Origin: Onchidella celtica
Lineage: Eukaryota; Mollusca; Gastropoda; Systellommatophora; Onchidiidae
DNA: 64,000 bases
Reading direction: 5' to 3'
Assembly: GCA_963931925.1 (NCBI GenBank)
Contig: OZ007570.1
Span: forward strand, 30,910,688 to 30,974,687
Shown: one piece after another, positions 1-64,000 of the stretch
How positions within the stretch are numbered: the stretch's first letter is position 1
How the letters are laid out: every line of letters starts with the position of its first letter
The notes under the pieces: model-generated
The model's database searches: none
What the model was told of the DNA's origin: nothing
The model's input: the letters and a program-made list of their open reading frames with translations, nothing else
Position numbers and translations under genes: made by a program

Positions 1-450
1 AAGAAGAAGACAGACAACACGTAGGGGCCTACGTGTCTTGATGTAGAGTTTTTCAGCCAGGCCTTGTTCACGAGAACAGGCATGTTGATCATTCATAATA
101 AAACAGAAAGCATTCTTCATCAAATGCACTAAAAAAAAATATTTAAAAAATGTGCCTCCATAAAACCTACGCGCGCCGTTGAACAAGTCAACAGCTGCCC
201 TGTATTTGCCAAGTCGCCCTCCATTCATGGTTTGCATACTCTCCACCAATCACCCCCCCCCCCTTCATCGTTTTGGCCATTTTCTTCGTTTCGCCCCTGG
301 TCTAAAGCAATACCCTAGTGCTAATACGATGTACGGTATTATGAGATTGCGATATGTGAATTAGATGTATTATGAATTTGGGAATAAACAAAAACAAAAC
401 TAAAAAATCCCAAATAATGTCCAGTGCACGTTTATGCAAGAACAACTGAC
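1..450. other. Intergenic, no gene seen
   Basis: AT-rich sequence with a C-run near 249-262 and no conserved reading frame. The short AAG repeat at the first bases could be the tail of a retroelement lying to the left, but too little is visible to say. Confidence 0.4.
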
Positions 451-454
451 TTGA

Positions 455-675
455 GATAGTGCAATGGCCTAGTGGTTAGAGATTTTGAGCCAAGTGTGAG
501 GTCCCAGGTTCGAATTCTGTACGAGCTGGAGCCCTAAACTAATCTTTTGTGGTACATGTATTGCAACTTGTAAGGCATAAATTTACTTGTTGGCGGCCTG
601 ATAGTGATAGAGCTCGAAGTCCTGTGTTTGATTACGCTGGAAAGGGAAGTAAACCCAACAAAACAAAACCAACAT
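455..675 (+). repeat. tRNA-derived SINE, apparently with two tRNA-like heads
   Basis: A polymerase III type A box (TGGCCTAGTGG, 465-475) and B box (GGTTCGAATTC, 507-517) lie at tRNA-like spacing, but the acceptor and T stems do not pair well, so this is a retroposed SINE and not a working tRNA. A second, weaker head follows at about 592-640 (GGCCTGATAGTGATAGAG, then TGTTTGATTAC). The end is A-rich (CAAAACAAAACCAAC). The family is not recognised. Confidence 0.55.
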
Positions 676-929
676 TCAACAGACCAAAATTATTTGGGCA
701 TGATAGGACGATTGTCTTTATAATTTATTGTTAAATTAATTACCAGTACCAGCATCATTGTCTGTAGGCTACAGTTTTATTTTGTAACCAAAGTTGGTAT
801 TCCTGTATTTGTGACCAGCATCTTTTGTTTGTTTGTACACGTCTTTGATCCCATTTTGGGAAATTTTGCCTTAGTGTCACTGCAGCCCAGTTACAACTGG
901 AGCAGACACGTCGTCGGAAGGGAGTGGTA

Positions 930-985
930 GGGATAAATTTTATTTAATTTTGCCCGGGCAGCGGCCTGTTTGGCCTCATCATCAT
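930..985 (-). repeat. Short repeat abutting the LINE 3' end
   Basis: Read on the minus strand, this stretch (AGGCCGCTGCCCGGGCAAAA, then an A/T-rich run and CCCTACC) matches 18051-18112 on the plus strand, which has the same order of blocks. It is a dispersed repeat, either the end of the LINE itself or the repeat the LINE landed beside. Confidence 0.45.
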
Positions 986-996
986 CATTGCCTTTC

Positions 997-3900
997 TCAC
1001 CCTGGATCAGGGTATAGGCCACCAACAAACACTTTCCATCCCTCTCTATCATGGGCCAGCCTCTTTACATTATTCCAAGTCTTTCCGCTTCGTTGCACAT
1101 CATTTTCTCTGGCTCTTCTCCACGTTCCGCGCGGCCTTCCTCTTGATCTCTTGCCCTGGGGATTCCAATCCAATACCTTCTTCGTGATGCTGTTTCCTGG
1201 CCTCCTGAGAGTGTGGCCGATCCATCTCCATCGCCTCCTACCAATTTCCTCTCTGACTGGGCTCTGTCTTGTTCTTTTCCATACAATTTCATTGCTGACC
1301 TTGTCTGTCCATCTGATCTTAAGTAGCTTCCTCAAACATCTGTTGGTGAAAACTTGGATTCTCTTTATGCAGGCCTGGGATGCATTCCAAGTCTCACATC
1401 CATACAACAGGACTGACTTCACGTTCGAGTTGAATATCCTCAGCTTTGTTTTTAGAGATATATCCTTGGTTCTCCAAATCTTGCTTAAGGACGTAAAAGC
1501 TGCCTGTGCCTTTCCAATTCGTGCTTTGACTTCTGCCTCTGTTCCTCCCTTATTGTCAATGATACTACCAAGATAGCAGAAGGACTCTACATCTTCCAGT
1601 GGTTGATCTCCTACTCTGACTTGTGCGCTTGGGGGTGCAACAATTTTTAGGACCTTCGACTTCGCAGGATGTATCCTCAATCCAATAGATTCTGAAATTT
1701 TGTTTAGAGCTGTAGTCTTTGCTTGCATCTGGTCGTGTGTGTGCGACAATAGTGCCAAGTCATCTGCAAAATCTAGATCGTCCAGCTGTGTCCATGGGGT
1801 CCATTGTATGCCATTTCTTCCTCCACTGGTGGTTTCTTTCATAAGCCAATCAATCATCAGGACAAACAGAAATGGGGACAGCAAACAACCCTGCCTAACA
1901 CCAGTCTTGATATCAAAGCTGTCAGTAAGCTCGCCATCGTGTACGACTCTGCAACTTGTCCCCTCGTACATGCTCTTGATAAGGTTCACCATCTTCTCTG
2001 GGATTCCATAATGTCTCAATATTCTCCACAGTGTTTCTCTATCGATGCTATCAAAGGCCTTCTCGTAGTCAAGGAAGTTCACTATCAGTTGGGAGTTCCA
2101 CTCTAGCGACTGCTCTACTATGATTCTCAGCGTGGCGATCTGGTCGGTGGTTGATCGATTACTCCTGAAACCAGCTTGCTCCTCACGAAGTTTTGGGTCT
2201 GTTGCATTCTGTATTCGCTTGAGAATAATCCGGTTGAAAACCTTTCCTGGGATGGAGAGAAGTGTGATTCCTCTGTAGTTACTACAATTGCTGAGGTCCC
2301 CTTTTTTTGGAAGCTTCACGAGGTGTCCTTCCTTCCAGTCCTTTGGAAACTTGCCTCCGATCCAAATCCTCGAGAATAGCGAGTGCAGACCCTCTGCAGC
2401 CCCAGCAGCATCTGCCTTCAGCGCCTCTGGTGGGATCTGATCTGGTCCAGCTGCCTTGCCTCGATTTAACTGCTTTATGGCATCATTAATCTCTGCTTTA
2501 GTCGGAGGGTCGCAACTGATCGGTAAATCATTTCTTGCGGGTAGAATGTCGGGTGGGTTGCTTGGTGGAGGTCTGTTCAAGAGGCTGTTAAAATGTTCTA
2601 TCCATCTTTTTGCCTGAGCTTCCTTTCCAAAAATAGCCTTCCTGTTGTAATCCTTGACAGGAACTTCAGGTTTTCCATATTTTCCAGCAAGAGTCTTTGT
2701 AGTCTGGTAGAGGATCCTCATGTGTCCTCCTGTTGCTGCCTTCTCTGCTTTCTCTGCTAACATTCCTATGAACTCCTCTTTGTCTTTTTTAATTGATTTT
2801 TTGACCTCTTTAGCTGATGCTCGGTACTCTTCCTGGTTACCAACTCTTGAGCTTCTTGTACGACTTGCATTTACCTGTTCTTTTAGGTCTCTTCTTATCC
2901 TTATCAAGTCCAGTGATTTTTGACTGATCCATTCCTTGTGTTCCACTTTCTTTTCCCCAAGAACATCCTGGCATGTCGATGTAAATACTCCTTTTACCTT
3001 AGCCCAGTGAGTCTCCAAATCTACTGTCTCTTCGAGGTCAACAAGGGGTTTGAATCTATTCCTCAGTGTCAGCTGGAACTCTTCCTTCTTGTCTCCATCC
3101 AGAAGGCTCACTTGAAACTTTCTCCTCTTTGTTCCTGCTCTGGTACCTTGTTTCTTGAGGCGGAGTTTGAGTCTTGCCAGCAGCATGTGATGGTCAGATC
3201 CAACATCAGCTCCTCTCTGTACTATGACATCCTCCAGTGAGCGTCTGAATCGTCGGGTGATGCAAAAGTGGTCAATCTGGTTTTCGGTTACTCCATCCGG
3301 TGAAATCCAAGTGGCCTTATGGATCCTCTTGTGTGGGAATACTGAACCTCCAATCACATAGCTGTTAAATGCGCAGAAACTTGCAAACCGCTCTCCATTC
3401 TCATTCATTTGTCCCAAACCATTGCACCCCATAATGTCCTCATACCCTGTATTGTCCTGTCCTATCTTGGCATTGGCGTCTCCCATTATAATGTTCACAT
3501 CTTTTCTTGGCAATGTGTCAACTATTTCCTGAAGCTGGTTGTAGAAATCGTCCTTGTCCTCATCGGTTGCTTCATTTGTTGGGGCGTATATCTGCACAAT
3601 GTTCATGTTGATGTTCTTGTTCTTTGTAGTAAATGATGCCAATATAATTCTCCTTCCGTAGGGTTCCCATCCCCTCAGTGACCTCTGGGCGTGCTTGCTC
3701 AAGATGATCGCTACTCCTTCTGTATGCTTTTTGTCCTCCCTTCCAGAATACAAAATCTTTTCCCCAGAATTAAGTTGTTTCAGTCCGGACTGTATCCAGC
3801 GGGTCTCGCTAACTCCAAGTATGTGCAGTCTGTATCGCCTCATCTCCATTGTAACCTGGGCACTCTTTCCTGCTTCATACATGGAGCGGACATTCCACGA

Positions 3901-4014
3901 CGCAATCCGGAGTGACTTGTTTGATGAAGGAGCAGTCAGGCCAGTGGAGTCCTTTCGGCTTTGTCCATTGTCCTTCATTGAATCTACAGGTGCAGATGCT
4001 CCCCCTTCTCCCAA
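997..4014 (-). CDS. RTE-like LINE ORF: endonuclease plus reverse transcriptase, uninterrupted
   Basis: A single open frame of 1005 residues. The N-terminal third is an exonuclease-endonuclease-phosphatase type endonuclease: RIASWNVRSMYEAG near residue 37, SETRW, then MGDANAKIG, QIDHF and a closing GSDHHML. The middle is a non-LTR reverse transcriptase: NYRGITLLSIPGKV, DYEKAFDSID, GVRQGCLLSP and the catalytic FADDLALL. The C-terminus (RWRWIGHTLRR, GRPRGTWRR) is typical of RTE-like elements. The length matches a complete RTE protein, and no stop or frameshift breaks it, so the copy is young and could be functional. After the stop there is a short (ATG)n run at about 978-988, the usual kind of RTE 3' end. 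The protein would nick DNA and copy its own RNA at the nick. Assignment to the RTE group is from motifs only. Confidence 0.92.
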   Translation of the reverse strand: MGEGGASAPVDSMKDNGQSRKDSTGLTAPSSNKSLRIASWNVRSMYEAGKSAQVTMEMRRYRLHILGVSETRWIQSGLKQLNSGEKILYSGREDKKHTEGVAIILSKHAQRSLRGWEPYGRRIILASFTTKNKNINMNIVQIYAPTNEATDEDKDDFYNQLQEIVDTLPRKDVNIIMGDANAKIGQDNTGYEDIMGCNGLGQMNENGERFASFCAFNSYVIGGSVFPHKRIHKATWISPDGVTENQIDHFCITRRFRRSLEDVIVQRGADVGSDHHMLLARLKLRLKKQGTRAGTKRRKFQVSLLDGDKKEEFQLTLRNRFKPLVDLEETVDLETHWAKVKGVFTSTCQDVLGEKKVEHKEWISQKSLDLIRIRRDLKEQVNASRTRSSRVGNQEEYRASAKEVKKSIKKDKEEFIGMLAEKAEKAATGGHMRILYQTTKTLAGKYGKPEVPVKDYNRKAIFGKEAQAKRWIEHFNSLLNRPPPSNPPDILPARNDLPISCDPPTKAEINDAIKQLNRGKAAGPDQIPPEALKADAAGAAEGLHSLFSRIWIGGKFPKDWKEGHLVKLPKKGDLSNCSNYRGITLLSIPGKVFNRIILKRIQNATDPKLREEQAGFRSNRSTTDQIATLRIIVEQSLEWNSQLIVNFLDYEKAFDSIDRETLWRILRHYGIPEKMVNLIKSMYEGTSCRVVHDGELTDSFDIKTGVRQGCLLSPFLFVLMIDWLMKETTSGGRNGIQWTPWTQLDDLDFADDLALLSHTHDQMQAKTTALNKISESIGLRIHPAKSKVLKIVAPPSAQVRVGDQPLEDVESFCYLGSIIDNKGGTEAEVKARIGKAQAAFTSLSKIWRTKDISLKTKLRIFNSNVKSVLLYGCETWNASQACIKRIQVFTNRCLRKLLKIRWTDKVSNEIVWKRTRQSPVREEIGRRRWRWIGHTLRRPGNSITKKVLDWNPQGKRSRGRPRGTWRRARENDVQRSGKTWNNVKRLAHDREGWKVFVGGLYPDPG

Positions 4015-4390
4015 GATAAAAGACTGATTTAAAGTATTTGCTTGTGTTTCTGTAACTGGTTTATTTTTACAGGGTGGGTAGTTGGCCCACCGCCAACTGG
4101 CTCTTCTCGGGAGACCAGGACCTTTGCACCTTTAGTCGCCTCTTACGACACGCAGTATCACGTCAGATGTATTCTTTGCTGTCCCTCTTCTGCAAGAGGG
4201 CCCCGCATCTGCACGGGCGCCTGTTTGGCCTGCTCTTTTTAATTTCTAACTGCCAAGGTATCTTTAACGTCCGCCAGGTGCACACAGGCCTTCTGAGTTT
4301 TTCGTCCTTGTCAGAGAGGACTAGGCGCTCGATCCTACCCCCTATAGGATCAGGGACAGGAAAATATGAGAAAAATCCCAAAATTCCAAC
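4015..4390 (-). mobile_element. Probable 5' leader of the RTE-like LINE
   Basis: Non-coding sequence directly upstream of the LINE start codon on the minus strand. It includes GTCGTAAGAGGCGACTAAA (complement near 4132-4150) and a stretch about half G+C, unlike the AT-rich flank. The exact 5' boundary is not visible. It may run into the tRNA-like block at 4390-4480. Confidence 0.5.
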
Positions 4391-4480
4391 AAATGCCTGC
4401 ACCGATCAGGATTCAAACCCAGTACCTTCGGAATGAGAGGTGGACACCTTGCCTCTAGACCACCGTGTCTCCAACACTAA
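4390..4480 (-). repeat. tRNA-like SINE head or pol III promoter beside the LINE leader
   Basis: On the minus strand an A box (TGGTCTAGAGG, complement 4452-4462) is followed about 30 bases later by a B box (GGGTTTGAATCC, complement 4409-4420). The spacing fits a tRNA-derived promoter. It lies immediately upstream of the LINE leader and points toward it. Confidence 0.5.
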
Positions 4481-4489
4481 CAGTGGCAA

Positions 4490-6520
4490 CACGGTCCTAT
4501 TTCAGTTTTTATCAGATACAGTCTCTCTACATTAGCACAGAATTTTATAGCAGCTCTCTCTCCTGTTACTGCTGATTGATTTTTAAACATTTACAGGCAA
4601 TATTCATGCAGCTTCTAGCTTTGAGTTTGACTTTGGGTTTAATGGCATATAGGGCCGATAACTGCCACTTTACATTAAAATTTCAGTTTTTTCGCTATCC
4701 AACTTTGAGCTAGCGTTCAGCCCTCAAATTTATATACATATAAATAAAATGCGGCTTCTAACAGCATGCAATAAATTTTCTTATTGAAACTAGCAGTTCA
4801 GAGATCTATTTTAACTACTATGCTACCCCACCTGTTTGAATTACAAGCATTAATTTTTGTGTTGAATCCTTCCCACAAGTTTAAAACATCGGACCAAGCT
4901 GTTCCAAAATGCAATATTCCACTATGAATTCAATACAAGGCCTCATTTTAGAGGTATGAAATACATGTATCACAATGACATTTAAAGACTACAGGGGAAG
5001 AATATCAGTGTCATAAAATGTGAGTTTTTTGGTTACTTCTCTGAACTCTTAGCTGTAATATTTGTCCTGTAATACCAATTAAGTGAAAAACAACTGTTGT
5101 CCAACAATAGGAGCATCCTTAGATAAGGCATCCCATTTTCAACTGATGGACTTTCAAACTTTAAAATGCCAGTTTCTTCAAACCTCCATTTTGTGACAGC
5201 TGGCATATTTCCCTTGTAGTCTTCATGTAGTTCACAGTAAAAAAATAAAAATATGACACTGTCAGAATAAATCCACACTATAAAAATGAAATTATGGCTC
5301 ATTAAACTCAAAAGGTTAAGCTGTGCCAGGAAATTTTAATGGAAGTAGGTAGTCCAAACTGCCCCGCTAAAGGGCCGAAATCCCGTTTTGGCATAATTTC
5401 AGACTAACATTACAGGGCTAAGGCTGCTGTGTGTTTTTATTAATGTAAAATGGCATGCATCCTACATCAAAATAAGGTTCAACTCTTCCTCTGTCAAAAT
5501 ACATGCATGTGTACTATCTTTTGTATTGTTTAATTTGTGTAGCTGTGTGTTTCTATTGCTTGATCAAGATAATAGTTTTGCCGTTTTCGCCCTGAGCCAC
5601 GCATATCTATTTGACCCCCTCTTAATAAAGGGTTGCAGAGTGTCATGCCGATTTGGCGCACGTTTCAAAGTAACTCGCACAGAAAGCCAGGTAAATGCGG
5701 TTAAATTAAATTCAATGTAATTTTCATTGTGTTCTGGGGTGAAATTCCTGAAGAAATTATTCGTTGAAAAGATTGTGGACTGAGAAATTGGTGGAAACTT
5801 TTAACAGAACAGGATCAAAATCATACGCACATGAATCTCAGCCTGTGTATTATACGGATATATGCCAAAGTCAAACATGGGGCATCGTGCCAACTGTTTT
5901 TATAGACCCACTAAATGCTTGATTGCATTACTTTTATCCGATGCTCAGTATTAAGTGACTGTTGGGATACAGGTGCCCTCCTTCTCAATAAAAAAAAGCA
6001 AAACATTATTTTTGTCTCCCCTGTAAGAGTTTACAAAAAATTGACAATGGATGAAGTTCGATGACTAAAAGAAGTAAAATGAGATGTTTGTATTATATTT
6101 GTACCCTTCAAAACAAAAATGGCCATAACGTACTATACCCCTTTTCCATGGAAACTGAGAATTTTCAATGCCATGACTCCATAAATGGTCATTTTATCAA
6201 TTTATGGGGGGCCAAAGTTGGACTATCATGCAATTTGCGAAAGGTAGCAAATTTGAGGTGATTTTTCACTTTTGAAAATGCCATAACTTTCAAAATCTTT
6301 AAGCCAGAATAATAAATTTGGTATCAAAATTTTCGGACAAGCAAGCTCCATCAGGTTAGACAATAACTGGTAAGTTATGATAAAAAGTAAAAATCTGTTT
6401 GGACTACCTTATGGAAGGTTAAAAAAAATGACAGCTGATAACTGTGTGTATGACACTGTGCCTGTGATTTTCAACACAAAAAAATACATCAACAACATAA
6501 AAAAAACAAAACCGAGAGGA
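4490..6520. other. Intergenic region downstream of NDUFB8
   Basis: AT-rich with no conserved coding sequence. A weak inverted repeat (TAGGTAGTCCAAAC at 5346-5359; GTTTGGACTACCTTA at 6397-6411) may bound a 1.07 kb non-autonomous element. The small frames here (5033-5311, 5526-5720) have no coding support. Confidence 0.4.
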
Positions 6521-6540
6521 TCGTGATCACCTTTAAATAT

Positions 6541-6546
6541 TTTATT
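6541..6546 (-). terminator. Poly(A) signal of NDUFB8
   Basis: AATAAA on the minus strand, about 470 bases past the NDUFB8 stop codon. It is the best candidate because of its distance and orientation. Cleavage is inferred near 6520. Confidence 0.5.
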
Positions 6547-7014
6547 CATTGCATAACATTACAAATATAACACATTTATCCTACCTGCACTTGGCAAACA
6601 GCAAAGCTGAGTTTTACATGCAGATGGAGTAAAAAAAAAAAAAAAAAAATTTAGACAAGACTCTTTCTGAAAATTCATCATGACCCCTAACATTCAGCAT
6701 TTTACATCTTGTATTATCTATTCACCGATGCTACTAACTGTACATTCTAACGTAGGTTCTTTTCCTCAGTGATTTTGAAACTGGGGAGAAAGTTCTCCAA
6801 TAAAATGTAATCATTCAAGTATAAATAAAGTATCATCATCACAACTGTCAAGACAAAACAGGCAAAAAAGAAAAACAAAAAAATGGAGAACATAAAGACA
6901 CAGGGCTACCTAAGTGTGCTTTGATGAAAATAGGCACAAAAAATGTAAAGAAAGAAAAAATTACCTTTCTTCATTAATTACAGAAAAATAAAAAATTATA
7001 TTCAACACATTTCC

Positions 7015-7116
7015 TCATTCAGGTGGTTCAAATGTGTAGTGTTTCGCTTCTTCCTCAAGTGCTGGGTCTCCTCCATTTTCTAAATACAAGTCATTGAAAG
7101 GGTACTGTTTCGGCAT
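7015..7116 (-). CDS. NDUFB8: NDUFB8 coding exon 5 (last)
   Basis: Residues 159-191 and the stop (GAA TGA). It encodes MPKQYPFNDLYLENGGDPAL and an acidic end (EPPE) facing the intermembrane space in the family. The acceptor is TTTACAG at 7117-7123. Confidence 0.93.
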   Translation of the reverse strand: MPKQYPFNDLYLENGGDPALEEEAKHYTFEPPE

Positions 7117-10100
7117 CTGTAAATGAGACAATAAAAGAAAACGTGGTGCGAAAGTTCTGATGGTATGACAATATACAAATCATGCATGTGTGGGTATGGA
7201 ATACTCAATAAAATTTGTAGTGTGGATAACTTTCCTAATTCTTCTTCCTGACCACTAGATTCTGGAGCCTCTTGGTCTTAGTTATTGGTGCACTTGATAT
7301 TCATGTTAAATCTGCACAATATCCAGTCAAATGTAGGAAACAAACATTTCATGAAACTGGGCATAAATTCATATTTTAAGTTGTGTCAGTATCTCAGATG
7401 ACCAAACAGCTCTCGGCAAGTGCTTGAACAAACCTGTTTTCTAATTGTGAAAATTTACAGTCTTCAGACACAATGCAAAATTGCAAGTGTTAAAGGCACA
7501 AATGCATCAAAACGTAATGAAATAATTCAATACATAGTTATACCAAGCCCAATTTCCTTTCATAAATGGGGACTCTGAAGGACAATAGCTTCCTTCAAAG
7601 ACTGGCATGTAATCTAAACTTGACAGTACACATCTTTACAAAAGGAATATCTGTTCAATCAGATAATATGTTGAACAGACGTATGACAGTTATATCACTT
7701 AATACCTAATTGGTCTGGTGACAGTCACCTTCAAATGAGACAAAACTATTTCAGCACCTCTTTTTCTATGTTTGAATCTTGATTACTATTGGTACTAGTC
7801 TATTATTTTAACTGAAAGTCACTGCTGTTGTATCACCATGTTAAAAGACATTTTTCACAAAAAATGCCAGGGTTGTTGTTATACATGTGAAAAAGGAAGT
7901 TTTAAATGCCTGCAGGCGTTGCCAGTCTCGCTGAAAATTGTATATATACAATGAGTTTACAAATGGAAAGACTTATTACATGTTCACTGTCTTACCTGTG
8001 GTAAAAAGAATGGGTATGGAGAAGCAAGCCAATACGAGCCAGCAAATCCTCCAGCGATAAGCAGCAGGAAGAACAATTGCTGCCAACTGTGAAAAACAAA
8101 AACAAGTGGTAAGATAGCATCGTACTCTTGTTTGTCTTACTCCTCTACATAAAACTGCTTACACCCCCTTTTCAATTTCCTATGAACGCAGTCCTCATAG
8201 AATTGAAGCAGGGTTTGCATTTCCAGGAAATATCCAGTGAAACATCATGTGGCAGAACAGAAAACAGCAGAAGTTTTGAACTGCCAATCCCAGGCTTCAT
8301 TTTGCTGGAAACCAATAAATATCTTTCCCAAAAGTCACAAAATAATTTGTGACCATTGTATATGACATAACAGTTTAAAATCTAGACCAGGAGATCTCAA
8401 TCTTTCAATTGTTTGCCTTAGCTTGTATAACTTTTCTCCGGGACCGATTTTGACACTGGTTTTGGTGGATGAGGTATTATGGCTAATCACAGGGCTGGCT
8501 TGTTTTCAAAATTCTTGATGATGTGATTTTTTTTTTCAGCAAGCACCTTGCAATGGCTTGTGTTTATTACAATTTACATACATGTAAATTGACTGACAGA
8601 GTTTTCATTGTTTCTGCTCTGAACATGCTTCTACTTTGTTATCCCTTATTCTTCTTCTTCTTTTGTACACTAGGTAGTCACACTATAACTCCCGATTTTC
8701 TCATAAAATTAACCCTCACCCTGCGCGGGGCGGCAATAGTCGGTATTGACTTGCAAGCGCTCACGCCGCACGGGCGGCAAAAGTCGCCCCGGTCAAGCTG
8801 ACCGCGCCATGCGCAAGCCCTATTTTCAGGCGTTGGGTCACTGACCTTTTTGATTCGTAACCACCGTGTTATTGTTCACTGTATCTCTTCTAAATCAAAG
8901 GCATTGTGACATGGACATGTTAACCAGTGAACCACTGGTCGGAATCACAAAGACTAAGCTTTCAAAGGCTCTCCCCACACTTTCAAAAGATGTAACATCG
9001 ACATGCGAACTGTTGCTCAACAAATTTGCAATATTATCTCATTTTCTCACAAGCTGACCACCATCTGGAGTTGTCTGTATCTAAGAACCAATCAGAAACA
9101 AGCTCTGAAATAATCTTTGCCCCAAATGCCCACATTGGTTTATTTGTGCCAATCAGGATGAAACCATTTGTGTAGGGCTTGGGAGGGCGTGGCTAGTTAT
9201 CATGCTTCGTTCTCACGAAAACTACAGCTGTCAGTTTGGAATCATAAGTCAGATCATTGGTTAGAGACTGACAGACTAAAGTTTTGCTGGTTAATTTATT
9301 ATCAAGCGCGATAAGGCATAGCAGCGAATGTTTTCATACCGATCAATAAAAACCGAACCACGTGGACAGCGTATGTGGTCATCGTCTAGTGGCACGGGTC
9401 AGTGACCCCAGATAAGATTCTCTGTGAGTAAGGTCACTGACAGGGCAGCGGGCTTTACGGGTAGCGCGCAGGGTATGGGTTAACTGTCTGTAATAAATTG
9501 TTTACATTCCCATTTAGTTTTTCATCTACAGGTATTGGGCTGGGCCAGTAAAAGCTTCTGTTTTCTTCATAATTGGGACAATGCTGTAGTACATGGGTGA
9601 CTGTTTCTTCTTGACCACAACTGCAGAGCAACAACTAGGTTATTTTTATTCTGTTAAGATGCTTTGTTATCCCATTGCCAACAATTATTAGTGTGCTGTC
9701 TACAAACAACAAAGGATTAATAAGTAATACGTGTGATATTTGTATTATAATTATTTGATAAGTTCAGGTCCCTGAAGAACTCAAGTTCTCTGACCTCTTT
9801 TATGACTTCTCCTTCGTTGGTTTTGTAAAATCTCATATGATACACTGAATAGAAGTTAAGCTTTACAAGGGCTACTGTAAAAGCACACCATAACAACTTA
9901 TGGCATCCCAGCACATTAGGATTTTGTTTTTCAACAACGACAAAAAAAATGCACTTTCTATCAAAAAGGCAATTGCCAATTAACGTCTTTTTCAGTTTTC
10001 AGTGGCACTCACTATGTGAATCTTCCATCGGCATTGGGGTCCCATAGATCCTCTCCAATAATGTCATTGTCAGGATGAATCTAGAATGGAGAAATTAAGT

Positions 10101-13100
10101 ATTACTTCAGACAGTTTACATTCTATAGGCTACTAATACAAGCATGTAACTGTGATAAGAAATAAATCTCAGCAGCAGTGCAAATGGCATTAATATTACT
10201 AATAAGAAGGAGATGCATAAAATGCATGAGAAATGTGCATTATAATAATAATAATAATAATAATAATAATTGATTTATATAGCGCCAAAATCCACTTAAA
10301 GTGCTCGGTGGCGCTTAACAAACACATAGAATACACAGTCTCAAACACTCCAGTATATCACACCTACACACTAACACATCCAAAGATACATTTCAGTAAC
10401 AGTTCTAGTATCATCTATAAATCATACACTTTTTTGAAAAGCAATGTTTTGAGTTTCGATTTGAAGTGCTCTATTGAATTAGTTGTTTTTATATCATAGT
10501 TCAGATTGTTCCAAAGTTTTGGGGCACAGATGGAAAATGCCCTTTCTCCAAGCATTGTTCTGGATCAAGGCATGCAGAGCTGACTGTCATTTAAGGACCT
10601 TAAATTGCGTGGCGGTGTGTACTTTTCTATAAGTTCTGAAAGGTAGTTTGGCGAACACTGATTTAAACATTTGTACACCATGCAAAGGATCTTAAATTCA
10701 ATACACAATATTAAAATAATTCCCTAGCTTTGGTAAGAGCCAAAATCCTTTTAAAACGTTTGTTAATGTGAGCTCTGGTGTATAACTGTTCTATAAAAGA
10801 AGTGATTCCGACTTGATTAGAAAATTGAAGTTCACATGATGAATTGCTGATAGGTGTTCTGTCAGTGAGCTCCTGCTAGCTTATGAACATGTTCTTGAGA
10901 AAAACTTCTACTACAAAAATAAAAGAAGATGCAGTTTCAAGCTGTCAACAAAATTTCTACTCACTGGTTCTCCATAATTTCTCTTGATTCCTGGAGCATC
11001 ATAGTCTTCAAAGGGGTCTCTCCAAATCTTAGCTACAAGAGGAAGATTAGGATAGTCTCCCAGTTCCCCGTCTGTCAGAGCGTCATAGTCTTCAGGTCGC
11101 AAGCCATATTTTTTGGCAGCTGCTGCTCGCTCCTCAGGTGTGCGTGGGATAGATCCTGGTTTCCAGTCTTTATTCCAGTCTGTATGAAGTGGTAGAGGAC
11201 AAAATATAAATTCACCCTATATATTAAAATTTTAAAACTACGGAAAAATGGGCCATGACGTCAGTTGTCACTGGGGAATTTCTCAATCATTGTTTTAATA
11301 ACAAGAGTGAAGTGGGCTTACCGGGTTATATACATCATTCCATGTAAACAATTTTAATTTATAAACATGCCAGCACTCTATCATACAGTGGAATCCTTGA
11401 TTACCTTCATATTCACATCTATATCTCCAAGAAATGAAGAATACTAGTCCACAAGTGAGTGGCATGTATGATTAATATCGCTAATAATTGCGGAGTCAGA
11501 TCAAACACATCAAATATTAAATCTGAGGTTTGTTCAGTTCTGCGGGTGCCTACAGTTGCCCTGTGAGGTGCCTGCCCCAGTTTTCCAATGTGGTTGCCCC
11601 CATAAAATTCAAAACGATGCTCTTAATTTTGCAAATTGATGTTCTTAAAAATGTTTTTATAGAACCACACATCGTCTCCAAAATGAAGGCCACAGGGGAA
11701 AAACTGGACATGTCACATTTGACAACATTTGAGTTATTTGAATTTTATAGTTTGAAGAGTTGTAAACCATTTAATTGACGTCTAAACTCCTTCCATCCTA
11801 GGACAGACCTAAATAGGCTATTTTTAAGTAATGTGAGGGTAAAATTTGAGGATTTAAATTTTGTATTTTTGTAAAAAACAGGAAAAAAGCCAGTGACGTC
11901 ATACTCGGACATATCCGGTTTTTCCATTGGAGTTAAAATATATCCACTTTTCATTGAATTTCAACAGCTTATGGATACAGACTCGCCAGTGATGTTTTTA
12001 GTTTGTTTTTGTCTACACACAGTCCGCTGAATGAGTGGGTTGTTTTTTTAACTCATAAAGTCAAATATAGGGTTAATACGTTGAAAACCTTATCTTGCGT
12101 CTTTAGAAAAATACCGAGATACTTCATGATCTTTTCTTGTTTTGTTTTTTTGTGTGTGTGTGCACTCAGTCTACTGAGTTCTTTTCTCTACTTGCTTTAG
12201 GAGCAGAAATAGACTTTGAGCTACTAAATGAAAGTTAATGAATACAAACACCAAGAAAGTTAACGAAACACAGTACTTTATATGGATAATAAGGGAATTT
12301 TGAAAGCAATCATGAAAAAATTTATTTAGTCACATGACTCTTCAAATAAAAAAAAAAATTCCACCTCCTACCCCAACCCCATTTCTATTTCCTCACCAGT
12401 CCAACCTATTTAAACAAAAACGTACTCTCTCTGTCCTTTACTCTCAAACCAGTACACACACTTGAATATTAGAGAAACAAAATCATTTTCTCAATGACAT
12501 TAAAAAGACTGTCCAATATTGTGTTAATCAGACAGTAAGAATTAATACATTAACTATTAAGTTTATTAAAAGTGCAATAAGGTACACTGGTATCTTCACT
12601 TTAGCAAGAGTACCCGAAAAGAGAGGCTGGGTGATAGCAAAATAAACCAAATAACAATATTATTTTCTTGTCTTGCCCCATCTTACAAGAAAAATGAATC
12701 AATTAGTGAATTACAACTCCATACTTCATTTAAGCTAATAATCAAGAAGCAGAAAATAAAAACTGATACTGATTTTCAAAAATTCACAAGAGAGCAGGAG
12801 AGAATAACAGCTGTCAAAAAATTACCAATCTGAAAAAAACTTGCTCATTTCACTAAAAAAAAATGTTCGAAATAACAAGGAATACAAAACAGCCTGCAAG
12901 ATTTTTACTCATCAATGTCACTTTCCTAAGTGGCAAGGTTCATTTTGCTTCACTTTTATGGTGTGGCTCAGACTCATAGACTTAGGTTTGTGCCTTTCAA
13001 TCGTCGTCATTCTGTCAAGGACGTCGTCTATCAACTGCACCTACACTAATGAGTGTAGCAATTAAGGTAACCTCTTGGGCATTCTTCGTGTCATACATTC

Positions 13101-15999
13101 TGTTAAGTCATCTTAAATGGACTGCCTCTCCTCGTGACTTATGGCCTCAAAACACCTAAATCTGGTGCAGTTACAATTCTCGCCTGTTACATGGTTAGAA
13201 ATGCGTTGTTTTTTATTTTTTATTTCTGCCTTCCAGCAACTTTCCTCTTTTTGGGGATTTCAGTGGGCACCGGGCCCTCATTGTTGTCAGCCATTTTGTC
13301 TCTGCTTTGTTGTGAAAATGCTGTCCTCTGATTGGCTTATTTAGTCAGGTGGCACTGGGGGATTCCCCTTTTGTGGACAAATCGGTCTTTTCCCTTTTAC
13401 TCAGTGGACATGTCTGGTTCTTCCAAAGGATAGGTTATTTTATACTGCTAATTTCTTGTGACATGTCGGGTTTTTCCATACCACACTCTTTGAATATAGC
13501 CTAAGGTTCATAACTTAAAATATGCAATTATGTGACATGTCCAGTTTTTCCCCTGTGGCCTTCAAATATCATTATCACGTCTTACAAAACAGCATATTTT
13601 TTTGCTGTGTGAATGTTTATTAACAGAGCTACACTTGCATTGTTTGTGCAAAATCTACTGCTCTCATCCATATTTTGTACAATTTCATCTAAAGTTTCCT
13701 TCAGTCACACAAGGCAGTGGAGTGCCCGTTATGCTTAAATGTGATGCGTGGGCCCTGCCTGCATATCTGAACACGCCTCAGAAGTTTATGGTATGGTAGA
13801 GCACACATTTCGCATGTTTTATTTATTTTTTTTTTAACCCAAGAACAATAATACTTTAATAGGGAATAAATCCATTTTCTTGTTGTTGTATCTTCACCTG
13901 TCAGTTGGGAACAGTGGTTCGATTCTCAGCAGGGTAGATTTTTTCTTTTCTTTTCTTATAAAAGTCTTTTTATCAGCAAATCGATCTGTTAAATGTTTTT
14001 TTATCCAACAACAACAATTGGGAATAAATCCTGTTTGATTCTTGTAATTAGTCAACACAATATATGTGGATAAAATCAAACTTTATCTGATGAAACTGTT
14101 CGCTGATAAACCTGGGCAGTATCCGCCGATAATGTTGCCGGCCCAGGCTATATCTGCCCATAGTGTTGGCGGCCCAGGCAGTATCCGCTGATAATGTTGG
14201 CGGATAAACCTGGGCAGTATCCACCAATAATGTTCACTGTTTCCACTAACAGGATAAATATCATCTCCTGAACAGAGAGGATCAAGTAATATTGTTCAGA
14301 CTAAGAACTGGCCACAACAGGCTCCACCACCATATGTTCACCAAGTTTAAAATAGGAACATCTGCCATATGTGACTGCAGCCAGTCTCCTCAAAACACGG
14401 AGCATATATTGCAGGACTGCACACTCTTCTCAGCACTGCGAGAAACGTATTTGCCCCAACCCACCGACCTGAACATCAAACTCTATGGTGCTCTGCCAGA
14501 ATTGCAGAAAACCGTAGATTTTCTTAAAAGAACAAATCTGCAGATTTAGATTGGTGAACGAAAGAAGAAGAAGAAGACTGTTTCCACTTTCAGTCCAATT
14601 ATGCTGTACAGTAGGCCTAGATGTAGATGTATATATTTAATGAAGAAAGAAACATTTCTCTTTGAAGCACCTCTAAATATATGGTGTCAAGACAATTCTT
14701 TACCTAACCTACACTTTTTACATTACAATCCACCAATCCTGCATATGACCACCCAAAATTAAAATAGTCCTTTTAAAAAACCCAGTAAGTCCCTGGAAGA
14801 CGAACAGAAGAGATTATCATTAGGCCACGCTTATTCGCAGACGGATCAGAATCTTATTCGCAGACGGATTTTCTGTTTGTGATTTTTATTTAGGAAGAGT
14901 TCCTTATGCGTCACCTGACAACCTCCTCGGCGTAAAATGGAGTTATCGATGAAACTTTCACCAAAACATTTTTGATGGCGAGAGCAGTCTATGGGATACA
15001 AAATCGCCCAAGTTTTTACAATTTTTTTTAGAGAATTATTATTATTAGCCAATTTTGTCGGGTGTAAAATCACAGAGAAAGTCGGACAGAACAAATAAAA
15101 ATGAATATAAACTTCCATGGAAACAAAAAATGTAATAAAATAAAACATGACAAATAGATCCAGGTTACCGTGGAGAGAGATGAGCTGTTCAATTCGCACT
15201 GACTAAAACAAATCATTTATATGGTTTAAAATTTGATTTTACATTTTTATTTCTGTCCTGTTGAGTGAACAGGAATAAATAAAATGAACAGGAATAAAGT
15301 AATCTGGTGCACACTAGATCTAGTAACACTGATCAATTTCCCCACATCAATTTTGCAAAATCCTTTAAAAAAAAAAAATTGTTTTTCCTAAAAATTAGCA
15401 ATCCTAGGTTAAAAAAAACAAAACTTTGCTCCGCCGTAGGTTTGTCTCTGACTGATAACCGCAGATGCTAGCCATTGCGCCATCCCAGACTGCAGAATAC
15501 AGGAGAACTTTCCCATAGTAGACATCACAAAATCAAGAAACCCCCCATCTGCGAATAAGATTGGGACTGCGGTTAAGATGGGGATCTTATTCGCAGACAT
15601 CTGCGAATAAGCACTTTGTTATCATTATGACAAACACATCCATGAAAGCTATTGTGCATTCACAAACAAAAGAGATTATGGCAGACAAACACAAACAACA
15701 AAACAGATCTAGATCTAGATCTATCTAGATTGCCTCCAGGTCTCATCTAGACCTCACTCATGTTTTGTGTAAGTAGGCCCTATTGGCCTATCATTCACCG
15801 GACGCCACAGAATGAAAAACAAAAACCAAACCCTCGACTTTGACCAAACAATTAGATCTACATCTAATGCCAAAGAATCCTGAAAAACTGAAAGCTTACT
15901 CGAAACTACTGTTGTTGTTGAAAATCTATGCTTGCCATGACAGACAAATGGTCGCGCTCGTCTTGCCAATAGAGCTAAGGTGCTCCTCAAGGTCGCCAT
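7015..15999 (-). CDS. NDUFB8: NADH dehydrogenase 1 beta subcomplex subunit 8 (complex I ASHI subunit), complete in 5 coding exons
   Basis: NDUFB8 is a supernumerary subunit in the membrane arm of mitochondrial complex I. It does not itself carry electrons. Coding exons in transcription order are 15999-15900, 11179-10965, 10080-10013, 8086-7996 and 7116-7015. All junctions are GT-AG and all phases agree, giving 191 residues (human 186). Residues 1-33 are rich in Arg and Ser with few acids, a mitochondrial import signal. The family signature PRTPEERAAAAKKYGLRPED sits near residues 45-64, the aromatic/acidic RDPFEDYDAPGI block follows, one membrane span (LFFLLLIAGGFAGSYWL) lies near 132-148, and the tail PKQYPFNDLYLENGGDP is typical. 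The ATG at 15999 is chosen because a strong import signal begins there in good context (AAAAATGG). It stands head to head with MRPS9. Confidence 0.95.
7996..8086 (-). CDS. NDUFB8: NDUFB8 coding exon 4
   Basis: Residues 128-158. Carries the single membrane-spanning segment. It starts in phase 2 and ends in phase 0, with a CACAG acceptor and a GTAAGA donor. Confidence 0.93.
8709..9483. mobile_element. piggyBac-like non-autonomous element, family E copy 1 (775 bp)
   Basis: Bounded by TTAA on both sides with inverted ends: TTAACCCTCACCCTGCGCG on the left and, read inward, TTAACCCATACCCTGCGCG on the right. TTAA targets and CCC-starting ends are piggyBac hallmarks. Near-palindromes of the type GGTCACTGACC repeat just inside both ends (8791-8803, 8836-8846, 9396-9408, 9432-9441). 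There is no transposase. A second copy lies at 28347-29126. It sits in NDUFB8 intron 3. Confidence 0.8.
10013..10080 (-). CDS. NDUFB8: NDUFB8 coding exon 3
   Basis: Residues 106-128 (IHPDNDIIGEDLWDPNADGR). Phase 0 to phase 2, with TTCTAG acceptor and GTGAGT donor. Confidence 0.92.
10240..10735 (-). pseudogene. 3' fragment of an L2/CR1-type LINE with (ATT)n tail
   Basis: On the minus strand the end of a reverse transcriptase ORF is readable: EFKILCMVYKCLN, then SPNYLSELIEKYTPPRNLRS, then APKLWNNLNYDIKTTNSIEH, ending KSKLKTLLFQKSV before a stop at about 10424. One in-frame TGA interrupts it. The 3' non-coding part ends GCGCTATATAAATCAATTATT and an ATT microsatellite at 10240-10270, a common LINE/SINE 3' tail. 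The rest of the element is missing. It lies in NDUFB8 intron 2. Confidence 0.8.
10965..11179 (-). CDS. NDUFB8: NDUFB8 coding exon 2
   Basis: Residues 34-105, including the most conserved block PRTPEERAAAAKKYGLRPED and GDYPNLP. Acceptor CATACAG at 11180-11186, donor GTGAGT at 10959-10964. Confidence 0.95.
11684..13564. mobile_element. 1.9 kb inverted-repeat element (candidate)
   Basis: A 35-base block (GAAGGCCACAGGGGAAAAAC to CACAT, 11684-11718) returns in inverted form at 13530-13564. Related GACATRTCCGGTTTTTCC blocks appear inside both arms (about 11905 and 13460). No transposase frame was found. It lies in NDUFB8 intron 1. The outer borders and target duplication are not clear. Confidence 0.5.
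13835..14250 (+). repeat. Composite repeat with internal minisatellite, copy 1
   Basis: Contains a B-box-like GGTTCGATTCTC (about 13914-13925), a pyrimidine run, CTTTTTATCAGC, and then a minisatellite (14100-14235) whose units combine TAAACCTGGGCAGTATCC with GCCGATAATGTTGGCGG. The same order of parts appears at 17030-17365. A unit can fold because GGCGGATA and TATCCGCC are complementary. Confidence 0.65.
14254..14578 (+). pseudogene. C-terminal fragment of a LINE ORF with (GAA)n tail
   Basis: An open stretch encodes YHLLNREDQVILFRLRTGHN, then a cysteine/histidine set (ICDCSQSPQNTEHILQDC), and ends in a stop at 14547-14549. This is the usual C-terminal region of LINEs with an RNase H domain followed by a CxC...HxxxxC knuckle. 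It ends in a GAAGAAGAAGAAG tail at about 14560-14577. The 5' part is absent. It lies in NDUFB8 intron 1. Confidence 0.75.
14828..15614. mobile_element. MITE-like element with TTATTCGCAGA inverted ends (0.79 kb)
   Basis: The left end carries two direct copies of CTTATTCGCAGACGGAT (14829 and 14853). The right end carries ATCTGCGAATAAG twice (15548 and 15600) with one opposite copy between. The outermost bases give inverted GCTTATTCGCAGA ends. No transposase frame is present. It lies in NDUFB8 intron 1. Confidence 0.6.
15705..15729. repeat. TAGATC microsatellite
   Basis: Short run of AGATCTAGATCTAGATCT. The same hexamer recurs near 26276, 37588, 48184-48255, 50553-50575 and 54516-54549. Confidence 0.8.
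15900..15999 (-). CDS. NDUFB8: NDUFB8 coding exon 1 (mitochondrial targeting sequence)
   Basis: Residues 1-34: starts MATLRSTLALLARRARPFVC, positively charged and without acidic residues. It ends in phase 1 at a GTAAGC donor, which fits exon 2 exactly. Confidence 0.9.
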
Positions 16000-16240
16000 T
16001 TTTCTGTGCAAACCTGCACTTTCAACAGTGAAAGCAGTAGAAAAAGAGTAACCAGTATATCAAAACTTTATGATTTACAATTCATTACAGTTTTACTAAA
16101 TGCTGAAGTCCAAGATATTTTATAAGCAAAATTTAAGTTAAAATCCAAAAAATTTACTGATTACTGTCATATGATGTTATTTTAAATATAACCCATTTTA
16201 TATTATAATTTTCAAAGAATGTTCCCTCATCGAAAGCAAA
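16000..16240. promoter_or_regulatory. Putative bidirectional promoter, NDUFB8 / MRPS9
   Basis: The 241 bases between two divergent start codons must hold both 5' leaders and, unless a distal non-coding exon exists, both promoters. The sequence is AT-rich without a CpG island or an obvious TATA box placed for either gene. Both genes make mitochondrial proteins, so joint regulation is plausible but inferred. Confidence 0.6.
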
Positions 16241-16333
16241 ATGGCGGCCTGCTCACCTTGGGGATTCAGACTCGCTATCTGGGAAATAAAGTTATTCCGC
16301 AAACCAGTTACCCCGTCGGTCGTGCATGAAGCG
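16241..16333 (+). CDS. MRPS9: MRPS9 coding exon 1
   Basis: Residues 1-31, beginning [20 protein letters not shown], a plausible mitochondrial targeting sequence. Ends in phase 0 at donor GTATGC. Confidence 0.85.
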
Positions 16334-19300
16334 GTATGCAATGAACAGGGAGAGACTTTTCAACTTATATACTTTTTTTGGGCTCATTATAGATATCTAG
16401 ACTAATTTAGAAGCTCTAGACTAGATCTGGATTTAATGCCAAACTAGATAGAATCTAGGCTTTGGTCTTTACTAAGTTAAAAATGTTGCAAAAATAGAAA
16501 AAGTTGTATATATCGTGAAGATGTTTAGGCCTTTTTGTGGTTTAATTGTTGAACTGTTGTTGTTTCCAAGTGATTTTACAATCGAAGTGTTTATCTGCCA
16601 ATACTGTTGGACAAAATTTCCCCTAGGATTTTTTTTATCAGCAAGCATAAATTCTGTTGGATCTCCCTTGATTCGAACCCTTCTCCGTCTTCCTCCCTCG
16701 TTCCATTCATCCCGATCACCATTCGTATTGCGCACGTGTTGAAAATATGGTATGATTGAAATTGGAGACACTTTTCTAAATAAAAATGGAAGTTATTGAT
16801 TACATGGGTAGGTTCTGGTCTTATCTATTGATAATGGGTTTCTTGGTTAGTCATGCTTATTTAGTAAGAATTCCCTCACAGTTGCACAGGGTTCTCAGTA
16901 GCGTAGTGGTTAGCTAGCATCTTTGCCTGTCAGCGAGGGGACCTTGGTTTGATTCTCAGCAGGGCAGTTGTTTTTTTTCTCTTTTCTTTTATAAAGTCTT
17001 TTTATTATATATTACTATTAGGAATCAATTTTTTTTTTCATCCAAGAATAAAAATAGTGAATAAATCCATTTTCTTGGTTGTGAATTGGGGGACAGTGAT
17101 TTGATTCTCAGCTGGATAGGTTGTTTTTTTCTTATACATCTTTTTATCAGCTGTCTTTGTAATGTTTGCCCAGACTGTATCTGCCGATAGTGTTGGCGGA
17201 TAAACCAGGCAGTATCCGCTGATAATGTTGCGGGCAAGGCTGTATCTGGTGATAGTCTTGGTGGCTCAAGCAGTATCCACCGATAAACCTGGGCAGTATC
17301 CACCAACATTATCTGCGGATAAACCTGGGCAGTATCCGCCAATAATGTTGGCGGATAATGGCAGCCTTTTACAAAATACTGTCATATCTTTCTTTGGCAC
17401 ATTTTAACTGCTTCAGTAAGTAGAGAAAAGTGATTTTATAACATCAATACATGCTTTGAAATATGAGTCAATAGGTCACCATTTCAGGTACAAGGAAGTA
17501 GTTAATGACTCTCAGACTCAGTTTTAATTACTTCAGTTTCAGACTCAGCATCATTCTCGAGCAAGTAGCAGTCATGCCACATCCACTTCATCATCCCAGT
17601 CCAAACCAGTGAACAAACCTACGGCTAAGGCTATAACTATCAGTCGTGCAATGAGAGCTTATATGGAGAAGGTAAAAGCTCATGGTAAGACTGCATTTTA
17701 ATAATTTTGAATACTTCTCTGCAGTGCAGGCAAAATTTGATACTGAGTGCAGCTGGTCAGTGCATGAAATGAAAATGTTGAAAAATACCAAGAAGAAACA
17801 GTTGGTTCTCTTGGTATTCTCAGACCTGGTCACTTACCATTTTGCAAGGAGAATTACAATTTACTTACATACCTCCTAGTCTGAGAGTAAGTGATAATGA
17901 GAATTTCTGGAATGAGGTCACTGATGCTACCACTATAGTGTAATCAGGTGCTAAATGATGCAATGTTAATAACTAGTAAACAATTTTTTAAAATGACCAT
18001 TATATCAGTTGAATTTGAAAGTCAAAGAAGAACAGGCCTAACACTGTAACAATAACAAGGCCGGCTGCTCGGGCAAAATAAAAATTAAAAAAAAAAAAAT
18101 CCCCTACCTCATCTCCCTCCTCTCATGATACTGTTCAGTGAACAATTTCAGATGTCTTCCTCCATTCTGGGATGTATACAATCTGCCTGTGATAGAACTG
18201 TTGCAAAATGTTAAACATGAGATTTTTCCTTTTAAAGGAAAAGTATTTTTCCATCCACTTCAGTCTTCAGATGGCCAAGTCACCTACTCACTAAATTCCT
18301 ATCATATAGATGAATTTTAAATTGTTCTTTCAGATGACATGATGAAGGCAGAAGTTGCAGACTATGAAATTGGCAAACGTCATTTAGCTAACATTATGGG
18401 AGAGGATCCAGACAACTTCACACAGGCAGATGTTGATGTAAATATCGCTTGTTCATTTTCTTAGAATGAAATTTCCAGCATGTAACATTTCCGAGGACAT
18501 AGTGTTGTGCGACAGATTTAATTTCAAGCTTATTCTCAGGTAACTAAACCACTGAGTGCCTGTTAACAACATTGCTTATTTTGGCAGTGATGAGGCCAAA
18601 ATTAATAGTCAGAAGAGAGCAAACTGAGCACTATATAATTACTGTGATGCTCCTGTCAGTTGCCTTCTTTCGAAAAAGTGTGTGGAGCTGCTTTTTAATT
18701 TTCATCACACATATGACATATTGCATCTAGCACAGTTGAAGCTAACCATGACTCAAATTTGTCTTGTTTTACAGAGAGCTATAGAGTACCTGCTGCCTTC
18801 TGGATTACTGAATGAGAAAGCAAGGCCAATGATGAAGGTTTGTGTTTCATCTCATCTTGTACATACCTGTCCTCAAATTTTACATCAAAAAATTGCGAGG
18901 AAGTGCAGAAATCGTGGCTGCAGTGCGGTATAGTGAAAATTGTTGCAGCCACAGCCTATGCAATTTTGTATGTGTGTGTGTGGGGGAGGTATACATTACA
19001 TGTGGTTAAACACAGACATTTTATATTTCTTCTGATAATGCAGTAACCTTTTCCGTACACCGTTATTTTAGCCCCGATCCGTACGTCCTGGATAGTTTTG
19101 TAGACATAATGCTGTATAAAGCAAAATGCACACATTAGCTGATCTGTATGTCCTGGATATTTTGTAGACACACAGTCCTTACACTGCCTTACAGTCAGAC
19201 CATCCGTTGTTACTGATCTTATTAGAGACATTTAGGGTGGCTTTTTCCTTTTATGGGTATCATACATCTGTGTTCGGCTAGACCTAATAATGCTTACAGG

Positions 19301-22300
19301 TTGATTTTCTTTAATTGTCAGGTCACACAATGGCTTCTGACTATCCTGCCATGATCATTGGCATCAGCAGCACTATCAGCTGTTATGAACATGCCATATA
19401 TTGCTCTTTCTTGCAGCCAAGCAACCATTGGAGCAATATTTGAAGGCGATGAGAAAGGAAATGTAAGAAGGAAAAGAGTGTATGGATGGCTGTATATGGC
19501 ATTTTGAGAGCCAGACATCTTGATTAGGACGGAAAATTAGAGCAGTGCAGTTTTTATTTTGAGAAGGGGATAGGTTGGTAAAAACTGTTTTATTCCTTTG
19601 TACGGTTGTTATCAAAGCCATGTTTTTCAGAAACAGTTTCACAGTTCTAGATCTGTGGAGTCGTCACTCGTCACAAGTGATACTTCTTTTGCTCCTTATA
19701 AAGTCTGAGGTCAGTCTGAATACTGGTACTATGTTCTTGGCTAGATTCATCTCTTCCTGTCTCCCAATGTCAGCCCATTTCCCAAAATAACGTATTCCAC
19801 TAAGTGGGTAGTTTGTTTGTGGATCACAGGTTCAAAAGACTTTAAGGTCATTGTTTCCCTGGTTTTGAAGGTAAATGGGGGAAAAAAAAAGCTGCATCTT
19901 CACCTGAATTGAGTAAGTTGTTCATCTATAGTGAGACATACTCCTGGCACTGCCAAGTTAAAACACTCCCCAGACATCTCTGAAATTGCAGAATGCGTCA
20001 TGCATCCTGCGGCAATACTGCTATCTTCAGATTTCAACCAGTTCCCCAGTGCGCAAATCTTCGTTTTGAAAAAGTAACTCTGAGCTACTGTTTCCTTCGA
20101 AGACACCCCAATTATGAGAGTAATGTGACTAAAGTTATGATGCAGGGTGCCCAGGTATGTCAATTATATACTTTGGGCCCACATTTCGCCCTCAGCAGTC
20201 TCTGACCATTCCTCCCCCTTCACTTGTTTTACCTTTCCGTTTGTGTTATTTATTTACTATGGTCAACACCATTTGGTCGTCCAAGACCAAAGATGATACA
20301 GATGCAGGATCAGCAGCTGACCCGGTTTGGTGTCCTGTTCTTAGAGATTTTCAGCAGGTTCTGACCTGAAAAGTGGGTTATGTTTTCAAATAAAACATGG
20401 ACAGGAGGGGTGTAGAAGGTTCCAGGTTCTGGTTCAGCCCACTGTGTAAGAAGCAGCTGCATCAGTTGTAGGTCAATATGTGTTTCTTGATGGTCCTCCT
20501 CCTTAGCATTCATCACTATCACAAAAGGCCCTCATCATCTTGATCACTGCTTTGTTCTTCCACTTCAAGTGTCATTTCTTTCTCACATCTCATTTCTCCT
20601 TATTCAGTCATGTCACTTGCATTACCCTCTCTAATGTCATCTTCAGACCAGAAAGTCATACTGTTTAGACAGAAAGCCACCCCAACAGAACCTATAAAAA
20701 CTATAGTCTGAAAATGTCTGAACCACCTGTGATGACCAAGAAGACTCAAGAATGTACAAGTACTCATTACCATATGTCCCACCACCTGTAATCGATACTT
20801 TAATAACACCTTACCCATCACAGTGGATGGCACATAGAGATTAGAATATTTGCAAAAGTATTTGATTACAAATTACAGAGATTCATTGACTGTCTACATT
20901 TTTACCCAGGGCGTACAGATAGGAATAAATAGGATAAGTCCTTATGTGAGAGGTATGTATAAATTTGTACCCAGGATGTACGGATGGGAATATTAAAAAG
21001 TAACCATAAATAAAGAAAAGAAAATTCCCAGAACAAAATTTTAATGACACCTACAGATTGCTAGTATGTAATATGAGGAATACAGAAAATTTAAGGGTTG
21101 AGGTGCAATTGTGTGAATTTTGGATGAATTTTTTACATCCGTCTGTCTATATTTGTACCCACGACATACGGAAAAGGTTAAATAACAAAATGGTAGATTA
21201 GTCTAAGAGGAAAAATTTGTCAATCTGAAGGAATGTTTATTTTGAGAGCCTTTTTGAGAACATCATGCTATAATTGTACAATGAAAGAAAAGTAATAAAT
21301 GTGAGAATATCTTTGTTTCGCGCATTGTGTCAACCAATGTTTTAATATCTATTTACCTTTTCAGAATCCTTATGAGACTTTCCCAAAAAGGAAAGGTAAG
21401 GCTTGTTGTACTTTTGGAGTCATCTTATAGCTCTTTATCTAAAATCTACTGAAAGCTCATAAAGATAAATTTAGTTATTGAATGAATCAATAATTTCCAC
21501 ACACTGAATTTGACAGGGATTGAGTTTCCTGTTATTTAGGTGAAAGAATTGCTAGAAAAACAGTAACTTGGCAATTCTTTTGAGAGTCTTAATCTGTGGA
21601 TCAAATCAAACATCACAACAGTGCTGGACTACCCAGTCTTGGACTGGCACAGAAAGTAGGTTAAAAATCAACTTTGAACTCATTTATTTATCCTCACTTC
21701 TAGGTTCAGCTGGTGAGAGCAAGTGTTTTCTGGCAATCTTGCTTCTGTGACATCCACTGATTTGATGGAATATCAAATTGTATTTTGTTGTCTTAAGCGT
21801 CCTCATGAAAGTCCTGGCTGAAAAAAATTCTTTTTTATTTTCCCATAGCTGCACAGTTTGGTTTTGATGGACGGCCATACCATTTCATGTATTTTACAAC
21901 ATTACCTAACTACTACAATGTCTTATATGTAAGTACCAATACTTTCTGTTTGTAAGTTTTGTATATATCAGAAAGATTATAGGTGAAAAGTGTCTATTTT
22001 GCTTAGACTAAATCATATCACAATCAGATTTGTTTCACATCACATTATGTTTTGGTAGGTTTATGAATATGAGACAGAAAAAAGTTCCTCCTGTTAACAT
22101 GAACATAAATTCCTGGTAGTGCTTGTCAGTAATTAAATAGGAAAGCCTATTCCATTAATTTGTGATGCATGTAGTGAATAAAATCCCAGATTGCAGTAAT
22201 AATTCACAGCTTTTCTACTTTCTTCCTACAGGATATTGCATGGAAAATGGAAGACCTCAAAGTTTTAGAGGACCAGCTGAGAACAGAAAATAAGACTGAG

Positions 22301-25300
22301 GAAATTCTTGAAAAAACAATGTATGTAATTGACGTTTTCAGTTTGAAATTATGACTTTGGAGAAGTGAAAATTGGCACTTACAATTTACTGATTTTGCAG
22401 TTTATGTCAGATTGTGAGATGAATCAGCGCCTACTGTTTTGCTACAGAATCTGAAGAATTTTAGAAAACTTTGACAATACATCGATCTAGACATTTGCTG
22501 ATTGCTTTTTAATTTACTCAGTCAAAATTGGGCAAAAAGAAAAGGTTGTATGTTGCACAGCCCCGCGTGAGAAATAAAACCCAAACAATACAAAGCAAAC
22601 TAAAGAGAAGACAGAAAATACACAAATTTTCGGCTTTCGCCTTTGTCAAGTGAAAAAAAAACGAACAATAAAAGACTTCAACAGGAACGAAGTGAACCAG
22701 TTTACTTAGCTGCGAGTTCTTGTTTCGTTAGCAGCACCAAAGCACGCGTGGTTAGTAAATTAAGCGAATGGCTTAAAAAATAATTTGTTCACCTGAATGG
22801 CCTGACATAGGGACAGAAAAAGCGCAGAGATCTTGGGAAAATGATAAAACCTGTGTTAAACGGCATGTAAATGCAGAAAATTCTTGATTTGGGCCTTCCA
22901 TTTCACAATAAAACCTACTGCATACCAACACAAGTACTTTATCCAAATATAATAGGGGTCCCTTATGATTTATCCACCACTTTTGTTGTTATTGCGTCCC
23001 GAAGTATACGCGATACATGTGTTCACAAGGACCCGACTGCCGAGGTTATCGGCAACACGCGAACGATCGGCTGACTGGCCGCTGGCTATCCCCGCACGGG
23101 GCGTTACGTGGACGAGTTCACTCAACGCGGGACGAGGGTTAATAGTTGCACATATTTGATCACATGTATAACCTAGGCTTTCTTCTGTGCTGAAAATGAG
23201 AGTAAACATTTTAATTAAACTTTATTTGGTATGTACGCTGCAGTCCTGAACTATGCAAGACCTTGTTAGGTCAGTTTGTAAGAAATTTAAGTGAGAAAGC
23301 TTCAAATAGTTTGTTAACTCAGTTGATGGGTTAGGACTAGCACCAAATAGTTCACACAGGAGCTCTAAAATGCAACAGATGCTGTACTCAGTCATCCTTC
23401 ATGCGAGTAACATGAGATGATGAGCATGTCTTGGTCTGTCAGGATGTCAGTGCTAACCAAATAAAATTTCTGAGCATTTTCAGTTAATTTCCATCAGTTT
23501 TAGGAATGTGTAGAAGCCTACATCGCAAGACACTCGGTATATAAATATTTTACATGTGTGTTTCTCTAGAAATCTTGCCAGCAGTGAATGGATGTCATTC
23601 CAGAAATTTAGGGAAAAACTGGTAGAAAACATTCAGGAAAAAGAGGTAATAGCTTTGTCAAAATATAAATTTGTCTTGCATTGTTTTTCATTAATTATGA
23701 TTACATACAAATTCATCTTAATGTGGAATAGGTATTAAAATATTTGTTACATTTGTTTTAGTGTGGTTCATTACTATCAATTAAGCACTGGATCTGCACA
23801 TTTTTTGGGGGTGGGGGGGATGTGAGAAGGGTTTTGGAGATTGTGAAATAGAACAATTAATAGTTTATGTAGAATGTATTTTGTGATTATGTTTGATTGA
23901 AAGGGAATGAATGGTTTCAGTTAAAACTCACATTTGTTTTTTCCTAGATGAGCCACACATTTGAATTGGCAAAAAAGAGAAAGTTGTATGCGACCCCACA
24001 GTTTTTCTGTGTTTTTTATAATTCACACATATGAATTGTGTTTTTGTATTTATTATAGCCATTGCATACTATTTTATTCTTTTATTCTCAGTACAATCAT
24101 TTCATTCTGCTGATGGAAAGGCTGGTGGCTCTTCCACTGTCTCACAGGGAGGAAGACTTCATAATGCAGTTCAGGATTTTATTGCAAGCTCAGTCCTTGG
24201 AATTCAAGCCACCAGAGGTTGAAAAAAAAAAACGTTTTGATTTTGAAACCTATATTATCACATATTTTTACTTACTTTGCCAGAGTTTTTGGCATGGATA
24301 CATTTTGTTCCTTGAAATTTCCATCTTATAAGATAAATTTGTATGTGGATTTTATATTTAATAATATTACTGAATTAGTGTAGTGCCCGAACAGTTCATG
24401 CAAGACTCAATGCATGTTCCTTTACTTTCCAAGGTGTCAGAAACAGAAAATTAGCTTGCTTTAATTCCTCATTGATTATTTTGTTAAAAATAATTTCTGC
24501 TTCTTGCCATAAATGAAATTAGAAATTAGAGTATTTTTGTATTCATTTTTTGCTTATTCTGTACAGTAATTTTTTTGTTCATTCATCAGATTCAAGTGGA
24601 CTCAGAAGGCAGGTGTTTTGCAGAAGCAGAAGGTGGGTTGGTAGCTCATCATTTCAGCAAACAGGCTGAGAAACCATGATTCTTTTCCAAGATATGTTCC
24701 CAGTAAATAAATATAGACATGATTACACCCCTTTCAGAAATTAATTATGGGAGAGATTTGCAGAAAGTAATACAGTAAAACACTGATATTATATATATAC
24801 ACCATGGGACTAAGAGAAAGTGTACTTAGTTTACTATCCATCATATTTATTTATCAAACAGCAGCTTTATTCAGCTAAGGGGCATTCATATTACAACTGT
24901 TACAACCCATAGCTCATACAGACATACCTACATAGAGGGAGGATTATGCATGTGAGGGCTACTGTAAAGCATTTAACCTACTTCGAAAACTTAATACTTT
25001 TATTACATTTACATCTAATAACCATGGGCATTGCCCGCATGGCACTGATATGTTGGTAGTAGATTTGCATCAAATCACTTGTTTACACACCTTACATACC
25101 CCACTTTTATACAAACACATTTCGCAATTAAGCCTAGGCAGTTGCATGGTCTCCCATTGTGACTGCCATGCTGGATCTATGCCTCATGTGAGCAAAATCT
25201 TTCTTTGGCTGCCAGTTCCCATCAAGGCTCTAGGTGTTGGCTGTAAAGCATTTCATGGTTTGTGCGTACCGAACATTCATCCTTTCAGAAGAAGTGAGGT

Positions 25301-28300
25301 CGAATTGATGTATTAATAACTACATTTATAATAGGCAGTTAAGTGAAAATTTCAAAATGTTTGCATGTCTTTGAAAATGGCCTCAATAGAAAGGTATTGG
25401 CATACAGACTATTGTGCTTTTTAAATTTTCTGGATATCTTTATTTGTTCAAAAGTTATGATTTTTTTTGTGATTAAATATTTGGTCAGATTTGGGCCCTT
25501 TTTAGCACAGTGTTTTTGTGACAGAATTACATTACTCACGAACAAAAATGTTCATATCTCAAAAACTGTTTAAGACAATTGGACATGTTATACATCAAAA
25601 TTTGTGGAATTTTGTGTAGAATACAATACTAAAGAGTTTGAGTCTGAATAATCATGAGTTTATTCTACAGAGAGCTCCAAAGCACAGGAACTAAGCCAAA
25701 AAATTCAGTGTATTTGGAAAAAAAAGCCCGTTCAAGCATAAATTTTCACAAATTTTTATAGAAAAACATGAGTTATACAGTTCTATTTGGGCAGCACATT
25801 TCCCTCACTTAAAATTCCCTCACATGAATGGAATAGAATAAAGTAATGCAAAAACGAGAAAAGATGATTTTAAAATGTGTAAGAAGTGTGTGAGTGCCGA
25901 ATAATACCATGCAGCAAACATTAAAATAATTAAAAAGATAGGCCTATGTCCATATTCCAAAAACTCATTTAAACTGTATATTATCATATCTGATACCAGA
26001 TGCTTGAAATGTTTCTTTAAAATCTGAAAATGCAATGCAACAAAACACTAGTAACAATCAAAATATTTAGAAAGACCATACAAAAAAAAAATAATGATAA
26101 AATTTAGACCTAACCCTTGGTACAAAATTTTCCACGTATTCTGGAATAGCCTACACAGATACCACAGAACTGACAAATGAAGGCTGTACTATAATTCAAA
26201 ATATCCAGGAATAAAAGTAATCCCAAATTCCATCTGCAAAAAATGCTGCTGGAGAAACTGAATGGTCCACAGAACTAGATCTAGATTCTGATTCCTCTAG
26301 AGTCCCAGTAACTAAGCACAATCTGATCGCCAAGCACTTCCTGCACTCTAGCATATTCCACTTGTTCACACATGTGCATTACTAAAGAACATCTAGATCT
26401 AGAAGTGACTGTGGGTCCTCGATGTATAGGGCAATTCTTGCTTTCAAGGAAGGTACACAGTTTAAATCATCAGCTGATTTTCCTTTTAATATAAAGCCTT
26501 GTTCACACACTTCATTTTTGTATTTCTACACACTTTGTCTGTCACTAGCAACCTCTCCTCCTCTTTCAAATTTCATCGTCCCTAGGTCTAGATTACAAAC
26601 CTACATTTTAATTCTTTAAAAGTTGGTGGTTTAAGTGACAACATGACCATTTCATAAATATTAATTAATGCAACAGGTAAATATGTGAAAAACGACGAGG
26701 CGGGAACAGTACGACGTGCTTCCACTGGCCCCGTAGTCCTATCGATAACAGATAAGCAGTTGATGTTTTTGCGCTAGCTTTTTCTTGGCCTGCGCTGACT
26801 CAGAATTCCATACTCCAGCATTATTTTTAAAGAAAAATGGCTAAACAATACATGTACAGAGTTTGAAGGGAAACAAAGGAATAGTTTTGATGAACTTGCA
26901 AGCTATAATTTGCCTATTTTTACAAGTTGAATATCTCCGCTTGTATGGCATCTAACTCAACGTGAAAGCAACCATTTTGAAGTGCGTTCTCAGCTCTTTA
27001 AAAACATGTACTGGAAGTACCCAAATATAGAAAAAAACGAAACATAGTAAGCGTTTGAAGGAGGTCACCCCTTTTCCCGAGCGCCGCTCGCGGTCACAAA
27101 ACTCTACGGGGCAGCGAGGCCTCGCTCAGCGCCGGGCCGGTTGCATTCTCTTAACTGCCTATTTATAATGTATCTGTATAGAGTGTTCACAAAAACTGCA
27201 GTCTTGATAGCAGAAATATGGAGGGATTTTGAATCAGTGTCCTTAATAAGCGTGCTTAACTGTATTAACTGTCGTCATTGTTGATGGGTTTTATAAAATC
27301 TTTTTACTACTTTTGAAATTTAGAGGATGTCAATTCCCATTTGCTGGTGCATAGAAATAACCTGAGGCAGGGTCTCAGAACATGCAAATCGGAAATCAGT
27401 TATAGAAGCAATTTACTGAAGGCAATATATGATCTATGTTGGTGTTTCATAAAATCGTTTTACTGTGTAAATTTTAGATAATTTGATTCCCATCTGCAGG
27501 TGAAAGGAAATCTGCAGAAGCAGAGGTGCGAGTGTACAAACCAGGCTCTGGTCAAGTTTCAATCAATAATAAAGACCTCTTTTACTTCGGAAATTCTTTG
27601 CATAGGTGAGGAAGGACCATTTTCATATCATTCAGTGTTAAAGTTCAAGTTTAGATTCATTTATAGGTTTCATTGTTACAAATTTTACAGTGTGTAGTAG
27701 AAGCACATTTTACAGTGAAGTATCTCAGCAAACTGCCAAGTCCTTGTGTGAGAACTTTTTCTTTTTGCCATACTTTGTCTTTGCTTCAAGCCTAGCTGTG
27801 ACCCCAGGATTCTGTGGGTTTTATATTTCAGCATAATTGCCAGTGTTTCAGAACTGTAATTTTGCTTGCAGACATTGTTCTGTAAGCATTTTTTTTCATG
27901 ATTCCAGGAAAAAAAAATGTCTATGTTTTATTTTCATTGTGTACTCATACTGGTATAAAATATGCGATCACTGACTCAAATTTTTTGTTTACACTTCTCA
28001 GGGAATCTATATTGTTCCCTTTGGTTGTGACTCAGCTGGTAGGGGAGGTGGATATAGAAGCTCAGGTGTTCTATGGTGGCCCCACTGGTCAAGCAGGGGC
28101 GGTCAGACTCGGTCTTGCCAGGGCTCTTAGTGCTTTTGTTGATGATGACCTTAGGGAACAACTCAGACTTTGTGAGTGACTTTCCTCATTGTACACACAT
28201 TTGAAGTTATAAGCCTATTCCACAGGAGAATCACATGTTTTTCAGTAATATTTAGTCAGTCCTTATTGAAATATATTCTCAGCTGAAGCAAAGATCATTG

Positions 28301-30252
28301 TAAAGAGCAAAAGTTATCTGTTCCCATAGTACAGGAATATTAGATATTAACCCTCATGCTGCGCAGGGCGTCGAATGTCGGTATTGACTTCCCAAGCGTT
28401 CACTCCGCACGGGCGGGTTAAGTCGGCAAGGTCAAGCTGACCGCGCCACGCGCAAGCCGTATTTTCACGCGTCGGGTCACTGACCTTTTTGGGAGGTAAC
28501 CACTGTCTTATTGTTCACTGAATCTCTTCTAAATCAAAGGCCTTGTGACATGGACATGTTAACCAGTGAACCACCTGCAGGAATCACAAAGACTAAGCTT
28601 TCAGAGGCTATCCCCACACTATCAAAAGATGTAACATTGACATGCCAACTGTTGCTCAACAAATTTGCAATATTATCTCATTTTCTCACAAACTGACCAC
28701 CATCCGGAGTTGTCTGTACTTAAGAACCAATCAGAAACAAGCTCTGAAATAATCTTTGCCCCAAATGCCCAATTGGTTTATTAGTATGTGTCAATCAAGA
28801 TGAAACCATTTGTGTAGGGCTTGGGAGGGCGTGGCTAGTTATCATGCTTCGTTCTCACTAAAACTACAGCTGTCAGTTTGGAATCACAAGTCACATCATT
28901 GGTTAGAGACTGACAGACTAAGATTTTGTTGGTTAATTCATTATCAAGCGTGATAAGGTATAGCAGCGAATGTTTTCATACCGATCAACAAATCGAACCA
29001 CGTGGACAGCGGTAGTGTGGTCATTGTGCAGCGGCAAGGGTCAGTGACCCCAGATAAGATTCTCCGTGAGTAAGGTCACTGACCGGACAGCGAGCTTTAA
29101 GCTGTTGTGCGCAGGGTGAGCGCTAAATTGATGTACTTGCATGAAGCTAATATTTGACACAAGGAGAGTTTTGAGAAACACTTGAAACTGTATTTCATAA
29201 TGTCTGTGAACTTCTAGAGGAATAATTTAATCAGAATAAATTTTTACAAACACTTTTCACCAGATTGAAAATTTTTTTGTACATGTAAAATTAGAACATT
29301 TACAACAAGCCTTTATGAAGTTGCCCTTTTATTCGTGTATGATGAAATTGTACCAGAATGTTTGAATCAGTTATACTGGGCTTTGCTACACTACCAAAAT
29401 TTAACATCATTTCATACACTTTGGAAATCTACAGCTGGAATGCTAACCAAAGATCCAAGAGTGAGAGAAAGAAAGAAGCCCGGACAAGAAAAAGCAAGGA
29501 AAAAATTCACATGGTGTGTATGTCTTAATTCTCTTGTTTTTCGGTAGTCAGTTCAAGAAAAGAACCTGTTGGAGGTTGTTCTTCCTCCCCACCCCACTCT
29601 TTTTCCATGAAAAGTACCATTTCATACTATAAAAGTACATTAGTCTGAATTTATGTAGATGTAGTATCATATACCAACATGGGTAAATAAAAGACATTGT
29701 ATCCAGCTGATTGATTTTCGATCGTGGTTTTGAAATATTTGATATAGGAATAACAAAAAATTAGTATAAACAGTTTTTGTATCTAGAGCATTTTTTGGAT
29801 GACTTACAAATCTGTAACAAATGAAAAACAATTTGAATGTTTTCAACATTTGATGAGTAAATTATATCAGCTATTTATGCTGATAGTAAATGCTGCAATA
29901 AGCAAATCTGAGAATAAAACTCAAACTTGTGGAAAAGTTGTGTGCTGCTTGGAATTTAGAGAAAATTTTGTCAAAACTTTTATCTGATGCAAATTCTGTT
30001 GAGCTGGCTGATATTGGGTCATCCTGTTTCTGGTGTGATATTATTTAATATCTGTTATAGCGCATTATCTCTTTGTGTTATCATGGAGTTTCAAATAGCC
30101 CTGAACAAATGTAATAACAAGACATCAGAGTGTCCAAATCGTATTGGATTTTTTTCAGCTCTGTTAAAAATTATCATAAAAATCCTTATATTTTGGCAAT
30201 AAGGAGAAGTTAACTTTATACCTAATACTTTATCCACAGGAAAAAGAGATAG
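16241..30252 (+). CDS. MRPS9: Small ribosomal subunit protein uS9m (MRPS9), complete in 14 coding exons
   Basis: uS9m is a protein of the mitochondrial small ribosomal subunit; the S9 tail reaches toward the tRNA path. Coding exons: 16241-16333, 17537-17684, 18334-18437, 18775-18837, 21365-21395, 21849-21928, 22232-22320, 23570-23645, 24092-24217, 24590-24632, 27500-27605, 28002-28171, 29435-29513, 30240-30252. All boundaries are GT-AG and phases agree; the sum is 1221 bases, 406 residues (human 396). Residues 1-31 look like an import signal. Family-specific [14 protein letters not shown] lies near 92-105, [17 protein letters not shown] near 120-136, the S9 core [16 protein letters not shown] near 287-302, [14 protein letters not shown] near 350, and the basic end [20 protein letters not shown] with final FTWKKR. 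A second in-frame acceptor six bases downstream in exon 2 would remove two residues. Confidence 0.96.
16899..16957 (+). repeat. tRNA-derived SINE head
   Basis: A box TAGCGTAGTGG (16899-16909) and B box GGTTTGATTCTC (16946-16957) at tRNA-like distance, followed by a T-rich run. The B-box end (GATTCTCAGCAGGGCAG) is the same as in the composite repeats at 13835 and 17030, so the three share an ancestor. Confidence 0.6.
17030..17365 (+). repeat. Composite repeat with internal minisatellite, copy 2
   Basis: Same architecture as 13835-14250: TGATTTGATTCTCAGC, T-run, CTTTTTATCAGC, then a minisatellite at about 17166-17360 with units such as GGATAAACCTGGGCAGTATC and CGCCAATAATGTTGG. Lies in MRPS9 intron 1, on the other side of the shared promoter from copy 1. 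Confidence 0.65.
17537..17684 (+). CDS. MRPS9: MRPS9 coding exon 2
   Basis: Residues 32-81, a low-complexity Ser-rich linker ([19 protein letters not shown]) then [11 protein letters not shown]. This part of the family is variable. Acceptor CTTCAG at 17531-17536, with an alternative CAG six bases on. Confidence 0.8.
18051..18112 (+). repeat. Short dispersed repeat with poly(A)
   Basis: AAGGCCGGCTGCTCGGGCAA, then an A-rich run and CCCCTACC. Matches the minus strand of 930-985. Confidence 0.45.
18334..18437 (+). CDS. MRPS9: MRPS9 coding exon 3
   Basis: Residues 81-115 with the diagnostic [19 protein letters not shown] segment. Acceptor TTTCAG, donor GTAAAT. Confidence 0.95.
18775..18837 (+). 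CDS. MRPS9: MRPS9 coding exon 4
   Basis: Residues 116-136, [20 protein letters not shown] plus K. Phase 0 at both ends, acceptor TTACAG, donor GTTTGT. Confidence 0.95.
19043..21181. mobile_element. TTAA-type transposon, piggyBac-like family D (2.1 kb)
   Basis: Inverted ends AACCTTTTCCGTAC (left) and its complement ATACGGAAAAGGTT (right). The right target is TTAA; the left is decayed to GTAA. Just inside the ends are opposed arrays: left blocks contain CCGTACGTCCTGGATA (about 19078 and a variant at 19143), right blocks contain the inverse TACCCAGGATGTACGGAT (about 20905, 20980, 21155). Minus-strand frames at 20310-20522 and 20600-20833 and an acidic stretch ([13 protein letters not shown], about 20535-20575) may be transposase remnants, but no catalytic domain is readable. 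In MRPS9 intron 4. Confidence 0.65.
21365..21395 (+). CDS. MRPS9: MRPS9 coding exon 5 (31 bases)
   Basis: Residues 137-147, [10 protein letters not shown]. Very short, but both splice sites (TTTTCAG, GTAAGG) and the phase fit, and it matches the conserved block that links to the GEDGRP-type region in the family. Confidence 0.9.
21849..21928 (+). CDS. MRPS9: MRPS9 coding exon 6
   Basis: Residues 147-173: [20 protein letters not shown] then NYYNVLY. Acceptor CCATAG, donor GTAAGT. Confidence 0.95.
22232..22320 (+). CDS. MRPS9: MRPS9 coding exon 7
   Basis: Residues 174-203, [17 protein letters not shown] followed by a charged stretch. Ends in phase 2 at donor GTATGT. Confidence 0.9.
22746..23142 (+). 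mobile_element. Partial copy of piggyBac-like family A
   Basis: The last ~400 bases match the right part of 60688-61795 and the reverse complement of 39616-40010, ending GGGACGAGGGTTAA. The left half of the family is missing. In MRPS9 intron 7. Confidence 0.75.
23570..23645 (+). CDS. MRPS9: MRPS9 coding exon 8
   Basis: Residues 203-228, [20 protein letters not shown] then IQEKE. Acceptor TCTCTAG, donor GTAATA. Confidence 0.9.
24092..24217 (+). CDS. MRPS9: MRPS9 coding exon 9
   Basis: Residues 229-270, [20 protein letters not shown] then EDFIMQFR and LEFKPPE. Matches the helical region before the S9 fold. Donor GTTGAA. Confidence 0.92.
24590..24632 (+). CDS. MRPS9: MRPS9 coding exon 10 (43 bases)
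   Basis: Residues 271-285, [14 protein letters not shown] plus the first base of Gly. Leads into the S9 core. Confidence 0.9.
25321..27172. mobile_element. 1.85 kb element with 23-base inverted ends (candidate)
   Basis: Ends TACATTTATAATAGGCAGTT plus AAG on the left and the near-complement CTTAACTGCCTATTTATAAT plus GTA on the right. A TA at each outer edge would suit a Tc1/mariner-type target. No transposase frame is visible. It fills most of MRPS9 intron 10. Confidence 0.5.
27500..27605 (+). CDS. MRPS9: MRPS9 coding exon 11
   Basis: Residues 285-320, start of the ribosomal S9 fold: [20 protein letters not shown] then [15 protein letters not shown]. The RK-xx-A-x-V pattern is the universal S9 signature start. 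Confidence 0.95.
28002..28171 (+). CDS. MRPS9: MRPS9 coding exon 12
   Basis: Residues 320-377, [20 protein letters not shown], then [20 protein letters not shown]. The GQAGAxRxGxARAL motif is the S9 family hallmark. The usual GGG before it reads GGP here. Confidence 0.96.
28347..29126. mobile_element. piggyBac-like non-autonomous element, family E copy 2 (780 bp)
   Basis: Collinear copy of 8709-9483. Left end TTAACCCTCATGCTGCGCAG; right end decayed (GCGCAGGGTGAGCGCTAA). The short frame shared by both copies ([16 protein letters not shown]) reflects common descent of the repeat and has no other coding support. In MRPS9 intron 12. Confidence 0.8.
29435..29513 (+). CDS. MRPS9: MRPS9 coding exon 13
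   Basis: Residues 377-403, [20 protein letters not shown] then RKKFT: the basic C-terminal tail typical of S9. Confidence 0.96.
30240..30252 (+). CDS. MRPS9: MRPS9 coding exon 14 (13 coding bases)
   Basis: Completes Trp and adds KKR and the TAG stop, giving the FTWKKR end seen in other animals. Acceptor TCCACAG. Confidence 0.93.
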
Positions 30253-30366
30253 CGGACGACTATCTGGAGTTTGGGTGGTTTGAATGGGCTGTTATATTTC
30301 AAGTCACAAGGCATTAGAATATGTGAATTTTATATCAAAGTTATTTATGTATGGTTTGTTTTTATC

Positions 30367-30372
30367 ATTAAA
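30367..30372 (+). terminator. Probable poly(A) signal of MRPS9
   Basis: ATTAAA about 115 bases past the stop; no AATAAA lies nearer. Confidence 0.4.
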
Positions 30373-30389
30373 ATTGCCTTCCACAACAG

Positions 30390-31860
30390 TGATTTGTTGT
30401 TTAGCTGCTTTGCCCTTGTTTGATTTGGCATGGAAGAAAAAAAACAAACTTTACCTATGATCTGATGATGACCATAGCTTCAACTGTTTTGTTAAAATAA
30501 TGTATAATTTTCATGGTCACTGTCAAAATGAAGATTAAATTACATACATGTACATCAAAATATGCAAGTGAAGTGTTACTTCTAGGGCAGTGTTTGTTGG
30601 ATATCCATAATATGACTTTCGTCTTCCACCAAACATCAAAATAAAATTGAAAATTACAGTACAACTTTCTCATAACAAATGGCCTCTGGCAAAGCATTTA
30701 GCACTTATACCAATGGTTTATGTAGAGGCTACACTTAATTTTATTGTGATTTACAAGAATGGATTGTGATGATACTGAAAGTCATTTGAAAATCATTTCT
30801 CTACATCATAGAAACACATTTTCTACAGTTTAAAGCAATCTTCTTCACTGACATCTTTAGGTGGCTCTTGTCAGTTGTTAACAACTGAAACTGATGTAAC
30901 TGTAGTGAAATGTCTTCGTATGGCAGCTGGAAGAATAAGACTAGTCAGTAGTGATAAGTAGAACTAAAGCAGAGACTGCTTGATGCAACTGATACTTGTT
31001 AGCTATATAAAATATTGAATTTAACTTGTTATCAGTAGAAGAGGCAGAGAATAAAAATTTGAACCATGAAAATGCAATATCGGATTTATAGTTATACTAC
31101 CTGAGTTCCCGGCCCTGCCCAGGATAAATCGATTTATTAGTTTCAGTTCTGGGTGATTATTATGGACCTGCTTCATTTGCCTGTTCCTTTAGCTTTATTT
31201 TTGTTTGTTTGTTTTTAGATATGTTTTACTGCTCTCCCTTTGCGCGTTGACGTCCTGCGCGTCCTGCCAGCATCCGTCAAATGGCTATGTTTTGCGCACG
31301 GGTTTGTTTGTTAGTGAACACATCGCAGGAAGTGATAACGTTCTATGTTAATGGAGAAGAAAAATTATATTTTCCTAGGCATATTGAAAACACAAACCTG
31401 TACTTTTGGCCCTGCAGCGTCAATCTCCCAATTCCAGACTCTTTCTTTTCCCCAGTCTAGGCACATTGAGAACACACAAAGTTTCATACTTGATAGTCTG
31501 ACTCAGTCTCATCATTCAAACCAGTCCTAACCGGAAGTTGTTTTGTGAGTGTGATACAGATACTGGAACCAATCTCAGTTACATGTGCCGAAAAAATAGA
31601 TCGAACGCCAGTGTGTTGCAACCTAGAAACTAATACAAACGTTCTGTGAGTTATTAATTATTTTTTTATTTTCTGTGCTGGCGACATGACGACAGTCTAT
31701 ACTAAGCGCTGTATAAAATCTGAGGGCCACCGAATCAGCATTAACAGAGGAGTAGCGAAAGGCGCGCTGCAACTGTCGCAAAGTTTCACTTTTATTAATA
31801 TAGATATAAGGCCAAGTTCAGTGATTTAGACTGAAGGTCACCTGTCACCTGTCGGCTTCA
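30390..31860. other. Intergenic region between MRPS9 and a LINE
   Basis: No conserved coding sequence. A CpG-richer patch (about 31235-31330 and 31680-31800) differs from the AT-rich flank and may be an old repeat, but no ends could be set. Confidence 0.35.
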
Positions 31861-31872
31861 TCGTCATCGATG

Positions 31873-33185
31873 TTAGCTGCTACAGTGGATGTCACGACAA
31901 AATCTCCTCCACCCAATCCTGTCCTTAGCTTTCCTAGTTAGTTCACTTATTTCCAGCTGGCTGACTTTCTTGATGTTATCGTGATATGTAATGGGTGGTC
32001 TTCCTTGTTTTCTCTTTGTTTCTGTCTTTCCTTGAAGGATTGATATCATAAGGGCCGTGCTTTTGTTTCGGGCCGCGTGGCCGATGTATGCAAGTCTTCT
32101 TTTATTTATTTCAGGTGTTATTCTTCTGGTGGTGCCAAGCTGTTCTAAGATGCTTGTATTTGTTCTCCTTTCTGTCCAACTTATTCTGAGTAGCCTTCTG
32201 TAAAGCCACATTTCAGCTGCCTCCAATCTTGTTATGTCTGCCTTTTTGAGTGTCCAGGCTTCACAACCATATAGTAGGACTGGCCAGATCAAGCACTTAA
32301 GTATGTTCACTTTGAGGTCCGTTGGTGTGCCTCTATCCTTCCAAATGTTGTTTAGTTGAACCATTTTGTGTTTTGCCATTCCTATCCTTGTTTTTATGTC
32401 CTTTGAGCAGCTTCCATCTTGCGATTTATGTGATCCTAGGTATTTGAAATCAGTCACTTTTTCTAGTGCTGTTTTGTTTACTAGTATCTCCTGGTGTTCA
32501 TGGTGCCCTGTTCCAGTATGCATGACTTTCGTTTTCTTAGCATTTAGGTGTAGGCCTGCTGTCTTGCCCGCTTCATCCACTCTGTGCAACACTCTTTTCA
32601 TGCTGGTGATGTTATCTGACATAAGAGCTGTGTCATCAGCGTAGCGAAGGTTTGTGATGTTTCGGCCTCCGATCTTTATTCCCATATCTTCTATGTCTGC
32701 GTTTCTCATGATCTGCTCAGTATAAATATTGAAAAGATGAGGTGAAAGTATGCAACCCTGTCTGACTCCTTTCTCGATGTTGAAATATGGACAGTTCTCA
32801 TTGTTCCATCTAATCGTTGCCTTTTGTTCGTGGTATAGTGCAGCGATGAGGGTCACAAGGTGTTTCGGGAATCCCATCTTAATCATTATATCGAACAGGT
32901 GATGGTGCCTAACGCTGTCGAACGCTTTGCTGTAGTCTATGAACGTGATGAAGGCTTCGTTTCCATTGCTTCTTATCTGTTCAATCATTATTTGTAGTAT
33001 GAAGAGCATGTCAGCGGTTCCTCTGTTGGTCCTGTAACCAGCTTGACATTCTGATAGTTCCTCTTCTACCTTAGATTTCATTCTGTTGAGTATGATGATG
33101 AGCAGGATTTTGCTGGTGTGACTGATGAGGGCGATGGTTCTATAATTTCCACAGTCTTTGACATTGCCGAAGGTGCATTGATAAA
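31873..33185 (-). pseudogene. 5'-truncated LINE, reverse transcriptase part
   Basis: The frame enters at about 33185 with FGNVKDCGNYRTIALISH and runs open to a stop at 31873-31875. Reverse transcriptase motifs: FIDYSKAFDSV, KGVRQGCILSPHLF, and the catalytic NLRYADDTALM. The end (RRLAYIGHAARN, RKQGRPPITYHD) is RTE/CR1-like. The endonuclease and the N-terminal part of the polymerase are missing, so this is a dead-on-arrival copy although the remaining frame is intact. Past the stop, on the minus strand, AGGTGAC occurs twice in tandem (about 31841-31855), perhaps the 3' tail. Confidence 0.9.
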
Positions 33186-33199
33186 ATTATTTAGCTGTC

Positions 33200-34150
33200 A
33201 GAACAGCCACAGGCCCGTAATACAACTATAACAACTGCACTAAGAAAAGGTCCTTGCTTTTGGTCTGTAGTCACACTGAAAATATATGTACATGTATGCT
33301 GCCTTGAGCATATGTGTTATTCAGTCCCATCAAGGAGGAGAAAAGTGTAGTGACAAAAATATGAGTGGCCCTTTTTTTTTTTTTCTAATCATTTTGTTTT
33401 AATGTGCTTACGGTACCAGAAGCATGAAAACTTTCAGGAGCTGATGCAAAAAAAGGGCAAATTCAGATGCTGCTTTTATTTCCATCATTTTATTTCAAGC
33501 ATGTCTGGTACAAGGTTGCTGATCCACTGAAAATATAATTAATGCTCAAATCAAAGACTTCTTTCGTGACTTACACACAACAAAGGAAAAATATAAAAAA
33601 AGTATAAATTAATATCAGTGACTCGTGTATTGAAGGACATTGCCATAACATTGAACATTGAGAGAAATAAGTTAAGTCTTAATGTACATGAAAACAGTTA
33701 GTAATTTTCAACCACAATAGAATTAGAAGTAAAAACAGATTTTCAACAAACTGTGCTTACACAAAAATGCTTCAAGTCCAACACACACACAAACTTAAAA
33801 GTTTTAACATTAAAACTGAAATCAGCATTCCAACATTCTGTAAAGCTTATGATCCATGGCTGATGTGAACATGAAAAACTAATCAAGTGAACATCAAGAA
33901 CAACTGGGACCATCTCAGAAAATAAACTATTTGTACCGGTACTTACAACTGCAATGCAGGGTCTCCGAATTACATAACTCCATGTATACTTCCATTGGGA
34001 TGTCTGGACATAAATACGCAGGGAAAACAGATGTGTCTCAAAAGTAACTGTGTAAAGTTTCGTTATGGAGGAAATTTCTATTATTTATATCATGAGTATC
34101 CTTATAATCCCATTTCCCTGCAAAGCTGAGTTTTAGTAGAAATTCAGGTA
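33200..34150. other. Intergenic, AT-rich
   Basis: No gene recognised. Minus-strand AATAAA motifs near 33475 and 33488 could end a very long TMEM50 3' leader-free tail, but nothing ties them to it. Confidence 0.3.
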
Positions 34151-34154
34151 TCAA

Positions 34155-34722
34155 ATTTTGAAAGGCAACCGTTATTTTCACAACTTGTTTTTTTTGGTGA
34201 GTTCGTGGGCTCATCCTTACACTCCGACCACCAGTATCAAATATATGTCAAGTCGTGCTCTGAGCCATCAGGAACCTCATGCACCAAGACTAGCCTACAC
34301 CACTCCCAAACAACTAAAATCGGAAGATCCCATTCCGAGACAGTCCTGGAAAAAATGAGACAGTTGGCTGATCTGCTGCGCGAGTGGGGGCTTTGGCGAT
34401 AGGCAGGTTTCCTCTAGCGAGACCTAGTACTCGTACATGATGTAGACTGCATAATAATAGCCTATGACGAGTTCATTCATCATTGTGAGCATATTGTGAG
34501 AATTTTGAATTTGCCGTGATACACCCTAGGCCTAACCTTGAACTTATGCATACTTGGAAGTATAGGGGGGTCATTTTCCGCCATTTTGATCAAGAGGGAG
34601 AGGGAGGAAGAGAAGCACAGCTCAGCTGTTTACTGATTGGTAAAGAAAACAAGTCGTGAAAAAACGCACAACCGTTATTTTCCCTGACATGTCGTGAAAA
34701 TTACGGTTGCCATTTTGAAAAG
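34155..34722. mobile_element. MITE-like inverted-repeat element (0.57 kb)
   Basis: TTTTGAAAGGCAACCGTTAT plus TTTCACAACTTG at 34156-34187 returns inverted at 34688-34721 with few changes. No transposase. The short frames at 34158-34402 lie inside it and are not credible genes. Confidence 0.5.
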
Positions 34723-34745
34723 GACTACATAATTGCAGTTAGCCT

Positions 34746-35014
34746 TAAGGTCGAGACAGAGTAGACCCGCCCCCTCCCCCGGTCGTCATTGCGACATCCT
34801 TCCAGGATGAACCGGGGGCGAAATTTAGTGCAGCGGTAAAAATGTAATCACGGTCTGTCTGTGTGTGGGAGATGAGGAGACACCGTGAACTTTCAAACGG
34901 TTGTTTGCAGGCTGCACTCCGCTCGCTTACAGCGGTTTTATAGAGTTTTTGTGCAACCCGCGAGGAAGCAGTGTGAAGTTGTACGAAATGTGAGTTCACT
35001 CTGTCTCGACCCTT
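34746..35014. mobile_element. MITE-like element with GGTCGAGACAGAGT ends (0.27 kb)
   Basis: AAGGTCGAGACAGAGT at 34747-34762 and inverted ACTCTGTCTCGACCCTT at 34998-35014. Lies next to the element at 34155. Confidence 0.6.
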
Positions 35015-35019
35015 ACTCA

Positions 35020-36690
35020 ATGTTAGTTCAGCTTCTTAATCTACCAAAAAAAAAAAAGTGGTTTGATACTGAGTTCACTGTGTCATGCTGCCACTTTGGC
35101 ATTAGATTTAAGAGGAAGTAATGAAGAAAAGAGTTTAAAAAAAAAAAAAAATCCTCAACATTTGCTGGCAGGAGCTATTTCATCTTCAAGTCCATAACCA
35201 TGAAAAAGATCATAAATTATTTCTGCATCCTGTCACATAATTAATCACAAAATGAAAAATGCTGTTTAGGACTTATACATAACAATCTCAGATTTTCTTG
35301 AAATTAGTCCCAAAATTTTATCCTCAGGTAGAAACTACAATCGACTCAAATCGTCATATGCCAATTTTAATTTGACCTTGTAATCAAGAAAAAAAAAAGC
35401 TTTCCAGATTTAAAGTCCAGTGCTTCCACAAATATAAAATTATGTATTATGTATGTGTATGTAAGGGGATTGACAACAGCATATTCAAGGACTACTGTTT
35501 ATGTTTACATGTATCGTTCGCACACATTTATGTGGAGATGCTTGGAATCCCACGGTGAATCTCACATGACAAGGCCATTTACACACATATATCTAGGCCT
35601 ACTTTTCAAAATTATAACAAATAAGATTATTGCTGTGTTACCATTATAAGACATTTCCATTAGTTGACTTGTATGATTAAATAAAGATCGCTAAAGGTGT
35701 TTTTTCCCCCCTTCAAATAGGAATTTACTGAAAAGTCATGACTCAAGAGGATGACTGACATTTCTAAAATTCCTCATAAATAGCCTACTCTCTTTCGTGA
35801 AGCAAATGTCACCCAGACACTTAAAAAATATTTCCTACATGAAAACAAGCACTATGTTTTGATTCTCTGCACCACTCTTAATAGGTATATCATTGTTAAT
35901 CATTTTCTATGATGGCCACTACTTTTTAGCTGAAATGGCCATATTTGCTCCTTGTTAACAGCAACACAACTCAGTTTATTGATTGTATTGTGTAAGGTTT
36001 GCATTTCAGGATTACTGACTCACCAGCATTTTGGAGACAACAAAAGATATAATAAAAAAACATGTCTGGCATTTTCTTGCTGCACAAGCCTGAGACAAAA
36101 ATATATGTATATATAAATATACTGTTGTAGAGCTCCAAGTTACTGTCAAACTGCACACTTTAACTGACAGCCATACAAAACTATATTCACTACGACGCTT
36201 GTTCATAGCTTAATATGCAACATTTTCACCATTCTGATTTACAAATCTCATTCCATCAAGAATTCTCCACTGTCCATAAAAAGCTTAACACCCAATCTTT
36301 ATGTGTACAGCAACTTATAAACAACAAACAAATGAATGATAATAATTACAATACCAAAATATATAAAAGTAAAGGAAATATTTACAAGAAAGTCCACGAC
36401 AGGTAAAATTTGCAAATTGTTTACTGGGCCTTGTAAGTCAAATTATAAACATTACATCTATAAAGCTGATAAAAAACAATTACAGTCTATAATATTCATG
36501 AAGGAAAACAAATGAAAATTAATGTATTTCTCTCATTACATTATATATACTGGTAAACTGGAGGCTTGAAAAAAGCTCATTCTTTTTTGTTTACTTCAGA
36601 AACCAGAAGATACTCTTTCCTGCCCAAAACACTCAAAATAACAGCTTGTTTAAACATTTTATCTGATGACTATGATCAGAGAGTTGAATG
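35020..36690. other. AT-rich region downstream of TMEM50
   Basis: Poly(A) runs and TATA-like stretches but no conserved frame. It may include TMEM50 3' untranslated sequence if the gene does not end at the AATAAA at 36695. Confidence 0.35.
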
Positions 36691-36694
36691 GTAA

Positions 36695-36700
36695 TTTATT
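36695..36700 (-). terminator. Nearest poly(A) signal of TMEM50
   Basis: AATAAA on the minus strand, 54 bases past the stop codon. A longer 3' tail is possible. Confidence 0.35.
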
Positions 36701-36753
36701 AGTCTCAATTAAAAGCCTTTGCTTGTGTGTGTGTGGACTCCCGATGGTTCCAC

Positions 36754-43488
<6,735 letters not shown>

Positions 43489-43529
43489 CTTGACCACTTA
43501 ACCCTTTCAAATGACTTTTCTCTGTAAAG

Positions 43530-44150
43530 GAAAAAAGGACGACATATCAAAATGCAAACCTACCAGCATGAATTTATGAAGGAAGTTATAGGAATTCTTG
43601 AAAACTTGTAGGGTTAACTCTGATATAGGTAAAACACAACATGGTGAATCTTACTGGGGTGAGTGGGGGTGGGAACAAGTGCCAGTAATTTAACAAATTA
43701 ACAGCAGTCAACCGAAAAATGCTCCTGCCGTAATATATTAAGCAATGACAAATCTGTGCAATCTATCAGAGCAGTCAAATACATGCCGTTTGGTTACATC
43801 TAGACTTTGGTTGGCAGCTTGGAGAACTGAGAAAATGGTCTAATTTATATTTTTGGAAAGTATTTCCATGTCCTGAACTTTCTGGAGTTCAATAAAAAAT
43901 ATGGAACTTGAAAACACCTTATAAATCTTTGGAGAAGAACAGTTTCAAATCATTTTGAGCAGAAGAACTTGTGCTTCATTTTTCAGGTGTGAATTTTTCT
44001 AGGGTTGCCTAAGTGTGTGTGGACCTTATCTGGATCATTGAGTGCATGTGATGATCAGAGGTCCTCAATATTTTCATCAAGACCTTAAAAAGTTCTTAAA
44101 ATTAGTTTTCAGGACTTTGTGTGGTCTCTGATACATGTGTTATTAAACAT
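43530..44150. other. TMEM50 5' flank or leader intron
   Basis: AT-rich, no coding sequence seen. If TMEM50 has a distal non-coding exon this is intron. Confidence 0.35.
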
Positions 44151-44154
44151 ATAA

Positions 44155-44321
44155 GGTAAAAGTGCAGTTTAGCCCCTAAACTGTGTTGGGCATTCTCATG
44201 ACTTAGTATCGATTACATGATTTTACCAAAGGGGCACGGGTGTAGTTATTTATCAATGTAATCGATACAAAGTTATCAAAATGCCTTTACACTATTTGGA
44301 GGGCTAAACTGCACTTTTACC
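44155..44321. mobile_element. MITE, 167 bp, perfect 21-base inverted ends
   Basis: GGTAAAAGTGCAGTTTAGCC plus C at 44155-44175 and its exact complement at 44301-44321. A second inverted pair inside (AGTATCGATTACAT / ATGTAATCGATAC, about 44205 and 44259) means the whole element can fold into one long hairpin. Confidence 0.8.
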
Positions 44322-44648
44322 AACCTATAAAAAAAATATAATTAGAGACTGAAACTGTTCTACACATTCAGTATATATGTACTGTAGGCCTACATGTGAT
44401 AGTTACAACAGACTATCTATTTATCAACCCTGCAGTACCAAAAACAACAGGGTTAATAGGCATGGTCAGTGGATGTGCACAGATTCATGTGAGAAATATG
44501 CACAGTGAAAGGCCATGCACAGAATTCTGAGCAAATGATACACAGTCAGTAGCTGTGCATAAAAACATAATTTATGAAGAAAGGACACTGTTACTGTTAG
44601 CATTTGGTGGTCCTGCTTTAGTCCACCATGTTGACAGCACCAACTGAA

Positions 44649-47030
44649 ACCCACCAGGCACAGAGATGGACAAAGAGCAACCCTGGATGACCTTTTCTTC
44701 ACCAACAGGGATGATATAGTCAACGAGATAGAGGAAACAGCAGACCTGGGGAAGAGTGATCACGCCACACTACTAATCAACCTCGCCCTAAAAATACGCG
44801 ATGCACTAAAACAGAAGCGATTCAACTACTACAAAGCAAACTACACCGCAATGAAATCACACCTTAGTAGCATCAACTGGGAAAGACAACTAAAGGACCT
44901 GAACGTAGAGGAAGCATGGCAGTATCTGACAACAGAAATCAATGAAACTAAAAAATGCTACGTACCCGAGATAAAGAGTACCACAGGAGACAGGAAAAAG
45001 TGGCTAGACGGAGAAACACTCTCGGCAGTACGGAAGAAGCATAAGCTGTACAGGAGATGGATAGAGACCAGAGACGAGCAGCATTACCAGGAATATACCA
45101 AGGCAAGAAACAAGGCAGCTAGAGAATGTCGCAAGGCAAAAATCCGACTAGAGAAGACAGTAGCAAAACAGGCTAAGAAAAATCCCAAGTCTTTTTGGTC
45201 ATATGTAAAAGCAAAGACCAACACCAGAACAGGCATAGCGGATCTCAAAAGAGACGATGGCACCACAACCACAACCGATGAGGAAAGGGCTCAATTACTC
45301 AACGACTTTTTCCAAAGCGTATTCACTGAGGAACCGGATGGGGAACTACCTGAAGTCCCAGAATTTGCATATAATAACCCCCTAACAGATATAGACATCA
45401 AGACGGAAGATGTAAAAAAACTACTCACGAAACTCAAGACTGGAAAAGCAGCAGGACCAGACAACATCCCCGACATTCTATTGTCCGAAACAGCAGAGAC
45501 CCTAGCCCTACCCATTGGTATCATCTTCAGGAAGTCACTGAACGAAGGACGCCTACCATGTATATGGAAAAAAGCCAAGGTCACACCGATCTTTAAAAAA
45601 GGAAGCAGAACCTCAGCAAATAACTACCGACCAGTCAGCCTAACATGTATCCTATGCAAAGTGATGGAAACCCTCATCAGGACCAAAATACTGGAACACA
45701 TGCAGGAGAACAGACTCATATGCAGGGAACAACACGGTTTCACCCCTGGACGCTCTTGTGTAACCCAACTTTTGGACACCTTGGACTGCTGGACTGAAAT
45801 CCTGGACAAAGGGGGGTCCATTGACGCCATCTATATGGATTTTTGCAAAGCTTTCGACTCTGTCCCGCACCGCCGGTTAATACACAAGGCGAAGGCACAT
45901 GGCATACATGGATCAGTTATAAGATGGATTGAAGCCTTTCTAAGTGAACGCACGCAAACAAGTTTTCGTAAATGGCAGCCAGTCACAAGAAGGTCAAATC
46001 ACAAGTGGTATCCCGCAAGGCAGCGTACTAGGCCCCGTCCTCTTTGTAATTTATATCAACGATCTGCCAAACCACGTAGATAGCGAAGTCCGGATTTTTG
46101 CAGATGATACCAAACTTTTCACCCAAAGCAACGAACAACGGGCCAGAGAAACATTGCAGAAGGACCATAATAGACTGCACCAGTGGTCTGTGGCCTGGCT
46201 ACTAAATTTTCATCCTGAGAAATGTTGCACACTCAAACTAGGTAACCCAGCAACAGACCAAACATATTACATGTTGAACAAGAACCCAAATAAAGACAGG
46301 CACACTCTGGCTACCACCAAAGCTGAAAAGGACCTTGGAGTTGTGGTAGACAATCAGCTGTCTTTCAGGAATCACATCTCACAAGCAACAGCCAAGGCAA
46401 ACAAAATCCTGGGAGTAATACGACGATCCTTTAATTACATGACTGAACACACCTTCATCCAACTGTACAAGGCACTAGTACGACCGATCCTTGAATATGG
46501 TCACTCAGTTTGGCAGCCAACCCTGAAAACCTTGCAACAAGATGTGGAGGACGTCCAACGCAGAGCTACAAAGCTCATCAGTAGCCTGAAAGACAAGCCC
46601 TACCCAGAACGACTGACGGCACTGAGGCTACCGAGTCTAGAACACCGCAGACACAGGGGAGACATGGTGGACCTTTACAAATACGTCACTGGCATCTATG
46701 ACACAGGTCGACCCAGCTTCGAACTGGTTACCAACAGCAACACCAGGGGACATAGCAAAAAGATTGTGAAAAAAAGATCTCGCCTGGCTGTTCGTAGCAA
46801 TTTCTTCTCAGAAAGAGTTGTCAGTTTGGAATAGCCTCCCAGAGTCTGTAGTGAATGCACCTAGTGCGAATGCCTTCAAGAAGGCCCTTGATGCCCATTG
46901 GGCAAATCACCCAGCACTATACAACCCGGAATGCTACAATTAGACCTAGTTGATGCAAAATGGGAAACACAACTGGACCTGTGACCACAGGTCTCAACCA
47001 CCGACAACATCAAGTATCAAGTATCAAGTA
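44649..47030 (+). pseudogene. 5'-truncated CR1/jockey-type LINE with two frameshifts
   Basis: Readable from the last part of the endonuclease (RATLDDLFFTNRDD, then LGKSDHATLL). The polymerase frame from 44851 carries LKTGKAAGPDNIP, NYRPVSLTCILCKVMETLI and MDFCKAFDSVPH, then shifts between about 45944 and 45965 into a second frame with GIPQGSVLGPVLFVIYINDL and the catalytic FADDTKLF. A single extra T at about 46820 breaks it again; the third frame ends WNSLPESVVNAPSANAFKKA and stops at 46941-46943. The 3' end is three copies of ATCAAGT (47009-47029), a typical LINE tail. The copy is not functional. I give the breaks only as found. Confidence 0.9.
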
Positions 47031-48300
47031 AGACATTGGCTGATTCGAGACTTGTCAAAGTTGTGTGTCTTAACTCATTCACTACCACGAGCCGTGTTTC
47101 ACCACGCCTTGTCTGACAGCCATGGCTGGCCCGTGCGCCATGTTTCACGGCTCAACTAGTAATACACATCCAAATCCAGACCGGTTTTTCAAAGTTAAGA
47201 AACACAAATCCAATCCAACATTCTGGAATGGTTTATGAACATCCTGTTGCTAAATTCAACCGAGGAAAAGACACATTAGAGCTACTTTGAAGAGAAATTA
47301 TCGACCAAGTTTTGGATTTTTTTTCATTTTTTGTGTGTGCCAGCGGTGGTGTTTTTTTTTGCTGTAACTTTTTTATTTCTCTAACAATGTTTGTGAAATT
47401 CACATGGATTATATATGAATGGATTATAAACAATATTCTGGAGTATAAAACCCATTGGAGTTTTTGTTCCTATCTACGAACCGTAAGTTGAAATTGTGTT
47501 GGTCATATAATCAAATTTTTTTTTTCACATTTTGTTTTGTTTAACTCTTACATGAATTTTTTATCTCTCAAAATAAGTTTTGATCAACATAATACTATAA
47601 AATTCAGCATTAAATCAATAAAATTCCAAGTCTCTCCAATTTCAATATAGTTTTCAACACTCGCCCAATATGAACGTTGATCGCGTCAAGATGAACGCTC
47701 GTACGGAACAAAGGAGGAAGATGGAGAAAGGGTTCAAATCAGGGGAGATGACTCGCAAATTAATTATACAGAATTTATGTTGACAGATAAAAAAAAATTG
47801 GCGCTTTTTCGGTAGTTCCCACCCCAACTTACCTAGGCTATATTAGTCGATTGTCAGATTTGATATGTAACGACGTGAGGGTCTAGTCAGTTTGTATCAT
47901 CGAGGCCGTAGGCCGATGTTCGTCTGGGCAGTAGTCAGATTGACATATCAGGGAAAGCTGCCGGGGTAGCTATGTATTGTTTTCACTCGGACTATGGAAC
48001 GCATTTGGAAGTCCTTCCGTTAACTGGGGAGGGGTGGGAACAAGCGAAAAAGCGCCAAAAAATCCTAGGCTAGGGAAAATCTTATCCCTCACTCAGTATC
48101 GACGGATACACTTCGTTCAAAGAAAGCCCTTTGATCCACTCTAGAGATCAACAAGTTTAGGCCAAATCTACATCAAAATGCAACTAGAGTCTAGATCTAG
48201 ATCAAGGTCTAGATCTAGATCTAGATCTATTAGTATTATTTAGGCCTAGATCTAGACTACATCTTGAGGCTAAATTTGGAAATGCGTGTGGGTGATCTTC
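47031..48300. other. Intergenic, between two LINEs
   Basis: No gene recognised. At 47070-47160 a TTAACTCATTCACTACCACG start followed by inverted GCCGTGTTTCACC / GCCATGTTTCACGGC blocks looks like one end of another TTAA element, but no opposite end was found. A TAGATC microsatellite lies at 48184-48255. Confidence 0.4.
48184..48255. repeat. TAGATC microsatellite, interrupted
   Basis: Repeated CTAGAT units over about 70 bases, just before the LINE at 48310. Confidence 0.85.
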
Positions 48301-48309
48301 ATGGTGTTT

Positions 48310-50007
48310 TATTACAACCTGCGAGAACAGAGAATTGCAAACAGTCCTTGAAGATATTACCTTTACAAAAGAGACAGTACAAAAGAAACTAAAACAGCTT
48401 GATTCGGTAAAGTCACCTGGACCAGATGGTCTACACCCACGTGTCCTACAGGTACTTGCGGATGAGCTGGCGGAGCCACTTACGATACTTTTCACAAGGT
48501 CGTTGGAAGAAGGAAAACTACCGGAGGCATGGAAGGATGCAAATGTCACCCCATTGTTTAAAAAAGGTAGCAAGTCCAGCCCGGGGAACTATCGCCCAGT
48601 AAGCCTTACCAGCATTCTTTGCAAAGTCATGGAGTCAATAATAGTAGATGCAGTTTTGGAATACCTAGGGCAGAATGAACTTTTATCAACATGCCAACAT
48701 GGATTCAGGCCAAAAAGATCATGTGCGACAAACCTACTGCTGGTATTGGATAAATGGACAGCAGCACTAGACATCGGCAGACCTGTGGATGCAGTATACC
48801 TGGATTTCGCGAAGGCCTTCGATTCTGTGCCACATTTACGACTTGTGAATAAGCTGCAGTCTTATGGCATCAGATCCAAACTACTGGACTGGATTAATGA
48901 GTTTCTCATAGGAAGACGTCAAAGAGTTTCAGTGAATGGATCCTACTCAGAATGGTCAACAGTGTCAAGTGGTGTTCCCCAGGGGAGTGTACTAGGCCCA
49001 GTCTTGTTCGTGATCTTTATCAATGATCTGCCAGAAGTAATCAGCTCGTGGTGTCACATGTATGCAGACGATACCAAAGTTTCCTCAATAGTAGACACTG
49101 AATCTAACAGACAAGATCTTCAAAGAGATATAGATAGATTAGTCGACTGGACCGACAAATGGCAACTTCGCTTCAACGCAGACAAGTGCAAAATCATCCA
49201 CTTCGGCAGAAACAACCCAACACATGAGTACACAATGCGGCTGCACCACTCACAAGACAGGAAGGTGTTGAGTACAACAGTGTTAGAAAAAGACCTCTGT
49301 GTTCTGATTGACGACGAATTAAAATTCAGCAAGCACATCGAAACACAAGTAAACAAAGCAAACAGAATACTTGGACTCATCAGACGATCGTTCCAGTTCT
49401 TGGATGGTGAAAGTACAAGAATCATGTTCACGTCACTTGTAAGACCTCATCTAGAGTTAGCCAACGTTGTGTGGTCACCTAGGTACCAGAAAGATAAAAA
49501 ATTAATAGAAGGAGTACTGAGGAGAGCCACCAAGCTGGTGCCAGGTATGACAGCACTGCCCTATGAAGAAAGACTTCAAAAGCTCAGCATACCAAGTATG
49601 CAATATAGAAGAGACCGAGGAGATATGATTGAGGTGTACAAGTTCATACACGACATGTATGATACTGAATCACCACTGACACCAGAAGAAGACACCAGAA
49701 CAAGAGGACACACCTATAAACTCAAAAAGAACAGAGTCAACACAGGAATCCGACAGGGCTTCTTTCCAATTAGGACCACGGACACATGGAACAATCTGCC
49801 AGCTGACACTGTGAATGCACCAACACTTAACAGCTTTAAGAACAGACTAGATACCCACTGGAAGAATAGAATGTACCAAGTTTGAACTTAGTCAGGGGAG
49901 ATCACAATGTATAGAATAGAATAGTAACGATCAAAAGATCGGACAAAAGGCCAAAAGGCCTAAAAAGCCCGAAATAATTATTATATCATATCATATCATA
50001 TCATCAA
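48310..50007 (+). pseudogene. 5'-truncated CR1/jockey-type LINE, reverse transcriptase frame intact
   Basis: Open frame to a stop at 49883-49885. No ATG begins it; the frame enters from the truncation near 48310 and the first readable part is LQTVLEDITFTKETVQKKLK. Motifs: KSPGPDGLHPRVL, NYRPVSLTSILCKVMESII, LDFAKAFDSVPH, GVPQGSVLGPVLFVIFINDL, catalytic MYADDTKVS, and a C-terminal WNNLPADTVNAPTLNSFK. The endonuclease is gone. The 3' end is an ATATC microsatellite (49982-50005), the usual tail. It is about as similar to the LINE at 44649 as two families of one clade would be, not a copy of it. Confidence 0.9.
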
Positions 50008-50009
50008 TA

Positions 50010-50329
50010 GGCCTATACAATAACAATGCAATGATTTAGAGGAACAGAGAAGAATACAAATTGTAGGGAATGACCCTCTAATACACAACAAAATATTTCT
50101 AAAGACCTACCGAAGTTTTAGTGCTGGTAGCTGTTGTATGATGCTTCCTGTTCCAACAAAAACAAATTTGATCAATTTCTTCCGGTGCAATGATGTGTTT
50201 GTAATGGTTAACTTATATGTGTTGTCGTACTTGGAGAGCACACATATCTGTGACGCAAACACGCACGACAAGAATCGGTGTTTTCCAATAATTACCCATA
50301 ATGCATCAACCGCATTCTTTAGCAACAAG
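50010..50329 (+). promoter_or_regulatory. RABL2 5' leader and proximal promoter region
   Basis: About 320 bases between a LINE tail and the RABL2 start. No TATA box was identified. The reading frame stays open upstream to 50138 but family comparison supports the ATG at 50330. Confidence 0.4.
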
Positions 50330-50430
50330 ATGGCAGCCAACAGTCAACCAGACTACGACAAACCGGGAGATGAGGGAGAAGAACAAGTCAAAATTATTTG
50401 CCTTGGCGACAGTGCTGTAGGAAAATCAAA
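50330..50430 (+). CDS. RABL2: RABL2 coding exon 1
   Basis: Residues 1-34: short acidic N-terminus then VKIICLGDSAVGKSK with the P-loop. ATG context AACAAGATGG. Donor GTGTGT. Confidence 0.94.
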
Positions 50431-53400
50431 GTGTGTATATATTTATTCTCATCCCTGATGCAGATTAACTGTAGGAAGGCAGTCTGTGTGAATCTGCCCT
50501 TGCAAACATGAAGTAATCTATTATCGATAATGATCAAGTGTACTTTTTCCTTTAGATCTAGATATCTAGATATCTCTTATGTCAGGCCAGAGTTTTCTGC
50601 TATTGTATGACAGTACACAATACAGCCTGCTACTGTCACCCCCACTGTCTTGTGGGTCATCTCGGGAGAGAGGAAGACTAGGGGAAGGTAACCCTGAATA
50701 CAAATACCACACTGCCTTGTGTGTTGCTATGATAGCAAAGGCTATGGGAGTAAACCCAGACAGAAAATCAGGAGTGGAGACCCGAAGGTGGTTGTCAGGG
50801 AGAACTGCATCAAACTGCAGCCGGACTAGTTCCAAATGTATTGACCTGGTCTCTCCCTTGGGTTTAACTAGAATGGCAGAGAGAGGGGTGGTGCCTCTGG
50901 GCAAAGCACCATCTCTTAAAAATAGCCCAGGCAAGGCAGCAAAACGAGGAGGCGTTTGCTCGGGCTGGCAAGCGTCTGTCTCTCCTCTATAAGCCCACCC
51001 ATTTCCGATTTGGAGAGGACACTCCAGCCATCCGTTACGGATGGGCACAACACGGGAGGTGGCAGTTACCGGTGATAAGCTCAATCCATTTGGCGTACGG
51101 ATGAGCGCCAGGGGTCCCCTCTGTCGGTGGGAGCGGCTTTTCAGCTGCATTGATCAACTACCGCCCGCCGTAACCTGGGCAGCCTCCAGGCAGTTGGGTG
51201 TTGTTCCGCCACGTCAGCCTGCTTCATAAGGTGGTTGGAGCTAGACCAAAAGTCAAAAAGCTGACGTAAAGTGTGCACCTGGCAAAAACAGAAAAATACT
51301 AAAACTTGGTACCTGGAACGTCAGAACAATGCGCCCAGGCTTGCAACAGCAAGATCTCACTAATATTGACTCCATCAGGAAATCCCAAATTATTGATCAA
51401 GAACTTCAGCTACTAAACATCGACATCGCTGCCCTTCAAGAAACTCGACTTCCCGACTCCGGGTCAGTCAAAGAAGAAAACTACACCTTCTTCTGGCAGG
51501 GCCTTAGCAGCGAACAGCCGAGAATCCACGGCGTGGGCTTCGCCGTAAAAAACTCCCTTATCAATTCGATCGCAACTCCAATTGGAGTGTCAGAACGCAT
51601 CATGACACTCAGACTGAACACCCGGTCTGGTTTTACCAACATTATCTGTGTCTATGCCCCAACACTTACCTCCTCTGACGAAACCAAAGACATTTTCTAC
51701 GAGGCATTGCAGAGGACTCTCCACAACATCCCTCTCACCGAAGGCCTGCTAATTCTGGGTGACTTTAACGCTCGAGTGGGAGCAGATCACTCCGCATGGC
51801 CAAAGTGCATTGGGCACTTCGGCATTGGCAACATCAACGAAAACGGGCAGCGCCTTCTGGAGCTATGCTCCGTAAACTCATTATGTGTTACAAACACGTA
51901 CTTTGACCTTAAGAGATGCCAAAGAACATCATGGCGCCATCCCAGGTCTGGCCATTGGCATCAATTAGATCTTATTCTCTCAAGGAGGAAGAGTTTGGGC
52001 TGTATAAAAATAACTCGTTCCCTCCACAGTGCTGACTGTGACACCGACCATGCACTGGTAGTCAGCAAAATCAAAATTTCGGCCAAGAAAATATACAGAT
52101 CAAAAGCCCCTTCAATCCCTTAGATCAATGTAACAGCAATCAGAGATGAATCAAATAGAAAGTCATTTGAAAAGTTATTTGCTGAAAGCATGGATAATGT
52201 CACCCAATGTGACTCGGTAGATGAAACATGGAACACTCTCAGTTCAAAAATTCATGACTGTGCCATCAAGTCTTTTGGACAGCATAAAGTTTCAAACAAC
52301 GACTGGGTAGCCCAGAACAGCGAAATTCTCCTACCTCTCATTGAGCAAAAGAAATCTGCTTTCAATGAGTATAACAAAAATTGCAATCAGAGTACAAAAA
52401 CTTGTTTGAAAAATGCAAAAGCTAAACTTCAGCTGGAGGTAAGACGTTGCGCCAACAAATACTGGACAGACTTGTGTAACAGCATACAAGAGGCAAATGA
52501 AAAGGGAGATATGAAAACCGCCTTTAGTCAGATGAAAGTAGCTCTTGGGCCAATCATCACCAAGAGCGCCCCACTTAAGTCTGTAAATGGTGAACCCATC
52601 ACAGATAAAAATGAACAACTGAATAGGTGGGTAGAGCATTACTCTCTGTTGTATTCAACTGAGAAAAATATTCCACCAGATTTTGAGGAACACCTCCAAA
52701 AACTGCCAATAATGGCCGAACTTGACGCTGAACCTTCCTTAGTCGAGCTTTCCAATGCAATCGACCACCTGTCTGCTGGAAAAGCCACAGGAAGTGACAA
52801 CATTCCTGCAGAGGTATTAAAAGACCTAAAAGGCCCACTATTACCACACCTGTATAATCTGTTACTGCAGTGTTGGAAAGAAGGCGTGATACCACATGAT
52901 ATGAGAGACGCCAAAATTGTCACACTTTACAAGAACAAAGGAGACAAAGGCGACTGCAACAACTATCGAGGCATATCCCTCCTCAGCATTACTGGAAAGG
53001 CTTTTGCTCGCGTCATCCTCTGCCGCCTTCAACAACTGGCGGAAAAAGTCTTACCAGAAACACAATGTGGCTTTCGAAGCAAACGATCAACTATTGACAT
53101 GATATTTGCACTTCGGCAAATCCAAGAAAAATGTAAAGAACAAAACAGGCCGCTTATAACATGCTTTGTGGACCTAACAAAGGCTTTCGACACCGTAAGC
53201 CGATCTGGCCTGTATGCAGTCCTTAAATCCATAGGCTGTCCACCAACATTGCTAAAACTTATTGCATCCTTCCACACTGACATGAGGGCATGTGTCAACT
53301 TTGAGGGCTGCACATCCAATTCATTTGCTGTAAACAGCGGTGTGAAGCAGGGATGTGTTCTTGCTCCTACCTTATTTGGTATATATTTTGCAGCCCTACT

Positions 53401-56400
53401 CAAGAATGCCTTTGGTCAATGTTCAGGTGGAGTACTTATTAACACCAGAGTGGACGGCTCCATTTTTAATGTTGCCAGACTAAAAGCAAAATCTCGTACA
53501 GAGCATATTATGTTACAAGAGCTCCTCTTCGCAGATGATGCTGCAATCGTGGCCCACGATGAAACCACGCTCCAGGCTCTCATCAATAGCCTTGCCAAAG
53601 CCTGTGACAAATTCATGCTAAAGATCAGTGTCTCAAAAACTGTAGTTTTGACACAAGGCTTGAGAAACCCCAACCCAATCATGCTGAATGGCTCTCCTCT
53701 GGAGCAAGTGGGAAAATTCTGCTACCTAGGCTCAACCATCAGTGGTAGCACAGACATAACAACTGAAATAAATGCCAGAATAGGAAAGGCGGCCACAGCT
53801 TTTGGCAAACTCTCAAAAAGGGTGTGGAACAATAGCAAGCTGACCATCAAAACAAAGGTACTCGTGTACCAAACTTGCGTCCTAAGCACCCTGCTGTATG
53901 GCTCAGAGACATGGACCACCTACTCCAAACATGAAAGATCCCTCAACTCCTTCCAGCTGCGCTGCCTACGCAAAATTCTCAAGATCAAGTGGCAAGACAG
54001 GATCTCAAATATCGAAGTTCTGAGCCGAGCCAACATTCCATCAACTCAGGCTCTCCTAGGCAAAAAAAGACTGCGGTGGCTTGGACATCTCCACCGTATG
54101 GAAAATGATCGCATCCCCAGACAAATTCTCTACGGGGAACTTGCTACTGGCAACCGACCCAGAGGTAGGCCACATCTGCGATTCAAAGACACTTGCAAGG
54201 TCACGATGAAAGCATTCAACATCGACCCCAATGAATGGGAGAACCTTGCAAATGATCGAAGCAGATGGAGACAAAAATTGCGCAGTGGCACGCTCGCAAT
54301 AGACTTCAAGGCAAAAGAAACATACCTGACAAAACGACAGAGGCGGAATGAAAACACTCGCCAAAGTGAACCAAAAAGACTGACCTGCAATCACTGCCAT
54401 CGCACTCTCGGGTCAAACATTGGTAGAATAAGCCACGAGAGAAGCTGTCAGTCAAAGTGAAAGTGAATATTCTAGCTGCTAAGACCGTCTGTAAAGACGC
54501 TAAAGGCCATATATATAGATATCTAGATCTAGACTAGATCTAGATCTAGTTGTGGGGAACATGTACGAAGTATTAGACCCTAGACTATGATCAGTTGTTA
54601 TAATTAATACATGAGAATGTGACATAGAGCAGATAAGGCCATAACTTACCAGTGGAATAATAAAATCTGGGAAACTAGTGACCTATAACTATCATACATC
54701 TGAAGAAAAAGAATAGCCTGCACGACAAATATTAGTGTAAGCCTATTTGTATGACTGAATGAAAGTTCCATTAAAACACAAATGATTTTCACTCTTCAGT
54801 CTTTCTGCATCTTGCAACAAAATCCTGTGTTTTCTTGAAATCATTATGCTCCATGTAAAATATCGATGGCTCCGTGCTGAAACCGGCTATCTGCTTGACA
54901 TCAAATTTTACAGGAGAGGCAAAAAACTGTTTTCGCGTTAAGCGAAACGGAATTTGCTGCCCAGACATCATTAATCTTCTTTGAATTCAATCCCGTGTCA
55001 GCCTTACTAATGATTATTGCATTTAATTTAGTCTTTTAAATGAGAAAGCACATGTCCGGTTTGGTCACTGGAAATGGTCAGCTGCGAAACTTGACATCCA
55101 ACCTGAAACGTGAATGGCCGGTTTCACAGCTGAGGTTTTCAGTGCTGAAGTCGGCTAAGTGTATTCTGATGGTTAGTGCTTGATGGCTGATACAATTAAA
55201 CACTTCTAATTTTGTTCAATATCATCATACTCGTGTTCTATATTAGTTCAATCGTCCACTCACCTGCCCATCCAATCCCCTTTCTTTCTCTTCCACCCCT
55301 CCCCCCCCCCCCCACACACACACACAGGTGTAGATAATATACACTGGGGAAAACATTTTTTTAAAATACAATTTTATTTGATAACTTCATTGTCATGAAT
55401 AACTCGATGAAAATTATTAGTTATAAGTATTATGATGAAGTTTAAGTATGAAATTTAATGAACTTGTATGAAAAGAAATTAATGAGGAGTTGAGGCTGAC
55501 ATTGTTCATTAACTTACAAAATAATAATGGTAAATGGCATTGCAAATAGTGTCACAGGTACGATGATGATAGATCACGATAGTGATGACGATGACTGTGA
55601 TGATGATGATGGCGATGATGTTTTTAGGCACAGTTACACTATCTTAATTTGGATTGCAAATTCCATAATATAGCATTGACAGTAATAATGATGATGTAGA
55701 TGACAATGAGGGCAATACTGATCAGAAAATTGGATGACGATAGAAATGAGGAAATGAACGAATGGATTGTTATGATATCTAGTGAGGCAAGTTATCAAAG
55801 AATGAATAATGGTCCTTAGGGATGACCGGCTTCAGTTCTTCAAGATGATTGTTTTAAATTTTGGAAGTTGCAATCTTGAGGCTGGCATGATACAGTCGTG
55901 GAGGTGTTTGCCCCTGGCTTTGAACGGCTTTGTCTCCTCTCGGCATTGGTAACTCCTGTCATTAATCCCTATAATTCAGCTTAAATTCCACTTTCCTGTC
56001 GGGTGTGTACTTCAAGCATCGTGTGTCTGTAACGGTGGGATCTCCGACTTTCTTTCCAGGACGGATGGTCTTCAATGTGCTGACTTTGGCAAAGTCATGG
56101 AAAAATTGGTTTTCGATATACTTGACGATAAGGGCGAGGTTTGAAGCGAGCACCCTCAATGACTCAGATAGTCAGCAGGCACCTATATGGGGAAGTTTGC
56201 AAGGGCTCGTTCAATGACAGCATGAACGGAGTCCACCTCCCATGTGGGTGTGTCCCTTTTGTAAAATCTTTTGCACAATTGTGCTGCCATATTGTGCAGC
56301 AAAGTCACACAGGGCGCCAGCCAACACTGCATTCCGATTTTGGTAGCTGCAACCATCGCGGCAGGAAATCCACAGTGCAGTTGCTGAACTCGTTTCCAGT

Positions 56401-59400
56401 AAGTCCCACTTCAGATTCATGCCAGAGGTAGCATAGAACATCTTTTGTTGCCAAATCAAAAACTGTAAAATTGTGCGTTGCAAGTTTTGTCTTGTAATAG
56501 AGAACTGAAGCGTGCAGACTTGGTGCAAGGAGAATGCATTGTAAGTCCATGGTAACGACACAAATGTCAGTTGAGTTTGTGGATTTCTTTTTGTCTTCTT
56601 TTTCTGCTTGGGCCTTGTCTTTTCGGTCCATATAAATTGTCCATTTGTCCATTGCAACTGTATCTGTCTCATATCCAACGCAGGTATCACATTGGTCCTT
56701 TCTAGGCTTGTACAATGACAGGTTTCGTGTATGAAATTCCTCAGTGAGGACATTCTTTGACAAAGGCTTCTACCCCTGATCAGAGCAAGCTGTACGATAG
56801 AGGCGATACAATTCCTCATAACTGCGAATTCTTGGCTCAAGGTACAGTTTGTTAATGTCTTTGTGGCAGTAATGTGACGCCATTTTTGCCAGCTGGTCCT
56901 GGAACTCAGTCTGTAAAAATGATGTCTTCAGAGCTCCTATTGTAGACTGGATTGTCTGGTCTTCTTTGAGCCAAAGTTTGTCCTTGGCTTTGAGGTTCTA
57001 ATGGAGCGGCGTTGAACCATTTCGTCAAGCCCGTGGTGTTCAGGAACATTGTTTTGCAAACCGAAACCTTCTCACCGTTTCTTTTCACTGAGAATGCTAT
57101 TGTTCTTGATTTTGTAGAGTCTTCCGGCCTGCGTCGTTTTGGTTCCTTGGTTTCCAGAAGGCTATTCACGAAGGATCTTTTCTCTCCCAAAGACAGACTC
57201 CAAATGTAGTTAAAGATTTCTTGTCTGTCTTCCTCCGTGAAAGTATCGCACCCTGTCGTCTTTCCCCTGCATGCACAGGATGGCTTCATGGCTTTTGCTG
57301 GTCCATCTGAATAGGCCTGCCATGTCTCTCATAGACGTTTATTTATGTTCCGTTCTCAGCTGGCCTCGTTTCTTCTTCTCTTCCCTGTCGAGGGGTTCAG
57401 TTCATCATCGGTGCCACATGTGGAGATGATGTCAGGTTCATTTATCATGTCGGGCACCTCTTCAGCTTCGCGATCTGGCGGATTTTCAGCCACAGTTTTC
57501 ACAAGAGATTCTGGTGTAGTCCCATCTTCCACACTTCGATCTAACTGTGGCGGATTATTATGTAGGTCGACATCTTCAACGCCAGATTTGAGGATCCTGT
57601 CAGGCAAAATGGTACCAGAAGTAGTAAGATGGACGCTGAAGATGTCGCCAAAACGGGGGATGTCGTCCAGGTGGGTTAGGCGTGCGTGTCTAATTTAGTT
57701 TAAACATCAAAGAAAAAAGCGGTACATCAAAGGGCATTAATACCTCAGCCATCAAATTAATATACAATACCCGACACAAGTGTAGTGGACAGCAATAACT
57801 TTGCCTACTGCCGGATTGGCTACCTTAGGCAATTGATAAAACCGAACACGCGTCATGTCACTCGGCGAGGGAAGAACTGGCCGGATTCAGCACGGAGATT
57901 TTGGGTGTAGTCAATATGGCCGGATTTTTCATTTGCTTTTTTGAACACTTTCTGGGCCGCTTTTAAGTGTGCCGTTTTAACTGAAGATGCAACTCAGCAA
58001 GGACTACAAAATCATCCAAAAAAAGGTATTTCGAAAAAAATGTCAGATAGCCGGTTTCAGCACGGAGCCATCGATATCCGTTTTCTGCCTTGTGAGTGTT
58101 TTCTGTTACAAGTATGCTGTAGGCCTCATATATGCAGGCCCTACATTGTAAACATATTTATCTCACTATTCTCATGTAGACAATGTTTGCTTTTGTTTGC
58201 AATTTTGCACTAAAACAGATATGCAGCAAGACAAATAACATTTAATTTCTCTCTCCTCAGACTTGTTGAACGATTTCTTGTGGATGGATAGTATCCTTTT
58301 GTAAAGCTGAAGTGAACTGCACTGAACAATACAAAATGGTTTATTTGCAAATTTATCAAGTCTTGCCCATCATGTGAGAATGATTTTGAAACAGCATGTA
58401 ATGACTGTTGAAAGATTTTGTGAAAGAGTAACAACTTGATGTTATGGAAATGATTGAAAAACTGCCTCTAGTAAAGGCCTTGACTGGTAAATCCTTAATG
58501 ATGAAAACCAGAATTGAAATTAGACCCCCGTGTCTATATAGAAGCAGCAGTAAGTTGCAATTTGAAATGAACTATAATAATATTCATAAGAACTGATTGG
58601 TGCTTGATGCATCGTCTTTTCATATAAAATTAAAAGGATCGGTGACAGTCTAATGAAAGAATATGTGTTTCTGAAATATGCTCTTCTTCCTATTTGAAAG
58701 ATAGGTAGTATCTAATTCTAACAATTTTGTACTTTTCTACAAGCAGTGTAATCTATAGTGTAGGCAACAGTCACTATCCATATATTCATTTCTCAAAAAT
58801 TGTTGGGTTCCTTAATGACGGCAGTAAACCTCAACAGTTGTCCACATTTGCACTGACATTGTTCAACCACAGAGAGGTCATTGATGGTAAAACTGTATCT
58901 ATAGGTAAGTTTGAACATATGAAATTAATACACCAAGACATGCAGTTATATTGTTGATTGTTCAATGATAATTTGAATTGTCATAATTGATTGTTTAAAG
59001 GTTTTATTAACCAATAAAGCTTCAATCAACAATAAAGCTTCATTTGATATCATGCCAGTGATGTGTGTTTGATCTGTGCTTACAAGTAGTTCTTATGAAT
59101 AATAATGACCTCACTGAGTTCTGGTAGTTTTCAGAAAATTAGTTTTTAAGCAGAAAACAAATTATAGTATCAGTGCGGGTAAATTTAGAGTTTGCTTGTT
59201 TTAATAAGAAGGCGATAAACATTTCAGTCCTGTGACTTAATCAGTTTTGTGCTTAAAATGTATGAAATGAGTAATTTATGAAAGAGAACATCTAATGATA
59301 TTAAATTACTTGAAACAAGTTTCTGTTACTTACCAAACAGACTTTTGGGACACAGCTGGTCAAGAGAGGTTTAACAGTATGCATCCTTCTTACTATCATC

Positions 59401-62400
59401 AAGCACATGCATGTATATTGGCAAGTATTGGTACCATTTTGTTAGTGCTAAATATCAAATTATATTGCATGTAATCAAAATTTGACATTTTTTGATAATA
59501 ATATCTTAATACTTTGACAGTCATTACATTGAAAGTTGAGTTGAAATCCCTAGGAGTATGCATGTTTATCTTCCTGCATGCCTATTACAAAGCTCTTAAA
59601 CCGGGTAATTCTAGATCCCCAAATCTACCAGTCTGTAGTTTGGGGACCACCATATTGTCATTTTTTTTTCTTTTTCGCAGCTTATATGTTTGGATAAGCT
59701 GACAGAGTGACAATAAATATCACAGTATCTGAGCTTTCACCTTCATTTACATCATCAGATGAAGAGAGGAAGAAAATGAAATTGAAACAAAATTGTGGAA
59801 ATTGATGAGCATTTATTTAGTTGCCAGGGATACTAAGGATAATGGAAGTCAAAGGGCAGTTATATTGTTGATGCATTTGATAATGTATGTGTCAAAGTAA
59901 AAGAGTGTCACTGTGCTATTGAATATACAATACACATGTGTAGTTATGGAAAACACAAACTGCTTGTAAACCTTAACCCAAGTGATTTAGAGGTGTTCTG
60001 TTGAGAGAATATACTTTTCCACTCCAATATTAACCAAGCTGCAATTATCAGTCGTGTGTGTCCTTTCCTATTATTTATAATTTTTAATTTTTACTGAAAT
60101 TTCATACTGCTGGCATGAGCAGAATTAACCATTGGATACTGATTCAGTCATCAGTGTCATTAAGAAAATTTCGTGCTTAAAAAAAAACAACAACATTGAC
60201 TGATGTGAAAAATGAATGGAAAATTATATCAATTTTTTTTCTAGATATCATTTTTGAACTGCATTTGAATATGTTGCTTGAAAATATCTGTCAAAAATAA
60301 AGAGAGAATTTGTCTGTCTATCAGTAAATATGAGCTGATCCTACAGATTGATTTGACTGATAATCTTCATGTTTCATCATACAGGTCTTTGATTGTACTC
60401 GTAAAATTACTTACAAGAACTTGCCAGAGTGGTTGAAAGACTTGAGACAGTATAGACCAGAAATACCATGTTTGTGCGCAGCAAACAAAATAGATGGTAA
60501 ATTGATATTCCCCTATTATATGCATATGTGTCACTATATTTCTTCGTCTTATCAACACTCTAGTAACCCACGGAAGTTTTAAGCCTAAATGTGAATTATG
60601 CTGCAGTTTATTCATTTTATAGCATAGCACTAGCAGTAGTATAGGATATTACTCGTATTCCTCTTTGTTCTTGTCACAGATGATGTTTTAACCCTATATT
60701 GGCCTCCCCGCGCAACACGGGAGGCCATTATTTTGTCCGACACGCTTAACCGCGGGTCCTGCGGGAGGCCACATTTTTGTATAGCAATGGTGCGCCTCGC
60801 GCTTTGTGTATTCGGTTGCCAAGGCTGTCGTTGTTTGTTTTTTTTTCCCATACTATTTTCGCGTGTTTATCTATCCTGTCACCCCTACTATATCTAGCAA
60901 AATGGTATCATCCGATTACATTTATTACGATGCAACTATTCGCAACTATTCGTCATACTCGTGTAATAGTACTGACAGTCTGAAGTTCGAACTGGGGAAA
61001 ATCTTGGAGAAACTTTTACTTTGATGCTGGTTGTCGTCTACATGTGAAATGAGAAGAAAGGGGCCATGTGCGTATTTGAGACGCCGTTCTACGTCTGTAA
61101 TTATGAATTCCGATGTAATATTAGGTCTTGCTGCATAAGGGCGTCTGTCAGTAGGTTTTTCATCAGGGAAAACTGGGAGAAAATGACCGACTTTGTTGTT
61201 GGTCGTTGTCTTTATTTGATGTGGTAATTAGAGAGATATTGTGTTCCTTTGATTAAACCGTTTTTCAGTACATACATACATACTGTGCTCTACGACCTGG
61301 AACTGGAAATCAAATCCCTCGCTGAAACTAACATCATAATACGTGGAAGCTTTACATAGTAGAGGAGGGAGAAGGCAATGTCACGATACATGTAGTTAGT
61401 AAATGAAGCGAATGGCTTAAAAAATAATTTGTTCACCTGAATAGCCTGACTTAGGGACAGAAAAAGCGTAGAGGTCTTGGGAAAATGATAAAACGTGTGT
61501 TAAACGGCATGTAAATGCAGAAAATTCTTGATTTGGGCCTTCCATTTCACAATAAAACCTACTGCATATCATCACAAGTACTTTATCCAAATATCATAGG
61601 GGTCCCTTACGATTTATCCACCACTAATGTTGTTATTGCGTCCTGAAGTATACACGATACAGGTGTTCACAAGGACCCGATTGACCCGACCGCCGAGGTT
61701 ATCGGCAACGCGCGAACGATCGGCTGACTGGCCGCTGGCTATCCCCGCACGGGGCGTTACGTGGACGAGTTCACACCACACGGGACGAGGGTTAATACCT
61801 CAGCTATAGATTGCATTAGTAAAATTGTAAATTCATATCATTTCTAGTTTCTCAACACTATTCCTGTAAATTTATTTTCAAATGTTAAAACCATATTGTG
61901 GAGAGAATGAACACTGAATTGCACTTTCAACACAAATAAATTCTCTTTCTTTAATTTTTTTTTTTTTTTTTTGCAGAGGACATGGATATGACGAAAAAGT
62001 CTTTTGCATTTGCTAAAAAGCACAATATGCCATTTTACTATGTTTCTGCAGCCAATGGTACAAATGTAGTCAGGGTAGGTTGGTCTGAGTTTACAGTAAT
62101 TATTATTCATGTAGTCTTCAGGAATACCATGTTTTCAGTGTTTTCACTCAGTTAAATCCTGTCAGCTCTGAGCCTTTAAGTCATCTCATAAAAGTCGCAG
62201 TTTAAGATCAGAATTCTTTCACTTTCTTTATTTACTGTTATTGTCTTGTTTTACTGAGTGTGTGAAGGCCAACTTTTTTGTTTTATCTAAATGGTAGTCT
62301 TACATTCTTTATTATATTTGTCACTCTTTGTGTTTAAGCTTCTCATAGGGTCCCCTCCTGTCCTGTTGATCAGTTACATGCTGTCTTATCATCCTGCTTT

Positions 62401-63696
62401 GTCCTAGCACAGTGTGACCATTATCATGTTGATGCGCTCTCTTCAAACTCAGACTGAAGTGAAACTCGGGTACATGTACATTTATATCTGTGATTTAGTG
62501 TGCTGGTTTAACGATGTGTCCTGGTTGGAAAATTTTTAGTACGAACATTTGTTAAGGCTAGTGGCTTCCTTGAGAATTAAAGGAAAGATATTATTAGAGG
62601 CAGATTGCTGTCATTTAAGTTTTTAATTTGCAGGTTTGATGAATATAAATTAAACAGTGTCTTTTTATCTTGATTTGTGAATTGCTTCATTTTGTTTATT
62701 TTGAAGATAACGCCAATACATTTCTCATCAGGAACTGTGATGGAAAACTGAGTTCTACCAGTTTCATCAGGTTTACATTTTTCACTGACTCAGATATTGT
62801 ATTGGCTTAACACTTTCGGCCCACATCGCACATTGGTGTGCAATTGATAAATGTTCCCACTCGACGCATCCTGCAACCGTGTGCGGATCCATTTTGTTCA
62901 TCTAGTCCGAACCGCACACTGGTGTGAGCGGGAGTCCCCTAAATTTTTATTAGCCCCTCACTCTTTCTGGTCAAAGGGGAGTTACCCCCATAATGAAACT
63001 GAACTATTCACCCAACAATTTATACATTCCCCTTTGTGGTCACATGATATCTTTAGTAAATTTAGACGCTTGCAGCAGGGGATGGAATTCCCTTTGATTC
63101 TTACTTTCGCAATGGCCTCAACAAGCGATAGATCTACTACTAGTCAGTTCTTGTGAACAAGTACATAATAGACATTTGGAATATAGTTACATTATCATAA
63201 TCCTTGTTCAATTTCCTTTTCATTGGTGCCTTTACTTTCCTTGTAAGTAAAAAAATAAGGCCACAATGATTTTTTAGAAAATGTCTACAAAACCTTAAGT
63301 ATTCAGGGAATAGGGCACGATTTCCTGTTGTGTACTGTGGGACAATCCATATTCTGAGGTCACGAGCTGAAAGTGTTAATTGGAATTTTGATTCTGTCCA
63401 TTGCAGGAAGCAAATCGATATGTGCAGGTGACGTAGTTTTTCAGTTTTATGAGACTGAAAACTGGCTCAACCAATACCAGTACTTCATCTGAATGAAGCA
63501 TATCAGCAAGACCATTATGAAGCCTGATATGGATCAGTTCACTACATTTCAGTGTCGGTACTTTGAGCAATCAGGCAATTTTTCATTAATGTACTTGCAT
63601 TTTGTCTTTCAGTTATTCAGAGACTCTATACGAGCAGCCCTGGCATACAAACACAACTCTACAGACTTCATGGATGAAATTATGAAAGAATTAGAG
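50330..63696 (+). CDS. RABL2: Rab-like protein 2 (RABL2), 7 coding exons, C-terminus beyond the window
   Basis: RABL2 is a small GTPase that helps trigger entry of intraflagellar transport trains into cilia. Coding exons: 50330-50430, 58261-58290, 58825-58904, 59341-59420, 60385-60496, 61977-62074, 63613-63696; phases agree throughout and give 195 residues. Nucleotide-binding motifs: P-loop GDSAVGKS at 26-33, switch II WDTAGQERF near 73-81, NKID at 131-134, SAAN at 158-161. LDG-type switch I region reads GYKPQQLSTFALTL, as in RABL2. Human RABL2 (about 229 aa) has a further acidic tail, so at least one more exon is expected to the right; otherwise the frame ends one codon later (GTT TGA). Intron 4 starts with GC. 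Intron 1 (7.8 kb) holds a LINE and a DNA transposon. Confidence 0.95.
50553..50575. repeat. TAGATC/TAGATATC tract at the LINE 5' junction
   Basis: Contains TAGATATCTAGA at 50559-50570. The same 12 bases occur at 54516-54527 beyond the LINE 3' end, so they may be the target duplication. Confidence 0.6.
50571..51328 (+). other. Leader of the LINE in RABL2 intron 1
   Basis: Non-repetitive in this window, about half G+C. It contains a 137-codon frame (50579-50992) without recognisable domains, so ORF1 function is unproven. The coding frame of the polyprotein stays open upstream of 51329 for about 30 codons (including KILKLGTWNVRTM), so the first ATG may not be the true start. Confidence 0.5.
51329..54460 (+). 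pseudogene. LINE endonuclease-reverse transcriptase with one in-frame stop
   Basis: Part one (51329-52120) is the endonuclease: LGTWNVRTM just upstream, LQETRLPDSG, VYAPTL, LGDFNARVGADHSAW, a QLDLILSRR block and a closing DTDHALVVSKI. A TAG at 52121-52123 interrupts the frame, which then continues in the same phase (22 codons to the next ATG at 52190). Part two is the reverse transcriptase: SAGKATGSDNIPAEVL, NNYRGISLLSITGKAF, FVDLTKAFDTVSR, GVKQGCVLAPTLFGIYF and the catalytic LLFADDAAIVAHD. It ends with RLRWLGHLHRM, GRPHLRFKDTCK and a C-terminal zinc-knuckle-like CNHCHRTLGSNIGRISHERS plus C. With only one defect the copy is recent. Confidence 0.92.
54516..54549. repeat. TAGATC/TAGATATC tract at the LINE 3' junction
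   Basis: TAGATATCTAGATCTAGACT and further TAGATC units directly after the LINE. Confidence 0.75.
55297..55326 (+). repeat. C-run followed by (CA)n
   Basis: Simple repeat: a run of about 15 C, then CACACACACACACA. Confidence 0.9.
55785..57607 (-). pseudogene. Broken transposase-like gene (DGCSYQNRN family)
   Basis: Pieces in order on the minus strand: an acidic N-terminus (57607-57356, MPDRILKSGVEDVD...); a Cys-rich start MKPSCACRGKTTGCDTFTEE with IFNYIWSLSLGEKRSFV (57289-56906); YKPRKDQCDTCVGYETDT with CVVTMDLQC and YYKTKLATHNFTVFDLATKD (56763-56305); CRDGCSYQNRNAVLAGALCD and TIVQKILQKGHTHM in another frame (56840-56211); DSVHAVIERALANFPI; YIENQFFHDFAKVS with RKVEFKLNYRD (56159-55962); and finally LEELKPVIPKDHYSFFDNLP near 55790-55850. 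Several frameshifts and stops separate them. I recall this set of motifs from uncharacterised, repeat-borne proteins of many animals. D in MDLQ and DGC could be transposase acids. Family name not known to me. Confidence 0.7.
58261..58290 (+). CDS. RABL2: RABL2 coding exon 2 (30-base microexon)
   Basis: Residues 34-44, LVERFLVDGY (outer residues split by introns). Acceptor CTCCTCAG, donor GTATCC. Joins in phase on both sides to match the family. Confidence 0.9.
58825..58904 (+). CDS. RABL2: RABL2 coding exon 3
   Basis: Residues 44-71: KPQQLSTFALTLFNHREVID then GKTVSI. Contains switch I. Acceptor GACGGCAG, donor GTAAGT. Confidence 0.94.
59341..59420 (+). CDS. RABL2: RABL2 coding exon 4, followed by a GC donor
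   Basis: Residues 71-97: DFWDTAGQERFNSMHPSYYH then QAHACIL. The only donor that keeps the conserved HACILVFD reading is GCAAGT at 59421-59426. Confidence 0.93.
60385..60496 (+). CDS. RABL2: RABL2 coding exon 5
   Basis: Residues 98-135: VFDCTRKITYKNLPEWLKDL, then RPEIPCLCAANKID with the base-specificity NKxD motif. Acceptor CATACAG, donor GTAAAT. Confidence 0.95.
60688..61795 (+). mobile_element. piggyBac-like element, family A copy 2 (1.1 kb)
   Basis: TTAA at both ends; left CCCTATATTGGCCTCCCCGC, right, read inward, CCCTCGTCCCGTGTGGTG. GGCCTCCC...GGGAGGCC near the left end (60701-60726) and CCCCGCACGGGG near the right end (61743-61754) are inverted subterminal blocks. Inverted relative to 39616-40711. 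In RABL2 intron 5. Confidence 0.85.
61977..62074 (+). CDS. RABL2: RABL2 coding exon 6
   Basis: Residues 135-167: DMDMTKKSFAFAKKHNMPFY, then SAANGTNVVR (G5 motif). Acceptor after a 20-T tract, donor GTAGGT. Confidence 0.95.
62807..63379 (+). mobile_element. TTAA-bounded piggyBac-like element, family C (573 bp)
   Basis: TTAACACTTTCGGC on the left, and TTAACACTTTCAGC inward from the right. Two near-palindromes inside the left end: CGCACATTGGTGTGCA (62827-62842) and CCGCACACTGGTGTGAGCGG (62912-62931). A short frame MASTSDRSTTSQFL at about 63112-63156 may be a leftover transposase start. In RABL2 intron 6. Confidence 0.75.
63613..63696 (+). CDS. RABL2: RABL2 coding exon 7 (last seen)
   Basis: Residues 168-195: LFRDSIRAALAYKHNSTDFM, then DEIMKELE. 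Acceptor TTTCAG. A donor-like GTTTGA follows; reading through it adds Val and stops, so this is either the penultimate exon (expected) or the end. Confidence 0.9.
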
Positions 63697-64000
63697 GTTT
63701 GAACTTTAAAAAATTATCAGTGTGCATAAATTTGGAGTTTGCTCTTTTTTTTATAAGAAAGGTATAAACATTTCAGTCCTGTGATTTAATCGAAGTATTG
63801 TGATTAGACTGTACGTAGTTGAGTTTTAGAATCAAACTGGAATGGTAGACTTCACTTATGCACTGAAAATTACTGCATATGAAGTTGCTATTACAACTAT
63901 CTAGATTTGACCTTCTCAGTCATGCATTTTGGTGTTTTGTAAGAGAAATTAAATGTTTTTTTAAAAATTGAAATATGTACTAAAATGATCTCTTTTTTTT
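63697..64000. other. RABL2 intron or 3' end, right edge
   Basis: AT-rich, no coding sequence seen. The bases at 63725-63790 resemble 59170-59235 (ATTTAGAGTTTGCT...AAACATTTCAGTCCTGTGA), a short direct repeat between two RABL2 introns. Confidence 0.4.

Follow-up and report, generated by a model that had tools for sequence, protein, structure and literature searches.

We describe five families of TTAA-type elements with piggyBac-like ends, here called A, B, C, D and E, that lie within one 64,000-nt stretch of DNA (the window). This stretch, G000:C4:30910688-30974687 in an assembly of 1.14 Gb, has the look of animal DNA. In three of the families, A (bp 14-35), B (bp 17-32) and C, the first palindrome met on moving inward from the tip is centred at bp 24.5. 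Cryo-EM structures place a dimer of the transposase's cysteine-rich domain (CRD) on bp 17-33 of Trichoplusia ni piggyBac, centre 25 (as given in the text of PMC7351741), and on bp 19-30 of piggyBat, centre 24.5 (likewise from the text of PMC11707139). We consider it highly probable that families A-E are non-autonomous piggyBac elements moved in trans, that the bp 24.5 palindromes of A, B and C are bound by pairs of CRDs, and that additional units of this type recruit an inner dimer. Palindromic CRD sites have already been published; what is new is the fixed 24.5 register in A, B and C.

All five families have tips whose first base is C (CCCT, CACT or CCTT) and short TIRs with a CC[C/T]T or CAC tip: CCCTCGCCCTGCG / CCCTAGTCCTGCG in A, CCCTCACCCTGCG in E (a tip mostly common to these two families), CCCTTTCACTGCCGC in B, CACTTTCGGC in C and CCTTTTCCGTA in D. 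Self-comparison of the window recovers A twice (91%) together with one partial copy, and E twice (90%), and four families (A, B, C and E) each have multiple copies across the 1.14-Gb genome. Duplication of the TTAA target site is seen in genome copies of A, B and E, in the window for C, and on one side only for D (GTAA / TTAA); the bounds of C and D were set by eye and by motif search. As A, C, D and E carry no gene by which to mark the left end, the motif-bearing or window-left arm was taken as left.

The first-pass annotation of this DNA had proposed five TTAA families bearing repeated motifs just inside CCC or CAC ends, and both the elements and the motifs are present in all five. Its description of the ends holds generally, except that D ends in CCTT with GTAA at its left and that the right site of the second E copy is CTAA. 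Several of the motifs it listed require amendment: the B motif, said to occur three times, does so exactly only twice; the A motif is confined to one arm, and some 20 bp are gone from the tip of that arm in the copy at 60688; and the E motif is indeed found on both arms, where a further palindrome brings the number to two per arm. The assertion that the motifs of A, B, C and E are themselves palindromes stands at the register for the first three, and for E only deeper in the arms.

The features of family B are as follows.

38127-39438, + strand: family B; TIR CCCTTTCACTGCCGC matching at 15/16, TTAA on both sides
38147-38162, unstranded: B palindrome 1, bp 17-32, centre 24.5
38194-38209, unstranded: B palindrome 2, TACGGCCTTGGCCGTA (the middle, inexact one), bp 64-79; its central letters vary
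38241-38256, unstranded: B palindrome 3, bp 111-126
39346-39430, - strand: B right arm, TGCC box repeated every 33 bp, palindrome absent
38437-38868, + strand: B open frame, acidic

The exact B palindrome was found at 39 places in 21 genome loci and its reversed control at none, and a search by the open frame returned 21 close copies that proved to be the same 21 loci. All three positions (bp 17, 64 and 111) have a palindrome at 18 of these loci, two palindromes remain in L019, and L004 and L014 have left-end deletions; a palindrome pair exactly 94 bp apart is found in 18 of the 21. TTAA adjoins the left end at every locus, and a right-end search tolerating up to 4 mismatches identified a right end with TTAA and 0 mismatches at 17. 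No right end was found at the other four, which depart from the family at B positions 1304 (L002), 1262 (L018), 899 (L020) and 735 (L008). In L008, sequence resembling window 875-1576 comes after the break. Repeat offsets of 47 in the left arm (p<=0.005) and 33 in the right arm (p<0.005) were detected. A table of 14 B copies was used neither for TTAA, its copies having been picked by TTAA-containing strings, nor for conservation, since B copies were located by the palindrome. The acidic frame may be the remnant of a transposase N-terminus; Pfam and PDB searches with it gave no match. Genome-wide, this frame has 19 more distant relatives (41-52%), and several PF13843 genes and two B copies occur within 0.6 Mb at G000:C7:37.22-37.82 Mb.

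Family A is represented by two copies and a fragment.

39616-40711, unstranded: family A copy 1, TTAA to TTAA, ends CCCTCGCCCTGCG / CCCTAGTCCTGCG
40673-40694, - strand: A tip palindrome GGAGGCCACTATATTGGCCTCC, bp 14-35 from the right tip, centre 24.5
40609-40660, - strand: further A units, GGAGGCCA, bp 48 and 92 from the right tip
60688-61795, unstranded: family A copy 2, inverted; GGAGGCCA tip shortened by ~20 bp
22748-23142, unstranded: partial family A copy, single end, TTAA at 23139-23142

The arm of A bearing the tip palindrome has GCGGGA at bp 11-16. An interior query from copy 2 yielded 3260 first-look genome candidates, of which 40 were scored, most at 94-96%. Among ten fetched genome copies the tip palindrome is exact in seven and has a single changed base in each of the other three; TTAA is found at nine right arms (TCAA in L077) and eight left arms (altered in L082, truncated in L088), and some copies have decayed end sites. 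The spacing between the first and second units is 34 bp in most copies, 36 bp in L075 and 43 bp in L077, L081, L089 and L093, and within-arm repeat offsets of 34, 44 and 78 are each recovered at p<=0.005 when all offsets are scanned with mismatches allowed. With copy 2 excluded for its deletion, changes affect 8/517 motif positions and 32/957 positions elsewhere in the arm (p=0.044).

Family C has two palindromes in one arm.

62807-63379, + strand: family C, CACT ends, TTAA on both sides
62827-62840, unstranded: C palindrome 1, CGCACATTGGTGTG, bp 17-30, dyad centre 24.5
62913-62926, unstranded: C palindrome 2, CGCACACTGGTGTG, 86 bp (2 x 43) deeper

A genome search with C gave 39 matches, including 14 other copies that cover most of the query at 81-91%. 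The double palindrome at exactly 86-bp spacing occurs in five copies, the window copy included, and the control in none; the remaining 9 of the 14 matches to it belong to a single tandem array on contig C3. That array (G000:C3:8218302-8218905) has a period of ~37 bp and is built on the CACACTGGTGTG letters of the C palindrome. The pair is intact in 4 of 17 other copies, compared with 0.59 expected from interior identity (P=0.002), and the within-arm repeat offset of 86 has p=0.005. Taken by itself the C palindrome is weak (p=0.048 for the pair count at the register, p ~0.43 as the best of its arm). At G000:C5:8817450-8820545, two adjoining parts of C lie ~3 kb apart on one strand; this locus is a candidate for either a full-length C partner or a C copy with an insert.

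Family E has two palindromes on each arm.

8709-9483, + strand: family E copy 1, TTAA on both sides
8791-8846, unstranded: E left palindromes, GGTCAAGCTGACC at 8791-8803 (bp 79-91) and GGTCACTGACC at 8836-8846 (bp 124-134)
9397-9442, unstranded: E right palindromes, GGTCAGTGACC at bp 73-83 and GGTCACTGACA at bp 38-48 from the right tip
28347-29126, + strand: family E copy 2; right site CTAA

The clear E palindromes (GGTCA..TGACC) thus lie deeper than bp 24.5. Of 1550 first-look genome candidates, 40 were scored and are ~98% identical; TTAA is present on both sides of copy 1 and of all 8 fetched copies. Palindrome 1 is intact in 10/10 copies examined, and one E copy has lost a palindrome through deletion. 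A repeat offset of 44 (GGGCGGCAAWAGTCG) was detected in the left arm of copy 1 (p<=0.005), no within-arm repeat in the left arm of copy 2 (p=0.89), and a merely suggestive right-arm offset of 35 (p=0.085-0.175).

Family D is built on direct repeats.

19043-21181, unstranded: family D, CCTTTTCCGTA ends; left site GTAA, right TTAA
19076-19171, + strand: D left arm, a pair of direct units at a spacing of 64-65 bp
20906-21171, - strand: D right arm, three units on the opposite strand, at 20906, 20971 and 21159

These direct units, inverted between the two arms as the first-pass annotation had it, are not palindromic. Allowing up to 3 mismatches, the D motif has 13 matches in the window, five of them within D, compared with 3.76 expected, and none of 100 shuffles gave as many; offsets of 65 and 64 were each significant (p<=0.005).

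The same annotation had named two outcomes that would count against it, namely ends lacking TTAA duplications and palindromes confined to single copies. TTAA flanks hold in copies of A, B and E, and for A, B, C and E further copies carry the palindromes too. It had also proposed comparing conservation of the palindromes with that of the element interior. Motifs are better kept than the rest of their own arms in A and E, and the C pair exceeds expectation. The E palindromes (9/449 changed, versus 85/1872 elsewhere in the arms, p=0.011) show no better conservation than the E interior (66/5326 changed), by which the E copies in this count were found and ranked.

The genome is rich in PF13843 (DDE_Tnp_1_7), with 116 scored matches among 1223 genome candidates, and contains intact piggyBac transposase frames; four transposases match the solved piggyBat (9c0f) and piggyBac (6x67) proteins with E values of 2.7e-17 to 1.1e-41. 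No element with A-E ends was found to enclose a PF13843 gene, no full-length element with such ends was found in the genome, and A, C and E contain no frame longer than 101 aa. Scans of viral contigs with the B frame, the B unit and the A/E tip gave no match. Elements around 46 PF13843 loci (L021-L066) were delimited by pairs of TTAA sites and TIRs. Five families (L051, L054, L060, L062 and L065) without a convincing pair were left out of the end counts, and a pair was also absent from several single F1 and F2 copies and from L042, L055 and L066. This left 11 gene-bearing families, seven of which (F3, F4, F5, F9, F13, F14 and F15) take their ends from one locus each; the F14 tip match is weak.

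In 7 of these 11 larger elements enclosing piggyBac transposase genes, a palindrome is located at the register seen in A, B and C, and the palindromes are mostly unrelated in sequence. The left end of F1 (represented by L033) carries GCACCCCCCTGGGGTGC, centre 25, in 8 of the 11 copies with that tip, L024, L025 and L029 having lost part of it. The left ends of F5 (TGTCCTTTTTTAAGGACA), F7 (TTTGGCGCAATATTGCGCCGAA) and F8 and F9 (TGTTGCC..GGCAACA) have palindromes centred at 24.5. A later fetch added F14 (TGCGCTGTGTACAGCGCA) and F15 (CCGATGTATCGG), both centred at 24.5, and F13, weak and centred at 25.5. In F2, all 7 copies that show the arm concerned have a single 18-bp palindrome with its centre at 35.5, and in F3, as in E, the tip unit is repeated and is not clearly palindromic at 24.5.

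How far such palindromes exceed chance depends on the test applied. When the best palindrome of each arm was compared with dinucleotide shuffles, A (both copies) and B were significant and C, D and E were not, and palindrome strength alone was dropped as a criterion because these three fail. The longest exact repeat between arms (130 bp) gave p<=0.03 for B, D, both E copies and A copy 1, 0.073 for A copy 2 and 0.44 for C. Repeats at any offset, with mismatches allowed, were significant for A, B, C, D and E copy 1, and the same script, when applied to the left end of piggyBat as published, returned 44 (p=0.010). In these three tests the ends of both A copies and of E copy 2 were one base short; the correct A end was used in the register test and in the table of 16 families. 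In the register test, the best palindrome was centred at 24-25.5 in 6 of 26 arms from 13 families (8 with ties), compared with 0.42 expected (P ~5e-6), where tied cases in B and C were assigned to the deeper copy and scored as misses, the ends had already been inspected beforehand, the tested interval came from the papers, and the arms are not fully independent because F8 and F9 share one palindrome. Pair counts at the register reach p<0.05 in 10 of 16 families (A, B, C, F1, F5, F7, F8, F9, F13 and F14) and are not significant in D, E, F2, F3, F4 and F15 (p=0.168 in F15). Helical phasing of the spacings was set aside, R being ~0.7 equally for periods of 10.0, 10.5 and 11.0 and so uninformative beyond clustering.

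Among the alternatives, the one that fares best, though we judge it improbable, is that the palindromes do other work, as host-protein binding sites, promoter elements or hairpins of single-stranded ends, with their position a by-product. The GGTCA half-sites of E look similar to nuclear-receptor half-sites, and in B and the gene-bearing elements the array lies upstream of an open frame. Cruciform formation by such repeats is raised in a passage of PMC12324416. Against this role, largely unrelated palindromes have their distance from the tip in common, not their sequence; that distance is the CRD footprint in two solved systems; and the motifs are kept in A, C and E, which lack a frame longer than 101 aa. 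Less probable still is that the pattern reflects chance and pattern-seeking in GC-rich arms where palindromes would be expected anyway: singly, the best palindromes of C, D and E do not exceed shuffles, C also fails the exact-repeat test and the ends had been inspected before the register test, but the register itself came from papers and gave a significant excess, as did the offset repeats, the palindromes are present in other copies of A, B, C and E, and the later-fetched F13-F15 agree, F13 weakly. Membership of A-E in the Kolobok superfamily, which shares the TTAA target site, is just as remote, as Kolobok tips are AG/RR (both points from the available text of PMC6004289) and no such tips adjoin TTAA in A-E, whose C-starting tips fit the piggyBac CC[C/T]T hallmark (as stated in PMC2872659) and the piggyBat CAC, and C-tipped elements of the same genome, several with the same palindrome register, enclose PF13843 frames.

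Beyond the register, the ends differ in where a second site is placed. Recurrence of the bp 16-33 unit, tested in 16 families, was found in the left end only in nine (A, B, C, E, F3, F7, F13, F14 and F15), on the right end only in four (F1, F5, F8 and F9, with centres at 136.5-143), nowhere in three (D, F2 and F4) and in both ends in none; the chance of no overlap between left and right recurrence is 0.019. Left-tandem spacings are mostly 42-47 bp (twice 43 in C), and 34-36 bp in short A variants, F3 and F13. In F1, F5, F8 and F9 the palindrome of the right end lies 112-118 bp deeper than its left counterpart. Short boxes on the right end, every 33 bp in F7 and every 31 bp in F14, resemble by appearance the right end of B.

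The end layouts split by transposase clade and match CRD spacing. On a tree of 15 transposases, the left-plus-right families fall on one side of a branch with support of 99/98, and one change separates them from the left-tandem families; because this is a single split, the separation counts as one event. Of the families with neither layout, F4 lies among the left-tandem rows and F2 beside the left-plus-right rows. The CRDs of F1 and F5 read CxxC-x7-CxxC...FH, and those of F8 and F9 have a wider first pair with the same 7-residue gap and FH; in F3, F7, F14, F15 and piggyBat the gap is 12-29 residues long, with YH in place of FH. Gap and layout go together, 4/4 against 5/5, which is 1 in 126 by shuffling without correction for kinship; F13, having no CRD motif, is outside this count. 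A strict either/or of the layouts is called into question by the clear E palindromes, which sit on both arms; E breaks it if its palindromes are CRD sites.

From the observed element boundaries, copy numbers, motif positions, spacings, conservation, intact transposase frames and layout split, we infer protein binding, tetramer assembly and trans-mobilisation of A-E along the following lines. The families would be mobilised in trans by transposases, of which the genome has many. The transposase core would hold the tip repeat, and the palindrome near bp 24.5 in A, B and C would be held by two C-terminal CRDs, with each subunit of the outer, cutting dimer contributing one. The extra left-end units (47 bp apart in B, 43-44 in the long A variant, 2 x 43 in C and 44 in E) would recruit an inner dimer that synapses the ends in a piggyBat-like manner, and a sister lineage in the same genome would have placed the second palindrome on the right end instead. 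For B, the outer dimer could engage the left unit at bp 10-32 and the right box at bp 10, and the inner dimer the left bp 57-79 and the right box at bp 43; the left ends of A and C would permit the same mapping, and that of E less clearly. The earlier suggestion that the motifs are transposase-binding sites is supported for A, B and C by the position of the first palindrome, which coincides with the CRD-dimer site in the cryo-EM structures of T. ni piggyBac and piggyBat.

The solved complexes provide the template for this scheme: the tip is gripped by the core domains, the palindrome is held and bent by a pair of CRDs, and the ends are brought into synapsis by a second dimer that does not cut (text of PMC13405395). 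According to the passages of PMC11707139 and PMC13405395 on piggyBat (Myotis lucifugus), the left end places a G box at bp 11-16 and then a palindrome at bp 19-30, an arrangement that occurs three times at 44-bp intervals, and the right end has G-type boxes at bp 12-15 and 44-48 and no palindrome. Family B matches this layout, its left end having three tandem units at 47-bp intervals and its right end boxes 33 bp apart and no palindrome; A and C do so with less regular units, E repeats the unit yet has palindromes on both arms, and D lacks the arrangement. GCGGGA in A has the letters and place of the first piggyBat G motif, as that motif is given there, and in F7 (L052, L053) and F14 (L063) two units are separated by 43 bp and the palindrome has no copy on the right end. 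The differences are that palindrome sequences are not shared, that A-E lack a full transposase gene, and that spacing is 42-47 bp in most families (34 and 36 in A variants, 35 in F3 and F13) rather than 44.

For T. ni piggyBac, the text of PMC7351741 gives a palindromic left CRD site and an asymmetric right copy, the logic also of F1, F5, F8 and F9, except that its right copy is within the first 63 bp and theirs is centred at 136-143. Its CRD, CxxC-CxxC-CxxH-CxxC in the text of PMC8086355, differs from that of the left-plus-right group. Subterminal or inner inverted repeats, a feature in common with our families, are described for human MER75, MER85 and Looper and for invertebrate elements in PMC12324416, the available part of which does not mention a fixed register or a split by transposase lineage. 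Coral CMITEs are piggyBac MITEs that share TTAA, CC[C/T]T tips and a non-autonomous nature with A-E; they differ in being ~100 bp long with a shared interior, and the word "palindrom" is absent from the text of PMC2872659 as available.

Palindromic CRD sites having been published for T. ni piggyBac and piggyBat, and subterminal or inner inverted repeats for the human and invertebrate elements just named, the first-pass remark that such repeats are not a described rule for piggyBac elements is partly wrong. A rule of register and layout was not found in searches of an open-access library, which lacks most subscription papers. In the accessible text of PMC8086355, which cites the survey of Bouallegue et al. 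with its four groups of ends, available data showed no straightforward correlation between piggyBac-like end organisation and the putative CRD fold. Because many families are intact in the present genome, the comparison can be made there: the palindromes, mostly unrelated, share one register, and the two layouts separate on the transposase tree. The question thereby becomes testable, MITEs can be matched to enzymes and the limits of their ends checked, and the result is relevant to transpososome assembly through CRD binding at one end or at two. A general grammar of piggyBac ends, in which the tip is followed at ~24.5 bp by a CRD palindrome and the second site takes one of two main placements (mostly 42-47 bp further in the left end, or on the right end centred at ~136-143) set by CRD lineage and Cys spacing, has in our estimate about an even chance of being correct, a figure lowered because the deeper E palindromes lie on both arms. 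If it were true, the layout of a MITE's ends would tell which transposase clade moves it.

Other features of the window include long frames at 997-4131 (-), 31873-33186 (-), 44635-49885 (+) and 51245-54460 (+), read as LINE-type retroelements; the second, the only one of the four searched, has an RVT_1 match (1.1e-38). Positions 14827-15609 are bounded by inverted CTTATTCGCAGA motifs and resemble a further DNA transposon whose ends lack TTAA. Two repeat arrays, at 14077-14234 and 17171-17358, are related, have units of 31 and 36 bp and lie inside a longer duplicated stretch, and an inverted repeat over ~170 bp at 44155-44321 (74% by BLAST, with outer 21-bp arms exact) is a possible small hairpin element.
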